The notes under the pieces are model-generated. The model was not told the DNA's origin and made no database searches. It saw nothing but the letters and a program-made list of their open reading frames with translations. 64,000 bases of DNA, taken from assembly GCF_001886815.1 (NCBI RefSeq), contig NZ_CP018099.1, forward strand, positions 4,090,501 to 4,154,500. The letters run 5' to 3'. The DNA comes from Caldithrix abyssi DSM 13497. GTDB lineage: Bacteria; Calditrichota; Calditrichia; Calditrichales; Calditrichaceae. Positions 1 to 64,000 of the stretch are shown here, piece after piece. Numbering within the stretch: position 1 is the stretch's first letter; each line of letters opens with the position of its first letter. A program made the translations under genes and the position numbers.

Positions 1-793
1 ACACAATTCTTCCGCGTTTGCGTGACATCAATGCGCACTGACTGAGAACGTCTTCCGAAGCTGTTGAAGCGGTAATAATCACGGCATCGGCGCCGAGACC
101 ATTTGTCTTTCCCAGAACGTACTCAATATTTTCCGGGATTGATTTAGATTGAGCAGCCTCAATTCCAAATGTTTTGGCAAATTCAACCTTTTCTTTGATA
201 ACATCAAAAGCCAGCACGTGGCAGCCATTGGCCTGCAAAATTTGAGCCGTAAGCTGCCCCAACAGCCCCAGACCTACCACAACCACCGTTTCGCCAATGG
301 TCGGATTGGCCAGCCGCACACCCTCCAGACAAATGGAACCGGCCACCGTAAAAGAAGCGGCTTCATCGCTCACCGAATCGGGAATAGCCGCCGCTAATGT
401 CCATGGAACACGAACCATTTCGGCATGTGGCCCGTTGGAAACCACGCGTTGACCAATTTCAAATTGATCCACTAATTGACCTTTATCAACAATAACGCCC
501 ACATTGGAATAGCCAAGATGCGTGGGTTCATTTAATTTATTCCACACAGCTTGCGCCGTACTGATTAATCCCTCGGTTTTAATTTTGTCCAGCACCTGTT
601 TCACACGATCGGGTTGCTGTTTGGCTTTGGCCAGGTAAGAAGCCTTTCCGAAATCGAGCATCATCTTTTCTGTGCCCACAGAAATCAGACTTCTGCGCGA
701 TTCAATCACCAGACTTTGAGGGGGCGCCTTTGGCGCAGGCGCATCAATCAATTCTAATTCACCGGTTCTAAAATATTGGATCAGTTGTTTCAT
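1..793 (-). CDS. Bi-domain Zn-type dehydrogenase, partial (N-terminal 264 residues)
   Basis: The reading frame starts at an ATG at 793 and runs open to the left edge, so only the N-terminal part is visible. Residues 1-170 look like the GroES-like half of a zinc-type alcohol dehydrogenase; GVxLANPTIGE leads into a Rossmann glycine motif (VVGLGLLGQ, about residues 172-180). The opening (QYFRTGELELIDAP, then SVGTEKMMLDFGKAS) is typical of the ~700-residue oxidoreductases that fuse this domain to a C-terminal Gfo/Idh/MocA domain and occur in polysaccharide clusters. The C-terminal half lies outside the window, so the fusion is inferred. The substrate is probably a nucleotide sugar or surface-glycan precursor. 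The next gene upstream on the same strand (878-2026) is a free-standing Gfo/Idh/MocA protein 84 bp away, which supports a joint role. Confidence 0.8.
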   Translation of the reverse strand, partial: MKQLIQYFRTGELELIDAPAPKAPPQSLVIESRRSLISVGTEKMMLDFGKASYLAKAKQQPDRVKQVLDKIKTEGLISTAQAVWNKLNEPTHLGYSNVGVIVDKGQLVDQFEIGQRVVSNGPHAEMVRVPWTLAAAIPDSVSDEAASFTVAGSICLEGVRLANPTIGETVVVVGLGLLGQLTAQILQANGCHVLAFDVIKEKVEFAKTFGIEAAQSKSIPENIEYVLGKTNGLGADAVIITASTASEDVLSQCALMSRKRGRIV

Positions 794-877
794 TTTTCTC
801 ACCTTTTTTTTCTGATTTTAATTCAAATATAATCAACATTGGGATTATTAATCATTTATTATTTTTATATTCGAGAC

Positions 878-2026
878 TTATTGGTTGATAATCAGTCGTT
901 CGTTTTTCTCCAGCGCCTCCTTGGTTTTTAAAAACACCCAGGCGCTGTTTAAGATATGCCTGGAATTTTTTTTAAAATCGTAATCCTCGTTTTTAAATAC
1001 ACTTAAATAGGCGTTAATCACATTACTTCGGTGTCCCTGATCGCGATAAAACTGCGAATGTTTAACCTTTTTTTCCTTTATATCCACTACTAAAGATTGA
1101 AAGTCGTTTAATGACAGAATACAATCGCCTTTTTGCGCGTTGAATTTTTCTCTAACGCCTTCAAACGAGTCGCCTTTTTCTGAAAACGTAATGGCGCCAA
1201 TGCTGCCTTCGCCAAATTTAAACGTTACGGCAATATCAATATCCGCTTTATTCCCGCGCGTTGGATTTATCTCTATCGGATAAATTTGCTCCTCGGGGAT
1301 TAGGTAGAGTAAAAAGTCCGTCCAGTGGCACAAATTGCCCAGAACTCTTCCGCCTTCTTCCGGCCTCAAATACCAGTGATCTTCCTCCAATTTATGACCG
1401 ACGACAAACCAGTTGTAAATCCCTGTTCCCGGTTGTTCGTTTAAGTATTTAAAAACAAGCTGTCCCAAATGACTCGAGGGCCTGTTAAAGCCCAAAAAAA
1501 CCTTCGCTTTTTCTTTTTTAATTTGTTCCATTAATCGTTCAAGTTGAATTTCACTAACCACATGCGGTTTTTCAATATAAACATGTTTTCCTTTTTCCAG
1601 CGCTTTTATGGCATATTCCGCATGGCTGGCGTGATCAGAAGCAATATACAACATTTCTATTTGATCATTATTCAGAACTTCTTCAAAATCATCCGTAAAA
1701 AAAGGGACTTTATAATACTGAGCCAGTGAAGCCGCCCTATTAAGGTTAATATCCATCGCGGCGCCTATCACGTTTCCGAATCGATTTCTCAGGTAATAAG
1801 CCAGCGTGGTAAAAGCAAAGTTACCGCAACCGATAAGCGCTACTTTTTGTTTCGGGCTAAATTTCGTGGAACGTTCTGGTAAAGTCGCGTAAGTTCTTTT
1901 TAAATGAAGTTGGCCCTGCACTTTAATCCAGGTTCTTTTAACACCATATAATCTTAAATATCTGGCAATCTTCTTTATTTTAATGATCGTTTTTTGCTTC
2001 AGGTAATCCATCCTGTTCATCCTCAT
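878..2026 (-). CDS. Gfo/Idh/MocA family oxidoreductase
   Basis: A 382-residue NAD(P)-dependent sugar oxidoreductase. A basic ~60-residue N-terminal extension precedes the Rossmann motif GCGNFA (about residues 66-71). The family EKPH motif, which carries the conserved lysine, is at 152-155. It probably oxidises or isomerises a nucleotide-linked or free sugar for surface polysaccharide synthesis; the substrate cannot be read from sequence. The start overlaps the stop of the upstream glycosyltransferase by 4 bp, so the two genes are translationally coupled. The N-terminal extension is not usual for the family and may be an interaction segment; a downstream Met at residue 6 is an alternative start. 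Confidence 0.85.
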   Translation of the reverse strand: MRMNRMDYLKQKTIIKIKKIARYLRLYGVKRTWIKVQGQLHLKRTYATLPERSTKFSPKQKVALIGCGNFAFTTLAYYLRNRFGNVIGAAMDINLNRAASLAQYYKVPFFTDDFEEVLNNDQIEMLYIASDHASHAEYAIKALEKGKHVYIEKPHVVSEIQLERLMEQIKKEKAKVFLGFNRPSSHLGQLVFKYLNEQPGTGIYNWFVVGHKLEEDHWYLRPEEGGRVLGNLCHWTDFLLYLIPEEQIYPIEINPTRGNKADIDIAVTFKFGEGSIGAITFSEKGDSFEGVREKFNAQKGDCILSLNDFQSLVVDIKEKKVKHSQFYRDQGHRSNVINAYLSVFKNEDYDFKKNSRHILNSAWVFLKTKEALEKNERLIINQ

Positions 2027-3225
2027 CTTGCTAATCTGGCGAACATTTCAAACGTTTTTTCTACAATACGCCCATCATTCAAATAGTTCAACGCAACGTT
2101 CATCGCCCCTTCACAAAGCTTTTGATGTTCGCTGGTGTTCATTTTTACGCAATAATTCAACACTTCTGCAAATCTTTGTCTATCTTCCAATTCGATTGCC
2201 CAGCCGGCCTGATATTTATCCAGCTCCAACCAGGGTGTCCGATCGCTAATGATTACAGGGGTTCCAGAAAGAAATGCTTCTAAAATAATATGTCCAAAAT
2301 TCTCATCTTTGCTTGGGAAAAAGAGAAAATCATATTGCTGCAATACGGTTGCTACCTGATCATGACTAACCGGTCCGTGATAATTTATCAGAATGTTATT
2401 CGGAAGTTCTTTTTTTAAACGCATACACAAATCAAAATATGTCCGGTCTTCTTTAGGCCCGTAAATATCGAACGTCACCTGCCCCCGCACCTTTTTCAAC
2501 AACGTTAAAGCCCCGGATAAATTTTTTATGGGCGCAATTCTGCTTATAAAAACAAGGCGCACCTTACCGCTTTCTTTTGAAGATTTTCGTGGTTTTACAT
2601 CAAAATCAAGCTTGGGCGGGAGGTTGGGAATAATCTCTATTCGGTTACTATTCACACTCAATATTTTACGTAATTGCTCTTTTTCGTGTTTGCTGGAAAC
2701 CTGCCAGTTTAAATTGGAATAGAGATTTAATAGACGCGCCACACCTAAAAATATTTTTTTTTTACTTTTATTTAGTTGTAACGCTCGCGGCGCCATTTCT
2801 CCTCTGGGCGCCAGAATAGAAGGCATACGCGGTATCCTTCGCATCTTTTCTAGCAACAGGGGATAAATCGTCAAATATGGATAAAAAAAACTATTGTAAT
2901 AGCGGACATCATGATTCGTATTTTTTATTAAATGGCCAATTTTAGGCAAAGTCATATTTTTATCGGAAAGATAGAAAACATCAACTCCATAAACACGGTT
3001 CCAGCGATCACTGGTAATTCCTGAATAGGCCTTTTTTTCTCCCAGGTCATGATCGGGCGTTATGATCTTGAAGTTTATCCTATTTGATAGATGCGATATC
3101 AGATTTCGTAAACTCTGGATCGGACCTCCGGCCTTATATCCCGGTAAAAAATAGGGTGTTAAAATTAAAACGGTAATTTTAGGGTTTTTCATTTTAATTG
3201 CTATTTTCTTTTTATGCCTTACCAA
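2023..3225 (-). CDS. Glycosyltransferase family 4 (GT-B fold)
   Basis: A 400-residue cytoplasmic glycosyltransferase. The N-terminal acceptor domain has PYFLPGYKAGGPIQSLRNL, the usual glycine-rich start of GT4 enzymes. The C-terminal Rossmann domain carries LVFISRIAPIKN (about 225-236) and the nucleotide-sugar binding segment FGHIILEAFLSGTPVI (about 310-325) with the conserved EX-type glutamates. It should transfer a sugar from a nucleotide donor to a lipid-linked repeat unit. The gene overlaps its neighbours on both sides (4 bp with the oxidoreductase, 7 bp with the flippase), so it sits inside the polysaccharide operon. Donor and linkage are unknown. Confidence 0.9.
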   Translation of the reverse strand: MVRHKKKIAIKMKNPKITVLILTPYFLPGYKAGGPIQSLRNLISHLSNRINFKIITPDHDLGEKKAYSGITSDRWNRVYGVDVFYLSDKNMTLPKIGHLIKNTNHDVRYYNSFFYPYLTIYPLLLEKMRRIPRMPSILAPRGEMAPRALQLNKSKKKIFLGVARLLNLYSNLNWQVSSKHEKEQLRKILSVNSNRIEIIPNLPPKLDFDVKPRKSSKESGKVRLVFISRIAPIKNLSGALTLLKKVRGQVTFDIYGPKEDRTYFDLCMRLKKELPNNILINYHGPVSHDQVATVLQQYDFLFFPSKDENFGHIILEAFLSGTPVIISDRTPWLELDKYQAGWAIELEDRQRFAEVLNYCVKMNTSEHQKLCEGAMNVALNYLNDGRIVEKTFEMFARLAR

Positions 3226-4709
3226 TTAAATACTTTTTTCCTCAACAAGAAATAAATATAAAAACTTAAAAATATTAAAGAAAATAAAATATCTTCTAAA
3301 ACGCCATTTTTTGCTCCCCAGAATATTTTAACATTAATCGCAATCAGAACGTAGAATATGCTTGCCACATAAAAAATTTTATTTTGCCCTAAAATATTAC
3401 TCCGGGGAAAGAGTTTGAAATTCAAATACAAAGCCAAATAGATAGTCGTTACTATGGCATAAATCGAATAGGCAATGGGAAACGCATACACTTCGAGTTT
3501 TGGTATTAAAATAGATAAAAAGATCAGATAAAACGCCATGCCGATTAAATTGGCTTTTACGATTTCCCAAATTTGTTGCATCGAATAAAATACTCTCAAT
3601 AAAAACATATAGTAAAAAAGTCCGATAAACGAAACTGCGTACCACAAGGCATACTCAGAGATTAAAAGTAGGTTCTTACTATCGACATGTAAGAAAAAAT
3701 AGGTCATTTTAGTGACAAAATGAGCATTATAGACAAAAAAGATAAAAAATAAGATTAAAATTGCGGTTATTATCTGCATGACACTTTGAATGGTTGCTTT
3801 AATTTTATCATATTGCTTTTGAGAAAAATATTTGGTCATCCTTGGCAAAAGCACCGTACTCAACGGTAAAATTAAAACAATCAAAAAAAGATGAGACAGG
3901 CGAAAGGCCAGATTCAATTCGCTTATTGTGCCGGCTACAAACCTGGAAGCAAAATTTTTCTCTACAAGCAATACCATATTGGATATGGTTATGATTAAAA
4001 GAGACGGCACTGCCAGTTTGGCCGTTTTTTTCAGGTAAGCGACAACGGCACTAAATGCTGGCTTCCATTTCATCATCCTGTAGGTAAAAAGAAAATGAGA
4101 TCCAAACCAGAAGAACGCCCCGAGCGATATCCCCAGCCCTGCAGATAGCACATGGTATCGAGGGCTGAATATTAGTAATGAGCCAATAAATGTTACATTG
4201 TAGATTAAAAGTCCGAAAGAAACTATTCGAAAATCCTCTAAAGATTGAAGAATGCCGGCCAGAATGGCTGCCAGACCCAAAAATATAATTCCAGGTGAAA
4301 AATATCTTAAAAGATTGCTAACTATTTTCAATTGATTAACGGTGTAACCCGGAGCTAAAACTTTCGCAATTAAATCTGGTATAAAGAATAACAACATACT
4401 AAAAATCAAGCTGAGTATTCCGACAAAGATAAACAGCGAACTGATAAAATCACTAAAACGCTTTTTCCCTTCTATGGCTAACACTTCGCTCGCCACAGGA
4501 ATAAACGCGCCCGCTAACAGTCCTGAAATGAGAATATTGACCAGCATTTCCGGTATGATATTGGCGACAAAAAAGGCATCGGCATATTCGGTGAGACCAA
4601 AGCTATAAACGACTAAATAATGTTTTAAAAAACCGGATATCTTCCCTAAAATGGTGCCTATCGTAACATACCCAATTGACTTGAAGAGCGTAGGGATATT
4701 TTTTTTCAT
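3219..4709 (-). CDS. MurJ/Wzx-type lipid-linked oligosaccharide flippase
   Basis: A 496-residue very hydrophobic protein with about 13-14 predicted membrane segments. The early segment ADAFFVANIIPEMLVNIL, followed by a conserved glycine/alanine stretch, matches the MVF (MurJ) branch of the MOP superfamily better than classical Wzx. In this context, between a polymerase gene and a glycosyltransferase, it most likely flips undecaprenyl-linked polysaccharide repeats rather than lipid II. That role is inferred from position; a housekeeping MurJ role cannot be excluded without knowing whether another murJ exists in the genome. It overlaps both neighbouring genes. Confidence 0.85.
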   Translation of the reverse strand: MKKNIPTLFKSIGYVTIGTILGKISGFLKHYLVVYSFGLTEYADAFFVANIIPEMLVNILISGLLAGAFIPVASEVLAIEGKKRFSDFISSLFIFVGILSLIFSMLLFFIPDLIAKVLAPGYTVNQLKIVSNLLRYFSPGIIFLGLAAILAGILQSLEDFRIVSFGLLIYNVTFIGSLLIFSPRYHVLSAGLGISLGAFFWFGSHFLFTYRMMKWKPAFSAVVAYLKKTAKLAVPSLLIITISNMVLLVEKNFASRFVAGTISELNLAFRLSHLFLIVLILPLSTVLLPRMTKYFSQKQYDKIKATIQSVMQIITAILILFFIFFVYNAHFVTKMTYFFLHVDSKNLLLISEYALWYAVSFIGLFYYMFLLRVFYSMQQIWEIVKANLIGMAFYLIFLSILIPKLEVYAFPIAYSIYAIVTTIYLALYLNFKLFPRSNILGQNKIFYVASIFYVLIAINVKIFWGAKNGVLEDILFSLIFLSFYIYFLLRKKVFNW

Positions 4710-6004
4710 ACCGTTTTCGGTTTATTTTCAACTAGTGATATATATTTTATACTTAACAACAACCCACTAAAGCTCCAAAATAAAAATGCAACACCATTCC
4801 CGGGAGCCAACAGGGCGCTTTCGAACAGGTTCTGGATCAGAAAGCCAAAGAATAATCCTTTATAAAGAACGGTTAAAATCTTTAAATCACCTGAAACGAT
4901 TTTATTTAATTCTTTCTGTTGTTTATAAAGCATTCCTATAATCGGCAAAAACAACGCAACGCCAATAATCCCAGTTTCACACAACAATTCTATAAACATA
5001 TTGCCAAAATGTTTACCCACAATCAATAAATTGAAGCCCTTTTGCAATAACGTAAAGAGCTTTGAAGTTATAATTAATGTTGTGCCGTAACCCTGTCCAA
5101 AAAAAATATCCTCTTTCCATTTTAAGATTGCCAGTTCGAACAATTGCTCACGATAAGAAAGCGGATTGCTGGCCAACCTTAACAAATCCAACAATATGGG
5201 AAACATAAACAGGATGCCAATTGCCATTGCACCAAGAACGATTCCCGTATAAAACAGTTTCCTGTAATAATAATAAGTAAAGATTATGATGATAACAAAG
5301 GCGGCTAACATGCTCGAACGCGAAACCGTTAAGATGAAATTTATCAGGACTAATAAAAACATTAGAACGCTCAAAACCTTTTCGAATCCTGAGCCGGTTT
5401 TAAATTTATAAAGAATAAATATTACAGAGGCCACCGAATACATCCCGAGTGTGTTGGCATTTTCGGTTATTCCTGCATAGCGAATATAAATCCCTATTCT
5501 GAAAAAGACAGATGGCACAAGAATGGTTAAGGCAATATTTAAAACTAAAACGACTGCAAAAAAATAGAACAGATAGTTAAATAATTTTAGAATTTGCTCC
5601 TTTTTTCTGAAATAATTAGGTAAAATAAAAAACCACAGCACAAATGATACCAACAAAATCAACGTTCGCGATATACTTACAACAATATTGATGGAAAGCA
5701 ATGAATTAATAAACAGATAAAAAATAAATATTCCTAATGGCCAGAATATTTTGCTGGTAATAACATCTTTATCTTTTATCCTTAAGCCTATGGTGATTAA
5801 ATGGACGGCAACAAAGGCCAACAACACGCCCCATTTAATTACAGTAAAAGCCTCTGCAAACGGAAATTTAGTTTGCGCAAAAAAAAATGAAATTACCAAA
5901 AAAAGATAAAATAATTCGATTCTCTCGAGTAAATAAACAACATGAAAGACGATAAAGTGTTTTAAAATATCTAAGCGCGTCTTTTTCAATGCCGGAAGTA
6001 TCAT
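4706..6004 (-). CDS. O-antigen ligase/Wzy-like polymerase
   Basis: A 432-residue integral membrane protein with roughly 11-12 hydrophobic helices. It has the large periplasmic loop region and the late motif GQGYGTTLIITSKLF...HFGNMFIELLCETG, typical of the Wzy_C/WaaL family (RSSMLAAF and the ELLCETGIIG helix). It would polymerise or ligate lipid-linked repeats on the periplasmic side of the inner membrane. It abuts the Wzz-like gene by one base (TAATG) and overlaps the flippase by 4 bp. Polymerase versus ligase cannot be separated by sequence; pairing with Wzz and Wza favours polymerase. Confidence 0.8.
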   Translation of the reverse strand: MILPALKKTRLDILKHFIVFHVVYLLERIELFYLFLVISFFFAQTKFPFAEAFTVIKWGVLLAFVAVHLITIGLRIKDKDVITSKIFWPLGIFIFYLFINSLLSINIVVSISRTLILLVSFVLWFFILPNYFRKKEQILKLFNYLFYFFAVVLVLNIALTILVPSVFFRIGIYIRYAGITENANTLGMYSVASVIFILYKFKTGSGFEKVLSVLMFLLVLINFILTVSRSSMLAAFVIIIIFTYYYYRKLFYTGIVLGAMAIGILFMFPILLDLLRLASNPLSYREQLFELAILKWKEDIFFGQGYGTTLIITSKLFTLLQKGFNLLIVGKHFGNMFIELLCETGIIGVALFLPIIGMLYKQQKELNKIVSGDLKILTVLYKGLFFGFLIQNLFESALLAPGNGVAFLFWSFSGLLLSIKYISLVENKPKTV

Positions 6005-7119
6005 TACGTGAAATACCTGTTATAGATATATTCTTTCCAATACACATAATAAACGCTTAAGGTGGAACTAAGAATCATGGCAATTAACACAATAAGCCAT
6101 CTTTTAGGAATATGCTTTTTTTCCGGCCGGACGGCATAATCCAATATTTGCAGGGTTGGTATGGTTTTGGCTTCCTGAATTTTTGCCTGTTCGTACTGAG
6201 GTCCTAAAAATTCAAGCACCTTTTCATAATATTCTATCTGCTTTTTAAGCCAGATAAATTGGATGGAAAGCTCGGGGACTTTACTCAATGGCGGAACCAG
6301 CCGATCTTGCGAAACAGAATCGTAAAAGAATTTTTTATATTGCTCTTTGATAGCCGCCAATTCGGTACTTAGCTTTCGCAAAATGCTATTATTTTTGCTC
6401 AATTGCTTTTTAGCAATTTCCAACTCTATTTGCTTTTGCAGCATTTCGGCCTGCAATTCTCCGATATTTTGCAAACCAATGATTACCTGATTTTCAATAT
6501 CCAGAACACCGTTTTTTTCCATAAAGTTTTTGAGCTGTTCCTGCAATATCAAGAGACTATCGATGGCAACCTGCAAGCGCGAACGGATAAATTCTCTATT
6601 GTTTTTTGCTTCCTGAATGCTCAAACTAATATTGGCGCTATCCAGACACTGGACAATATAATTTGTCATCTGAGCAACTCGATCCTGATTTTTATCAAGA
6701 AATGATATTTTTATCTGCATCTCATCGCCAACTTCGACTTCCATATTGTCATCAAACTCCCTGAGCGCCTCCTCCATATTCTCACAACCGTATTCCTTGA
6801 TCAAATTATATTTTTTGATGACTTTTTCACGCAAACTACGGCTCTTAAGAATGGCAAGATATCGGTTGATGTCTGATGAAGCGCCGCCTAAAAATCCTGA
6901 AGCAAGCCCGCCAAGATCGCCAAGCATACTTAAGGCGCCAAGGCCGCCGCTATTGTTAACGGTCGGAAGAATCGTCGTAGAGGCTTTATACCATTTGGGA
7001 ACAATAAAAGAAATAATCACCGCCAGTAAAACCACGGTGAAATTGAATATGAAAAGATTTTTATAATATTTTTTGATGGATATTAAAAATTTATACCAAA
7101 TAGATTCTTCTTTCTTCAT
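6004..7119 (-). CDS. Wzz-type polysaccharide chain-length/co-polymerase protein
   Basis: A 371-residue protein with an N-terminal membrane helix (about residues 23-40), a Wzz domain starting with WYKASTTILP, a long helical coiled-coil region (about 150-310), and a second membrane helix near the C-terminus (WLIVLIAMILSSTLSVYYVYW). This is the two-helix polysaccharide co-polymerase arrangement that sets chain length. There is no fused tyrosine kinase. A glycine-rich stretch (about 57-80, GGLGALSMLGDLGGLASG) is common in this subfamily. It lies between the Wzy-like and Wza-like genes. Confidence 0.9.
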   Translation of the reverse strand: MKKEESIWYKFLISIKKYYKNLFIFNFTVVLLAVIISFIVPKWYKASTTILPTVNNSGGLGALSMLGDLGGLASGFLGGASSDINRYLAILKSRSLREKVIKKYNLIKEYGCENMEEALREFDDNMEVEVGDEMQIKISFLDKNQDRVAQMTNYIVQCLDSANISLSIQEAKNNREFIRSRLQVAIDSLLILQEQLKNFMEKNGVLDIENQVIIGLQNIGELQAEMLQKQIELEIAKKQLSKNNSILRKLSTELAAIKEQYKKFFYDSVSQDRLVPPLSKVPELSIQFIWLKKQIEYYEKVLEFLGPQYEQAKIQEAKTIPTLQILDYAVRPEKKHIPKRWLIVLIAMILSSTLSVYYVYWKEYIYNRYFT

Positions 7120-7189
7120 CGTTTACATCTCTCTAACTTTTTAAAATTAATTTGTCCACGCCATTCATTGTAAACCTGTTTGTCGTGTT

Positions 7190-8476
7190 TTATTTCTTTG
7201 ATATTGTAAGATATAAACTATAAGTAGAGATAATAATACTAACCATTGGCGTAAGAATACTGAGATAATCACGGATGGATTCACGCGTCTTGCGCGGAAC
7301 GACCACAATGTCGCCTTTATTGACAATAACATTACCGCCCTTTAAGACCTTTCCGCTCTTAGCTCTTATTACAAGGATACTGCTGCCAGTTTTGGATTTT
7401 TCCAAAATACCCGACATGCCGATGTAGTCATTAGCTGTTAAATTGACCTGGTATGGATAGGCGCCGGGATTCAGCACTTCGCCCTGCACATACACTTTAT
7501 CAACGATATCCGGAACAATGAGCGCATCGCCCTTTTTCAAAATAAATTTATCTTCTTTATTGTACTCATCAAAAAGATCAACAGAAATTTCTTCGCCGGC
7601 TCTTTTAACGATTATGTGCTCTAATTCTACCTGATTGTCTAAAATGGCAATTCTTTCCAGAAATTCGATTAAGGTTTCGTTATTAATGATACGATAAATT
7701 TTCCTTTTATACTTCGTTTGAAAGAGAAACTGTTCGGTATTCATTGTTTCATTTATTTCTTCTTTATTCCATTCAACAATTACGTGGGGGCTGTTTAAAT
7801 CAATGGCAGGAACATAAATCACATCGCCGCCGTCAACCGTTGGGTTATTATCTTTATCACCAAAGGCATAAAATCTCAAAATATCCAGGGTATCTACTCT
7901 ACCATTCCTGTGATGAATCTGGATATTGGTTTCATCGGCCCAATCTTTCAGACCTCCGCCGACTTCAATAATATCGCTCACACGGTCTGTGGCCTGGGCA
8001 AAATAAGTTCCGGGATTTGCGACCTCGCCCACTAAATAAACACGAAATTTGCGCATGGATATTAAGTCGATATGAATGGTCGAAGCGTGGTAATTTGTGT
8101 TAATAAAGTCTTTTAGCTTTTCTTTCGCTTCTTTTAGAGACAATTTTCCAATATTAAGCGTTCCAATGGTAGGAATTACAACCACGCCTTCCGGCGATAC
8201 GGTTACAAGAAAATCAATTTCGATTTCACCAAAAACATGGATGCCCAGTTGATCTCCAGGACCAACCATATACAGGCTATCTTCGATTTCGGCCTCCAGC
8301 ACCTGAGGAGAAATCGTGCGTGTTATCGAACGCTGTTTGTAAAATTTTTCCAGCGATGTTTGATATTTAGGATTTTCGCGATCTAAAAGGATGTTTTCTT
8401 GAAGGGTTGGAATATCCTGAGCAAAACCGGATGAAAGGATCCAGATAATAAAAAAAATACTCAAAACGGTTTTCAA
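7190..8476 (-). CDS. Wza-like polysaccharide export protein with SLBB domains
   Basis: A 428-residue exported protein. A signal peptide (residues 1-20, ending SSGFAQ) is followed by the Poly_export domain (YMVGPGDQLGIHVFGE, about 69-84) and at least two SLBB domains (FRVYLVGEVANPGTY and KVYVQGEVLNPGAYPY). A hydrophobic C-terminal segment (SILTPMVSIIISTYSLYLTI) suggests membrane anchoring. It should form the outer-membrane or periplasmic conduit for the polysaccharide. No lipobox cysteine is visible, unlike E. coli Wza. It overlaps wecB by 4 bp. Confidence 0.9.
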   Translation of the reverse strand: MKTVLSIFFIIWILSSGFAQDIPTLQENILLDRENPKYQTSLEKFYKQRSITRTISPQVLEAEIEDSLYMVGPGDQLGIHVFGEIEIDFLVTVSPEGVVVIPTIGTLNIGKLSLKEAKEKLKDFINTNYHASTIHIDLISMRKFRVYLVGEVANPGTYFAQATDRVSDIIEVGGGLKDWADETNIQIHHRNGRVDTLDILRFYAFGDKDNNPTVDGGDVIYVPAIDLNSPHVIVEWNKEEINETMNTEQFLFQTKYKRKIYRIINNETLIEFLERIAILDNQVELEHIIVKRAGEEISVDLFDEYNKEDKFILKKGDALIVPDIVDKVYVQGEVLNPGAYPYQVNLTANDYIGMSGILEKSKTGSSILVIRAKSGKVLKGGNVIVNKGDIVVVPRKTRESIRDYLSILTPMVSIIISTYSLYLTISKK

Positions 8477-9570
8477 CTTAACTCCTCATTGATTATTTTC
8501 ACAATCCTCTCAGCCGCATGGCCGTCCCATAATTCAGGAATTTGCCCTTTTTTTGCATTACCGTCAAGTATTTTTTCCGCCTCTAAAACAATGCGCTGTG
8601 TATCGGTGCCCACCAGAACATTGGTGCCAATTTCAACCGTGATGGGACGTTCGGTGTTTTCACGCATGGTGATGCAGGGGATTCCAAGAAACGTGGTTTC
8701 TTCCTGGATGCCGCCAGAATCGGTTAAAACAAGCTTTGCGTTATGCAATAGCTTCATAAAATCCAGATAACCGAGCGGATCCAACAATCGCAAGTTGGAC
8801 ATCTTTTCCACTTTTTCCCTCAGCCCAAATTGATCGATCATTTTTTGCGAACGGGGATGAATGGGAAAGATCAGCGGCAGGCGTTGCTCAATTTGCGCAA
8901 AGGCATTCAATAGTTTTTCGAAATTCTGTTTATTGTCCACGTTGCTCGGACGATGCAGAGTGATCACGCCGTATTCGCCGGGCGTTAAGTTCAGTTCATC
9001 CAGAATGGCAGATTGATCGGCTTTGGGCTTAAAGTAAATCAATGAATCGATCATTACATGGCCGACAAAATGCACCTTATGATCGGCAATGCCTTCGCGC
9101 TTTAAATTTTCCAGACCGCTTTTTTCCGTAACAAATAAAAGGTCGGAAAGCACATCCGTCACCAGGCGATTGATCTCCTCGGGCATGGTGCGGTCGAACG
9201 AGCGCAAGCCCGCCTCCACATGAGCGATTTTAGTATTCATTTTAGCGGCGACCAGGCTGCAGGCAGCGGTGGAATTGACATCGCCCACAACCAGCACAAG
9301 GTCCGGCTTCTCCTCATTGAGGATTTTTTCGAAGTGCGTCATGATTTTCGCCGTCTGTTCCGCATGGGTTCCGGAACCCACGCCCAGGTAAATATCGGGC
9401 TCCGGCAGTTGCAGATCATTAAAGAAAAATTTAGACATCCGTTTGTCGTAATGTTGACCGGTGTGAACAAGAACGGGTTTGATATTTGAATATTTTGACA
9501 TCTCACGCTGGATGGGAGCTATTTTCATAAAATTGGGTCTGGCGCCGACCACGTTAATTACTTTAATCAA
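8473..9570 (-). CDS. wecB: UDP-N-acetylglucosamine 2-epimerase (non-hydrolysing)
   Basis: A 365-residue enzyme that interconverts UDP-GlcNAc and UDP-ManNAc. The N-terminus has VVGARPNFMKIAPI and HTGQHYD, followed by GDVNSTAA and HVEAGLRS; SGGIQEE and RENTERP are near the C-terminus. All are family hallmarks, and the length is normal. It supplies ManNAc for the polysaccharide locus on its downstream side. Its start codon overlaps the stop of rnc by 4 bp, so it is coupled to a housekeeping gene as well as to the export gene. Confidence 0.95.
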   Translation of the reverse strand: MIKVINVVGARPNFMKIAPIQREMSKYSNIKPVLVHTGQHYDKRMSKFFFNDLQLPEPDIYLGVGSGTHAEQTAKIMTHFEKILNEEKPDLVLVVGDVNSTAACSLVAAKMNTKIAHVEAGLRSFDRTMPEEINRLVTDVLSDLLFVTEKSGLENLKREGIADHKVHFVGHVMIDSLIYFKPKADQSAILDELNLTPGEYGVITLHRPSNVDNKQNFEKLLNAFAQIEQRLPLIFPIHPRSQKMIDQFGLREKVEKMSNLRLLDPLGYLDFMKLLHNAKLVLTDSGGIQEETTFLGIPCITMRENTERPITVEIGTNVLVGTDTQRIVLEAEKILDGNAKKGQIPELWDGHAAERIVKIINEELS

Positions 9571-10361
9571 GACATATCCCTTTGTTTTTGAGTTTTTGTT
9601 CTGGCAGAATTATTACGATTGTTTCCTAATTTTTTTAGCGCATTGCGCGCGGCCAGTTGTTCGGCCTTCTTTTTGCTGGAGCCGACTCCTTTGGCCAGCC
9701 AGCGATTATTGACGTTTACTCGCACCACAAATTGTTTATTATGATCCGGGCCGCTCTCATGTACAATTTGATAGACGGGATTGCCCCACCCCTTACTCTG
9801 CGCTTTTTCCAGCAATTCAGATTTGTAATTATGATAACGTTTGACTTTCAATAAATCTTCACGTTTTCTGAGGATGAAATGGTTTACAAAATTGCGCGCC
9901 GCCGTCAGGCCGCCATCCAGGTAAATGGCGCCCAGAACCGATTCGAACAAATTGGCAAGATTGTTAAGCCGTTTCCGGCCTCCGGTTTTTTCTTCGCCTT
10001 TATCCAGAAGCAAATATTCACCCAGGCCAATTTCTTCGGTAATCTGAGCCAACACCTGTCTGGAAACAAGCACAGAACGCTTTTTAGAGAGCTCGCCCTC
10101 ATTTTTATTCGGAAAATTATGAAACAAATGCTCGGCAATGATCAAATCCAGAACAGCGTCGCCTAAAAACTCCAACCGTTCGTTAGATTCAAGGGCGCTC
10201 TCATGAGTCATATTGAGATATGAACGGTGCTTAAATGCTTTTAACAGTAGGATTTTATCTTTAAATTGATAATCTATTTTCCGTTCAATTTCCGTCACAG
10301 GAATAGGAAGTTCGTCATCTTTTGCTCGAACTACAAATCGCTTCAGCAGTCTTTTTATCAT
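9567..10361 (-). CDS. rnc: Ribonuclease III
   Basis: A 264-residue double-strand-specific endoribonuclease. The signature ERLEFLGDAVLDLIIAEHL is at about 61-79, and a second acidic cluster (NLFESVLGAIYLDGG) provides the other Mg-binding residues. The C-terminal dsRNA-binding domain ends with KGVGSSKKKAEQLAARNAL, followed by a basic tail. It processes rRNA precursors and structured mRNAs. Placement beside fatty-acid synthesis genes is a common bacterial arrangement (fabF-rnc). There is a 30-bp gap to fabF upstream and a 4-bp overlap with wecB downstream. Confidence 0.97.
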   Translation of the reverse strand: MIKRLLKRFVVRAKDDELPIPVTEIERKIDYQFKDKILLLKAFKHRSYLNMTHESALESNERLEFLGDAVLDLIIAEHLFHNFPNKNEGELSKKRSVLVSRQVLAQITEEIGLGEYLLLDKGEEKTGGRKRLNNLANLFESVLGAIYLDGGLTAARNFVNHFILRKREDLLKVKRYHNYKSELLEKAQSKGWGNPVYQIVHESGPDHNKQFVVRVNVNNRWLAKGVGSSKKKAEQLAARNALKKLGNNRNNSARTKTQKQRDMS

Positions 10362-10391
10362 TTTCTACTCTTCATTTTTTTGGCTGCTCAT

Positions 10392-11636
10392 TTACTCCAT
10401 AAATTTTTTTACACAAAGGGTAACATTGTGCCCGCCAAAACCAAAAGAATTGCTCAGGGCCGCATTGACCTCTTTTTCGATGGGTGTATTGGGCACGTAA
10501 TTTAAATCGCATGCCGGGTCCGGAAATTCATAATTTACGGTAGGATGCACTTTGTTTTGCTGAACCGTCAGGCTGGTGGCAATAAGCTCTAACACGCCCG
10601 AAGCGCCCAGCAAATGGCCGGTCATCGACTTGGTAGAGCTAACGACCAGTTCGTAGGCATAATCACCGAATACCGATTTAATGGCCTCGGTTTCGTTTTT
10701 ATCGTTAAAATAGGTCGATGTGCCGTGGGCATTGATGTACTGCACATCGGTTGGTTGCAGGTTTGCGTCTTTTAAGGCCGCCTTCATGGCGCGGATGGCG
10801 CCTTCGCCGCCCGGAGCGGGTTGCGTAATATGAAAGGCATCGGCCGTAAATCCCACGCCCACAAGTTCGGCATAAATTTTAGCCCCGCGCGCTCTGGCAT
10901 GTTCCAATTCTTCCAGAATAAGAATGCCGCCGCCTTCGCCCATTACAAAGCCGTCTCTTTTAGCGTCAAAGGGCCGACTGGCTTTCTGCGGATCTTCATT
11001 GCGCGTGGATATGGCTTTCATGGCATTAAAACCGGCAATACCGCTGGGGACAATGGCCGCTTCGGCGCCGCCGCAAATCATCACTTCGGCGTCGCCATAC
11101 TGAATGGTACGCATGGCCGTTCCAATGCTGTGCGCGGCCGTTGCGCAAGCCGATACGGTGGCAAAATTCGGACCTTTTAAACCGTATTTAATAGAGATAT
11201 GGCCGGCTGCAATGTCGATAATCAGGTTCGGAATAAAAAATGGGCTAACCCGGCGTGGACCGCGTGTGACCAGCTTAGTATGTTCATCTTCAAAAGAGAG
11301 CATGCCGCCAATACCCGAGCCCACAATCACTCCAATTCGATCCCGATCTTCTTTGTCGAGTTCCATTCCCGAGTCGTTCAGCGCTTCTTCCGCGGCCAAT
11401 ATGGCAAACTGACTGAAGCGATCTAACCGGCGCAGTTCTTTACGATCAAAATGTTCCAGCGGATCATAATTTTTTACTTCGCATGCAAATTTGGTTTCAT
11501 AGTCCGATGTGTCAAAAAGTGTAATGGGCGCCGCGCCGTTCTTTCCGCTTAACAGGGCTTCCCACGTTTCTTTTACATTATTGCCTACCGGAGATATGAC
11601 ACCCATTCCGGTAATTACCACCCGTCTTTTCCCCAT
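10392..11636 (-). CDS. fabF: 3-oxoacyl-[ACP] synthase II (KAS II)
   Basis: A 414-residue condensing enzyme of fatty-acid elongation. The N-terminus VVITGMGVISPVGN is followed by the active-site cysteine in SACATAAHSIG and the two catalytic histidines in NAHGTSTYFNDKNE and KSMTGHLLGASG. The C-terminus NSFGFGGHNVTL is typical. The gene follows acpP on the minus strand, but a terminator and a repeat element separate the two, so fabF-rnc may have its own promoter or rely on read-through. Confidence 0.97.
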   Translation of the reverse strand: MGKRRVVITGMGVISPVGNNVKETWEALLSGKNGAAPITLFDTSDYETKFACEVKNYDPLEHFDRKELRRLDRFSQFAILAAEEALNDSGMELDKEDRDRIGVIVGSGIGGMLSFEDEHTKLVTRGPRRVSPFFIPNLIIDIAAGHISIKYGLKGPNFATVSACATAAHSIGTAMRTIQYGDAEVMICGGAEAAIVPSGIAGFNAMKAISTRNEDPQKASRPFDAKRDGFVMGEGGGILILEELEHARARGAKIYAELVGVGFTADAFHITQPAPGGEGAIRAMKAALKDANLQPTDVQYINAHGTSTYFNDKNETEAIKSVFGDYAYELVVSSTKSMTGHLLGASGVLELIATSLTVQQNKVHPTVNYEFPDPACDLNYVPNTPIEKEVNAALSNSFGFGGHNVTLCVKKFME

Positions 11637-11654
11637 AAATATTAACCCTTTTGT

Positions 11655-11830
11655 GAATCTTACTTAACATAAAGTTCTGCAAAATGCACATAATATGTCA
11701 TTTCGAATCCCGATTTATCAGGTGAAAAATCTTCTAATTTCAACAAAAAGAAAATATTTATCGTCTCCCGCCAGGGCGGGATATTCGAAATAACCTTAAA
11801 ATTTACATTTAGCAGAACTCTAACTTAACA
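11655..11830. repeat. MITE-like inverted-repeat element between acpP and fabF
   Basis: The non-coding spacer holds a nested set of inverted repeats. The inner pair starts with GTCATTTCGAATCCCG at 11697 and ends with CGGGATATTCGAAATAAC near 11794. A GC-rich palindrome (TCCCGCCAGGGCGGGA) sits just inside the right arm at 11766-11781. An outer imperfect pair (AGTTCTGC at 11673-11680, GCAGAACT at 11812-11819) extends the symmetry. The TCATTTCGAA...GATTTATC...GAAAAATCTT wording resembles short dispersed repeats found in Bacteroidota/Calditrichota-type genomes. No ORF lies inside. Mobility is inferred. Confidence 0.5.
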
Positions 11831-11868
11831 GAAAAAGGAGGTTCAATTATTTACTGTTTGAACCTCCC
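11831..11868 (-). terminator. Rho-independent terminator after acpP
   Basis: A 10-bp perfect stem (GGAGGTTCAA at 11837-11846 with TTGAACCTCC at 11858-11867) is followed on the minus strand by a T tract. It starts 12 bases beyond the acpP stop codon, so it is well placed to end or attenuate the acpP transcript before fabF. Confidence 0.8.
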
Positions 11869-11879
11869 TTAGTGTTCGC

Positions 11880-12122
11880 TTATTCTTTTTCGGCTAATTT
11901 TTGTTTCAAATGCTCAATGGCGTCGCCAACCGTACGCATCTTTTCGGCTTCATCTTCCGGAATGGAAATTCCGAATTTGTCTTCAAAAGCCATCACCAGT
12001 TCCACCGTATCCAGGCTGTCTGCGCCCAGATCGTCAATAAAAGATGCTTCGGGGGTAACCTGAGATTCATCTACGCCTAATTGCTCAACGATAATTTCCT
12101 TGACGGTTGCTTCGATATCCAT
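11880..12122 (-). CDS. acpP: Acyl carrier protein
   Basis: An 80-residue acidic protein with the phosphopantetheine attachment site [10 protein letters not shown] (Ser36). It carries acyl chains for FabD, FabG, FabH, FabF and PlsX, most of which are encoded around it. Length and sequence are standard. It is the last gene before a strong terminator, which may help set high ACP expression relative to fabF. Confidence 0.97.
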
Positions 12123-12186
12123 CTCTCTTCTCCTTGTTGGTTATACGTTACATGAAGTTACATAATCTATTTTTTAAATTGATTGT

Positions 12187-12924
12187 TTACATAACCAGAC
12201 CGCCGCTCACAATGAGCGTGGTTCCCGTGACGTACGATGCGGCATCGCTGGCTAAAAAGGCCACCACATTGGCCACGTCTTCCGGGGTGCCGGCCCGCTT
12301 TAACGGAATCTGTTTCAGATACTCTTCTTTTACATTTTCTGGCAATTTTTCAGTCATTTCCGTGGCAATGTAACCGGGAGCAACGGCATTTACCGTAATA
12401 TTACGCGCGCCCAGCTCACGGGCAAAAGCTTTGGTTAAGGCGATTACTCCCGCTTTGGACGAAGCGTAATTGGCCTGCCCGGCCGTACCCAGTATGCCGC
12501 TAACCGAGGCGATGTTAATTATTCTGCCGCTACGTTTTTTCATCATCACTTTGGCCGCCGCCTGCGAGCACAAAAACGTTCCCTTCAAATTGATGTTCAA
12601 TACAGAATCCCACTCGGCTTCGCTCATGCGAATAGCCAGGTTGTCGCGCGTAATGCCGGCATTGTTAACCAGCACGTCCACCTGCCCAAAGGCCTCAACG
12701 GTTTGCTTAATCAGGTTTCCCGCGTCTTCGGCTTTAGAAACATCCGCCACCACCGCCAGCGATTTTACGCCGAGCTTTTCAATTTCCTGGGCGGTTTCTT
12801 TTGCCGCGTCTTTTAGAATATCCGAAATCACCACATGGTAACCCTCGCGCGCCAATTTAAGGGCAATGGCTTTCCCGATTCCACGAGCAGAGCCGGTTAC
12901 GATTGCTACTTTTCCTTCGTTCAT
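12187..12924 (-). CDS. fabG: 3-oxoacyl-[ACP] reductase
   Basis: A 245-residue short-chain dehydrogenase. It has the cofactor motif TGSARGIGKAIA (about 10-21), NNAGITRDN, and the catalytic Ser...YASSKAG (Tyr/Lys) with the FabG-type ending ASYVTGTTLIVSGGLVM. It uses NADPH to reduce the 3-oxoacyl-ACP made by FabF/FabH. Its start overlaps the end of fabD by 4 bp. Confidence 0.96.
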   Translation of the reverse strand: MNEGKVAIVTGSARGIGKAIALKLAREGYHVVISDILKDAAKETAQEIEKLGVKSLAVVADVSKAEDAGNLIKQTVEAFGQVDVLVNNAGITRDNLAIRMSEAEWDSVLNINLKGTFLCSQAAAKVMMKKRSGRIINIASVSGILGTAGQANYASSKAGVIALTKAFARELGARNITVNAVAPGYIATEMTEKLPENVKEEYLKQIPLKRAGTPEDVANVVAFLASDAASYVTGTTLIVSGGLVM

Positions 12925-13847
12925 CCTTCTTCCCCCACTCTATTTACGTTTTCAACAGTCCCGATGGGTTGACAGGGAACCTGTCGATTAATTCGTTTTA
13001 ATAGTCCACACAAAACTTTGCCGGGCCCGATTTCGTAAAACGCGGCAAAACCATCGGCAATCATATTTTCCATGCTCTTTTGCCACAAAACCGGGCTGGT
13101 TAGTTGTTTAAACAGTAAATGACGGATCTCATCTCTGGCCGTAACAGGCCCGCCCGTCACATTAGAATAAACCGGCACGCGGGCGTCTTTGAATTCTGTT
13201 TTTTCCAGCGCTTCCTGTAAGCCGGCGCGTGCATCGTCCATTAGCGGGCTGTGAAAGGCTCCGGATACTACTAATTCCAGCGCCTTTTTAGCGCCCATCT
13301 CTCTGGCCACGTCCAACGCCTGGCGAATGACCTCAACCTGGCCGGAAATAGCGATCTGTCCCGGTGAATTAAAATTGGCCGGTTGAATAATGCCTTTGTC
13401 CGAAAGTTTTTCGCACAACTCATAAACCTGCTCTGCGGAAAGGCCAATTAAAGCGGCCATGGTACCGGGGTTTTTATTACCCGATTCATGCATTAACTGG
13501 CCGCGTTTTTGCACCAGACGCAAACCGTCCTCAAAGGTCAGACTGCCGGCGGCCACCAGCGCGCTGTACTCGCCCAGACTGTGTCCGGCCACACCATCGG
13601 GCTTCAGCCCCTTTTCTTCAAGCAGGGTGTTCACAGCCATGCTGTGGACAAAAATAGCCGGTTGCGTAATATACGTCTGTTTAAGTTCTTCTTCCGGTCC
13701 TTCGAAGCAAACTTTTTTCAGATCAAAATTTAAAATTTCATTAGCCTGATCAAAAATCCTGCGGGCAGACTCAAAGTGTTCGTAAAGGTCTTTGCCCATT
13801 CCCACAAACTGCGATGCCTGTCCCGGAAAGATGAATGCTTTTTTCAT
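12921..13847 (-). CDS. fabD: Malonyl-CoA:ACP transacylase
   Basis: A 308-residue acyltransferase. It begins with KKAFIFPGQASQFVGMGKDL and has the nucleophile motif GHSLGEYSAL (Ser at about 92) and the catalytic histidine in GAFHSPLM. It loads malonyl units onto ACP. It lies 20 bp downstream of fabH and overlaps fabG by 4 bp. Confidence 0.97.
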   Translation of the reverse strand: MKKAFIFPGQASQFVGMGKDLYEHFESARRIFDQANEILNFDLKKVCFEGPEEELKQTYITQPAIFVHSMAVNTLLEEKGLKPDGVAGHSLGEYSALVAAGSLTFEDGLRLVQKRGQLMHESGNKNPGTMAALIGLSAEQVYELCEKLSDKGIIQPANFNSPGQIAISGQVEVIRQALDVAREMGAKKALELVVSGAFHSPLMDDARAGLQEALEKTEFKDARVPVYSNVTGGPVTARDEIRHLLFKQLTSPVLWQKSMENMIADGFAAFYEIGPGKVLCGLLKRINRQVPCQPIGTVENVNRVGEEG

Positions 13848-13867
13848 GAATCTATCTCCATCACTAT

Positions 13868-14884
13868 CTATTCAGAGATCGGCTTTTCAGGTTTTGGAAT
13901 TCCCCAGCGCAATAGAGTAGAAGCCCAGGTAAAACCGCCGCCAAAAGTTGCAAATACGACCAGGTCGCCCACATCGAGTTTTCCTTGCAGGTAAGCTTCC
14001 GAGAGCGCCAGAGGAATGGTCGCTGCGGTTGTATTTCCATATTTATCAATATTAATCATTACCTTGTCATAATCGATGCCCAACCGTTTAACAGCGGCGT
14101 CAATAATCCGCAGATTGGCCTGATGAGGAATAAAGAGGGTAAGGTCTTTGCCGGTAAAGCCGTTTTTTTCCAGAATATGGACTGAAACTTCGGCCATTTT
14201 TGTGACGGCAAATTTAAAAACCGTTTTGCCGTCCTGATAGATGTAGTGCCAGTCATTCACCACCGTTTCCAGTGAAGCCGGGAACAGGCTGCCGCCAGCC
14301 TTCATTTTAAGGTAATCTGCGCCGCTGCCATCGGAAAAGAGCATAAAATCGATGATGCCTTTGTCTTCATCTTCGGTTGGCTCCAGCAAAACCGCCGCGG
14401 CTGCGTCGCCAAACAACACGCACGTATTCCGATCGCGGTAGTTGGTAATGGCGCTCATCTTATCGCCGCCCACCACCACAATCTTTTTGTGCGTGCCAGC
14501 CATAATATACTGGGCGCCGACAGACAATGCATAAATAAAACCCGAACAGGCGGCGGCCACATCAAACGACCAGGCGTTTTTGGCGCCGACCTTTTCCTGA
14601 ACCAGATTGCCGGTACTGGGAAAGAACATATCCGGCGTCACGGTGGCAACTACAATTCCTTCAATTTCCAGAGGGTCAATGCCCCTGTTTTCACATAATT
14701 TTTTTACCGCTTCGGCAGCCATATCCGAGGTTGCCTTTCCGGGCTCCAGGATGCGCCGCTCACGGATGCCGGTACGCGATCGAATCCATTCATCGGAAGT
14801 ATCCACCATTTTTTCCAGATCAAAATTGGTAAGCACCTTTTCCGGCACGTAATGCGCTACTGCACTAATGTAAGCCTTAGGCAT
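13868..14884 (-). CDS. fabH: 3-oxoacyl-[ACP] synthase III (KAS III)
   Basis: A 338-residue initiating condensing enzyme. The active-site cysteine lies in AACSGFIYAL, the histidine in PHQANLRI and the asparagine in YGNTTAATIPLAL. It condenses acyl-CoA primers with malonyl-ACP. It overlaps plsX by 8 bp, the usual plsX-fabH-fabD-fabG-acpP order. The C-terminus extends slightly past the typical RWG ending. Confidence 0.97.
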   Translation of the reverse strand: MPKAYISAVAHYVPEKVLTNFDLEKMVDTSDEWIRSRTGIRERRILEPGKATSDMAAEAVKKLCENRGIDPLEIEGIVVATVTPDMFFPSTGNLVQEKVGAKNAWSFDVAAACSGFIYALSVGAQYIMAGTHKKIVVVGGDKMSAITNYRDRNTCVLFGDAAAAVLLEPTEDEDKGIIDFMLFSDGSGADYLKMKAGGSLFPASLETVVNDWHYIYQDGKTVFKFAVTKMAEVSVHILEKNGFTGKDLTLFIPHQANLRIIDAAVKRLGIDYDKVMINIDKYGNTTAATIPLALSEAYLQGKLDVGDLVVFATFGGGFTWASTLLRWGIPKPEKPISE

Positions 14885-15890
14885 TGTTCAACTCCTTTTC
14901 CCTCAACTTTTCTGCAATTCGTTTATTAACCTGATGACTACTCATTTCATGCGCTACACGCAAAGCGTTTTTAATGGCCCTTGCCGTTGAGTTTCCATGG
15001 CAAATTATCGAAATTCCATCCACACCTAACAGGGGCACGCCGCCGTATTCCTGATAATCATAACTGCGCTTGAGCTCGCTAAAGGCCGGTTTAACTAAAA
15101 GCGCCCCCAAATTGGTAAATAGATTGGCTCCGATATTCCGCTTAATCGCTTTGACAATTACGCCCATCACACTCTCGGCCATCTTAAGTAGCGCATTCCC
15201 TACAAAGCCATCGCACACAATGATATCGGTTTTTCCTTTTAAAATATCTCGTCCCTCAACGTTTCCGTAAAAATTTGGTAAATTTTCTTTAAACAATTGG
15301 TGCGCCGCCAGGGTTAAGGCGTTTCCCTTTTTTTCTTCCTCGCCAATACTCAGCAAACCGATTTTCAAATCTTTTTGCTGAAATACTTCGCCGACAAAAA
15401 TACTTGCCATTAAAGCAAATTGCAAGAGGTGAATCGGTTTAGAATCAACATTTGCTCCCACGTCAATCAAAAAGACCATCCCCTTTTCGCTGGGCAAAAA
15501 CGACCCTATGGCCGGGCGCTTAACTCCGGGGATTCGTTTTAGAGTCAACAATGAGCCTGCCATTTGCGCACCAGTATGCCCGGCGCTGACAAAGGCATCG
15601 GCCTGGCCGCTGGCATGCAATTTGAGCCCCACGACCATTGAAGCGTTTGTCTTCTTTTTGAATGCTTCGGTAGGGGATTCATTCATGCCGATATTGTCTG
15701 GCGCGTGAACAATGCTAAATCGCTTATGGTATTTCTCAGGAATGTGCTTCAGACGTTCTTTAATTAAATCCTGATCACCCACCAGAACAATATGGTCGTC
15801 TTTGGGAGCTTCTTTCAAATATAAATAAGCCCCATCAACCGTTGCTCGGGGCCCAAGATCACCCCCCATAACATCCAGGGCGATGCGCAT
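14877..15890 (-). CDS. plsX: Phosphate acyltransferase PlsX
   Basis: A 337-residue enzyme that makes acyl-phosphate from acyl-ACP for phospholipid synthesis. Diagnostic segments are MRIALDVMGGDLGPRATVDGA at the N-terminus, AGHTGAQMAGSLL, IDVGANVDSKP and the C-terminal EYGGVPLLGVDG. It follows rpmF by 24 bp and overlaps fabH. Confidence 0.96.
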   Translation of the reverse strand: MRIALDVMGGDLGPRATVDGAYLYLKEAPKDDHIVLVGDQDLIKERLKHIPEKYHKRFSIVHAPDNIGMNESPTEAFKKKTNASMVVGLKLHASGQADAFVSAGHTGAQMAGSLLTLKRIPGVKRPAIGSFLPSEKGMVFLIDVGANVDSKPIHLLQFALMASIFVGEVFQQKDLKIGLLSIGEEEKKGNALTLAAHQLFKENLPNFYGNVEGRDILKGKTDIIVCDGFVGNALLKMAESVMGVIVKAIKRNIGANLFTNLGALLVKPAFSELKRSYDYQEYGGVPLLGVDGISIICHGNSTARAIKNALRVAHEMSSHQVNKRIAEKLREKELNNA

Positions 15891-15914
15891 TACGAATTCC
15901 TTCGCAAAAGACGA

Positions 15915-16103
15915 TTAAACCGATTTGGGAATATAGACGTTTTTACCCCGGTAATATCCGCAACTTGGGCAGGCACGATGGGGCAGCTTTTTTTCGCCGC
16001 AATGATCACAGGTAACCAAAGAATTAGCGCGTAAACTTGCCATCCATTGAGCTCTGCGTTTATCTCTCAAATTACGTGATACTTTCCGTTTTGGATTTGC
16101 CAT
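15915..16103 (-). CDS. rpmF: 50S ribosomal protein L32
   Basis: A 62-residue basic protein. It starts MANPKRKVSRNLRDKRRAQW and holds a four-cysteine zinc-ribbon (CDHCGEKKLPHRACPSCG). The yceD-rpmF-plsX order is conserved in many bacteria and links ribosome and membrane synthesis. Confidence 0.97.
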   Translation of the reverse strand: MANPKRKVSRNLRDKRRAQWMASLRANSLVTCDHCGEKKLPHRACPSCGYYRGKNVYIPKSV

Positions 16104-16112
16104 TTTCCTCTC

Positions 16113-16604
16113 CTATTTTAATAACTTTCTCAGTTCATCCCAACGTGGATCGATCGGTCGTTCTCCACAGCGGCACTCTTCATGATTCAAATGCGCGCCA
16201 CAATTCGGGCAAATTCCTTTACACTCTTCCTTACACAACATTTTTAGCGGATGGTTCAATAACATCATCTCAGAGATCACAGGATTAATATCGATCTCAA
16301 TGGCATCCGCCGCAATGCGAATAATCTCTTCGTCTAACAATTCACCTGCGCCCTGGTGATACTGTTGTTCGATCCTGGCCGTGAAGCGCACATCGAACTC
16401 ATCCAGGCAACGATCGCAGGTATAATGCGCTCTGGTCAATAATTCGATGCGCACGCGAACATCTTTCTTGATCTTTTCCGCATGCACATGCACCGTGGCC
16501 TGATTCGGATAATACTCCCGAATCAAAGGCGAAATAAATTCCAGACTTATCTCGTCATCCATCTCAATTGGATGAACATCAATGTCCTGTATGTTTATTT
16601 TCAT
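16113..16604 (-). CDS. YceD/DUF177 family protein (rRNA accumulation factor-like)
   Basis: About 163 residues starting at the ATG at 16604; the frame extends 7 codons further to a TTG, but ATG followed by KINIQDID fits the family better. The centre holds CDRCLDEFD, and the C-terminal part has a cysteine cluster (CKEECKGICPNCGAHLNHEECRC) resembling a zinc-binding site. YceD proteins are linked to 23S rRNA accumulation in plants and E. coli. The gene is immediately upstream of rpmF (9-bp gap), as in most bacteria. Confidence 0.88.
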   Translation of the reverse strand: MKINIQDIDVHPIEMDDEISLEFISPLIREYYPNQATVHVHAEKIKKDVRVRIELLTRAHYTCDRCLDEFDVRFTARIEQQYHQGAGELLDEEIIRIAADAIEIDINPVISEMMLLNHPLKMLCKEECKGICPNCGAHLNHEECRCGERPIDPRWDELRKLLK

Positions 16605-16976
16605 CAGAATTTCCGAATTTATCAAATCTCAATGAGGATTTCAACCCTCATAACTTTTCGTCTCTTTTAATGCCAACTACATCAAAAGTTCCCGTCTTTT
16701 TGCGAAATAGCCAAATGTACATTAAGATGTATCATAAGGCAAATTTTATTACCGCCGCCGGAAATTGAAAAGCGGGGGAGGAAGAGTGTATTAACGGACC
16801 GCCCTCGCCATTACGTTTTTCACTTTGTTCCCACTTTAAGATAAAAAAGAATCCGGCGCGCCCGTATTTTTACGCGGCGGCCGGAATAATCATCTTCTCC
16901 CGTTTGCCGAAAGATGAAAAAACACTATCTTTCGTTTTTTTTGCTCAACTTATTAACAGCTTTTTATTTACTCAAC
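16605..16976. other. Intergenic region between ackA and yceD, with a weak ackA terminator
   Basis: No gene is visible. On the minus strand, an imperfect GC-rich hairpin at 16853-16884 (CCGG...CCGG arms) is followed by ATTCTTTTTTAT, and a second small stem (CATCTT/AAGATG, 16891-16916) sits between it and the ackA stop; together they may terminate ackA. A TTGCCT-17 bp-TACATT pair around 16715-16745 on the minus strand is a weak promoter candidate for the yceD-rpmF-plsX-fab operon. Confidence 0.35.
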
Positions 16977-18182
16977 CTATTTCTTTAACTGACTTACGAT
17001 TTGCATCGTATCCATGGCAATCACCAGCTCTTCATTGGTGGGAATCACCAGCACTTTTACGCCGGATTCAGCGGCGGAGATATCGCGCTCGCCTTTACTC
17101 TTTTCTTCATTTTTATGGTGATCTAATTTAATACCCAGAAACTCCAATTCCGACAGGGCATTTTTGCGCACCAGACTGGAATTTTCTCCAATACCACCGG
17201 TAAAAACAATAGCATCCACACCGCCCATAGCCGCGGCATAGGCGCCGATGTATTTTTTCAGGCGATAGGTAAAAATATCATGCGCCAGTTTGGCCCGGGC
17301 GTTGGTCTCATATTCTTCTTCAATTTCGCGCATGTCGCTGCTTAAACCGCTAACTCCGATCAATCCGCTGTGTTTGTTTAACAGGGTTGTGGCGTCGTTG
17401 GGCGTTAATTCTTCTTTGTGCATGATCTGCAAAATGATTGCCGGGTCCAGATCGCCGGAGCGCGTGCCCATCATCAATCCTTCCAGCGGGGTAAAGCCCA
17501 TGCTGGTATCGATGGATTTGCCATACTTAATTGCCGCCGCCGAAGCGCCGTTGCCCAGATGGCAGGTAATGATGCGCAGCTCTTCTTTGGGCCTGCCCAG
17601 CATTTTTGCCGCCCGATCAGAAACAAAGCGATGCGACGTGCCATGAAAGCCATAGCGCCGGATGCCATGCTTTTTGTAAAGGGCATAGGGCAATCCGTAC
17701 AAATAAGCATGTTTGGGCATGGTTTGATGGAAGGCGGTATCGAACACGCCCACCTGCGGAACGCCTGGCAGCAACTGCATGGCGGCGTTAATGCCCTTTA
17801 AATTGGGGGGATTGTGTAGAGGCGCGTAATCAATGCATCGGCGCATCTCGGCCATCACCTCTTCGGTAATCAAAACCGAGCCGCTAAACACTTCGCCGCC
17901 GTGCACCACGCGGTGACCAACCGCGTCGATTTCACTTTTATCTTTAATAACACCATGATTTTTACTGAGTAAAATACCCAGCACATATTCAATGGCCATT
18001 TTATGATCCAGAATTTCTCCTGATAGGCGAACCTCTTTTTCCCCTTCTTTACGGTGTGTCAAAATAGCGCCGGACATTCCGATGCGCTCTACCACGCCCC
18101 TGGCCAGCGAGCGCTGCTCTTCCGGATCGATCACCTGATATTTAACCGACGAGCTTCCCGCGTTTATTACTAAAACGATCAT
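16977..18182 (-). CDS. ackA: Acetate kinase
   Basis: A 401-residue ASKHA-fold kinase that interconverts acetate + ATP and acetyl phosphate + ADP. Family motifs include VLVINAGSSSVKYQ, HRVVHGGE, GFHGTSHRFVS, HLGNGASAAAI and FTGGIGENS. It would give substrate-level ATP in a fermentative or acetate-producing metabolism. No pta is next to it. It is flanked by intergenic gaps on both sides, so it is probably monocistronic. Confidence 0.97.
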   Translation of the reverse strand: MIVLVINAGSSSVKYQVIDPEEQRSLARGVVERIGMSGAILTHRKEGEKEVRLSGEILDHKMAIEYVLGILLSKNHGVIKDKSEIDAVGHRVVHGGEVFSGSVLITEEVMAEMRRCIDYAPLHNPPNLKGINAAMQLLPGVPQVGVFDTAFHQTMPKHAYLYGLPYALYKKHGIRRYGFHGTSHRFVSDRAAKMLGRPKEELRIITCHLGNGASAAAIKYGKSIDTSMGFTPLEGLMMGTRSGDLDPAIILQIMHKEELTPNDATTLLNKHSGLIGVSGLSSDMREIEEEYETNARAKLAHDIFTYRLKKYIGAYAAAMGGVDAIVFTGGIGENSSLVRKNALSELEFLGIKLDHHKNEEKSKGERDISAAESGVKVLVIPTNEELVIAMDTMQIVSQLKK

Positions 18183-18336
18183 TTTAAATACCTCTTTTTT
18201 AAAATCTTGAATATTCCTTTTTTACTCGCAATAAATAAAATTAGTCAATTTTTATTAGTTAATTATTTAAACTACATCCTGTTACACAGATCACTATCCC
18301 TTAACGACATAAAAGATAATAAATCTTTTCTATCGC

Positions 18337-19557
18337 TTAATTAAACGGATAATTCAAATTATCGTTCTTCGATAAAGTTGTTAAATACCGCATATCGCAA
18401 TTGTGTACTGTACACACTTCGGTTAAATAAGAACTTACACTTTCCACTTCGATATCATAAACATCTTCAGAAACTCTTTCCTGAATAATTCTCAATATTT
18501 TTTTAGGCCTTTGTTCAAGACCAGAAAATATGAATTCACCTAAACGTAACTCACCTGCATAACGCCACTGTTTATTTGGATCATCGTTCAACACCCGTTG
18601 CTTAGTTTTGTAATGGATGATTGCCAGCACTCCTTTTAAATTAGTACGAAGATCGACCGTATTAAACCTTAGCACATCAAGGCCTGTTGCCGTTAAATAT
18701 TCATCGCGGTAACGGTCATATTCTTGCGCTTCAGGGGTATAATGTTGCTTGCCGTCTACTTCTACGACTAAACCGCAATCCCGACAATAGAAATCAGTAA
18801 TGTAAGGCCCAATAGGATGTTGACGTCTGAATTTAACTCCCAATCGTTTGTTTTTTAGATAATACCATAGTTTCTTTTCGGGTGGCGTCATCTCTTTTCG
18901 CAATTTTCGCGCTCTTTCAAAATGGTGTATTGGCACTCCACTCCAGCTTCCTGAAGGAGATAGCTGCTTTACTCTACGTTCAGTGAGCACAAGGTGATCC
19001 TCGGTTAGCCATAAAGTTGTATTATCTTCGCTCACGATTCCAATCATAATGCCTACATATTGCCGTTTAAAAGTTTTAACTACGCGATGCGGTTTGGCGT
19101 CATGACCATATACATACTCGCCCGGCTGAATATTTTCAATGAACTTTGTTTGAAAGTTTATTGAATAATCTCCATTTTTTATCTTGCTGCGTGCGAAATT
19201 AACAGCTCCCCTTAATCTCCCTGCTTGCGGAGCCATCTCCCCCTTAATTCCCCCGTTTGCAGGGTAATTCTCCTCTTTAATCCCACCGCTTGTGGGATTG
19301 TTCATCCCCTTAATCCCCCCGCTTGCGGAGTTAATTCCCCCCTTAATCCTCCCGTTTGCAGGGTTAATTCCCCCCTTAATCCTCCCACTTGCGGGGCTAT
19401 CTCCCCCATTAATCCTCCCGTTTGCGGGGTTATTTTCCCCCTTAATCCCCCCGCTTGCGGGGGGGGGAATTAAAAGGGGGGTGCCTTTGCGTAGACAAAA
19501 GGAATCGAGAGAAAACCCCTCAAAAACACTTTCGCCTTTAATAATACTCTCCGACAT
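18337..19557 (-). CDS. Orphan intein-like (Hint) protein with nested DUF559 endonuclease
   Basis: A 406-residue protein that reads as a complete intein with about 20 flanking residues on each side. Cys21 opens the splicing domain (CLRKGTPLL). An eight-unit, 11-residue repeat interrupts it (33-120). IENIQPGEYVYGHD (140-153) and WLTEDHLVLT (183-192; T185/H188 as block B) follow, and VYDIEVESVSSYLTEVCTVHNC (366-387) gives the terminal His385-Asn386-Cys387. Between them (about 211-320) is a DUF559/Vsr-like nuclease: MTPPEKKLWYYLK, then D255 and E266-V-D268 of the PD-(D/E)xK site. Stop codons lie directly upstream of the ATG (TAA-AGC-ATG) and 20 codons after Cys387, so no conventional host protein surrounds it. 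It could be a free-standing Hint protein, a tiny spliced host, or a relic. All splicing and nuclease residues appear intact. Confidence 0.72.
   Translation of the reverse strand: MSESIIKGESVFEGFSLDSFCLRKGTPLLIPPPASGGIKGENNPANGRINGGDSPASGRIKGGINPANGRIKGGINSASGGIKGMNNPTSGGIKEENYPANGGIKGEMAPQAGRLRGAVNFARSKIKNGDYSINFQTKFIENIQPGEYVYGHDAKPHRVVKTFKRQYVGIMIGIVSEDNTTLWLTEDHLVLTERRVKQLSPSGSWSGVPIHHFERARKLRKEMTPPEKKLWYYLKNKRLGVKFRRQHPIGPYITDFYCRDCGLVVEVDGKQHYTPEAQEYDRYRDEYLTATGLDVLRFNTVDLRTNLKGVLAIIHYKTKQRVLNDDPNKQWRYAGELRLGEFIFSGLEQRPKKILRIIQERVSEDVYDIEVESVSSYLTEVCTVHNCDMRYLTTLSKNDNLNYPFN
19198..19461 (-). repeat. In-frame minisatellite, eight 33-bp units inside the intein-like gene
   Basis: Eight consecutive 33-bp units encode variants of PANGRIKGGIN (residues 33-120 of the 406-residue protein). 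On DNA level each unit has a short palindromic core of the CCCGCAAGCGGG type followed by GGATTAAGGGGG. Units differ by a few substitutions but keep the frame. The first unit is preceded by a 9-base G/C homopolymer (19459-19467). The insertion falls between splicing block A and the next conserved Hint segment. Confidence 0.9.
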
Positions 19558-19812
19558 GCTTTATCATTCAATCATCAAAAACTGATTTTTATGTCATTTA
19601 TGACATTCATATTAATTTACAATCAGCGATATTCATGAATAAAGCAAAGGTTAAAGAATTTAATTTAAATTTCCTTATATTTCACAGCGTTTTTTAACAT
19701 TTAATAAAATAAGCTGATTCTCGTAATTTTTCAATAAGAAAAGAATATTTTTCAGCTTAATGGACTATTGTCCTCTTTGTAAAAATCAATTAATTATTTT
19801 CTACTCTTAATC

Positions 19813-20757
19813 CTACTGCTGCCTGGTATAATCAAAAAAGCCCTTGCCGGTTTTACGCCCCAGATGGCCGGCGCGAACCAGTTTGCGCAATAAGGGGCAT
19901 GGCCTATATTTGGCCTCTCCCAATTCACGGAACAGGGTTTCCATCCAGGCCATGAGCTCGTCAAGGCCAATTTGATCGGCCAGGGCCAGCGGACCTTTGG
20001 GAAAGTTGTATCCCAGTTTCATCGCCGTGTCGATATGTTCTGCCGATGCCACGCCTTCCATCAGGATGTGAATGGCTTCATTAATCATCGGAACAATCAC
20101 GCGCGTGGTGATGTATCCGGGATATTCAAAGACCTCGACCGCCGTTTTATCCAGCATTTCGGCAAAATCGCGAATGAATTCGTAGGTTTCATCGGATGTC
20201 TTCAGGCCGCGAACGATTTCTACCAGCGGTATTTTCGGCACGGGGTTTAAGAAGTGCATGCCAATGACTTTATCCTGCCGATTGGTAGCGGAGGCGATTT
20301 CGGTGATACTAAGCGCCGACGTGTTGGTAATAAAGATGGTATCCGGATCGCAGATTTCATCGATTTTGCGCATCAACTCCTTTTTGGCTTCCAGATTTTC
20401 CGAAATGGCTTCGATGACCACATCGCCGTAAACCGCGTCGTTCACGTTGGCCGAAGCCTTAATTCTGCTTAAAATGGCGCGCTTTTCGCTTTTGGTCAAT
20501 GTCCAGCGGGCAATCTCTTCGTCAATATTTTCTTCCAGTAGCTTCATACCCTGCTGGGCCAGTTCTTCGGTCTTTTCGATTAAGATTACTTCCATCCCTT
20601 TGGAAGCCACCAGCTGCGAAATACCTCGTCCCATAGTTCCGGCGCCGATTACCACCACGCGTTTGACGATTTCGCGATCTTCAACCTCTGATAGTTCGCC
20701 CTGTCGGAGCATCTCAAGATCGAGTATCTCTTCTTCCTGTTTTTTCTTTTCGGCCAT
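19813..20757 (-). CDS. 3-hydroxyacyl-CoA (3-hydroxybutyryl-CoA) dehydrogenase
   Basis: A 314-residue NAD-dependent enzyme oxidising (S)-3-hydroxyacyl-CoA. After a charged ~28-residue N-terminal extension comes [17 protein letters not shown] (Rossmann). Catalytic segments SALSITEIA and [17 protein letters not shown] (His, Asn) follow, and the C-terminal helical domain ends [11 protein letters not shown]. It is the short free-standing form, not the fused FadB. It lies 25 bp after ndk, so the two may be cotranscribed. The role could be butyrate-type fermentation or beta-oxidation. Confidence 0.93.
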
Positions 20758-20782
20758 GTTTTACTCCTGTTATTTCGATTGG

Positions 20783-21217
20783 TTAACCAATGTAACCATT
20801 TTCGATTAATTCTTTATTAGAGAAGAAAAATCCCAATTCGATTTTTGCATTTTCCGGCGAATCGGACGCATGAATGATATTGCGCCCCTTGCTTTCGGCG
20901 TACAGTCGGCGAACGGTTCCTTCTGCGGCTTCTGCCGGATCGGTGGCGCCAATGACCTCTCTCAAACCAGCAACGGCATTTTCCTTTTCTAAGGCCATCA
21001 CCACCACCGGACTTTCCGTCATAAAATCTACTAATTCGTCATAAAACGGCCGACCTTTATGTACGGCGTAAAATTCACCGGCTGTTTGTTTGGTTAAATG
21101 AACCATCTTCATGCCGATGATGTCGAATCCTTTATTTAAAAGATGATCTATTACCTTACCGATCAAGCCCTTTTGTACGCAATCAGGCTTAAGAATGGCT
21201 AATGTGCGTTCCTTCAT
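20783..21217 (-). CDS. ndk: Nucleoside diphosphate kinase
   Basis: A 144-residue enzyme moving the gamma-phosphate between NTPs and NDPs through a phosphohistidine. It has [16 protein letters not shown] at the N-terminus and the active-site [12 protein letters not shown]. The length matches bacterial Ndk. It sits just downstream of sucCD, whose succinyl-CoA synthetase makes the NTP that Ndk could equilibrate. Confidence 0.97.
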
Positions 21218-21359
21218 TCTATCTCTCCTTAAAATTTTTACAATTACAGGTTATTTTTTTCACTATACAAACCATTTTAAACGGCTGCCCATGCAGGCAA
21301 CCGAAACATTCCTATTTAAAACGTTCGGATCGTCTTGATTTAAAAATCGTAATAAATAA

Positions 21360-22241
21360 TTAACCTTTTAAAACTTTTTCCACAGTTGCGCCAATTTCAG
21401 CAGGACTTTCACAAACGTGAATGCCCGCCGCGGCCAGCGCCTTCATTTTTTCGGCCGCCGTTCCCTGACCTCCGCTAATGATGGCGCCGGCATGGCCCAT
21501 GCGTCTCCCCGGAGGAGCGGTTTGCCCGGCGATAAAGCTGACCACCGGTTTGTTAAAGTTTTCTTTGACCCAGGCAGCGGCTTCCTCTTCCGCCGTACCG
21601 CCGATCTCGCCAATCATCACTACCGCTTCGGTGTCCGGATCATCTTTGAAGAGCTGTAAGGCGTCAATAAAGCGCGTGCCAATCACCGGGTCGCCGCCAA
21701 TTCCAATGGCTGTGGACTGGCCCAGGTTGCGCTCGCTTAACTGGTTAACGGCTTCATAGGTTAAAGTTCCCGAGCGGCTGATCACGCCGATTTTACCTGG
21801 CTTATGAATAAAGGCTGGCATAATGCCCATTTTTCCGATGCCCGGCGAGATAATGCCCGGACAATTGGGACCAATCAAATGCGTATTGGAGTCTTTAAGC
21901 ACATCATACACTTTAATCATATCCAGCGCCGGAATGCCTTCCGTAATACATACCACCAGTTCCAGTCCGGCGTCCACCGCTTCCAGGATGGCGTCCGGGG
22001 CAAAAGCCGGGGGTACAAAAATGACCGAAGCGTTGGCTCCAGTTTCTTTTACGGCCTGTTCAACCGTATTGAAAACCGGTACTTTGTCCATAAACATCTG
22101 CCCGCCTTTGCCCGGGGTTACTCCGGCCACAACCGGAGCTTTTTCGTTGTATTCAATCATCTGCCGGGCATGAAATGACCCTTCGGAGCCGGTAATGCCC
22201 TGCACCAGTATTTTTGTCTTTTCGGTGAGTAAAATACTCAT
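21360..22241 (-). CDS. sucD: Succinyl-CoA synthetase, alpha subunit
   Basis: A 293-residue CoA-binding subunit. It contains [23 protein letters not shown]-like [23 protein letters not shown] and the phosphohistidine loop [18 protein letters not shown]. With SucC it interconverts succinyl-CoA and succinate with ATP/GTP formation in the TCA cycle. It is 56 bp downstream of sucC. Confidence 0.97.
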
Positions 22242-22297
22242 TTTTATTTTCTCCGCTTTTCTTCAAAGTTTACATTTTCTTATTTCAAGGATACCGC

Positions 22298-23458
22298 TTA
22301 CTGCAGTACTTTAACCACTTTTTTAGCGGCGTCTTCTAACGAGTTGGCCACCACAAATTCCAGCTCCGATTCGTTTAAGAGCTGCGCGGCTTCTTCGGCG
22401 TTGGTGCCAGCCAGGCGAATGACGATGGGCACTTTAACGTCGATGGACTGCACCGCTTCAATAACCCCGCGCGCCACCCGGTCGCAGCGTACAATCCCGC
22501 CGAAAATATTGATCAAAATGGCTTTTACATTGGGGTCTTTTAAAATAATTTTGAAACCATTGCGCACGGTTTCCACATTGGCGCCGCCGCCTACATCCAG
22601 AAAGTTAGCCGGTTCGCCGCCGGCCAGTTTGATGATGTCCATGGTGGCCATGGCCAATCCTGCGCCGTTAACCATGCATCCCACGTTGCCGTCTAATTTG
22701 ATGTAGTTCAAATTGAATTCGGACGCTTCTACCTCCAGGGGCTCTTCCTCGTCCAGATCGCGCAACTCGAGCAATTCCGGATGGCGATAGAGCGCGCTGT
22801 CGTCAAAATTGATTTTGGCGTCCAGGGCCAGTACATCGCCCTGTTTGGTAACCACCAGAGGATTAATTTCGGCCAGCGAGCAATCTTTAGAAATAAACGC
22901 TTTGTACAGGGCCATCATAAACTTAACGGCGTTATTTACCTGTTTTCCGCTTAAGCCCAGGCCAAAGGCTAATTTTCTGGCCTGAAAGGGCTGCAGACCA
23001 ATGGCTGGATCAATCCACTCTTTCAGGATTTTTTCCGGTGTTTCGGCGGCCACTTTTTCAATTTCCACGCCGCCCTCGGTGCTGGCCATCATTACCAGTC
23101 TGGATTTCGAGCGATCGAGCACCACGCCCAGGTAAAGCTCACGGTCAATATCCACACCTTGTTCCACCAGAACTTTTTTAACAATTCGGCCTTCAGGCCC
23201 TGTTTGGTGCGTAATCAGAGTCATGCCGATCATCTGTCCGGCAATGTTTTTCACCTCGTCTAAAGAACGAGCTAACTTAACCCCGCCGCCCTTACCACGG
23301 CCGCCGGCATGGATCTGGGCTTTAATCACTGCCAGATCGGTCGATAATTTTTTAGCCGCTTCTACAGCTTCATCTGCTGTAAAAGCCACGTAACCTTCCG
23401 GTACAGGAACATTAAATTCCCTTAAAATTTGTTTAGCCTGATACTCATGAATCTTCAT
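22298..23458 (-). CDS. sucC: Succinyl-CoA synthetase, beta subunit
   Basis: A 386-residue ATP-grasp subunit. It starts [39 protein letters not shown] and the C-terminal [25 protein letters not shown] and [11 protein letters not shown] are characteristic. It is first of the sucC-sucD pair, and the promoter must lie in the 168 bp before 23627. Confidence 0.97.
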
Positions 23459-23626
23459 TTAACAACTCCCATTGTAACGGTTCGTTTTATTTTTTGTTTA
23501 AGAAATCTAAATATAACAATTTATTTCAAATATGTAAACCAAATTTGAGCGAAGATTGAGAAGAACATAAGTTGTATATTGTTTAAAAGGTAGTGGGCAT
23601 TAAAATCAATTATTTTTATTTTTGAG

Positions 23627-23878
23627 ATGAAAATAATTCAATTTTTTTCTTTTAAACAAATTAGAAAGGCAAAAACCATATTTGTGCGTAGTTTATTTCA
23701 AATTCTTGTAGATAACATTGATTCCAAACAGGCAATCATTGTTACAGGAGCCAGGCAGGTTGGGAAAACGACCCTATTAAAACAATTTCTAAACTTTTTA
23801 CCCCCAACTTCCATTACCCTTTATTTATCACGAGGGACAGCCCCCCCCGCGGAAGATACAACTTACTGGCAAATTTAA
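23627..23878 (+). pseudogene. Truncated AAA-type ATPase (DUF4143-associated family) fragment
   Basis: An 82-residue frame. From about residue 21 (FVRSLFQILVDNIDSKQ) it matches the N-terminus of the AAA_14 ATPase family, including an intact Walker A (VTGARQVGKTTLLKQFL). The frame then loses family similarity after about residue 62, and no Walker B, sensor or C-terminal DUF4143 part follows in any frame before 24165. An 8-base C tract (23841-23848) sits at the point where similarity ends. It is best read as the decayed 5' end of a gene. Confidence 0.6.
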
Positions 23879-24164
23879 GATTGCCTATTTTTGCTATTGT
23901 AAATAACAACGCTTGTGACTAAATTATGGCCAAGGATAACGGAATCTACAAACTTTTTATTACTTAACATCAGGGATGTAAATTTACTTAATAAGATCAT
24001 AATGGGCTTCGTCTGTTTTTGGTTTATTGACTCAAAAAAACGATTTTCTTCTATTGAAGGCTAAACTTATTTATTTCTTTTAAATGGATTTTTATTGCTT
24101 CTTATTAACCATTTGACATTTTTATTTAAATTAGCAAGTTTCAAAACGATAGGAGGGAGAAGAA

Positions 24165-25469
24165 ATGGCGACATTATTAAATTTAAAACTCCCGCGGGCT
24201 CTAAACCGCCTTATCAAATCAACAAATTTTAAATCTTTTTTTAGCGGTGTGTGCCTTTTATTTTTGCTTCTATTTTCTAAAGAGAGTTTATTTGCCCAGA
24301 ATGTGGACTGGCAATTCTATCAGGAATTTGGTTTACCGGTGCACTCTATTGCCATTGAAGACAGTTTACTGTGGATGAGCGCCGGCTGGAACTTTTTAAT
24401 TAAACTGAATCTTAACACAGGCGATACCACATTTTACAGCGTTGATGGCGAGTGGATCGATGATATTGAAATCGATTCCAGCGGAAACAAGTGGTTAGGG
24501 ACAATGCAAAAAATAATTAAATTCGACAATCATTCCTTTCAATATTTTAATCTGCCGGATTACGGTATTAATGGATATGGAACGCATGCTCTTGTCTTTG
24601 ACAGTAAAGGCAACTTGTGGTTTGGTTTTGACAGTATTGGTTTTGGCTATTATGATGGGACTTCATGGCATTATTATGATGATTATGATGTAGCGCTTAC
24701 CATTAGCGACATTGCTGTGGATCAAAAAAATGTAAAATGGCTGGGCACGCCTCACGGTCTGGTAAGATTTTATGATGACAGCTTAACTTATTACTCTTCA
24801 ACCAATTCTGATTTTCCGGCTTACACCGTCAATTCGATAGCCGTAGATTCAAATAATTACAAGTGGATTGGCACTTACTCCGGCTTAATCGTTTATGACG
24901 ATTCCAGCTGGACCGTTTACAATAAAGACAATTCGCCGCTTCCCAACAATAATGTTTATACCGTTTACATTGATCAGAACGGCACAATATGGCTTGGGCT
25001 TGATTTAGGCTATTTAGTAGAAATCAATAATGGCCAATGGACTGTTTACGATCCGCTTTCCAATGGCGAAGCCCCCAAAATCATTCGAATTGATCATCAG
25101 GGAAATATCTGGGGAGTTACTTCAAAAGGAACGCTTTTTTCAAATGCAGATATTGCGGTTAATATCAAAGAACAAAATTTAAATTTACCTTCTCAGGTTG
25201 TTTTGTACCCCAATTTCCCCAATCCTTTTAATCCTTCCACAACCATTAATTTTTATTTACCGAAAAATAGCCCGATTAATCTTTCTGTTTTTGATCTTTC
25301 CGGCAGAAAAATAAAAACTTTGATCAATGGATCTCTAAAAGCCGGTAAGCATTGCGTACAATGGAACGGTTTGGATGAGCAAAACAACTTGACGGCCAGC
25401 GGCGTCTATTTTTACGTTTTAAAAGCGGGTAAAATTACGAAAGTTAAAAAAATGTTACTGATAAAATAA
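24165..25469 (+). CDS. Secreted beta-propeller protein with T9SS sorting domain
   Basis: A 434-residue protein with a strong ribosome site (AGGAGGGAGAAGAA before the ATG). The N-terminal region is basic, then a hydrophobic signal core ends at FAQ (about residue 45). Six short repeats of the type IDSSGNKWLGT / VDSNNYKWIGT / IDQNGTIWLGL (about 105-330) are two-component-regulator-propeller blades, without a kinase or DNA-binding domain. The C-terminal ~90 residues start PNFPNPFNPSTT and end KVKKMLLIK, the T9SS type A sorting signal. It is one of few plus-strand genes here and stands alone. Ligand unknown. Confidence 0.85.
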   Translation: MATLLNLKLPRALNRLIKSTNFKSFFSGVCLLFLLLFSKESLFAQNVDWQFYQEFGLPVHSIAIEDSLLWMSAGWNFLIKLNLNTGDTTFYSVDGEWIDDIEIDSSGNKWLGTMQKIIKFDNHSFQYFNLPDYGINGYGTHALVFDSKGNLWFGFDSIGFGYYDGTSWHYYDDYDVALTISDIAVDQKNVKWLGTPHGLVRFYDDSLTYYSSTNSDFPAYTVNSIAVDSNNYKWIGTYSGLIVYDDSSWTVYNKDNSPLPNNNVYTVYIDQNGTIWLGLDLGYLVEINNGQWTVYDPLSNGEAPKIIRIDHQGNIWGVTSKGTLFSNADIAVNIKEQNLNLPSQVVLYPNFPNPFNPSTTINFYLPKNSPINLSVFDLSGRKIKTLINGSLKAGKHCVQWNGLDEQNNLTASGVYFYVLKAGKITKVKKMLLIK

Positions 25470-25481
25470 TAAGTCTTAAAA

Positions 25482-25519
25482 GGGGCAGCGTATTGAATTT
25501 AAACTCTGCCCCTTTTTTT
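25482..25519 (+). terminator. Rho-independent terminator after the propeller gene
   Basis: GGGGCAG (25482-25488) pairs with CTGCCCC (25506-25512), followed by seven T. It begins 12 bases past the stop at 25469 and sits between two convergent genes, so it may also help end arcC transcripts. Confidence 0.85.
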
Positions 25520-25522
25520 GTT

Positions 25523-26476
25523 TCAAGCATGAATGCGCGTACCGGCTTTCCCTTTTATGGCATCGCCCGTTTTCTCGATTGAGGTGATAATAACCTCTTC
25601 GCCGCCGCCTTCAATAAAATTAATGGCCGCTTCAATTTTAGGTCCCATGGAGCCTTTTGGAAACTGTCCTTCGGCCAGGTACTTCCTGGCATCGGCAATA
25701 GTTAATTCATCCAGATCGATTTGTTCCGGCGTGCCAAAGTTCAAAGCCACCTTTTCCACGCCGGTAATAATCAACAATTTCTCGGCGTCGATTTCCCTGC
25801 CCAGAACAGCCGAAGCCAGGTCTTTATCGATTACGCCGTCCAGACCTTCCAGCCAGCCTGGATGTTTGCTGTGATCGATGTACACCGGAATGCCCCCACC
25901 GCCGGCGGCAATGACCACCACGCCCATATCCACTAAGTGCTTAATAATATCCTTTTCAACGATTCCAATCGGTTTGGGCGAAGCCACGACACGCCGATAG
26001 CCGCGGCCCTTATCTTCTTTCATAATCCAGCCGCGTTTTTCCACCAGCTCCGGAACCTGTTCTTTTTTAAAAAATGGACCGACAAATTTGCTGGGATTTT
26101 TAATGGAAGGATCGTCTTTATCCACCAGCACCTGGGTAACCAGCGTGGCCACCTGCCGTTTTACGCCCATATCGTGCATCTTATTTTGCAGGCATTGTTC
26201 AATCATGTAGCCCATGCCCCCTTCCAGGTCGGCCACAATAATTCCCAGCGGTAATGGCGGCACCAGATGTCTGCTTTCTTCCACACGTATCAGGGCGTTC
26301 CCCACCTGGGGGCCGTTGCCGTGCGTAATCACCATATTGAAACCTTCTTTCAACAGGCCGATGATGTGCTCCAGGCTCCGTCTTGTATTTTCGAACTGTT
26401 GCGGGATGTTTCCTTCTTCGAATTCACGCGTAATGGCATTTCCACCAAGGGCGACAACGATTGGTCTTTTTTTCAT
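25523..26476 (-). CDS. arcC: Carbamate kinase
   Basis: A 317-residue amino-acid-kinase-fold enzyme converting carbamoyl phosphate + ADP to ATP, CO2 and NH3 (or the reverse). It has VVALGGNAI, ITHGNGPQVGN, VIAAGGGGIPV and the C-terminal KGSMGPKIEAAI segment with catalytic lysine. No arcA or arcB is present nearby, so an arginine deiminase operon is not evident. Its upstream neighbour is a cyclic-2,3-diphosphoglycerate-synthase-like GTPase, separated by an internal terminator. Confidence 0.95.
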   Translation of the reverse strand: MKKRPIVVALGGNAITREFEEGNIPQQFENTRRSLEHIIGLLKEGFNMVITHGNGPQVGNALIRVEESRHLVPPLPLGIIVADLEGGMGYMIEQCLQNKMHDMGVKRQVATLVTQVLVDKDDPSIKNPSKFVGPFFKKEQVPELVEKRGWIMKEDKGRGYRRVVASPKPIGIVEKDIIKHLVDMGVVVIAAGGGGIPVYIDHSKHPGWLEGLDGVIDKDLASAVLGREIDAEKLLIITGVEKVALNFGTPEQIDLDELTIADARKYLAEGQFPKGSMGPKIEAAINFIEGGGEEVIITSIEKTGDAIKGKAGTRIHA

Positions 26477-26501
26477 GGCTTCCTTCCTTCGATGTTAAAT
26501 A

Positions 26502-26539
26502 AAAAGGGCATGATTTTACATAACAGTCCAATCATGCCC
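26502..26539 (-). terminator. Rho-independent terminator after the cDPGS-like gene
   Basis: A 10-bp perfect stem (GGGCATGATT at 26506-26515, AATCATGCCC at 26530-26539) followed on the minus strand by five T. It lies 18 bases beyond the stop of the 26557-27870 gene and 26 bases before the arcC start, so arcC is partly insulated. Confidence 0.8.
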
Positions 26540-26556
26540 AAACCGAGTTTACGGGT

Positions 26557-27870
26557 TTACATAAACTTTTTCAAGACATCGTTCAGATCAGGTTTGCCCA
26601 CTTCTTGCAATTCATAAGTTACGCGAACGGCCGGTTTGTTTAATTTTACCAGCTTTCTCAAATCGATGGGCGTCCCGATAATCACCAGGTCGCAATCGGT
26701 TTTATTAATGGTTTCTTCCAGGTCTTTGATCTGTTTATCGCCATACCCCATGGCCGGCAGCAGGGTGCCAATTTCCTGATACTTTTCAAACGTTTCGGTG
26801 ATGGTTCCCACGGTGTAAGGTCTGGGATCAACCAGCTCTTTTGCGCCGAATTTTTCAGCGGCCACCACACCGGCGCCGTAAGTCATTTCGCCGTGCGTCA
26901 GAGTAGGCCCGTCTTCAACCACCAGCACGCGTTTGCCTTTAATCTGCTCGTACTCTTCAACAAAAATGGGTGAAGCGGCGTCGATCACCACGGCATCGGG
27001 GTTGACCATCTGAATGCTTTCGCGCACAGCCTGAATACCTTCCGGATCGGCGGTGTCAATCTTATTAATAACCACCACATCGGCGGCACGCAGGTTGGCC
27101 TCTCCCGGATAGTAGAACAATTCATCGCCGGGACGGTGCGGATCGACCACCGTAATATGCAAATCGGTTTTGTAGAACGGCAGATCATTATTGCCGCCAT
27201 CCCACAAGATGACGTCCGCTTCTTTTTCTGCTTCGCGCAAAATGGCTTCGTAATCAACACCTGCGTAAATAATGGTGCCAGAAACGATGTGCGGTTCGTA
27301 TTCTTCGCGTTCTTCGATGGTGCATTTGTACTTGTCAAGGTCCGAAAGTTCAGCAAAACGTTGCACTTTTTGTTCGTTCAAATTACCATAAGGCATGGGG
27401 TGGCGAATGGCAACCACCTTTTTGCCGGCGTCGCGCAGCATTTTGGCCACTTTACGCGTGGTCTGAGATTTTCCGCAGCCCGTGCGCACCGCACAAACCG
27501 AAATCACTGGCTTGCTGCTTTTCAACTGCGTGGCTTTTGCGCCCATTAAAATAAAATCCGCTCCGGCCGAATTTACCAGAGCCGAACGGCTCATCACGTA
27601 GTCATAAGGAACATCGCTGTAAGCAAAAACGACCTGATCCACAGCAAATTTTTTTATCAAATCCTGTAATTCTTCTTCCGGATAAATCATAATACCTTCG
27701 GGATATAATTTACCGGCCAGCTCAGGCGGATATTTACGCCCTTCAATGTCCGGAATTTGTGTTGCCGTAAAACCTACGACTTCGTACGCTTCATTGTCGC
27801 GAAAATAGACATTAAAGTTATGAAAATCGCGTCCGGCTGCGCCCATAATGATCACACGCTTACGCTGCAT
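26557..27870 (-). CDS. Cyclic 2,3-diphosphoglycerate synthase-like P-loop GTPase
   Basis: A 437-residue protein. An N-terminal Rossmann-like domain (VIIMGAAGRDFHNFNVYFRD) is followed by a P-loop (VCAVRTGCGKSQTTRKVA, about 125-142), a DxxG-like WDGGNNDLPF, and NKID (VVINKIDTADP), all consistent with the SIMIBI-class GTPases annotated as cyclic-2,3-diphosphoglycerate synthase. In methanogens that enzyme makes the thermoprotectant cDPG, but most bacterial members are unproven. The pairing with carbamate kinase suggests a metabolic link whose nature I cannot determine. Confidence 0.75.
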   Translation of the reverse strand: MQRKRVIIMGAAGRDFHNFNVYFRDNEAYEVVGFTATQIPDIEGRKYPPELAGKLYPEGIMIYPEEELQDLIKKFAVDQVVFAYSDVPYDYVMSRSALVNSAGADFILMGAKATQLKSSKPVISVCAVRTGCGKSQTTRKVAKMLRDAGKKVVAIRHPMPYGNLNEQKVQRFAELSDLDKYKCTIEEREEYEPHIVSGTIIYAGVDYEAILREAEKEADVILWDGGNNDLPFYKTDLHITVVDPHRPGDELFYYPGEANLRAADVVVINKIDTADPEGIQAVRESIQMVNPDAVVIDAASPIFVEEYEQIKGKRVLVVEDGPTLTHGEMTYGAGVVAAEKFGAKELVDPRPYTVGTITETFEKYQEIGTLLPAMGYGDKQIKDLEETINKTDCDLVIIGTPIDLRKLVKLNKPAVRVTYELQEVGKPDLNDVLKKFM

Positions 27871-28555
27871 ATAACCTCCTAATTAATGATGTTAATTGGC
27901 TTTCATGTTTCGATGAAAGAATATTCATTTTTTTGCTATCTTATTTAATTTTAATTAGTTAATTTAATAAATCAATTTAGTGTCAGGATGGGCTGAAATC
28001 AATGGCCGCAAAAAACTTTTTTACACCACCTATTCCATTGATTTTATTGAATTTTTCACGGCATGCTGTATATATTCAAGCCACTTTATATTTATTCAAC
28101 TAACGACCTATCCATTTAATTTTTAACAAGTTAAGCCAAATCTACGTTCTCCGGGCTTGAGATGAAAACTTATGCAGAGCGCTGCAAAGCATTTATTGAT
28201 TAAATAAAATATTCGCGCCACAAGTTATTCATCTATGGTTGAAGGAGCCCAAAATTCGCCTTTTATCCACGGCGTTAAATCGGTATCAATTGCCAAAACC
28301 CATTGACACGGCAGGGCTATGGTCACGCCATTTTCTAACTCTCCTTTAAAACAGGGGCCGATTAAAAACTAAGTCAGCAAAGCCGCAACCAAAATCAACC
28401 ACAACGTGCGCGAAATAATTTTCTCGCAGGAATTTAAGCGACCACAGAGAGGTCAGAGAAGTCACAAAGGGCGCAATGAATGTTTTAAATTAAATTACCC
28501 TTGCTTGCTCGCTCGATCCTCACTCCCAGACAAAAGATCATGAATGAACGTACTT

Positions 28556-28664
28556 GTAAGGGCGAAGGATTTCCAACCCTACTTTATCCAGAGCGCTTTT
28601 TTGATATGACTAAAGATTAATACTTACCATCGCTGAATTGTTCCTGGAAATCCTTCGCCCCTAC
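28556..28664. repeat. Long-armed inverted repeat (MITE-like)
   Basis: GTAAGGGCGAAGGATTTCCA at 28556-28575 is the reverse complement, with one mismatch, of the 20 bases at 28645-28664. The loop between them is 69 bases and non-coding. GGGCGAAGGATT-type arms are known as short dispersed elements in diverse bacterial genomes; copy number here is unknown. Confidence 0.65.
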
Positions 28665-28823
28665 ATAAACGGTGGCAGGAATTCACTATCATTTACAGAA
28701 ACAAATTTGGAATGACAGACTAACTATTCAACCATTCAACTAATTAACTATTCAACCAATCCAGCAGCACAAAAATTTTCAAACGCTTTTCCGATAGATA
28801 TTCCAGAGGAAGTCTCCTAAACC

Positions 28824-28855
28824 GCCGGCGAAACACCTTCCTGAATTTCGCCGGC
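28824..28855 (-). terminator. Stem-loop after the M1 peptidase gene
   Basis: A perfect 10-bp stem (GCCGGCGAAA with TTTCGCCGGC) and 12-base loop starts 36 bases past the stop at 28892. No T tract follows on the minus strand, so it may be an mRNA-end-stabilising hairpin or another repeat rather than a true terminator. Confidence 0.4.
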
Positions 28856-28891
28856 AGATTTTAATTTGCAAAGTTCATCTTCGGAAGTTTC

Positions 28892-31828
28892 TTAAAAACC
28901 GAAACTCAATCTAAAAGAATAGTTAAGCAGAAATCTGAAGGCCAGGTGTTTTTCGCCGGGCGCAGGATCGCTAATGTACAAGGGAAAAATCATTTCTATG
29001 CTCGCTACATTGAATTTAAGACCGGCTTCTGCAAACAATTGGTTCCCTTTAAGCCCCATTGATTTTTGTCCCAGGGCAGCGCCGCTGCCATACATCACCG
29101 GTAAGTATTTCCATGGTTTAACCGTCAGGCTTAACGCTGCGCCACTTTTACCTAAAAAATACCGATTGTCCGGGTCTCCATAGCCATACATTTTCATGCC
29201 CTGCCCCAACGTGTAATGGCGATTGGGCGCCAGGGAGCCCCTGCGGGAAAAGACGAATTTTTGATGTCTGGGGTCAATTTCGCCGCCGGCAAAGATGGAT
29301 TCCTGCCGGGGGTAAGCTGCTCCCCAGATATTGGCCCAATAGCCTTCCAGACGGAACCAGCTATTCTTCGACACGCGGGCCCACCAGTTTCCCCCGATCT
29401 CCACTTTCAGATAATTTGTTTTACTACCGGCCAGCTGCATCCCTTTTTGCAAGCGAAACACCGCAGACAGGCCTGTCAGCATCTTGCCGGTTAAATACTT
29501 TCCTTCCATTGTAATCACGCCATACCGTGCTTTCTGAAACATAGAAGATTCGTAGTAATCGCCCCGGTAAAGATCAACCGCTTCCAGGGCAAAATTCAAA
29601 TACTTTTTCGGATAGTCTTTGCCGCGGCGCTGGAAGTAATTGCTAAAATACAATCCCTTTTTACGCATGCCATCCACATCAAACCATTCGGCCTTGACGT
29701 CTGTGTAGTTGGCCAGCGGCAGGTGGAAGCGGTTGGTAAGCGTAAGCCTGTATCCATGCCGCTTTGTTTTTGTGGCATAATAAGCCTTGCCTGTCCAGAA
29801 CCATTGTTTTAAAATGGGATTTCCACCCCAGATCATGCCCCCCAGCCGATGTTTGTCGACAAATGATTCGTACCAGTAATACGGTAAGATGATTACTTCA
29901 TATGTTTCAAAGCTCGGGATCTGCGGGACGAAGTGAATCTCTACCGGCGGTAAACCGGCCTGATTGTTCAGGTAGCTCATCTCAAAAATGGAATGGCGGG
30001 GGTTAACCTCGATTTTCAGCGGTTTGTCTTTTGTTTTAAACACCAGCGGCTGTTCAGGATTTCCATTCCACCATTTTTGCAAAGTATCGCCCGATGCGCT
30101 TACCACCCTAACCGGAGCAGGCATGTCCTTCATGGTGCCTTTGTTTTCGACCCAAACTTCGATTTTTAGCGAATCGCCTTCCCTTTTCTTTTTGACCGTT
30201 TTAATCACAAAGTCACAATATCTGGTGGAATGGTACCAGTCCTCTACAAACCAATCCAGCTCTTTGCCCGAGACCTCTTCCATGGTCTGGAAAAAATCAT
30301 TCACCGTCGGATGTTTTCCGTTCCATCGTGCAAAGTATTCTCGCATTCCTTTCCAGAACACGGGCGGCGTTAAATATTCTTCCAGAGCCAGCAGCATTAA
30401 CGCGCCCTTCTGATAATTAATCACACCGTAGTTACTGCGATCGTATTCTTCTGCGCGCAGGTCAAGCGGTAGGTCTGTCCGCTCAGAGACTTTGGTTCCA
30501 AAAGCCATTTGCAATAATTGCCAATCCCCCAGGTCTCTGAGAATATCGAGCCCAAAGAACAGCTTTTTAAAATTAGTCAGATTGTATTTTCCGTAATAGT
30601 GCTCCAGATACTTCAATTCAACAAAGCTATTCACGCCTTCGTCTAAAAAGGTCGAAGCGCGCTCATCCGAGCCAAGCATTCCCATAAACCAGTTATGGCC
30701 CACTTCGTGCATAACAACCATTTCCAAAAAATTTTCCCAATCAGAATGGGGAATAGAAATAATTGTTATCATTGGATACTCCATTCCTCCCCCGGCGCGG
30801 AGTTGCCCCTGAACCACCGATGCTTTCGGATATTGATAGGGGCCCACCATTTTGCCGTAAAACGACACCGTCTTTTTCACGTAATCGGGCACGTGGCGCC
30901 AGTTGTAGGCCGATTCGGGATGCACCAGCACATTGGTCAATACGCCCCCATTGTGGATTTTGCGTAATACCATGTAATGCAATCCGGCAAACCAGGCAAA
31001 ATCATGGACATTTTCGGCGTAAAAATGCACTGTCTTCGTTTTGCTCAAATCGAGCTGTCGTTCTCGATCATGCTTCCAATTTTTGATGAATTGTTTTCGA
31101 TCCGCCTTGTCCAGGTTTAAAAAATAGCGTGTGGTATCCGCAAGTTGCCGCATAAAGGTTTCTTCCGCGACATCGTCTTTTAACATGCCGGTTGCATCGA
31201 TTACAAAAAGCTCTGGCAGGGTAATCTTCACGTCAAAGGTGCCGTATTCACCGTAAAATTCGCCCAGATCAAGGTAAGAATCGGGATGCCAGCCCAGACG
31301 ATCGTAAACCACCATTTTAGGGTACCACTGCGTGGCGGCAAAATAGTAACCATCCCATGTGCCCATTCTGGAGAAAACACGTGGGAACTTTCCTTCAAAA
31401 TCAATCTCCAGAGTGATCGTATCGCCGGGGAACAAGGGAAGCGGTAAATCGATTTTCGCTTCATCGATGGCGTCGTTTTTTAAAGAGTAGGATAATTGTT
31501 TTCCATTCGAGCGCAAGGCTGTCAATTTTAAATAACCTCTCGCGGCGCTGTCCGAAAAATAAAATTGGCTGATGCGTTGTTCCATTTGTTGACGAGCAAA
31601 CGGTGTATTATTGTTCCTGTACGCATTGGGATACAGGTGTAGCCAGACATACGTCAATGTATCCGGGGAATGATTAATGTATGTCAACCTCTCATGCCCT
31701 GAATAGGTTTTTGCCAGAACATTTAGTGTCACATCAATTTTGTAGTGGACTTCCTGCTGAAAGTAAGGCTTTTGGGAAAAGGCCATTGTAAAAATCAGCA
31801 AAGAAAAACAGATCGCTTTTAATCTCAT
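28892..31828 (-). CDS. M1 family metallopeptidase (secreted/periplasmic)
   Basis: 978 residues when started at the ATG at 31828; an ATG 12 bases upstream exists, but GGGGGGAACC directly before 31828 is the better ribosome site. A signal peptide ends about FSQ (residue 19). Counting from the upstream ATG, the zinc site is HEVGH (378-382) with E401, giving HEXXH-18-E, and GGMEYP (just before) stands in for the GAMEN motif. The M1 N-terminal beta-domain (VTLNVLAKTYSGHERLTYIN) is present. A long C-terminal region (about 650-980) ends LNYSFRLSFGF, a beta-rich, aromatic-ending tail that may be an outer-membrane barrel-like part. It probably trims peptides outside the cytoplasm. Confidence 0.88.
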   Translation of the reverse strand: MRLKAICFSLLIFTMAFSQKPYFQQEVHYKIDVTLNVLAKTYSGHERLTYINHSPDTLTYVWLHLYPNAYRNNNTPFARQQMEQRISQFYFSDSAARGYLKLTALRSNGKQLSYSLKNDAIDEAKIDLPLPLFPGDTITLEIDFEGKFPRVFSRMGTWDGYYFAATQWYPKMVVYDRLGWHPDSYLDLGEFYGEYGTFDVKITLPELFVIDATGMLKDDVAEETFMRQLADTTRYFLNLDKADRKQFIKNWKHDRERQLDLSKTKTVHFYAENVHDFAWFAGLHYMVLRKIHNGGVLTNVLVHPESAYNWRHVPDYVKKTVSFYGKMVGPYQYPKASVVQGQLRAGGGMEYPMITIISIPHSDWENFLEMVVMHEVGHNWFMGMLGSDERASTFLDEGVNSFVELKYLEHYYGKYNLTNFKKLFFGLDILRDLGDWQLLQMAFGTKVSERTDLPLDLRAEEYDRSNYGVINYQKGALMLLALEEYLTPPVFWKGMREYFARWNGKHPTVNDFFQTMEEVSGKELDWFVEDWYHSTRYCDFVIKTVKKKREGDSLKIEVWVENKGTMKDMPAPVRVVSASGDTLQKWWNGNPEQPLVFKTKDKPLKIEVNPRHSIFEMSYLNNQAGLPPVEIHFVPQIPSFETYEVIILPYYWYESFVDKHRLGGMIWGGNPILKQWFWTGKAYYATKTKRHGYRLTLTNRFHLPLANYTDVKAEWFDVDGMRKKGLYFSNYFQRRGKDYPKKYLNFALEAVDLYRGDYYESSMFQKARYGVITMEGKYLTGKMLTGLSAVFRLQKGMQLAGSKTNYLKVEIGGNWWARVSKNSWFRLEGYWANIWGAAYPRQESIFAGGEIDPRHQKFVFSRRGSLAPNRHYTLGQGMKMYGYGDPDNRYFLGKSGAALSLTVKPWKYLPVMYGSGAALGQKSMGLKGNQLFAEAGLKFNVASIEMIFPLYISDPAPGEKHLAFRFLLNYSFRLSFGF

Positions 31829-32082
31829 GGTTCCCCCCATTTAAACACAACTAACTCCAGGGTAATACGAAAACATTGGAAAATGTTTCAAACCATTTTA
31901 AAGATAGGCATCCTATCGCGCACATTTTCGTCGATAAATAAAAAAGCCCTCACAAAACAGCAGCCCGTACACTTTGCCCACTCATTTTGTTTTGCAAGAT
32001 ATCGGCCGCTCCAGAAAGGCGCTTTATTCCAATTCACATGCAAATGAAAATTAAAAAAGCAAATAACGTCCGTAATGCAAAA

Positions 32083-33180
32083 TTAAGCGCTTAATTGAGC
32101 GGCATATTTTTTAACGATTTGCTGCATCCATTCGAAAGATTCTTCCATACTCTTCAATAACTTTAACTGGGCGCGCGTGCGTTGTAAGTTGTGTAATGGA
32201 TGCTCAATTTTGTAATAGGTATCGCCGTTCAAATAGTCGGTTAAAAAACGAACAGCCTGCATAAAGGTTAAAATCAACGCTCCATGGGCCAGGGATTCGA
32301 TCTCATGATCCGACAAAATTGATCTGGTCTTTTCCAGAAAACCGCGCGTATAGGCTTCATAAAACGCTTTATTCATGGATACGCGCTCCAGTTGCGGGTC
32401 ATCTTCAGCGCCGGTGTTGGCGCCCGTTCGTATGGCATCTCCAAAATCGGAAAAGACGCGGCCTGGCATTACCGTGTCCAGGTCTATTACACAAAGTGGA
32501 TTATTATCTTTATCGAATAACACGTTATTGAACTTGGTGTCGTTATGCGTAACACGCAACGGTGTTTGCTGCTCGCTCATGGAAAAAATTTCATTCATTT
32601 TTTGGGTTCTATCTATCACGGCCTCTATTTCCTGGACGGCGGAAGTCTTTCTTCCTGCCCGATTTTTATGCAGGGCCTCTTTTAATTGTTCTAAGCGAAA
32701 CGGCAAATTATGAAAATTGGGGATGGTTACATTCAGTTCGTTTGCCGGAAGGTCTTGTAACAAATACAAAAACTCGCCGAACGCCCGGCCGCCTTTGTAA
32801 GCCAGTTGTGCGTCAGGTATTATATTGTATGATCGACTACCCGGAATGTAAAGACACAGGCGCCAGTAATTTCCTGAAGTATCCTGGTAAAATAATTGTC
32901 CGGAATCTGTCGGTATAAATTGTAGGACTCTTCTTTCTATCTGCTCAACGCCGGCCCTGAGCAATTTTTGTTTTATATGGTCGGTCACTCGCTGAATATT
33001 GCGCATTAATCCCGGTACATCTAAAAAAATTGCATGGTTGATTCTTTGTAAAATATAACGCGTGGGACTATTTTTCAGTGTGATTAAAAAGGTGTCGTTA
33101 ATATGTCCGTCTCCGAAAGGCTGGTATTCTTGCGGTTCACCTGAGATTTTAAAATTTCTAAGTATGGCATTCATATCCAT
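32083..33180 (-). CDS. N-acetylhexosamine 1-kinase-like phosphotransferase
   Basis: A 365-residue member of the aminoglycoside phosphotransferase fold. The N-terminal lobe has GDGHINDTFLI and YILQRINHAIF; the catalytic loop is VTHNDTKFNNVLFD with the metal-binding DLDTVMPG. This pattern (QRIN, HNDTKFNN, DLDTVMPG) matches the NahK-type family that phosphorylates GlcNAc/GalNAc at C1. It may feed the UDP-HexNAc pool used by WecB or salvage sugars from glycan breakdown. No lacto-N-biose phosphorylase is nearby. It is transcribed alone. Confidence 0.8.
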   Translation of the reverse strand: MDMNAILRNFKISGEPQEYQPFGDGHINDTFLITLKNSPTRYILQRINHAIFLDVPGLMRNIQRVTDHIKQKLLRAGVEQIERRVLQFIPTDSGQLFYQDTSGNYWRLCLYIPGSRSYNIIPDAQLAYKGGRAFGEFLYLLQDLPANELNVTIPNFHNLPFRLEQLKEALHKNRAGRKTSAVQEIEAVIDRTQKMNEIFSMSEQQTPLRVTHNDTKFNNVLFDKDNNPLCVIDLDTVMPGRVFSDFGDAIRTGANTGAEDDPQLERVSMNKAFYEAYTRGFLEKTRSILSDHEIESLAHGALILTFMQAVRFLTDYLNGDTYYKIEHPLHNLQRTRAQLKLLKSMEESFEWMQQIVKKYAAQLSA

Positions 33181-33410
33181 TTTTTAACTCTCCATGTGTT
33201 TTAAAGCCCTGCACACGATGGCCAGGCGTAATTAAAAAAACTTCTAAAACAAAGAGTGCAAAATAGAGAAGATTCAAATAAAATTCAAAAATTTACGGAT
33301 GCTACGCGGGTAACCAGACGGTGATTAAATTTGTTTCAAATATCTTTTAACAGCAAAAAAAGAAGAAAGAAAAACTACTACTACAATTAAAACTGTCAAG
33401 TATATTTAGG
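33181..33410. other. Upstream region of the kinase gene, no feature seen
   Basis: An AT-rich stretch ahead of the 32083-33180 gene. No ORF, hairpin or clear promoter could be supported. The tRNA-derived repeat array begins at its right end. Confidence 0.4.
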
Positions 33411-33433
33411 ACGAGACAGACTCGGCATAAAAA

Positions 33434-33452
33434 GACCGGGAAATTCCCGGTC
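33434..33452 (-). terminator. Hairpin after the degenerate tRNA copy
   Basis: A 9-bp perfect stem (GACCGGGAA/TTCCCGGTC) followed on the minus strand by five T. It is the same element as the hairpin after the functional tRNA-Ser, so the tRNA and its terminator were duplicated together. Confidence 0.75.
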
Positions 33453-33454
33453 TG

Positions 33455-33560
33455 AAGCGGAGAGGGCCCACAGGGTAAATGGGATTCGTCCCCCCGGCGG
33501 GATTGCCCCTATACTCGCTTAGCATCCCGCCGGGGCGGGATTCAGCCGACTCAGCATAAA
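33455..33560 (-). pseudogene. Degenerate tRNA-Ser copy
   Basis: The 3' acceptor strand (GCGGAGAGGG on the plus strand) and the GCCCCTATACTCGCTTAGCA segment match the neighbouring tRNA-Ser. The anticodon stem is replaced by a palindrome, the T-arm is altered (GGGATTCGTCCCCCCGGCGGG), and the 5' acceptor strand is missing (the D-arm runs into CATAAAAAAA). It cannot fold as a tRNA. Confidence 0.8.
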
Positions 33561-33581
33561 AAAAACCGGGAAATTCCCGGT
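33554..33581 (-). terminator. Rho-independent terminator of tRNA-Ser
   Basis: ACCGGGAAATTCCCGGT (33565-33581) forms an 8-bp stem and is followed on the minus strand by eight T. It starts 6 bases after the mature tRNA 3' end. Confidence 0.85.
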
Positions 33582-33587
33582 CTAAAG

Positions 33588-33678
33588 CGGAGAGGGTGGG
33601 ATTCGAACCCACGATAGAGGTTTTGCCCCTATACTCGCTTAGCAGGCGAGCGCCTTCAGCCGACTCGGCCACCTCTCC
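33588..33678 (-). tRNA. tRNA-Ser (anticodon GCT)
   Basis: A 91-base class II tRNA. The 5' strand GGAGAGG pairs with the 3' CCTCTCC, with discriminator G. The D-arm has GCCGAGTCGGC. The anticodon arm CTCGC-CTGCTAA-GCGAG gives anticodon GCT, reading AGC/AGU. A long variable arm (TATAGGGGCAAAACCTCTATC) and the T-arm GTGGGTTCGAATCCCAC complete it. CCA is not encoded. The large variable arm confirms serine identity. Confidence 0.97.
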
Positions 33679-34274
33679 AGTTTTTTTTCTTATTTTTATT
33701 TACTATTTTTTTTAATCTGTTTTTAGTTTCTTGTTTGGCCTCTCTTTTCTCGCTTAGCATCCCGCCGGGGCGGGATTCAGCCGACTCGGCCACCCCCTCC
33801 AGTTCTCTTTTGTTTTTATTTATTATTTTTTATTCTATTTTAATCTCTTGATCGGCCTCTCTTTTCTCGCTTAGCATCCCGCCGGGGCGGGATTCAGCCG
33901 ACTCGGCCACCTCTCCAGTTTTTTTTCTTATTTTTAGTTACTATTTTTTTAATCTGTTTTTAGTTTCTTGTTTGGCCTCTCTTTTCTCGCTTAGCATCCC
34001 GCCATGGCGGGATTCAGCCGACTCGGCCACCTCTCCAGTTTTTTTTATTTAAAATCCTTTTAATGTTTTTAGTTTCCGCCTCCACTCCTACTATTCGCTC
34101 AGCATCCAGATCAGCAAATTTCTAAATTTTGCCTTACATTTATTATTAAAGTCTGCCAAATTTAAATCAATTTACACAAATTTTCAAATCTTTATTTATC
34201 TACATCAAAAAAATTCTCTTGAATGTTTTTATGGGCATTTAATAACCGCAAATAAAATGAAAATGTATTTCAAA

Positions 34275-34319
34275 TAAAAAATTCCGGCCTTTCTCTGTAG
34301 TACAGAAAAAGGCCGGAAA
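34275..34319 (-). terminator. Terminator after the fungalysin-like gene
   Basis: An inverted repeat with arms TTCCGGCCTTT/AAAGGCCGGAA at 34282-34318 (arms extend with CTCTGTA/TACAGAA), followed on the minus strand by a T run. It begins 8 bases after the stop at 34327. Confidence 0.85.
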
Positions 34320-34326
34320 TAAAGCG

Positions 34327-37300
34327 CTATTTCAATAAAATCATTTTCTTCACCGACTGAAAATTCCCGGCTTTAAAGTAGTAAATATAAATTCCGGAAG
34401 CCACCTTTTGCCCGAGATTATTTCTACCCGCCCAGGTAATCGAATAATAACCAGGACTTTGTACCGCATTAACCAATGTGCGAATTTTTTTGCCGCTGGT
34501 ATTGTAAATGACCAATTTCACATCCGAACTCTTCGGAATTTGATATCGAATCGTTGTTGTCGGGTTAAACGGATTGGGATAGTTCTGCGCCACGGCATAG
34601 GTGGTGGGCAAACCGTTTTTGGAGAATATGTCTGAGACAACCGGCGTTAGTGTAAAATTGACATTAGAAACGGTATCCTGATTTACCGAAATATTGCTCA
34701 CCGAATCGGGCGAAGAAGTGTAACCATCCGCGTAGGGTTTAACCGTGTAAGTTCCGTCGCTCAAACCGGTAAAAGCGTAGTAACCGGTGGAATTGGTAAC
34801 GGTAGAATCCGTTGCGCTACCGCTTAAATACACCGTAACCCCGCTGTCGTCTTGTTTATCCGTCATATCCACAAAGCCATCAATAACGCCGCGAGGACGA
34901 TCGGCCAGGAGATAGGTGACCGTATTCTCAAGTAATTGCCGGGCAATAGACTGATCGCTCAGGGCGTCAAAATTAAATCCGTAGTAAACCGTTTGGGCCG
35001 AAGTGCTATCACTGTCTGGATCGTAAACCAGGATACCCATAGCAGACGATAATAAATTGGTTCCGTAAACCACATAGGCCGGTGAGAGCGGGCTTTGGGT
35101 GTCCTGATCGCCGACAGCCCCATAAGTAATATTAATGGTACTGGGCAGAGTATTGGGCGTAGTAGCCAGCGGATGGGTTTGATAACTGCTATTTAAATTG
35201 AGGCTTCCGCCGTCGTTGACCCACCAGTTGTTCACATGTAAAACATTGCTGGCAAAAGAACTGTATCCGGGACTTTTTAAAGCATCGTAACCCACTTCTC
35301 CCCCTTCAATGAGCAGCTTATGCGCCGGATCGCTCACCCAGTTTTCCAGCTTTGTACGATAATTTGCATCTGCTACCGGTGATTGATTGGCGCCGCTGGA
35401 GGAGATAATCAAGTCGTATTTTGTAAAATCGCTATCCAGCGCTGCGGCCACCGTTACGGTCAAAGTCTCGTACCCCATATCCGACAAATAAGAAGCGATG
35501 GTATTCGCTGACTTATCGTACGCAGTCTTTGACAGATTGGTATAGCTTGCGCCGGTACCGGTTTTGTTTATAGTTTCGTCGTCAATAATTAAAATTTTCC
35601 CTTTGTTCTGAATAATTTTAAAAGCATGGTAACCGGCAACAGGATCGTCGCTCTGGTTTTGGTTATTCGAAATATCCACAGCGTGAATCCTGTAAAAAAC
35701 GGAATCATACAGTTGCACATTTTCAGGGAAGGCACCGGAATAGACATCTGTACCATTACTTAACATGGGAAAACTTTTGTTCAGGGAATCATTATTAATC
35801 GAATAAAAACAAATAACCGTATCCACCCCAAAGTTATCGGTTATTGTTGCAGTGACCGTGGCCGGCCAGTTATCGAGCGTTTGATCATCCAGCGGAGTAT
35901 GACTGATCGTAGGATTTAAGGTATCGGGACCGACATGAAAGGAATAGAGGCTATCCGGCTGGTTGGCAGGATCATAAGTCACCTGACTATTTTGATCGAC
36001 TACCGCAATGTAGTAGGATATATCAATATTATTGCCAGAAGCGGGAATATCAGCCCTGTATTCATCGGGATTGCCGGTGGCATGCATGTTCAGAGTATCG
36101 GCCGGGGCGTTGGTATTAACACCCCAGATGACCCACAGCCTGGTGGTGTCCAGAGGAGAAGGCCCCGGAGTAATGGTGGCGACCACCGGGTAATCGTTCG
36201 TGTAATCTTCCGTATCCTCCAACGGTGTGTGTTGAATATCGGCAATATAATCTTGCTTATTAACCAGACCATGGGCGGCAAAGTGTTCGACAATAACCGA
36301 AAGATGTTCGCCGTTGTACAAATTGCGATCGGCCTGGATGTACGCCTGAGCCGCGTCCTGCAATCCAGGCGAATAGCCCCAGATGTAATGGGTTTCGATA
36401 AATAAACGATCGGTAATATAACGGCCAAGGTCGGCCCAGATGTCCATCAAAGCGGAAGACCAGATCTGTCCGCCGTCGTGGCCGCTCACGTAATCATCCG
36501 GATATACCCAGTCCAGATCACAGCGACGACCGGCCCAGAACTCATTGTGTCCGTCCCAGCTAAAAACATATCCCCAGTTATAGTCATTGACCATGCGGGA
36601 ATACGAGGCAGCCCAGTAATCGGAACTGCCTTCTTGCAGGGACATGGTTTCTCCGGAATACGACATACCACCGGTTAAATTTGTTTGAAAAGAATGAGCA
36701 TGTTCATGCCAGAGGACATCGGCATCTTCGGCGTCGTCCACGCCGCCTTCTCCAAAGGCAATATAATTGGATGAACTCATATAATGCGAGTTATCATCAC
36801 CGTTTAATCCGTGCGGGTCAACCTGAAATTCGCGTTGAGCAGGTTCATCATATCCCAGCTCCAAAATTAAGTACCGTGTGGAAAGATCCACATGATAATA
36901 GGCCATTACATGCTCAAACTCCTGCTGATAGCGCGTATATCGGAAAGCGGAAGAATCGGCCAGCTCAGGAAAATTATCGGCCGGGCTTTCCAGATCAACC
37001 AGCACGGCATAAGGACCTTTTAGCTTGTACAACCCGTTTTCATAGGTGATGTCGCGTAAAATTACCTCTATCCGTTGATTGTTTAATGAATCGGAATCTG
37101 CATCATTGTTATCGACAAAGTCGCCGCCGTACTCCACGCCGGCTGTGGTTAAAGGATCGGGATCAAAAACCAGACCACGGCCATTGTTAAACATCCGTAA
37201 ATCTTTGACATTCGTAATGCGTCCGTCCACAGCGTTAACCAGCACCTCCCAGTCGCCCAGCGGCTGTTCGGTGGGCATGGATACACGCCAGCACAATTCT

Positions 37301-37875
37301 GTACCACGGTCTTTACTCTCGAACCAAACCAGATGGGCCTTGTGTTCGCCAAGGGGCTTGCCTGTAACCTGCAGGTAATCCCGGGCAATACTCAGCGCTT
37401 CTTCCATACTAATCTGCGCTTCTATGTTTAACGCTTGGACGGTGGGACGATAATGGCTGGCCACAAAAGTTACTGCCTTTTGCGGATTGAGCGTCACCAC
37501 CATACGGCCATCGTAAACCGGGATATTATTGATTGTTTGCTCAAAGAATACGTGAAAACCGCCCGGCGTTTCCCGCACACGTAGCGTTCTTAATGTACTG
37601 GTTTGGGGATCAATTCCATATTTTTTAAAATTATCTTTTAAATAGGAGCGGACAATTTGTTCTGCCGTTCCGGAATATCCGCTTACATTTAAATTGTAAT
37701 GATAACGATAAATACCGGTCTTTTCATCAATCCGTCCACTGGATGTTTTAAGCGTGGAATATTCTTTTACATTATTCTTAATGAACTTCGATTGAGGCTG
37801 GTAGCTTCCGGCGATGCTAAATGATTGAAAGCCGAAAATTATCATGCAAATTAAAACACCTTTAAATAAACGCAT
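34327..37875 (-). CDS. Secreted fungalysin/thermolysin-like metalloprotease with T9SS tail
   Basis: 1182 residues with RBS AAGGAGAAGCC. A signal peptide ends about SIAG (residue 23). A fungalysin/thermolysin propeptide (FTP) domain covers about 30-140, with VFFEQTINNIPVYDGRMVVTL. The zinc site is WHEHAHSFQ (H390, E391, H394) with E415 in LQEGSSDYW as probable third ligand; HEHAH replaces the common HEYGH of M36. A later part (about 640-990) has an Ig-like and a class-I-glutamine-amidotransferase-like stretch (GKILIIDDETINKTG). A carboxypeptidase-regulatory-type repeat domain (about 1000-1080) and the T9SS sorting domain (about 1092-1182, NYPNPFNPTTTIRYQIP to KKMILLK) end it. It should be a surface or released protease. 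Confidence 0.88.
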   Translation of the reverse strand: MRLFKGVLICMIIFGFQSFSIAGSYQPQSKFIKNNVKEYSTLKTSSGRIDEKTGIYRYHYNLNVSGYSGTAEQIVRSYLKDNFKKYGIDPQTSTLRTLRVRETPGGFHVFFEQTINNIPVYDGRMVVTLNPQKAVTFVASHYRPTVQALNIEAQISMEEALSIARDYLQVTGKPLGEHKAHLVWFESKDRGTELCWRVSMPTEQPLGDWEVLVNAVDGRITNVKDLRMFNNGRGLVFDPDPLTTAGVEYGGDFVDNNDADSDSLNNQRIEVILRDITYENGLYKLKGPYAVLVDLESPADNFPELADSSAFRYTRYQQEFEHVMAYYHVDLSTRYLILELGYDEPAQREFQVDPHGLNGDDNSHYMSSSNYIAFGEGGVDDAEDADVLWHEHAHSFQTNLTGGMSYSGETMSLQEGSSDYWAASYSRMVNDYNWGYVFSWDGHNEFWAGRRCDLDWVYPDDYVSGHDGGQIWSSALMDIWADLGRYITDRLFIETHYIWGYSPGLQDAAQAYIQADRNLYNGEHLSVIVEHFAAHGLVNKQDYIADIQHTPLEDTEDYTNDYPVVATITPGPSPLDTTRLWVIWGVNTNAPADTLNMHATGNPDEYRADIPASGNNIDISYYIAVVDQNSQVTYDPANQPDSLYSFHVGPDTLNPTISHTPLDDQTLDNWPATVTATITDNFGVDTVICFYSINNDSLNKSFPMLSNGTDVYSGAFPENVQLYDSVFYRIHAVDISNNQNQSDDPVAGYHAFKIIQNKGKILIIDDETINKTGTGASYTNLSKTAYDKSANTIASYLSDMGYETLTVTVAAALDSDFTKYDLIISSSGANQSPVADANYRTKLENWVSDPAHKLLIEGGEVGYDALKSPGYSSFASNVLHVNNWWVNDGGSLNLNSSYQTHPLATTPNTLPSTINITYGAVGDQDTQSPLSPAYVVYGTNLLSSAMGILVYDPDSDSTSAQTVYYGFNFDALSDQSIARQLLENTVTYLLADRPRGVIDGFVDMTDKQDDSGVTVYLSGSATDSTVTNSTGYYAFTGLSDGTYTVKPYADGYTSSPDSVSNISVNQDTVSNVNFTLTPVVSDIFSKNGLPTTYAVAQNYPNPFNPTTTIRYQIPKSSDVKLVIYNTSGKKIRTLVNAVQSPGYYSITWAGRNNLGQKVASGIYIYYFKAGNFQSVKKMILLK

Positions 37876-38204
37876 GGCTTCTCCTTATAATTAAAATCCA
37901 AAAGATATCCTGTAGTGTAATTAAAACATTGTTAAAAGAATGTGACAGATTGCAAAAACAATTGCCTGCAAAATTTAAAATGATTGTGTTGGGTAGTATG
38001 TTATGTGGATTTAGAAAAATTATTTTTGGTAAAACAAAACCATCGCTACCAGAGGACAGAACACTGCGGGACAATCATCACCGTCGTTAAAAGTGCTTTC
38101 CCTTAACCGTAGAGTATTTAAGAGGTTTACCGCTCATCTTTTGTAATTAGATCGGCACTGAAATCTTAGGCCGTTTTTTGCACAATTTTTAAACAAAAAA
38201 TGCT
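37876..38204. other. Intergenic region before the fungalysin-like gene
   Basis: No gene is visible. It contains the ribosome site at the fungalysin-like start. An AT-rich imperfect hairpin (GCATTTTTTG with CAAAAAACGGC, about 38172-38202 on the minus strand) near the end of the upstream isomerase gene may act as a weak terminator. Confidence 0.3.
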
Positions 38205-40016
38205 TTAATGATTTTCTATTTTCCAAATCACATGATTAAATTGTTGATACCAGCGGTCCGTTATGCCCCAATAAGAGGTTGCAGGTACTGCAGAGCGAAC
38301 CGGAAAGTGCGATTTAAGAACAAGCATATTTCCTTTTAAAACTTTTATCCGGTTTAAGGCCTCGAAATTCACTTCGATATCATATTGTTTTATTCTATCA
38401 CATAAGACCTGAGTATAAACCTGCTTTGCTTTTTGTAGCAACAGATCGGTTCGAACTCTTTCGCGCATCTCTTTAAAGGGGATGGTTCCTGCTTTTTTAA
38501 TTTCAATGAGCTTAATAATTGAGTACCTGTTTTCATCCAATTTTAACGGTCCAAAAAGCTCACCTGGCGATAAAGAGAAGGCGATTTTACCTATTTTCCC
38601 CCATGAATTCCGGGTAATATAAAAACCCTGTTCAAGATTTTTCTTAGCAATCTGTCGGATAGAATATTTTTGGGCCAGGGCCGCCATATCCTGCCCGGCA
38701 TTAATTCTTTTAATTAACCTTTCGGCCAGAGCTCTATTATCCACCAGAATCTCAAGAATTTTACGAAGCTCCGGCTTTTGATACCGATCTTTATTTGCCT
38801 CATAGAACTTCACCATATCTTCTTCTGAGATTCGGATGGTATCCAGTATGCTTTGTTGATACAACTTAGCTAAAAGATTCGCCTTCCACATTTCTGTTTG
38901 TTTTTTTACGTAATCTGTATTTTGCAGCCCCATCTTATAGCCTTCTTCAATAACAGTTTCAATAATAACCATTTTCCGGATCACCTCTGGAAAAGCACGT
39001 TTAAATTCATCCGCCGATTGATAATTCAATAAATAGGGCCCAAGTGAAAGTTTTTCCCAGAACTCACCAATAGTCCAGATATCCCCATTATCAAAATGGA
39101 TAAACGGTTTATCAAAAAACTTCTCCAGATCGTTAATCACATTGCCCAGTTCCATATTAATCATTTCTGGTGATTGCAACGGATGCTCTTTCCGGAACGG
39201 TATTACGTTGATCAATTTATTTAAAACAAACTCATACTGATCTCTTTTAATTGTAAATTTTTTGTTGCGCATTAAATTGCCGATAACCGAATCAAAAACT
39301 TTCATCTCTTTTCGCGCTTTCACACGCTTTTTTATGGAAGGCTTCCAGTAATTGTAATCATGTTTTGAAAATATTGGATGCGGTACCACCTTTTTAAGCT
39401 TAAATACATAATATTTGCCATCAACATTTATGGGATTGCTAACCTCTCCGATTTTGAGACTATATATTTCTTCTTCAACGGGCTCCCATGTTTCTGCGTA
39501 TTCGATGGTCTTGGTTTTTAATGGAAGATTAAGCTCTTTTAACTCGTCTGCGTCCGAATTACTTTTAAGCTTCTGTTTGGCCAGGGCCGCCGATGTGGAG
39601 TCAGATAGAACCAGATAATCTACAACCCTTTTTTCGATAAAACGAGGGTATGCTTTCTTTAATTCACTCTCAGAAATTTTAATTTTGCTGCGAATTTCTT
39701 GTTCCATCCACCTTTCATATACTGCTTCTTTTTCAAACTCATGGATCATTTTGGCAACGCGATCCATTGTATCCAGCTTGTTTTTAACGGCCTCCATCGC
39801 CAATATTCGTTCTGCCACAAGAGCAGCAGCTAATTGTTTCTTTAGCACGGAATCTGGTAAAAATTGATTGGGATGGGGTACAAAATTCAAACGATTTTCA
39901 AATTCTGTTAGGGGGATTTTTGAATGCTCAATTTTTATTACACTATCTTTTTCTCTGCTACAATTATTTAGAATAATCATCAATAAAATCAATAGAAATA
40001 TATAGCGAGGTCTCAT
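38205..40016 (-). CDS. Parvulin-type peptidyl-prolyl isomerase lipoprotein
   Basis: 603 residues. The N-terminus MRPRYIFLLILLMIILNNCS has a lipobox-like cysteine (C19). A SurA/PpiD-like helical chaperone region (about 25-400) holds a partial first rotamase-like segment (VVDYLVLSDSTSAALAKQKL). The C-terminal rotamase domain (about 420-530) includes RKILEILVDNRALAERLIKRI and GELFGPLKLDENRYSIIKLIE. It would help fold exported proteins in the periplasm. It starts 32 bp after the regulator of the glycan locus and may belong to the same transcript, perhaps serving the locus's many exported proteins (inference). Confidence 0.82.
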   Translation of the reverse strand: MRPRYIFLLILLMIILNNCSREKDSVIKIEHSKIPLTEFENRLNFVPHPNQFLPDSVLKKQLAAALVAERILAMEAVKNKLDTMDRVAKMIHEFEKEAVYERWMEQEIRSKIKISESELKKAYPRFIEKRVVDYLVLSDSTSAALAKQKLKSNSDADELKELNLPLKTKTIEYAETWEPVEEEIYSLKIGEVSNPINVDGKYYVFKLKKVVPHPIFSKHDYNYWKPSIKKRVKARKEMKVFDSVIGNLMRNKKFTIKRDQYEFVLNKLINVIPFRKEHPLQSPEMINMELGNVINDLEKFFDKPFIHFDNGDIWTIGEFWEKLSLGPYLLNYQSADEFKRAFPEVIRKMVIIETVIEEGYKMGLQNTDYVKKQTEMWKANLLAKLYQQSILDTIRISEEDMVKFYEANKDRYQKPELRKILEILVDNRALAERLIKRINAGQDMAALAQKYSIRQIAKKNLEQGFYITRNSWGKIGKIAFSLSPGELFGPLKLDENRYSIIKLIEIKKAGTIPFKEMRERVRTDLLLQKAKQVYTQVLCDRIKQYDIEVNFEALNRIKVLKGNMLVLKSHFPVRSAVPATSYWGITDRWYQQFNHVIWKIENH

Positions 40017-40048
40017 TATTCAACCAATTTAATTTATTCTGGATTAAA

Positions 40049-41113
40049 TTACTTTTCTAAATAATAGCTGCCGTTCTTATCCGGCAAAATTAATTTTGGA
40101 CTAATCTTAATGTGCTCAACCGGCAAATCAGGATTTTTTATTCTTTTCATCAAAATTTCCACAGCCTTTTTCCCGAGTTGTTCATTGAATTGTTCAACGG
40201 TGGGATAGATCGGTCTTTCAAAACTGTTCGCATATCCAAAAATCTGTAAATTATCTGGCAAATGTTTCCCTTCCTTAAGAAGGATATCATCCAGTTCTAA
40301 CAGCATTTCATCATGATTAAAACAAACGCCAATGGGTGCTTTTTTTTCGCCCAGGGCATCAAGCCTGTTTATAAATTCATCAAGCGATATTACCGTTCCA
40401 GAATTGTCGCCGTAGAAGGTTTCCATGGCCTTTTTATAGCCCTTAATTTTTTCGGCCGTTGAAGTAATTTCCAGAAAAACGGTATCCGGGTAGACAAATA
40501 GTATGTCTTCACATAAGCGATTATACTTTAAATAGGCGCAAACTTTGAACATGCCCTCTTCATTATTCACAACAACATAGTCGGTTTCAAGTTCAGGGAT
40601 ATAACGATCCACCAGAACAAAGGGTACTCTTTTTTCTTTTAATTCGATGATATGGGAATAATCTCTGCGGTATTGATCTTCCAGAAAGATGACCAGACCA
40701 TCGACATGATTCTGAAGTAAATTGGAAATGGATTCCTTTTCTTTTTCATGGCTCATGTTCGAAATGGAGATGATCAACCCTATGTCAGATTTTTCAACAA
40801 TCTCCTTAACCCCGAATAAAATGCCCATCAAAATCTTGTACTGATGAAAATCTCTTGGAAGAATAAGCGCGATCTGTAGATTCTCTCTATTCCCATTAAT
40901 ACGATTGACAAAGATACCTTTTCCCTGTCGTTTCGTAATTATTCCGTCCTTCTCCATTTCATTCAAGGTTCGATTTACCGTCGTATAGCTGTAGCCCATA
41001 TCGCGCATAATTTCTCTGACAGTGGGCAGTTGATCATCCCTTTTCAGGTTATTCTCTTTAATATATTCGATTAATTTTCGTCTTAATTCTTCGTATTTTT
41101 TTAATGTATTCAT
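40049..41113 (-). CDS. GntR/LacI chimeric transcriptional regulator
   Basis: 354 residues. The N-terminal ~70 residues form a GntR winged helix (DQLPTVREIMRDMGYSYTTVNRTLNEMEKDGIITKRQGKGIFV). The rest is a LacI-type periplasmic-binding-protein fold (NLQIALILPRDFHQYKILMGILFGV ... PDNLQIFGYANSFERPIYPTVEQFNEQLGKKAVEIL). This is the AraR-like arrangement: sugar binding in the C-terminal domain controls DNA binding. It is the only regulator in the glycan locus and lies directly after the GH38 gene, so it probably senses a mannose-type sugar and autoregulates the cluster. A palindrome CAAAACATTTTG (41144-41155) just upstream is a weak operator candidate. Confidence 0.88.
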   Translation of the reverse strand: MNTLKKYEELRRKLIEYIKENNLKRDDQLPTVREIMRDMGYSYTTVNRTLNEMEKDGIITKRQGKGIFVNRINGNRENLQIALILPRDFHQYKILMGILFGVKEIVEKSDIGLIISISNMSHEKEKESISNLLQNHVDGLVIFLEDQYRRDYSHIIELKEKRVPFVLVDRYIPELETDYVVVNNEEGMFKVCAYLKYNRLCEDILFVYPDTVFLEITSTAEKIKGYKKAMETFYGDNSGTVISLDEFINRLDALGEKKAPIGVCFNHDEMLLELDDILLKEGKHLPDNLQIFGYANSFERPIYPTVEQFNEQLGKKAVEILMKRIKNPDLPVEHIKISPKLILPDKNGSYYLEK

Positions 41114-41143
41114 ACTTTCTCAATTAGTTCGTTCAGTTCATGT

Positions 41144-41155
41144 CAAAACATTTTG
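41144..41155. promoter_or_regulatory. Possible operator palindrome upstream of the GntR/LacI regulator
   Basis: A perfect CAAAA-CA-TTTTG palindrome lies 31 bases before the regulator start, in the 62-base gap after the GH38 gene. I found no second exact copy at the other gene starts in the cluster, so support is weak. Confidence 0.2.
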
Positions 41156-41175
41156 TAATATTAACATATTTTTTT

Positions 41176-44100
41176 TCATTTTTCAACATATATTTGCAGT
41201 GTATGTATCTCAAACGGTTTAAAATTTAAATTTATTTCGTTATTGTTTTTTAATTCCAGTTTTTTCTGTACTTCTTCTAACATATTCGTTAAATAAACTT
41301 CTTTGATCTTGAAGCCAAACGAAATCGTAGCCGTATTTTGCATTCCATAAGCTTCGTACAAGCGAACAATAATGGCGTTGTTATCTTCAGCCTTTTTTAT
41401 TGTTTCGACGATAACATTTTCTACATTTAATTGAACAAATGACATGGACGGCGGGAGCACGCCCGAATGCTTTTCGATTTTCAAAAATTTTACCGGCATA
41501 TTTAATTCGTAACCAGCCTGGATGACGCCGCCGGCAATAAAATCACCGGGGTGAGGTAATAAAGAATATGTAAATTCATGCCTGGTTCTATCTGCTTCCG
41601 GATCAGGATATTGCGGACTTCGAATTAAATTTAAATCCAGAATATTATCAAATACTTTATGCCCATATTTGGAATTATTGAGCAGAGCCACACCATAATC
41701 TTTTTGTGACAGATCAACCCACTTATGAGCGGAAATTTCAAATTTTGCAACTTCCCACGAGGTATTTTGGTGCGTTGGCCGTTTGATATAGCCAAACTGG
41801 ATTTCACTGGTTGATTCCTGTGTATGAATGGTCACAGGGAAAGAGGTTCTCAACATTTTATTGCTTTCTTGCCAATCCACTTCCGTAATAAAATCTATTC
41901 TGTTGCTCCCCGCAGTAAGAACAATTGTTTGCGTCATACTTGAGTTTTTATATTTTCTTCTTTGAACAAGCACAGCCCTGGGGCCGTCTACATAAGCCTG
42001 CGCATCTTCCAGAATAAATTGTCCCATTTCCCTTTTGTGATAATCTTTAAAAAAATCCCAGGCATCGCCATCATCATAATAAATTTTTAAAACGTTTCCT
42101 TTTTCTCCCCCGGGAATTATTTCGCGATTTTCATCTTTGTCGAAAATGGAAATAATGCTTCCATCATCTGCAAATCGGACTCGCAAACAATCATTTTCAA
42201 GAAGCTCTTTACGGGCGGTTAAACCAGGAACCTCAGGGATGTCGTCTTTCCCTTCGATGACGGTATAGCCAATGGAAGGTAACTGCGTTCGATACCACTT
42301 ATCCTGCACCTTAAGCCATACCTTCCTTTCCCATGAAAGTGAATTGTACACGTAAATTGGTTGCTCAAAATTCGATGAATCACAAACCGAAGCCACCGAT
42401 TTTATCACATCATCCGTCATCTCTTGAGCTTGGCTTAACATTTTTTCATAGCGAGGTAATGATTCTGAGTAAACTCTGGTAATCGACGATCCGGGTAAAA
42501 TATCATGAAACTGATAAAGAAGAACTTCTTTCCAGATTTTTTCAATTTTTTCCTGAGGATAAGTAAGTCCCGTAAAATTTTTGGCAAACACAGCTCCCAT
42601 TTCCAGTTCGCGTAAAGCAATTTCCATAACGCGGTTGAAGCGTTTGCTGCTGCCCTGAGTAGTGTAGGTTCCTTGATGAACTCCCAGATACAATTCTCCG
42701 CTCCAGGAAGCATAATCATTTCTGTTTTCTTCAATTCGTTCTAAAAACCTGGAAACAGGCTCCTGAACAACTGGCGCCATTCCTTCTAAGTTTTTTTCCC
42801 GCGCCAGGCGTTCCAGATGTTCCATGCCTGGTCCGCCGCCCCCATCGCCGATGCCATAAACCAGTAAACAATTTTCGGAAACACCTTTGTCTAAAAATTG
42901 CCGTTCGGTTTTTAACACAGCATGAGGAGCGGCAGAGCTGTTATAGGTTCCTTCCGGCGGCATGTGCACCAATACTTCAGAACCGTCGAGTCCTTTCCAT
43001 TTAAATGTGTGATGGGGATAGGTATTAAATCGATCCCAGGAAAGCTTGATTGTTAAAAAATATTCGACTCCGCATTTTTTCATTATTTGCGGCAACGCTG
43101 CGGTGTATCCAAAGGTATCAGGCAAAAACAGGTTTTTAATATCTTTACCGAACTCTTTTTGAAAGAAACGCTTTCCATAAAGAAATTGACGAACTAATGA
43201 TTCTCCTCCGACTAAATTGGTATCCGACTCGACCCACATGGCCCCTAACGGTTCCCACCGCCCCTGTTTAATTTTCTCTTTTATTCTGGCATATAATGAA
43301 GGATAATACTCTTTCATCCACTCATAAAGTTGCGGCTGGCTGGCGCCAAAAATAAACTCGGGATACATATCCATCATCTTAAGAACAGTAGAAAATGTTC
43401 TTGCCCCTTTTCGGATCGTTTCCCGAATTGGCCATAGCCAGGCCAAATCAAGATGGGCATGCCCTATGGCGCTAACTAACAGCGAATAATCCCCATTCTT
43501 TTTGGCTAATTCAGGCGCCAATATGCGGCGTGCTTCTGCGGCTTCTTCTTCGGTGTATTCTTTTAAAATTAGCAGCGCATTGTACAGGCTGTTCGCGATT
43601 CGGTGATAACGGGCAGAATCCTTCGGTAGTTGTGACATCAAATCAAACAGTACGTGAAAATCGTAATAAAACGACCGCATTTCGTCGTTACATATGGCGA
43701 TATTTGCTCTGGATATTTTGCCGCCATTTTGAAGGTTACCGAAGAGGTCGTTATTGCCGACATCCAGCCAAAGCGCAATCGTTTCTCCGCCCCGGGCTGG
43801 ATTTTTAAAAGGCACCACCTGTTTAACGGGTTTGCCCAGGGTGGTATCAAAAACGGAACTTCCTGATGTAAGACCCAGCACGGGATTGCCATCGCTATCT
43901 ACCACCATAGCTTCGCCGTTTAAATCAATTAGCAAAACGACATTTTTTCCTTTTGCCGACTCAGGGACTTTACCTTCTAACAGAAACCAAGCACAATCAA
44001 ATAGGCTCCCCCATTTATCTCCAATTTTCAGGGTGCGTTCTTCCCCGCTTTTTCGATTTTCAAAAGAAACAGGCTCCCTGGTTATCCATGCTTTTATCGT

Positions 44101-44193
44101 TAAATCGGCAATCGAAGTATAAATATTTTTTTCTATCTGCTTTAATCCTCTAGCAAGGATCGCATTCAAATCTTTTAAATCATACAGTGCCAT
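41176..44193 (-). CDS. GH38 alpha-mannosidase, cytoplasmic
   Basis: 1005 residues, full length for bacterial GH38, no signal peptide. The zinc-binding motif GHAHLDLAW gives H245/H247 and D249; the catalytic-nucleophile segment is LPDTFGYTAALPQI (D359), and MWVESDTNLVGGESLVRQ supplies further active-site residues. The C-terminal beta-sandwich domains (about 640-1005) are present. It removes alpha-linked mannose from short oligosaccharides inside the cell, with retention. It is flanked by the SSS symporter (38 bp upstream) and the regulator (62 bp downstream). Linkage preference is unknown. Confidence 0.94.
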   Translation of the reverse strand: MALYDLKDLNAILARGLKQIEKNIYTSIADLTIKAWITREPVSFENRKSGEERTLKIGDKWGSLFDCAWFLLEGKVPESAKGKNVVLLIDLNGEAMVVDSDGNPVLGLTSGSSVFDTTLGKPVKQVVPFKNPARGGETIALWLDVGNNDLFGNLQNGGKISRANIAICNDEMRSFYYDFHVLFDLMSQLPKDSARYHRIANSLYNALLILKEYTEEEAAEARRILAPELAKKNGDYSLLVSAIGHAHLDLAWLWPIRETIRKGARTFSTVLKMMDMYPEFIFGASQPQLYEWMKEYYPSLYARIKEKIKQGRWEPLGAMWVESDTNLVGGESLVRQFLYGKRFFQKEFGKDIKNLFLPDTFGYTAALPQIMKKCGVEYFLTIKLSWDRFNTYPHHTFKWKGLDGSEVLVHMPPEGTYNSSAAPHAVLKTERQFLDKGVSENCLLVYGIGDGGGGPGMEHLERLAREKNLEGMAPVVQEPVSRFLERIEENRNDYASWSGELYLGVHQGTYTTQGSSKRFNRVMEIALRELEMGAVFAKNFTGLTYPQEKIEKIWKEVLLYQFHDILPGSSITRVYSESLPRYEKMLSQAQEMTDDVIKSVASVCDSSNFEQPIYVYNSLSWERKVWLKVQDKWYRTQLPSIGYTVIEGKDDIPEVPGLTARKELLENDCLRVRFADDGSIISIFDKDENREIIPGGEKGNVLKIYYDDGDAWDFFKDYHKREMGQFILEDAQAYVDGPRAVLVQRRKYKNSSMTQTIVLTAGSNRIDFITEVDWQESNKMLRTSFPVTIHTQESTSEIQFGYIKRPTHQNTSWEVAKFEISAHKWVDLSQKDYGVALLNNSKYGHKVFDNILDLNLIRSPQYPDPEADRTRHEFTYSLLPHPGDFIAGGVIQAGYELNMPVKFLKIEKHSGVLPPSMSFVQLNVENVIVETIKKAEDNNAIIVRLYEAYGMQNTATISFGFKIKEVYLTNMLEEVQKKLELKNNNEINLNFKPFEIHTLQIYVEK

Positions 44194-44231
44194 TTTGTCT
44201 CCTTACATTCTTTTTAAGTTCCGCTAAACCA

Positions 44232-46190
44232 TCAATTTGTTACTTCTTTAGGCGGTAAATTTTTGTACCAAAACCTGTATAATCCGACAAGACAAATTGC
44301 AAAAATAGCAAATGTAATCATAAACGAATCATAAGTTTTAATTAAAAATTGCATTGGTAATAAAAATAGCGTTACCTGCCAGCAAAGGGCCAGGGGTAAG
44401 GCGATTATGTCGTTTTTATGTTCCCGCTCCATTTTTTTGCGAACTTCGGGATCCAGCTTATTTTTGTAAGGTTTCCAAAAACCGAAAGGTCGTGTGGTTT
44501 TATAAAAGTGTACCAGAACTTTCTCGTCCGTGGGGCTGGTTAAAAAAGTGCCGATAATAATGCCTGCCAATGAAATTAAAGAGAGAATGGTAAACTGTAG
44601 CCACTCAACTAAATCCGGGAAGAACATTCTCTGTAAAATGGCGGCAACCATGCCCACCAGTGTGCCAATGGCAAAGCCTTCGCCGTTGAAGCGCCACCAG
44701 TAAAATTTGAGAAAAGCAGGGATGGCTAAACCTCCGCCAAGCCCCATGATTATCCATCCCCACACATCATTGATGCTTCTGATGGTATAGGCTAATAAAA
44801 ACCCGCAAATGACCAAAAAGATAGTAAACGCGTAAGACATATAGATTAATTCTTTTTCTTTTGCTCTGGGACGTAGATGCCGCTGATAAATATCTCGCGT
44901 AAAAAAGGCTGTTGTAGCGTTAACCGTAGAATCAAACGTGGACATGGAAGCGGCAATTAACGCAACTAATAAAAGCCCTCGAACGCCAATGGGTATATCA
45001 AATAATATTACGGCAGGAAGGATACGCTCGGGATTAACGGTGCCTTCAAAACTGAGTAAATTTAATTTTTCCTGCCAATGATCCTGGAAAAGATGTTTTA
45101 GTCCGTCAATTAGCTCCGGTGGATAATTCATAGGCCTGTTCATTATTCCTGCAATGGTATCGGCCCAGCGCTCTTTTGGTACATGCGGCAAATAAGTTTT
45201 AATTAACGTTGCCGCCTGAGATAATAGCGTTTGATCAGGAAATATATCATTTACCAGATATAATCCTAAAACCGCAAAGCCAATCATCATGGGCCATCTA
45301 AACATCATCAATACTGTCCACATAAAGGAAAGCAGGCCGGTTTCCCGCTCATTACGGGCTCCAAAATATTTGGGATCGGCGCCTGAAGCCATGCCGCCCA
45401 AAACATTGCGCAACAAATAGAAAAAGGCGAAAAGCATTAAATGGCGGTACGCTTCGTAGCCTTTGGGCATGGTTGTTTCCCATTGAAGCGCCGAGCTCAT
45501 CCACTGGCTGTTTCCGGTTACTTTGTATGCCAGGGCAGCTAAAGAATCGGCATCTGTTATTTTCATTCCGGCCATTATTGAAATAAAAATAACCGCACTG
45601 ATAATTATAAACGATTGAAAAACATCGGTGTAAACCACTCCGTAAAAACCGGAAGTCATGGTGTACAATGTTGCCACGCCTAACATAATTAACGAACAGA
45701 CTAAGGGCGAAAACGGTAAGAACATGGATAAGAATAAGCCCACGCCTTTCACCATGTAAGCGAGCATACCGATGGTGCCGACGATTGTAGCAATAGCCGA
45801 GACCATGCGTGCGAATTGGCCTCCCCAACCTGTTCCGAACCGATATTCCATCCATTCCGCGCCAGTCATCACTTTTGAGCGGTAATGCCATTTACCCGTA
45901 TAAACCAGCATAAAGGCCAGAATAAGCACCGCTCCGCCTCTGAATTCAATGTACAACCCCCGTGGGCCCAGCATGAAAAGGAAAGATACAATGAGCATGG
46001 TTCCGGCAACATCTAAAAACGACGCCATCCCCGAAAAGCCCATAGCCCACCAAGGCAACTTATGGCCACCTAAAAAATATTCTTCGATGTTTTTCGAGGC
46101 ACGTTTTTGAAGGAAAATTCCCAGCCCGACAAGAATTAAAAAATAAATGGTTATAACGGTGTAATCTATTGTGTTTAGGTATTTCACCAT
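44232..46190 (-). CDS. Sodium:solute symporter (SSS family)
   Basis: 652 residues with about 14-15 hydrophobic helices. The N-terminal helix (TIDYTVITIYFLILVGLGIFL) leads into EEYFLGGHKLPWWAMGFSGMASFLDVAGTM, a signature of SSS transporters near the Na+ site. Length and wording resemble the sugar/inositol-type SGLT-like branch often found beside glycoside hydrolase genes. It likely imports mannose or a short manno-oligosaccharide with Na+. The gene follows a GxGYxYP lipoprotein gene by 34 bp and precedes GH38. Confidence 0.9.
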   Translation of the reverse strand: MVKYLNTIDYTVITIYFLILVGLGIFLQKRASKNIEEYFLGGHKLPWWAMGFSGMASFLDVAGTMLIVSFLFMLGPRGLYIEFRGGAVLILAFMLVYTGKWHYRSKVMTGAEWMEYRFGTGWGGQFARMVSAIATIVGTIGMLAYMVKGVGLFLSMFLPFSPLVCSLIMLGVATLYTMTSGFYGVVYTDVFQSFIIISAVIFISIMAGMKITDADSLAALAYKVTGNSQWMSSALQWETTMPKGYEAYRHLMLFAFFYLLRNVLGGMASGADPKYFGARNERETGLLSFMWTVLMMFRWPMMIGFAVLGLYLVNDIFPDQTLLSQAATLIKTYLPHVPKERWADTIAGIMNRPMNYPPELIDGLKHLFQDHWQEKLNLLSFEGTVNPERILPAVILFDIPIGVRGLLLVALIAASMSTFDSTVNATTAFFTRDIYQRHLRPRAKEKELIYMSYAFTIFLVICGFLLAYTIRSINDVWGWIIMGLGGGLAIPAFLKFYWWRFNGEGFAIGTLVGMVAAILQRMFFPDLVEWLQFTILSLISLAGIIIGTFLTSPTDEKVLVHFYKTTRPFGFWKPYKNKLDPEVRKKMEREHKNDIIALPLALCWQVTLFLLPMQFLIKTYDSFMITFAIFAICLVGLYRFWYKNLPPKEVTN

Positions 46191-46224
46191 GCCTCCCTTT
46201 CTTTATGCTCCTTCATATCAAATT

Positions 46225-47808
46225 TTAATTCCCTGAATACAAGTTTTTTCGAATTAAGTAAACAAATTCGTCTGGTGTAACCACCTTTACATTTTTATTG
46301 AGCAGGCTAATGCATTGGAGTACATCATCAACTCCATTTGACCACACATGAACAGGTATAAGGCTATAACCTTTTTCAGAATGAATATCCGCAGAAAAAT
46401 AGTTCAACTTTTCCGCCAGGGACTCCGGCGTCTCGAACCCTTCCCACAAATTAAAGCGCCCGGTGATAACCGGCTTCCCGTTCAGCCAGTCGATTTTTCC
46501 CATTCCGCCTGAATAATTGGAAAAATAGTAGAAAAATATAGCATCGATGTTTTGCTGATCTAAAAAGGGTTTTAAATATTCAGCCGACCGAGTATTGCCA
46601 ATAATATTAACGATACGCAAATCTGCTTTTTCCATAAATTGACTGGTTAACGAAGCGTATGTTACCAAATTTTTATATCGATCGGGAAATATATAGCCCA
46701 GCCCGGAAGGGCCGGCGATGAAATAGTCCCTTCCGGCATTCGTGGCGTCTGCACGGTCGTAAATGTATTTCATAACGGTCGGAGCCAGCTCGCTTAACGC
46801 AGGCGAAATGGTCCAGCCCAACTTTGCTTTTGAACGATTCGGGCTTCCGTACCAGCGTGAATTTGTGGTAAAATCATTCAAAAGCCATTGAATGTTATCT
46901 CCGTCGGTCATAACAAAACAAACCGTATGTACATTTTCAGTTATTTGCGTGTCCGGAGTTGCGGTTTGTTGTTTAAGGCTTACGCTAAAATTGGTTAAAG
47001 TAGAAAGATTCTTTGCCCAGTCGGCCGGATGAACCGGAATGGAATTCGCAGAGCTATGATAAATCAATTGAAATTCATCGCTGCCCCATCCTAATAAAGG
47101 AGTATTAGGTTGCATAAAAGCGAATATCTTCTGCGTTAATTCTGAAGTCAGCGGGCTATAAAACGTGATCATTTTTCCGAATACGGCATAATCGGCTAAA
47201 AAGGCAAAACGATCTTCTTTCTGGTAACACAGTATTCTATTATTGATGCTATCCGCATAATGGGTAAAAAACCAGGCGTCATCCGTATTTCTCACATCTT
47301 TTAGCAAGGGAATTCCCATAGCTTCAAGAATCGGTATGTTCTCGGCGGTAACAGCCACTGCCTTTGTTATGCCACATAATGAAATAGCCGTATTCACCGT
47401 TTGATCGTTAACATTACAAACAATATATCCTGCAATATCATTTTTAAAATGAGACAGCAATGCCTCAAAATTCGCTTGCAACGAGTAGTCCACTTCTACT
47501 CCGTAATTGTTTTTCAGGTCTTCAAGCCACTGCGCATCACCATCGTTAGCCAGGCGATAGATTTGCGGCTTTCTTTGGGCCAACACTCCCTGCAAAGTTT
47601 CTATGGTTAACAATTGAGCAGGCGAAAAATTATGATCATTAATAATAAATAGCTTATCTGGCCTGCTTGAAGCCGGATACGGGCTTAGCGCCAGACGCTC
47701 CGGCTGAGCAGAAGTCGTATCGCCGGCTGACACCGAACTGTTTTTTTCCTGACAGCTATATCCCAATAATGTCAAAAGGCTAAAAATAATCGATACTAAA
47801 CGAATCAT
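46225..47808 (-). CDS. GxGYxYP family putative glycosidase, probable lipoprotein (paralog 1)
   Basis: 527 residues. A signal sequence with a relaxed lipobox (LLGYSC, C19) suggests outer-envelope anchoring. The N-terminal region matches the GxGYxYP-family N-terminal domain (LFIINDHNFSPAQLLTIETLQGVLAQ). Family hallmarks are FVMTDGDNIQW (D302-G-D304-N305), LGWTISPALSELAP, and GPSGLGYIFP (G369-L-G371-Y372, P375). Reaction and substrate are not established for the family; the location beside GH38, GH92, a sugar kinase and carriers argues for a carbohydrate role. There is no T9SS tail. It lies 13 bp after paralog 2. Confidence 0.82.
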   Translation of the reverse strand: MIRLVSIIFSLLTLLGYSCQEKNSSVSAGDTTSAQPERLALSPYPASSRPDKLFIINDHNFSPAQLLTIETLQGVLAQRKPQIYRLANDGDAQWLEDLKNNYGVEVDYSLQANFEALLSHFKNDIAGYIVCNVNDQTVNTAISLCGITKAVAVTAENIPILEAMGIPLLKDVRNTDDAWFFTHYADSINNRILCYQKEDRFAFLADYAVFGKMITFYSPLTSELTQKIFAFMQPNTPLLGWGSDEFQLIYHSSANSIPVHPADWAKNLSTLTNFSVSLKQQTATPDTQITENVHTVCFVMTDGDNIQWLLNDFTTNSRWYGSPNRSKAKLGWTISPALSELAPTVMKYIYDRADATNAGRDYFIAGPSGLGYIFPDRYKNLVTYASLTSQFMEKADLRIVNIIGNTRSAEYLKPFLDQQNIDAIFFYYFSNYSGGMGKIDWLNGKPVITGRFNLWEGFETPESLAEKLNYFSADIHSEKGYSLIPVHVWSNGVDDVLQCISLLNKNVKVVTPDEFVYLIRKNLYSGN

Positions 47809-47821
47809 TTTGGCTATTTTC

Positions 47822-49480
47822 CTATTGTTTCTTGTATTGGATCAGGCAATCCATGAACTGATACGGCCCGACGACTTCAAACTCGCCACTACTTTGAAGG
47901 TTTTTTATGGTTTCAAAAACCGCATCAAAATTGTTATCCCAGGCATGGACGTAAACCATGACAAAAGGATATTTTTGGGCGGCAATTTTTATTTCATTCG
48001 TTAAATCATTCGCCGTTTGTTTACTGGCCCGCACCGCTTCTACAATGTACCCCATGTCATGTGTATCGGTTGAAAAAACATGACTACGTCCGGGTGGATA
48101 ATACGCATGGTCCGGTTCGACCATGAACACACCTTTGATATCCGAATTTTCCGCAAATTTTTGATAGGTGGTTGACTCCTTTCCGCGACTATCAATGGTA
48201 ACCATACAACTCATGTCCATATTTTTCATCGCTTCAGCCGTCAAATCGATAAAAGCCAATAGATTTGCTTCATCCAGCGAAGACGGATGTACATAGGCGT
48301 AACCGCTGGGGCCGGTTATAAAGGTGTCGTTAAAACCGGATTCTGCCGCGCTGTTATAATAATACCAGGCAATAAAAGGCGCGTAATGCACCAACGTAGG
48401 CGCCAGTGTCCATCCCAGAGGATACTTTCCGCGTTTGCTGTGTTCCCATAAAACGGTGCGCATGTGGTTGAAATCGTATTGTAAATTATCTCCGTCCGAA
48501 ACAATAAAGCAGGCGTATTTTTTGCCTTTTTCATAGATTCCGCTTTGCTCTTCCTGCTCTAATTTGGTAGGCGGCTGAAACAGACCGTGAAATGAAAGAT
48601 TGTTGGCAAAATCTGCCGGCAGCAGAAAGTCGTTGTTTTCACTCAACAAGGTTACCAGAGCTTTTTCCACGGTCACATTGTCCTGACCGGGCTGGGTAGC
48701 ATAGCTGGCGTCTGCCCATCCCAGCACCTGAATTTCTGGAGGATATTTTAATAATATCTGTTTTAGCAAATTGATTTCGTCCGTATTATTCAACGGATCC
48801 AGATTGATGGCAAAAAGCTTTTTAAAAATGATAAAATCTTTTAAATCCGGAATGTCATCGCGCAAATAGACCAAGCGGGTCATATCGCAACCCGCTAGCA
48901 GGCGTTCTAAAGCCCAGGCATATCCTTCCGCCTTTCCTGAAATATTTTGTACCTGACCGGAGTCAATAGTAGGGTAATACCATTTGTCCTGAGTAAAATC
49001 CATTAATAGCTTTTTATTAATATGTAATTGATCTGCCAATTGAGGCGTAAGGATAAGCGCATTGAATTGTGCGGCATAAGTAAAAGCTATGGTTAATGTC
49101 CAGGGCCTTGCGGTATCCCACAATACATAACCATCAGCATACGCATCTGCATCATAAATTAACGACACTATGGTTTTTAATTCCGAGCTGAGGGGATAAT
49201 TATCTTTATAATCCTCATACCATTTATAATCGCTTGTGCGGATAAATGTGTAAATCATAGGCAATTCCTTATTGCCTTCTTCTATTTTCCGGTTAAATAA
49301 GCCCTGAAGACTTTTAACCAACATCTGCTCGCCAATATCCAGATCTTTAAGAGATATATGATAAACCTTCATGGACGAACCAGATTGATTCATGTCTTTT
49401 TCGCATCCCCACATTCCGAGCAATAGTAAATTGATAAAAATCAAACTTAACCAGACAAATTTTAACTTTACTTTCATCAT
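47822..49480 (-). CDS. GxGYxYP family putative glycosidase, probable lipoprotein (paralog 2)
   Basis: 552 residues. A hydrophobic signal ends in LGMWGC (C26), a relaxed lipobox. Motifs are FIVSDGDNLQYDFN (D329-G-D331-N332), LGWTLAPTLVHYAP (355-368), and GPSGYAYVHP (390-399), where Ala and His replace the third G and the YP tyrosine of the family motif. VLGWADASYATQPGQDNVTVEKA is shared almost word for word with paralog 3 (54234-56189), so these two are the closest pair. The C-terminus is short (CLIQYKKQ) and lacks a sorting domain. Likely periplasmic or surface lipoprotein. Confidence 0.82.
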   Translation of the reverse strand: MMKVKLKFVWLSLIFINLLLLGMWGCEKDMNQSGSSMKVYHISLKDLDIGEQMLVKSLQGLFNRKIEEGNKELPMIYTFIRTSDYKWYEDYKDNYPLSSELKTIVSLIYDADAYADGYVLWDTARPWTLTIAFTYAAQFNALILTPQLADQLHINKKLLMDFTQDKWYYPTIDSGQVQNISGKAEGYAWALERLLAGCDMTRLVYLRDDIPDLKDFIIFKKLFAINLDPLNNTDEINLLKQILLKYPPEIQVLGWADASYATQPGQDNVTVEKALVTLLSENNDFLLPADFANNLSFHGLFQPPTKLEQEEQSGIYEKGKKYACFIVSDGDNLQYDFNHMRTVLWEHSKRGKYPLGWTLAPTLVHYAPFIAWYYYNSAAESGFNDTFITGPSGYAYVHPSSLDEANLLAFIDLTAEAMKNMDMSCMVTIDSRGKESTTYQKFAENSDIKGVFMVEPDHAYYPPGRSHVFSTDTHDMGYIVEAVRASKQTANDLTNEIKIAAQKYPFVMVYVHAWDNNFDAVFETIKNLQSSGEFEVVGPYQFMDCLIQYKKQ

Positions 49481-49560
49481 AGTCCACCTTTTATTTATGT
49501 TTTAACTTATTATTTCATCCATTTCTTTGATTATCCATTAATTTTACACATGAATTCTTT

Positions 49561-50703
49561 TTAATTCCGTTTGCTCTTAGAATCAAGTTCGTTTAAAGCA
49601 TAGGCATAAGCTCCTAAAGCTATTGCTCTGCTCGTACCTATTTTTGAAATTCCAACACCTAATCTTGGAAGGGCATCATAAATAATTTTTTTATTTGTTT
49701 TAGGAATTGTTATTTCCTTTTTCTCACCCTGTAAAAATTTATCTAAGTCTTTATTGTTTTCTAAATTAAACACAATGGGAACTAACCGCCGGTATTCGTT
49801 TCCCTGAAAATTTCGATACTTTCCGTTCATCTCATCGATCATTTTTTGCAAGAACAATGGATGCGCGCCGGATAACCCGCCGCCAATAACAGCCAGGCCA
49901 TCAATAAGCGTTAATACATTGGCAATAGCATCTCCAAGCGCCTCGGCCATGGTCTGAAAAGCTTCGATGGCTGCTTCCTTGTTGCCAGGTCGTTTTCCCA
50001 TTCCAATTTCAAATATTTCTTTTGGCGAGGGAGATTCTTCGAATAGAATGTTTGTCAACTGAGCGTAAACTCCGCGTATGGCGCGGATACTTACGCTTTC
50101 TTCCACATTCATAGTAGGATGCAGTTTGTTTCGCAAAAGCCATACTTCTCCCGCGCCGGAATTGTCGCCAATAAATAATTCTCCTTTACGCACAATGCCC
50201 GCGCCAAATCCTGTTCCTAAGGTAAAACCAACTAAATTCTGAAAACGCTTTGGGCTGCCAGCTATTTTTAGAAGATTATTAATGTATGGTAAATATCCGG
50301 CCAGAGCTTCGCCAAAGGCATACAAATCTCCGTCATTGTTAATAAAAACAGGTAATTGAAAAATTTCTTCCAGCATTGGCCCCAGCGCCACTCCGCCCCG
50401 AAAAGCCGGTAAATTAACCAGATCGCCAATAATTCCGTCCGGATAATCCGCCGGCCCAGGGAAAGCGAAAGAAATGGCTACTGCAGGTTCGGGCAGTTGC
50501 TTTTTAACCCTGGTAAATCCATCTATAATAGTTTGCAAACACAACTCTAAATCGTGCGCATTCGAAGGGAGCCGGATAGGATCAATTATTTCCTGGTTTT
50601 TTTGAATGGCAGAAAACACGAAATTTGTTCCGCCGGCATCCAGGGTCATTACAATACGTTCATCCTGTTCATAGCCCATTTTTACCAGTCTCCTTAATTT
50701 CAT
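49561..50703 (-). CDS. ROK family sugar kinase
   Basis: 380 residues, cytoplasmic. It has TLDAGGTNFVFSAI (phosphate motif), FINNDGDLYAFGEALAG with the catalytic aspartate, and GFTLGTGFGAGIVRKGEL. The zinc-binding CXCGXXGC signature of typical ROK glucokinases and repressors is absent; the region reads GAGEVWLLRNKLHPTMNVEESVS. No N-terminal HTH is present, so it is an enzyme rather than a repressor. It would phosphorylate the monosaccharide released by the locus, plausibly mannose. It is 4 bp downstream of the MFS gene. Confidence 0.85.
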   Translation of the reverse strand: MKLRRLVKMGYEQDERIVMTLDAGGTNFVFSAIQKNQEIIDPIRLPSNAHDLELCLQTIIDGFTRVKKQLPEPAVAISFAFPGPADYPDGIIGDLVNLPAFRGGVALGPMLEEIFQLPVFINNDGDLYAFGEALAGYLPYINNLLKIAGSPKRFQNLVGFTLGTGFGAGIVRKGELFIGDNSGAGEVWLLRNKLHPTMNVEESVSIRAIRGVYAQLTNILFEESPSPKEIFEIGMGKRPGNKEAAIEAFQTMAEALGDAIANVLTLIDGLAVIGGGLSGAHPLFLQKMIDEMNGKYRNFQGNEYRRLVPIVFNLENNKDLDKFLQGEKKEITIPKTNKKIIYDALPRLGVGISKIGTSRAIALGAYAYALNELDSKSKRN

Positions 50704-50707
50704 ACAA

Positions 50708-51853
50708 TCAGGCGTTTTTCAAGTTAATCAAAGCCGTCCAGGCAACATAAACAATAGCGGCCATGGGAACCAAAAAACCCATCAAAGTGGAAGATGTTAA
50801 ATCGGAAATCATCCCCATTATTGGTGGAATAATCGCTCCGCCTACAATGGCTGTAATCATTAAACCCGAAAGTTCGTTTGTTTTTTCGGGCATATGCTCA
50901 ATGGTAATGGAAAAGACCAACGGGAAGATATTAGCAAAAGTTAATCCTATAAAAATCACGGCAATAATGGCTATGGTTGCGCTACCCAAATAAAGCCCTA
51001 AAATTGATACTATAGAAAGAATTGAGGTAACAACAAAAAACGTTTTAGCTTTTACCCAGGTCAAGATCACACCGCCCAAAAATCGCCCAACCATTAATGC
51101 CGTAAAAAACAACCCCGTTCCCAGCAGGCCCAATTTTTGAATATTAATACCAAATTGTTCTTTTAAATAAAGAGGTATTCCAGAGCTCATGCACACTTCC
51201 GCTCCTACGTAAACAAAAATAGCCATGACCATCATTAGGACATATTTGTTCTTAAGAAGAGCCAGGCAAGAACGAAAAGACGCCGGTTCCGATTTTTCGT
51301 ATTTTTTTTCCTCTACCTTTAATGTACTCACAGAAATAATGGTCAATAAAACAATTACCCCGTAAATAGGAAAAACAATTTTCCAATCGGCATGCCAGTA
51401 CCTTACCGCCAAAACAGGCAAAACAGGTCCGCTTAATGAACCAATGGCCTTAACAAACTGACCAAGACTGAGATTACGGGCGTATTTCCCTTCGGCGGAA
51501 ACATCGCGCATGATGGGGTTGCCGGCAACTTGCATAATCGTAGCCCCGGCGCCTAAGAATAAAACGGACAACAGTAATATTACAAACGAACTTAAAGTAA
51601 ATGTTGGTAAAATCATTCCCAGAAAAGCGATAGAAAGTCCAAGCAAAAGAATAAACTTTTTACCTTTTTTATCCTGATAAATGCCAATGGGAAGCGAAAG
51701 GATTCCAAACATGATGAATCCCATAAAAGTCAACGTAAAGGCCACCGTGTTACTTAAGGCAAATGATTCTTTAGCAAGCCCTACCAAAGGCCCTACCACG
51801 TCTCCGAATCCCATGACTAAAAAAGCCAAAAAAATTGGAAGCGTCCGGCGCAT
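50708..51853 (-). CDS. MFS sugar transporter (FucP/NagP-like)
   Basis: 381 residues with about 12 membrane helices. The sequence FLVMGFGDVVGPLVGLAKESF and LPIGIYQDKKGKK at the helix 2-3 loop fits the FucP-type sugar:H+ symporter branch. It is a second carrier in the locus next to the ROK kinase gene, which together suggest import then phosphorylation of a free hexose. It follows the GH92 gene by 31 bp. Confidence 0.88.
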   Translation of the reverse strand: MRRTLPIFLAFLVMGFGDVVGPLVGLAKESFALSNTVAFTLTFMGFIMFGILSLPIGIYQDKKGKKFILLLGLSIAFLGMILPTFTLSSFVILLLSVLFLGAGATIMQVAGNPIMRDVSAEGKYARNLSLGQFVKAIGSLSGPVLPVLAVRYWHADWKIVFPIYGVIVLLTIISVSTLKVEEKKYEKSEPASFRSCLALLKNKYVLMMVMAIFVYVGAEVCMSSGIPLYLKEQFGINIQKLGLLGTGLFFTALMVGRFLGGVILTWVKAKTFFVVTSILSIVSILGLYLGSATIAIIAVIFIGLTFANIFPLVFSITIEHMPEKTNELSGLMITAIVGGAIIPPIMGMISDLTSSTLMGFLVPMAAIVYVAWTALINLKNA

Positions 51854-51884
51854 TATTTATCTCCTTTTCTCATTTTATTTCCAT

Positions 51885-54188
51885 CTATTGCTTTTGCAAA
51901 AACGCTTTTAATTCATCTACAGAAAGCTTAATATCCACTGACGAATGAGGTAAATCGTCTTTATGAACGCCCCAATATTTGTTGGGCTTATCGCCCATTT
52001 TAAAGGTTAACGTACCCCCGTTTAAGATATCGTCATGCGTTATATATGTTTTGGAATAGGATAAATCATCTTTTTTAACGGATTGTATGTAAAGGTTATC
52101 TTTGCCGTTGTTTTCGGTTTTTATGGTAAATTGCCGTCCGTTTTCAAGATAAATCGTTACTTTATCAAAAATAGGACTGCCGAAAACATATTCTTTTAGC
52201 CCGGGGCAAACCGGGTAAAAGCCCATTGCGCTAAAGATATACCAGGCCGACATCTGTCCGCAATCTTCGTTACCGCACAGGCCGTCCGGGTTTGCCGTGT
52301 AAAGACTATCCACAATGGTCCTGACAATGCGCTGTGTTTTCCAGGGCTTTCCGGCATAATTGTATAGATAGGCGATATGATGGCTTGGCTCATTGCCCTG
52401 AGCATATTGACCCAACAATCCTGTAATATCCGGAAGACTCGGGTTTTCAGGCGGTTCCTGATAGAAAAGAGAATCTAACTTTTTAACAAATGGCTCTGCT
52501 CCGCCAAAGAGTTCGATAAAATTTTCCAGATCCTGTGGGGCAAAAAAGGTATATTGCCAGGAATTTCCTTCGGTAAAATCTTCACCGCCCTTAGTATGAA
52601 TTGCAGCCGGATCAAAAGGGATACGCCATTGTCCGTTCGAATCTTTTCCTCGCATAAAACCGATTTCAGCATCAAACACATTTTTATAGAACTGAGCGCG
52701 AGCATTAAAAAGTTTAAAATCTTTGTCTTTACCCAGCGCTTTAGCCATTTGAGCAATACACCAGTCGTCGTAAGCATATTCCACAGTTCTGGAAACGGAT
52801 TGATGCGCTTCTTTGTCAAAAGGAATATAACCCAGCGTTTTGTAGTACTTTAACCCCCGATGGTCTTGCATGGCGCTGTGTTTCATGGCCTGGTAAGCGA
52901 GCTCCGCATCAAAATCGCGTATTCCTTTAATGTAGGCATCAACAATAACCGGTATGGCATGGTAACCGATCATGGTTCCGGTGTAATTGCCGGCTAATTC
53001 CCAGATCGGTAAAATGCCCCCTTCCTGATATTTGGCCAGCAGGGTTCTGATAAAATCGATCGTCCGTTTTTGATCGATAATGGTGAACAAAGGATGCGCC
53101 GCTCGAAACGTATCCCAGAGTGAGAAAATGGTGTAGTTTACAAAATCTTTTGCCTGATGAATTTTGCCATCCATCCCCCGATATTTTCCATCCACATCCA
53201 TAAAAAGATTCGGGGCTATCATGGCGTGATACAAAGCCGTATAAAAAGTAATGCGTTGTTCTCTTGTACCGCCCTGCACTTCAATTTTATTGAAATGACG
53301 GTTCCAGGCTTCTTTGGCCCGAGTTCTGATTCGCTCAAAATCCCAATCCGGCGCTTCCTTTTTTAGATTTTTCAGAGCGCCTTCTTCGCTTACCGCAGAA
53401 ATCCCCACTTTAACCAGAATAGCCTCACTTTGCCCGGTTTTGTACTTTACATAGGCCTTTATATTTTTGCCAGTAGCCGTTCTGCGAGATTTTTCTAGCT
53501 TGTTGTCAACGGCAATGCCATATTCTTCAAAGGGTCTGGAAAAAAGGGCGGCAAAATAAACTTTTTGATCTCTTGCCCATCCTTCTGAACGACGTAAGCC
53601 GGTAATTAAACTATCATTGACAAAGTTCAGTTTAGCTTCTATTACATTATCCGGCCCCAAACCGTGTAATAGATCGATTATGATTTGTGCTTCGTCGCTT
53701 GCAGAAAAGGTGTACTTATGAAAACCGACGCGTTGCGTAGCGGTTAATTCCACCTGAATCTGATAATCATCTAAAAAAACGCGATAATAGCCGGCTTCGG
53801 CCATTTCTTTTTCATGACTAAAGCGCGAGCGATAGCCGGATTGGGGATTTTCTTCCGTTCCTGGCTGAAGATGCAGTTTACCGACCGTCGGCATAAACAG
53901 GATATCGCCGTAATCAATACAGCCCGTTCCTGAAAGATGTGTATGGCTGAAACCGATTATGGTACTATCGGAATAGTGATAACCTCCGCAGGCGTCCCAA
54001 CCACTTATTCTGGTATCCGGACTTAATTGCACCATACCAAAAGGGACCGTGGCGCCCGGGAAAGTATGCCCATGTCCTCCGGTTCCGATAAAAGGATTGA
54101 CATATTGAGTAAAATCTTTGTTCTGATTTTGACAACCGATCAATGTGACTGTAAAAATTAAAAACAATAAACTTTTACAAATATTCAT
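51885..54188 (-). CDS. GH92 alpha-mannosidase lipoprotein
   Basis: 767 residues. The signal peptide has a good lipobox (LIGC, C19). YVNPFIGTGGHGHTFPGATVPFGMVQLSPDT at the N-terminus is the GH92 hallmark. The late segment GLCGNEDCGQMSAWYIFSAMGFYPV (E641/D642) holds the catalytic acid region. GH92 enzymes are Ca2+-dependent, inverting exo-alpha-mannosidases, mainly alpha-1,2 but also 1,3/1,4/1,6, acting on N-glycans and yeast mannan. As a lipoprotein it would work outside the inner membrane, upstream of GH38. It is 45 bp after GxGYxYP paralog 3. Confidence 0.95.
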   Translation of the reverse strand: MNICKSLLFLIFTVTLIGCQNQNKDFTQYVNPFIGTGGHGHTFPGATVPFGMVQLSPDTRISGWDACGGYHYSDSTIIGFSHTHLSGTGCIDYGDILFMPTVGKLHLQPGTEENPQSGYRSRFSHEKEMAEAGYYRVFLDDYQIQVELTATQRVGFHKYTFSASDEAQIIIDLLHGLGPDNVIEAKLNFVNDSLITGLRRSEGWARDQKVYFAALFSRPFEEYGIAVDNKLEKSRRTATGKNIKAYVKYKTGQSEAILVKVGISAVSEEGALKNLKKEAPDWDFERIRTRAKEAWNRHFNKIEVQGGTREQRITFYTALYHAMIAPNLFMDVDGKYRGMDGKIHQAKDFVNYTIFSLWDTFRAAHPLFTIIDQKRTIDFIRTLLAKYQEGGILPIWELAGNYTGTMIGYHAIPVIVDAYIKGIRDFDAELAYQAMKHSAMQDHRGLKYYKTLGYIPFDKEAHQSVSRTVEYAYDDWCIAQMAKALGKDKDFKLFNARAQFYKNVFDAEIGFMRGKDSNGQWRIPFDPAAIHTKGGEDFTEGNSWQYTFFAPQDLENFIELFGGAEPFVKKLDSLFYQEPPENPSLPDITGLLGQYAQGNEPSHHIAYLYNYAGKPWKTQRIVRTIVDSLYTANPDGLCGNEDCGQMSAWYIFSAMGFYPVCPGLKEYVFGSPIFDKVTIYLENGRQFTIKTENNGKDNLYIQSVKKDDLSYSKTYITHDDILNGGTLTFKMGDKPNKYWGVHKDDLPHSSVDIKLSVDELKAFLQKQ

Positions 54189-54233
54189 TCTTTCTTCCCC
54201 TTTATCGTTTAACAGGGCTCCACCGTCGCTTTT

Positions 54234-56189
54234 TTATTGAAGCAAAATCATCTTCTTTGTTTTTATTTTATTGTCAAATTTTATCTGATAAAAATAGATA
54301 CCACTGCTAACTTTCCGTCCCTGATCATCCGTGCCATCCCACTTAACCTGATGTTTCCCTGTGGATTGAACATTATTAATCAATGTTTTGATTTTTTGCC
54401 CTCTGGTATTCAAAACATTCAATTCTACTTCACCCGCGGCGGGCAATGTGTAAGCAATAACCGTTTCCGGATTAAAGGGATTGGGGTAATTTTGATGTAG
54501 CGTTAAATCGGACGGCGTCAACTTGGATGAATTATCGGGTTCAATGGCTGTTCCCAGGTGATATTGCATCAGACAATCCATAAACTCAGCCGGGCCGACC
54601 ACTCTGTAACTTGTATCGGCCTTAAGATCCTGATAAATCCCGTAAACAATATCCAGATTATCGAACCATACATTGAAATAAACAAAAACAAATTTATTGA
54701 AAAAGGCATTGAGTCTTATTTGATTTACCAGGTCGCTTACGGGTTGATCATCTACCCGCACCATTTCCACAATAAGCCCAAGATCATGATTACCGGACTG
54801 AAAAACATAATCATATTCAGGCAAATAGGCGTTGTGTTCTTTTTCGGTTAAAAAAACCCCTTTAGCCGAAGTATGCTCAGCAAATTTCTGATAGGTTTCC
54901 TGTTCCTTACCGGTAATATCAATTGATACGATGCACGACATATCCATCTCTTTCATGGTCATGTCGGTTTTTTGCAGAAAATCGATCAAAGCGTTGTCAT
55001 CAAGAGATGACGGATACGCATAGGAAAAGCCGCTTGGCCCGGCCACAAAGGTATCGTTAAAATCATCCTGGGCTGCACTATTGTAGTAATACCAGGCAAT
55101 AAACGGCGCAAACTCGTACAATCTGGGCGAAATCGTCCAACCAACAGGTACTTTGCCGCGGTAGGAATTTTCCCACATTTTGGTGCGCATATAATTCATA
55201 TCATATTGCAGATTATCGCCGTCGGATGCGATAAAACAGACATACTTTTTACCTTGTTCATATTTGCCGGTTTTTTCCTGTTGCTCCAGTTTACTCGGGA
55301 AATCGAACAGGCCATGAAAAGACAAATTATTGGCATAATCCGATGGAACAAAATACATGTTATTTTCGCTCAAAATCTTAACGAACGCCCTTTCCACCGT
55401 CACCTCATCTTGTCCTGGTTCTGTAGCAAAGCTACCATCGGCCCAGCCCAGCATGGTTGCGCCCACTGGATATTGAGACAATATGGTATTTAACAGGGCG
55501 ATTTCGTCTTCATTGTTCAGGGGATCGAGATTTATCGTAAAAATATTGTCAAAGAAAATCATATCTCTTAAATCCGGGATATTGTCTTTGAGCGTGATTA
55601 TTTTGGTAGAGTCGCATTGCGGCAACAGATGATTCATGGCCCAGGTATATCCGTCCAGCTTTCCCGTAATAGTTTCTGCGGCACCGCTATTCATATCCGG
55701 ATAATACCATTGGTCCTGAGTAAAATCCATCAACAATGTTTTTTCGGCGGCAATATTTAAATCGCTTGCCAATTGCGGGGTTAAAACCATGGCCTGATGT
55801 AACGCGGCATAGGTACAGGCAATATTAAGCGTCCAGGTGTTGCCCGGACTCCACAACACATAATTATCGATATATTGTTTACCATAACTATACAAAGTGG
55901 AAAATTGTTTTAAATTGGTTGAAAAGCCGTATTGACTTCGATAATCGACCAACCAATCCAGGTCTACATCTCTGTTTATTGTATAGACGGAATGTAAAGA
56001 TTCATCGCCGTTTTTAACCTTCTGGTTTACGATGCCCTGAATACTTTTAATCAGCATTTGTTCAGGGACGCTTAAGTTGTCGATGAAAATATAGTAAACA
56101 TTGGCTTTCAGCTTTATCGGCATCGTAAAGACCATGAGTAAGAATATTCCGATCAAAAATCGCTTACTTTTTTCCTCACAGTTTTTCAT
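54234..56189 (-). CDS. GxGYxYP family putative glycosidase with T9SS tail (paralog 3)
   Basis: 651 residues. A signal peptide (about 10-30, ending LKAN) precedes the GxGYxYP N-terminal domain (YYIFIDNLSVPEQMLIKSIQGIVNQ). Motifs are FIASDGDNLQYDMN (D323-G-D-N326), VGWTISPRLYEFAP, and GPSGFSYAYP (384-393), the best match to YxYP in the window. The C-terminal domain (about 560-651) starts NYPNPFNPETVIAYTLP and ends KTKKMILLQ, a T9SS sorting signal absent from the otherwise similar paralog 2. It is thus predicted to be exported across the outer membrane. Confidence 0.85.
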   Translation of the reverse strand: MKNCEEKSKRFLIGIFLLMVFTMPIKLKANVYYIFIDNLSVPEQMLIKSIQGIVNQKVKNGDESLHSVYTINRDVDLDWLVDYRSQYGFSTNLKQFSTLYSYGKQYIDNYVLWSPGNTWTLNIACTYAALHQAMVLTPQLASDLNIAAEKTLLMDFTQDQWYYPDMNSGAAETITGKLDGYTWAMNHLLPQCDSTKIITLKDNIPDLRDMIFFDNIFTINLDPLNNEDEIALLNTILSQYPVGATMLGWADGSFATEPGQDEVTVERAFVKILSENNMYFVPSDYANNLSFHGLFDFPSKLEQQEKTGKYEQGKKYVCFIASDGDNLQYDMNYMRTKMWENSYRGKVPVGWTISPRLYEFAPFIAWYYYNSAAQDDFNDTFVAGPSGFSYAYPSSLDDNALIDFLQKTDMTMKEMDMSCIVSIDITGKEQETYQKFAEHTSAKGVFLTEKEHNAYLPEYDYVFQSGNHDLGLIVEMVRVDDQPVSDLVNQIRLNAFFNKFVFVYFNVWFDNLDIVYGIYQDLKADTSYRVVGPAEFMDCLMQYHLGTAIEPDNSSKLTPSDLTLHQNYPNPFNPETVIAYTLPAAGEVELNVLNTRGQKIKTLINNVQSTGKHQVKWDGTDDQGRKVSSGIYFYQIKFDNKIKTKKMILLQ

Positions 56190-56284
56190 AAAAATTTCTC
56201 CTTATTCGCAGCTTATTTTTGTCTAAAGTCTGATTTTTATCCAACCTACGTTTACTTTTAATCCCGTCGGTTTTTCGCGTCCAC

Positions 56285-59200
56285 TTAACGTATCAAAATC
56301 ATTTTTTTAACGAGCTTTTTATTTTCAAATATTAACTGGTAAAAATAAATGCCGCTTGCTACACTTTCATTTAATTCATTTCGGCCATCCCAGATTACCT
56401 GGTATTCGCCAGGCGTTTTTACCTCATCCACAAGAGTTTTTACCTTTTCTCCAAAAATATTGTAAACGTTTAGAACAACACGACCAACCTGCGGAAGCGC
56501 AAAACGAATATGAGTCACCGGATTGAAAGGATTCGGATAGTTTTGACTAAGCGCAAAATCTTGCGGTATCGAAACATTCGCTTCAATATTAACAGGGGTC
56601 GCGCTTATGGTTACAACGGTCGGGGCGCTCCATTCGCTCTCGTTTAAGCTGGTATTGCGTGTTTTAAAGCGTACTGAAAAGCGGCCTGTATCGGCCCAGG
56701 CATGCGTTTGGGTAAAAAGATATCCCGATGCTTGAAAGTCCGACCATTTCGAAGAATCGCCGTCTCCCCAGTCAAATCGAACAGAAACGCTGTCACTATC
56801 AATCGAAAAGGCCCTAACGCTAAACGATAAGGTATCTCCGACAAATCCCTGAGTCGGTCCCTCAATATGCTCCCTCTCTTTTTGGCGTAAAATTATGACT
56901 TCATCAATCCATAAATCTTCGGCGCCGGTAGTAAAAACACGGGTTTCGATGGTGCCCTTACCATCGTGTTTAAATGGCAAGTAGAAGAATTGATATCTAT
57001 CTTTAGCGTTAAAATCTGTACCCTGAATATATTTTTGGCAAAGCGTGGTTTTATCGGCGTTTAAATTGAACACATCTAAAAGAGCCACCTCACTACTTGT
57101 TAACTCCCCTACTTTAAGACGGAAACAGGCTACATATTCGCCGGCGGCCATGGATTCGTAAGGCCCAAATACGCTATGGGCGGGAGCTTCCGGCGCATTT
57201 TTTTGCGTGAACCAGGCCGTTCCGTGGACGGCTGAACCATCTTCTACTTGCTGGCCATAACGATGATTTAGCTCAATGGCGTCCCAATTACCGGTATATT
57301 CACAATACCAATTATCAGGCGCCTGATAATCCAACACCACCATCGGTATGCTCAAACTATCTTGCACTAAGGCAGAAGACAAAGTTAACCGGGCGTCTTT
57401 TAGAATTTCAGATGACAATACAGGTTCATTTAGAGTAATTCTGAATTCACCATGAGTCATCTTTTCTTGATAAGCCTGAGCTTGCTGCTGATAATTGGTG
57501 ACTTTAACGCCGACGGGCGCCGTTAGATTAATTTTTACAGAAATAGGCGTTTCAACAATTGCTCTAAATTTGAATGGCAAAAACAAAGCGCCATTTACCA
57601 GAACCGGTATAAGTCTTTTAGGAGCGTCAATTAGCAGTTTACCCTGATAATAGCGGGAAACCATGGTCATCAATTGACTGGGTTTAACAACCTGGAAAAC
57701 CTCAGGATCCAGATGATCGGTAATCCATTTTACCCCTTCAAATCCGGTATAATAACAGGTCGGATGCACCGGCACAAAAAGCGGACGTTGGGTCGTGGAT
57801 TGTGCAAGCGCATTTAACTCCTGCAGAATCATCTCCGGATCGGATTCGCCAATCATGGGCACGCGCGTTCGAATGATCGAAAAGTCGGTAAAGGGAAAAA
57901 CGCCAGGCGTGCGTCCGCCGTAGCCTTCTTCACAGCCAACCGTAAGGTCCTTAAAATACTTTCTATATTTTAAGACCACGTCAAATGGAATATTGTTGGC
58001 AGAAAGAATGCTTATTGATTTTAAACCTGTAAGCTCAAGATACCGTCTTGTTTCCTGAAGATATTCATCCAGACGATCTGCAGGAAATTTTTCCGGATGG
58101 CAATAACCGATACCGGAAGCAGAAGCTACTAAATCATCATTATCAGTAGCCGTTTCGTAATAATATTGAAGAACGGCTGGCGCCATATCGTAAAGCAACG
58201 GTTGCAGTTCCCATCCGAAGGGGATGCTTCCGCGATCGGGACTTAAATATTGACGTCCCTGAAAACCGTTCGTCCAATGGAAGGCATCACCGTCGGAAAT
58301 AAGGAACGAAACATAGATTTTGTTTTCATCGATTGCCGGGGTTTCGGATAATGACGGTGGGGTAAAGCGCTCGGGTTTTACCCAATGGTGAAATGAAAAA
58401 TTAGGCGCCCCACAACAAATCACCGCATTGCCGTGAAGAGAGGCCTGCGCCACATAAGACCCTTCGTCATCTCGTCCCGTCTGGAACGAAACCCATCCGA
58501 GCACAAAGCCCGGATGCTCCATCGCTTCCATTATTTTATCTTTAATCGCATATTCTTCCGGATAATCGTATTTTCTGCTACTCAAATCAAAACAAAACGT
58601 GCGGTAAAAAATGGCCATATCCAGTTCGCGGGAACCGCCAATGGTGCTACCGGTAACTTTGGAGCTAAACGATACGGTGGTAAACGGACCGTTGGGCGTA
58701 TTCCCTACCTTGACCATGTATTGATTAAAGGCTAAAAACTTCAAAATGATCTGGCCAGAGTCGCTTAACTGAAAACGATAGGTAAAATACTGAGTTAAAT
58801 CGGCAATACGATCCCCATCGGGATCAAACCAGGAGTGATCAGGATCGTAAAGATAAGTTTTTTCCTCTTCCGTTCCTGTTCTCAAATTAACGACTTCTTT
58901 TCCTCCCTGGATGATTTTAAGGCTTCGAAGTTTTGTTCCGTTTCCATTGGTTTTAATTGCGTCTTCAAACCGAACATAAAAATCGGTGCCATTAACGTAT
59001 GGAGTAATATCCACACTTATCCATTTGATATCGCCTAAGGCTAAACTGGTAACAAACTTTTTATTGCATTGATCCCAATAATTTTCAAAAGCCCAGTCAT
59101 AAACCTGATCTTTAGACATCCCAATAAATTTTTGACTGACATCTTCTTTTAAAGGAATACCCAGTGTTTTAATCTTTTTTTCAAAGTATTTACTGACTAC

Positions 59201-59611
59201 AATCCAATCATGTATTCCGGATAAGGTAGCGGCTATATTATAGCTTTCGAGATTGCCGTAATCCCAGAGAACGTATCCTTTAATTTTATCTCTGAAAATG
59301 GTAAGTACTTGGTAAGGATCTGATAAACTGATAAATTGAAACCCGTAACGGGAACTATAATATTGTTGCCATTTGTCATCGATATCATCAAATCGTAAAA
59401 AAATAAACGGCCCATTTTTGTTAACAATACCCTGCACCGAAGAAAAAAGCGATTTTTCCTCCCAGCCCATGCCCGACACATCAATTTTATACGCGGTATT
59501 CTGCGCAGGGCAGCCTACCCCATAAAAAAAAGAAAAAAGAAAGAATATAAAAAATATCCAGCCTTTTTTTATCATCAAACTCTTTTTTTTAAAATCTTTG
59601 CAAAACAACAT
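56285..59611 (-). CDS. Multidomain GxGYxYP family protein with T9SS tail (paralog 4)
   Basis: 1108 residues from the ATG at 59611; the Met at 59575 (MIKKGWIFFIF) is an equally good start. After the signal peptide comes the GxGYxYP N-domain (MGWEEKSLFSSVQGIVNKN). It is split by an inserted beta-rich module (about 194-330). The catalytic-like part has FLISDGDAFHWTNG (D440-G-D442-A443, Ala where the others have Asn), FGWELQPLLYDMAP, and SASGIGYCHP (500-506). A jelly-roll-like domain (about 775-920), a PKD-type domain (FDWGDGDSSKW, about 925-1010) and the T9SS domain (about 1020-1108) follow. This is the first gene of the long mannose-locus run, preceded by a terminator. Confidence 0.83.
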   Translation of the reverse strand: MLFCKDFKKKSLMIKKGWIFFIFFLFSFFYGVGCPAQNTAYKIDVSGMGWEEKSLFSSVQGIVNKNGPFIFLRFDDIDDKWQQYYSSRYGFQFISLSDPYQVLTIFRDKIKGYVLWDYGNLESYNIAATLSGIHDWIVVSKYFEKKIKTLGIPLKEDVSQKFIGMSKDQVYDWAFENYWDQCNKKFVTSLALGDIKWISVDITPYVNGTDFYVRFEDAIKTNGNGTKLRSLKIIQGGKEVVNLRTGTEEEKTYLYDPDHSWFDPDGDRIADLTQYFTYRFQLSDSGQIILKFLAFNQYMVKVGNTPNGPFTTVSFSSKVTGSTIGGSRELDMAIFYRTFCFDLSSRKYDYPEEYAIKDKIMEAMEHPGFVLGWVSFQTGRDDEGSYVAQASLHGNAVICCGAPNFSFHHWVKPERFTPPSLSETPAIDENKIYVSFLISDGDAFHWTNGFQGRQYLSPDRGSIPFGWELQPLLYDMAPAVLQYYYETATDNDDLVASASGIGYCHPEKFPADRLDEYLQETRRYLELTGLKSISILSANNIPFDVVLKYRKYFKDLTVGCEEGYGGRTPGVFPFTDFSIIRTRVPMIGESDPEMILQELNALAQSTTQRPLFVPVHPTCYYTGFEGVKWITDHLDPEVFQVVKPSQLMTMVSRYYQGKLLIDAPKRLIPVLVNGALFLPFKFRAIVETPISVKINLTAPVGVKVTNYQQQAQAYQEKMTHGEFRITLNEPVLSSEILKDARLTLSSALVQDSLSIPMVVLDYQAPDNWYCEYTGNWDAIELNHRYGQQVEDGSAVHGTAWFTQKNAPEAPAHSVFGPYESMAAGEYVACFRLKVGELTSSEVALLDVFNLNADKTTLCQKYIQGTDFNAKDRYQFFYLPFKHDGKGTIETRVFTTGAEDLWIDEVIILRQKEREHIEGPTQGFVGDTLSFSVRAFSIDSDSVSVRFDWGDGDSSKWSDFQASGYLFTQTHAWADTGRFSVRFKTRNTSLNESEWSAPTVVTISATPVNIEANVSIPQDFALSQNYPNPFNPVTHIRFALPQVGRVVLNVYNIFGEKVKTLVDEVKTPGEYQVIWDGRNELNESVASGIYFYQLIFENKKLVKKMILIR

Positions 59612-59690
59612 TTCACACTCACAGTTATTAGCCTTGGGCGTCTTTTAATTTTAAAGTAAGAGCTCCGCGCTTCAAATTTCAATTCAGATA

Positions 59691-59730
59691 AAAAGACCAG
59701 ATGCTTAAAATAAGCATCTGGTCTTTTTTT
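59691..59730. terminator. Bidirectional Rho-independent terminator
   Basis: A perfect 17-bp stem (AAAAGACCAGATGCTTA at 59691-59707 with its complement at 59711-59727) and 3-base loop, with T tracts in both directions. It separates the 1260-residue repeat-protein gene (stop at 59740) from the GxGYxYP gene at 59611, so the mannose locus needs its own promoter in about 80 bp. Confidence 0.9.
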
Positions 59731-59739
59731 TAATCCCTT

Positions 59740-62700
59740 TTAGCGAAGCAGAATCATCTTCTTCAGTAGTTTTTTATCTTTGAATTTAATCTCATAGAAG
59801 TAGATTCCGCTGGCCACTTTAAGATTAGAATCATTCATGCCGTTCCATTTAATCTTGTACACTCCCGGTGTCTGTACCTGGTTTACAAGCGTTCTTACTT
59901 TTTGTCCTAATACGTTGTAAATGGTCAACGTTACGTGCCCCGCAGCCGGCAACGAATAACGAATATTCGTTTCCGGGTTGAAGGGGTTAGGATAGTTTTG
60001 ACCGAGTTCGAACGTAGTTGGCAAATTAGTCAATTCGTCTTGCATACCGGTTTCCAGTTTGCCCAACGAGTTAACGCTAATCCAGAATAAGGATGGGCCC
60101 CAGCCGGTATCTTTAATTCCGTCCTCAAAAATCAGGTAAACATCTTCCCACCCCATGTCAAAGTAGGGTTTAATGTTTAAGGCTAAAACGGTTTGATTTA
60201 GCCCGTCGTGTACCGGGATATTGTCTTCGCTCCAGCGGAATACTTCAATTCTTTCGCCGTTGACATCCGAAGCCACCGAAACGACATATTCGTTCCTTAA
60301 CTCAAAGCGAATTACGATATTATCATTACCGCCGCTCATTTCGAGGATCTGGGCTTTATTGAACTTGTAGGCCATTATCATATTACCATCGGCAAAGCGA
60401 TGATCAAAATCGATACCCGAACCTTCATATCCCGGGACTAAATAATTTAATTCATCCGTATTTCCATCACATTGAAAGCGTACCAGCTCGTTATAAACAT
60501 AAATTTCTCGATAGGAAATATATACGCTATCTACAGATGCCCCCCAGCCGTCGGTTGGTATCCCATCGGTAAAGAAGACATAAATACTGTCGTATTCCTG
60601 ATCGATAAAGGGTTGCAACGAAAAGCTTTGCCAGCCGATATTGGATGCGTCGTGTACCGGAATATTATCGTCGCTCCAGCGCAGCACTTCTGTTCTTTCA
60701 CCCTCAAGCGTGCCGGCGACACTCACGACATATTCATTGGCGATGTGAACATTAAAGAAAGGCTCGGATCCTTCTTCAATATTTTGTAGCAGTTCGTCTT
60801 TGCCGAATTTATAAGCAATCACTGACTCACCATCCGCCCAACGATGCCAATTATCCACGCCCGAACCTTCGTAACCGGGCACCAGATAATCGGTTTCTGG
60901 AGGCGTGTTATTAGCTCTGAAGGCAATTGGAGTGGGCGTATAATTATAAATACCGGTATAATAAAAACGTACGGCATAAATCGAAGGTCCCCAACCATCG
61001 GTCGGTATTCCGTCGGTAAAAAATACATACAGATCCAAAAATCCTAAATCGCGAATTTCACGCAATGAAATAGCCACGTTTTGTCTGTTGGATCCGTCAT
61101 GAACCGGAACACCTTTCTCAGACCACCGAATATACTCGATTTTATCGCCGTCAACCGCATCGCTAATGGAGATCACATATTCGTTGCACACATCAAATTC
61201 GATAAAAATTTCCTGTCCGGGCGCCATGGCTTCAATTTCATCGAGATTAAATTTGTAAGCAATGGTGTCGGTGCCATCAGCCCAACGATGGTTATCATCA
61301 ACGCCGGAGCCCGTATATCCAGGAACCAGATAGTCGGTTTCGGGCGCCTGGTTGTTTGGAATAAATTCGAAAAGAATACCTTTAGCTATTTCTTCATTGG
61401 TTTCTTTGGTACGTTTATCGATGCAATCGGTTTTCAGGCCCCACGAAGCCGGGCTTACATCCACATCCAGATCTCGCGCCGTTATCAGCGCTCCATCGGC
61501 CGCAACAGTTGATTCAATGGCTTCAATATTCACATTCGATATAGAAGCGCCCCAGCCATCGGTTGGGATTCCATCTGTGAAAAATACGTAGATTTCCTGC
61601 CATCCCTGAGCAATGAAAGGATCAAGCGAGAAACTTTGCCAGGCCATATTCGACAAATCATGAACGGGTATTCCTGGTTTACGACCAATAATCTTAACGT
61701 TGCTTATGGAAGCGCCCCAGCCGTCCGTTGGAATACCATCACTATAAAGTACCGTTATACTATCCCAACCAGCGTCAACATAGGGTTGTAAGGAAAATTC
61801 AATCCAGGCTTTGTTGGACATGTCATGAACCGGAGTACCTTCTTCGCTCCAGCGAGCAACTTCGATGGTATCCGTGCTATTAGCGACTCTTACTACATAT
61901 TCGTTTGATATCTCTGTTTGGTAAATCAGCTCCGAATTTTCTTCAGCCATGGCCTGTAAATCGGCAACACTAAAGCGATACGCAACCACCGTTTGTGCGT
62001 CGGCCCAGCGATGCCAATTATCTACACCGGCGCCCTCATAACCTGGAACAAGATAGTCGGTTTCCGGAGCCTGGTTATTGGGTATAAAGCTGATTAATAC
62101 GCTATCAATCGGTTCGCTCCAACGTAAAACTTCGGTTCTCTCGCCATCCAGCGTGGGCGCCACCTCAACAATATACTCATTTCCCACACGGACATTGAAT
62201 TTATATTCCGTATTTTCAGAAAAGCCCGATGTCAGGTTGGCTACATTAAAATTGTAAGCAATTGTACTGGTACCGTCGGCCCAACGGTGCCAATTATCCA
62301 CTCCTGAACCTTCGTAACCCGCTACCAGATAATCCGTTTCCGGTGCGGCATTGTTAGGCACAAAATCAACGACTTTAGTGGTATCAACCCCACCCATATC
62401 AGCATCGGTAATCTTAAATGCAAAAGGCGAAAAGGTAGTTTCTAACGGAGTGAAAGGCTGCACAATATCGCCAGGGACGAATAAATCCAGGAAAGGAATA
62501 CGCGCTTCAATTTTGTAACCGTTTTCCGTTTTAACGCAAACGGCTTCGGCTTCAGGCAAAATTCCTTTAACGATCTTCGATTCATAAAGATCAACAGCGC
62601 CGTTTGCAACAATTAAAGAAATCTTATAATCCGGTTCGGTTTTATTACGATAACCGCTAAGACCAAGATCTGGCATGTTAGTGTGTGAAGAATAAGCGTT

Positions 62701-63522
62701 TAATGTATCAAGATTGTATGCGCCAAAATAGAAGGTCAGGCTATCGCCGGCTACCACCACGCTATCATCCGTTACTTCTGCGGCAATATAAAGGTTGTCG
62801 TTATCCATGCAGATTGAAACGTGAGCTTCCAGATCAGTAGCATCTCCAACCGTACCATCGGCAATAACGCCTTCTGCTCCTGTTTTCAAATTAACCCATC
62901 CCGCTTGAGTATCCCAATCAGCGAAATCACCGTCAACCATTATTAAATCATTGTCCTGAATAATTACATTTACACCATTGTCAGGTATGTTAGCAGGGTC
63001 TTCCTGGTAATAAAAACCGATATATCGGACGCTTGGCCCCCATCCATCCTGCGGTCTTCCATCAAAAAAGGCTAAATACAGATCGGTCCAACCAAGATCA
63101 TAATAGTCTTGTAAAGGAACATCAATCCAGGTTACGTTACTTCCGTCATGCACCGGATTATTTTCAGGATCGTCGCTATAAATGGCTACTAATTCTCCTT
63201 CATCAACATTGGTTATTTCTACGTCTGATATTTTTACGATGTATTCATTCCACAAAAAAATTCTCAAAAACAGCGGATGTTGGTTATTTTCCTGTTCAAA
63301 GCGTGACAAGTCAAAATGATATTCCAACATCGAAGAGGCATCTGCATAACGATGATCGGCATCAATGCCATTACCCTGCGCATGCTCCAACACAAAATAT
63401 TCATCAACAGGGTTGCCATCCAGCGCAAATTTGAACACCGGCACCCAAACTTTATCCTGAGCCACGAGTGCGAAACTCATGGATAATATCAGGATAGTAA
63501 CAATTAAAAAAAACTTCTTCAT
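59740..63522 (-). CDS. Giant repeat T9SS cargo protein with CBM9-like region
   Basis: 1260 residues, RBS GAGGAGATGTGTT, signal peptide ending VAQ (residue 21). Six copies of a ~140-residue module occur: 28-172, 385-476 + 617-668 (split), 477-613, 717-857, 866-1005 and 1012-1152. Each has ETDYLVPGYEGSGVDNWHRWADG, then a KF strand, NEYVVSVA, RWSE, VHDxSN and FFTDGIPTDGWGASI. Between the first two is a CBM9/DOMON-like region (about 190-385, VDGDFADWDTQAGWVNLKTG). Residues 1168-1260 are the T9SS domain (NYPNPFNPETNIRYSLP to KKMILLR). The modules look like non-catalytic beta-sandwich carbohydrate-binding domains; function is inferred. It is probably a surface adhesin or glycan-capturing protein. 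Confidence 0.85.
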   Translation of the reverse strand: MKKFFLIVTILILSMSFALVAQDKVWVPVFKFALDGNPVDEYFVLEHAQGNGIDADHRYADASSMLEYHFDLSRFEQENNQHPLFLRIFLWNEYIVKISDVEITNVDEGELVAIYSDDPENNPVHDGSNVTWIDVPLQDYYDLGWTDLYLAFFDGRPQDGWGPSVRYIGFYYQEDPANIPDNGVNVIIQDNDLIMVDGDFADWDTQAGWVNLKTGAEGVIADGTVGDATDLEAHVSICMDNDNLYIAAEVTDDSVVVAGDSLTFYFGAYNLDTLNAYSSHTNMPDLGLSGYRNKTEPDYKISLIVANGAVDLYESKIVKGILPEAEAVCVKTENGYKIEARIPFLDLFVPGDIVQPFTPLETTFSPFAFKITDADMGGVDTTKVVDFVPNNAAPETDYLVAGYEGSGVDNWHRWADGTSTIAYNFNVANLTSGFSENTEYKFNVRVGNEYIVEVAPTLDGERTEVLRWSEPIDSVLISFIPNNQAPETDYLVPGYEGAGVDNWHRWADAQTVVAYRFSVADLQAMAEENSELIYQTEISNEYVVRVANSTDTIEVARWSEEGTPVHDMSNKAWIEFSLQPYVDAGWDSITVLYSDGIPTDGWGASISNVKIIGRKPGIPVHDLSNMAWQSFSLDPFIAQGWQEIYVFFTDGIPTDGWGASISNVNIEAIESTVAADGALITARDLDVDVSPASWGLKTDCIDKRTKETNEEIAKGILFEFIPNNQAPETDYLVPGYTGSGVDDNHRWADGTDTIAYKFNLDEIEAMAPGQEIFIEFDVCNEYVISISDAVDGDKIEYIRWSEKGVPVHDGSNRQNVAISLREIRDLGFLDLYVFFTDGIPTDGWGPSIYAVRFYYTGIYNYTPTPIAFRANNTPPETDYLVPGYEGSGVDNWHRWADGESVIAYKFGKDELLQNIEEGSEPFFNVHIANEYVVSVAGTLEGERTEVLRWSDDNIPVHDASNIGWQSFSLQPFIDQEYDSIYVFFTDGIPTDGWGASVDSVYISYREIYVYNELVRFQCDGNTDELNYLVPGYEGSGIDFDHRFADGNMIMAYKFNKAQILEMSGGNDNIVIRFELRNEYVVSVASDVNGERIEVFRWSEDNIPVHDGLNQTVLALNIKPYFDMGWEDVYLIFEDGIKDTGWGPSLFWISVNSLGKLETGMQDELTNLPTTFELGQNYPNPFNPETNIRYSLPAAGHVTLTIYNVLGQKVRTLVNQVQTPGVYKIKWNGMNDSNLKVASGIYFYEIKFKDKKLLKKMILLR

Positions 63523-63580
63523 AACACATCTCCTCTCTTGTTAATTTAAGAAAGTTAATTCAAATGTTATTTAAAGGAAG

Positions 63581-63646
63581 CTAACCATCATGAGCCCAAC
63601 GGCTCCATTTCCCTCCTTCCGTTATTGCGATTACATCATTTTTCAT
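63581..63646 (-). CDS. Possible 21-residue ORF with perfect Shine-Dalgarno
   Basis: The sequence TAGGAGGTGATCTG precedes an ATG, and the frame reads MKNDVIAITEGGKWSRWAHDG then TAG. The ribosome site is a near-complete complement of the 16S 3' end and overlaps the stop codon of the PorV-like gene. No homology recognised. It could be a real small peptide, a leader peptide (it holds two Trp codons but no attenuator hairpin follows), or a fortuitous frame. Confidence 0.35.
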   Translation of the reverse strand: MKNDVIAITEGGKWSRWAHDG

Positions 63647-63657
63647 CAGATCACCTC

Positions 63658-64000
63658 CTAAAATTTTATTATAACAGAGAATTGTTGAATATCCTGCAAA
63701 TGCTCCATATTCATAAAAGAGTAATCAAATCTGAAGTTCATGTAATTAATGCCGAGCCCCATGGTTAAACCTACTTCACTATTCTTTAAGAATAAAGACT
63801 TATATCCGGCCCTTAACACAAATACATTCATAAAACAATATTCAGCGCCTAAGTTTAGGCTTTCGAAATTATTGTTGGGATGAATAAAATCTCCGGCAAT
63901 GATAATGCGGTTATTTTTAGTATTAACCAGAAGATAAGATAATCCGAATCTAAAAACGATTGGGAGCGACCATTTTTTGGTTCTTAGATGCGACAATACC
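63658..64000 (-). CDS. PorV/PorQ-like outer-membrane protein, partial (C-terminal part)
   Basis: The frame is open at the right edge, so only the last ~113 residues are seen. They form alternating beta-strands (LPIVFRFGLSYLLV, NRIIIAGDFIHP, LNLGAEYCF, VFVLRAGYKSLF, VGLTMGLGINYMNFRFDYSFMN) and end FSVIIKF, the barrel end and terminal Phe of PorV/PorQ-type proteins. PorV is the outer-membrane component of T9SS that passes cargo to the C-terminal-domain sortase. That fits the adjacent T9SS-tailed genes, although the N-terminus is needed for confirmation. Confidence 0.65.
   Translation of the reverse strand, partial: VLSHLRTKKWSLPIVFRFGLSYLLVNTKNNRIIIAGDFIHPNNNFESLNLGAEYCFMNVFVLRAGYKSLFLKNSEVGLTMGLGINYMNFRFDYSFMNMEHLQDIQQFSVIIKF

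Follow-up and report, generated by a model that had tools for sequence, protein, structure and literature searches.

The question raised by this locus of Caldithrix abyssi is what four GxGYxYP proteins do beside two mannosidase-type enzymes, and how a large glycan would reach them across the outer membrane. We have reasonable confidence in one answer: an operon for the use of alpha-mannosides, either high-mannose N-glycans or mannan of the fungal type, whose TonB importer lacks SusD. The window, that is, the whole stretch of DNA analysed, is 64,000 nucleotides long and comes from a genome that is a single contig of 4,978,541 bp.

Extent of the row and its counterpart in Ignavibacteria

Open reading frame calls and Pfam searches place ten intact genes at 40049-59611, all on the minus strand and spaced 4-95 bp apart. 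Their order of transcription is GxGYxYP 4, GxGYxYP 3, GH92, MFS, ROK, GxGYxYP 2, GxGYxYP 1, SSS, GH38 and the GntR/LacI-type regulator. The initial annotation had described this same-strand, closely spaced layout, which the gene calls bear out, and Pfam confirmed every family that it named (GntR with Peripla_BP_3, GH38, SSF, four GxGYxYP, ROK, MFS and GH92); its count of eleven genes comes down to ten, and is reached only if 59740-63522 is added. The row extends past both ends of this interval, upstream to a TonB-dependent receptor gene and downstream to a peptidyl-prolyl isomerase (PPIase) gene, which follows the regulator gene after a 32-bp gap. The whole same-strand row comprises 15 genes over ~32 kb with spacings of 4-135 bp, and the glycosidase genes run in the same direction as those of the importer, at close spacing:

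38205-40016, minus strand: PPIC-type peptidyl-prolyl isomerase, lipoprotein-like at its N-terminus; the row ends here (Rotamase_2)
40049-41113, minus strand: regulator with GntR-type DNA-binding and LacI-type sugar-sensing domains (PF00392 and PF13377)
41176-44193, minus strand: predicted GH38 alpha-mannosidase, Ams1-like (PF01074, PF09261, PF07748, PF17677)
44232-46190, minus strand: sodium:solute symporter, SSS (PF00474)
46225-47808, minus strand: GxGYxYP protein 1, BT2193-like, lipoprotein-like N-terminus (Pfam; alignment to 3SGG)
47822-49480, minus strand: GxGYxYP protein 2, lipoprotein-like N-terminus (Pfam)
49561-50703, minus strand: ROK-family sugar kinase (PF00480)
50708-51853, minus strand: MFS sugar carrier, GluP/FucP/NagP type (Pfam, NCBIfam)
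51885-54188, minus strand: predicted GH92 alpha-mannosidase, lipoprotein-like N-terminus (Pfam)
54234-56189, minus strand: GxGYxYP protein 3, T9SS sorting tail (Pfam, TIGR04183)
56285-59611, minus strand: GxGYxYP protein 4, module-like insertion in its N-domain, T9SS sorting tail (Pfam, TIGR04183)
59740-63522, minus strand: 1260-aa secreted multi-module protein, CBM9-like domain, T9SS tail (Pfam, TIGR04183)
63658-64000, minus strand: PorV/PorQ-family gene, 3' end inside the window, extending to genome position 4155195
Genome 4155219-4158383, minus strand: gene for a 1054-aa protein with a T9SS-tail-like end
Genome 4158423-4161077, minus strand: TonB-dependent receptor gene, with CarboxypepD_reg_2 N-domain, plug and barrel (Pfam, NCBIfam)

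The next gene of note beyond the TonB receptor gene lies on the opposite strand. Scans for promoters and terminators returned matches at shuffled expectation and were uninformative. The GC content of positions 1-8000 of the window is 0.37-0.39, against 0.40-0.48 across the remaining window.

The enzyme cluster has a history. Rigden et al. 2014 (BMC Bioinformatics 15:196, PMC4071793) described a C. abyssi cluster, evidently this very locus, in which four GxGYxYP genes form two pairs parted by GH92, MFS and ROK genes, with GH38 nearby. The central observation was thus already published, and the strong new context for GxGYxYP function that the initial annotation had seen here was already given in that paper. 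Its text on the cluster does not include the TonB receptor, 1054-aa, PorV-family and 1260-aa genes, the shared module described below, a Melioribacteraceae counterpart or a neighbour test with a control family. What we add is the corrected extent of the operon, the cross-phylum cluster, a controlled enrichment test and the ~145-aa module.

A single ~40-kb stretch of a Melioribacteraceae genome (L022; G040:C34) brings together orthologs of nearly all operon genes. Identities there are 59% for the receptor, 63% for the 1054-aa protein, 55% for the PorV-family protein and 44% for the module protein, and 53-54% for two GxGYxYP proteins, 35% for the PPIase, 52% for the MFS carrier and 62% for the ROK kinase. 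The adjoining 20 kb hold a strong SSS ortholog (916 bits), two regulators, a GH38 and three GH92 genes. An Ignavibacteriaceae contig (L023) has the 1054-aa, PorV, module-protein and GxGYxYP genes in the same order, and the ortholog of the 1260-aa protein occupies the same place in both. Since orthologous genes are arranged in this way in Ignavibacteria too, we conclude that the layout is not due to chance.

These rows also bear on a different reading of the locus, as an N-glycoprotein system of deglycosylation plus proteolysis, with an M36-like peptidase and the PPIase included, rather than a free-mannan system. An M36-like peptidase gene is next in line (34327-37875), an M36 gene follows the GxGYxYP row of the Ignavibacteriaceae contig too (29% identity), and the PPIase is conserved in the row. 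C. abyssi moreover grows on complex proteinaceous substrates (PMC5317091). However, a 329-bp gap sets the M36 gene apart, M36 is absent from the Melioribacteraceae row, and the triplet of TonB receptor, 1054-aa and PorV-family genes heads non-protein loci as well. We regard a glycoprotein system as rather unlikely.

GxGYxYP proteins and their mannosidase neighbours

The genome's four GxGYxYP genes all lie within this locus. Every one of the four proteins carries all four GxGYxYP-family domains above cut-off (PF16216, PF20957, PF20958 and PF14323). Proteins 2 and 3 are 54% identical, other pairs share about 23-30% identity over their aligned parts, and protein 1 aligns to 3SGG with an E of 2e-62. 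Rigden et al. proposed that GxGYxYP proteins form a new family of glycoside hydrolases, with a Glu272/Asp331/Asp333 site in BT2193 (PDB 3SGG), partly on the basis that BT3857 and BT3859 are placed in an alpha-mannan-responsive Bacteroides PUL (PMC4071793); in the literature searched, we found no functional study of these proteins after theirs. The Glu and both Asp residues are invariant in 6 of 6 divergent members (the four copies, a second Calditrichota protein (L006) and BT2193), and the putative catalytic residues of GxGYxYP 1 are E245, D302 and D304.

The partner enzymes narrow the likely substrate. The only GH92 of the genome sits in this locus, and its nearest solved structures in a PDB search are the GH92 entries 6f91 and 7zgm. 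GH38 has Ams1 as its best PDB match, and its N-terminus has no signal peptide, which points to a cytosolic enzyme. Both are predicted to be alpha-mannosidase-type enzymes. ROK matches 3mcp best, a PDB entry deposited as a glucokinase. Several observations weigh against the alpha-mannoside reading: the ROK and MFS proteins are non-diagnostic for mannose, we saw no member of an endo-mannanase family such as GH76 or GH99 among the genes of the row, GxGYxYP occurs in only 2 of 40 Calditrichota genomes, and the C. abyssi genome paper names starch, cellobiose, xyloglucan and glucomannan alone, with no growth on alpha-mannan reported (PMC5317091).

We then turned to the genomic neighbours of the family. 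Scanning GTDB genomes with an alignment of the BT2193-like subset returned 80 loci; when all four copies were aligned, the result proved too diverse for scanning, and GxGYxYP 2 as a single query found no match in the scan of GTDB genome contigs. The neighbour test covered 50 genomes with GxGYxYP (123 genes at 102 sites, 10-kb radius), with expectations calculated from gene number and genome size, contig ends ignored, and with sites that are phylogenetically non-independent. Among the matches listed, GH38 lay near at least 13 GxGYxYP sites against 1.94 expected (6.7-fold, P 5e-8), the expectation being scaled to the genes among those matches. GH92 lay near 4 sites against 0.86 expected (4.6-fold, P 0.01). 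GH3 served as the control: as common in these genomes, it lay near 0 sites against 1.47 expected among the matches listed (scaled in the same way), and as the only control family it is a thin one. Generic glycosidase islands were dismissed as a cause of the mannosidase link, since GH3 was without enrichment.

The link between GxGYxYP and mannosidases is real but not universal: many GxGYxYP loci have no mannosidase inside 10 kb, as in marine Flavobacteriales and Kribbella. The PF14323 neighbourhoods look as the initial annotation had anticipated, enriched in GH38 and GH92, and its alpha-mannoside target is supported by the GH92, the Ams1-like GH38 and the neighbour enrichment across phyla; for the phosphomannan side-chain role that it had also suggested, we found nothing in specific support.

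Several lineages have arrangements of their own. Small genomes of marine Flavobacteriales/Crocinitomicaceae (L026, L028, L030, L034, L036) hold exactly one GxGYxYP and one GH92 gene, unlinked, and in most of them a conserved gene for a 509-aa protein precedes the GxGYxYP gene. GxGYxYP clusters adjoin GH38 in cell-wall-less lineages (Mycoplasmatota strain zrk7, L091, and a Mollicutes bacterium, L100), with three GxGYxYP genes and GH38 inside about 10 kb in strain zrk7. A gene for a HAD-like hydrolase lies between GH38 and GxGYxYP in one Ruminococcaceae and one Planctomycetes genome (L073:8956-9939, L087:8990-9976), a possible hint at phosphorylated sugars.

Glycan-binding or scaffold proteins that present the mannoside to GH92 and GH38, with Glu/Asp/Asp as a ligand or metal site, would be compatible with a family of no known activity, with an N-domain that has no relatives among enzymes (PMC4071793) and with the extra module domains on several copies. 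Such a role is improbable in our view: the Glu and both Asp residues do not vary across six divergent members, the Ignavibacteria importer row has two to three co-directional GxGYxYP genes as its only recognisable glycosidase candidates, and the many genomes with GxGYxYP away from any mannosidase offer a scaffold nothing nearby to serve. We favour a glycosidase role on the same glycan, the reaction being putative; most likely, the GxGYxYP proteins are glycosidases that would act on the same alpha-mannoside through the proposed Glu/Asp/Asp site. The divergence of the four copies suggests different linkages or locations.

The outer-membrane importer and the ~145-aa module

The TonB-dependent receptor gene lies 3.9 kb past the right edge of the window, on the same strand as the enzyme genes, to which it is connected by same-strand genes spaced 23-135 bp. 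Of the initial statement that the locus has no SusC/SusD-type TonB system, the part on SusD holds, but the part on a TonB importer does not, as the receptor is found in the row; the system seemed to be lacking because the window edge cuts the operon. SusD_RagB (PF07980) has zero matches genome-wide, and the SusC/RagA model scores 57.5 bits on the receptor, far under its cut-off of 368. The 1054-aa protein has no SusD family match in Pfam, and its structural model is beta-rich and of low confidence (pLDDT 62).

About a dozen copies of the triplet (TonB receptor, 1054-aa-type protein with T9SS-tail-like end, PorV-family protein) occur in the C. abyssi genome. Five of the others head glycan loci, with a GH130 pair, GH3 and SSS, an alpha-amylase with CBM20, GH127 and an MGH1-like gene, and a Melibiase-like gene and SSS, respectively; other copies precede peptidases or no recognisable enzyme. 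The triplet is therefore a general uptake cassette, by type not mannan-specific. A 528-aa transposase-like protein is encoded at no fewer than three, that is at least 3, genome sites (L005:10161-11747, L008:13621-15207, L018:890-2476), and one copy of its gene lies ~2.6 kb past the TonB receptor gene.

That the triplet in this row forms a unit of its own, merely adjoining the enzyme cluster, as the row's largest gaps (135 and 128 bp, either side of the 1260-aa gene) and the triplets near peptidases or no recognisable enzyme might suggest, is very unlikely, given that the Ignavibacteria triplet, closer to this one than the C. abyssi paralogs are, precedes genes for the 1260-aa protein and GxGYxYP. 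The Ignavibacteria orthologs of the receptor and 1054-aa protein are more similar (at the identities given above) than the C. abyssi paralogs, at only 32-46%, and we therefore assign the importer genes to the mannoside system.

In the 1260-aa protein, a putative glycan-binding surface protein, an unannotated ~145-aa module occurs five times in full and twice in part (residues 27-175, 382-476, 474-616, 611-671, 715-858, 863-1007 and 1011-1155). AlphaFold models the module as a confident beta-sandwich (pLDDT 95.8). Pfam has no match for it, nor does the PDB have a credible one by sequence, and a fold search returned weak, generic beta-sandwich matches (TM <=0.57), so we assign it to no known CBM family. 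GxGYxYP enzymes of Ignavibacteria carry the module at the C-terminus, and in matching open frames it lies inside GxGYxYP enzymes of Paenibacillus, Bacillus, Kribbella and Actinopolymorpha. In Actinopolymorpha, a GH92 also has it at the C-terminus, in the same 1441-aa open frame as the GH92 match. A few proteins of unknown kind likewise carry the module, and 0 of 39 other Calditrichota genomes have it. Further sites are:

L022, 13115-13567: ~145-aa module
L023, 12552-13004: ~145-aa module
L119, 1480-3306, minus strand: ~145-aa module

Because the module is common to GxGYxYP, GH92 and a putative binding protein, its distribution suggests that it binds alpha-mannosides. A mannose-binding CBM32 is found on the Neobacillus novalis GH92 (PMC10167667); the module is likewise an accessory beta-sandwich on a GH92, but with neither a Pfam nor a credible PDB sequence match it is not assignable to CBM32. 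More tentatively, and with the balance somewhat against it, the triplet may be what Calditrichota and Ignavibacteria generally have as a counterpart of SusCD, without SusD, and the module, at the same time, a new alpha-mannoside-specific CBM family.

Proposed working of the operon

We propose that this predicted operon works like a Bacteroidota PUL, minus SusD. TIGR04183, the type A sorting domain, scores above cut-off in GxGYxYP 3, GxGYxYP 4 and the 1260-aa protein, and judging from their N- and C-terminal sequences these three are predicted T9SS cargo located at the surface, where they would catch and process the glycan. Together with the 1054-aa and PorV-family proteins conserved alongside it, the TonB-dependent receptor would then import oligosaccharides, which the predicted lipoproteins GH92, GxGYxYP 1 and GxGYxYP 2 would trim. 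Mannose or short mannosides would enter through the MFS and SSS carriers, the ROK kinase would phosphorylate the hexose, and the Ams1-like GH38, predicted to be cytosolic, would complete the breakdown of imported oligosaccharides. The GntR/LacI-type regulator may sense a breakdown product.

Two known kinds of locus resemble this one. In Xanthomonas, SusD-less carbohydrate utilisation (CUT) loci combine a TonB receptor with glycosidases and inner-membrane carriers; in C. abyssi, by contrast, a T9SS-tail-like 1054-aa protein and a PorV-family protein are conserved along with the receptor, and the surface proteins bear T9SS tails. Bacteroides thetaiotaomicron MAN-PUL3 (PUL 69), which is activated by yeast mannan (PMC4071793, PMC7825182), similarly has a GxGYxYP pair (BT3857 and BT3859) with GH92 and a TonB-type importer. 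MAN-PUL3 has a SusC/SusD pair, whereas the C. abyssi locus lacks SusD and has T9SS-tailed enzymes and a PorV-family gene.

If this reading is right, the target of the orphan GxGYxYP family becomes testable, with alpha-mannosides favoured by a cross-phylum statistic that has a negative control. The module is a small, expressible domain, and its ligand would point straight to the substrate. Feeding on large glycans across the outer membrane, outside the SusCD world, would become testable as well.
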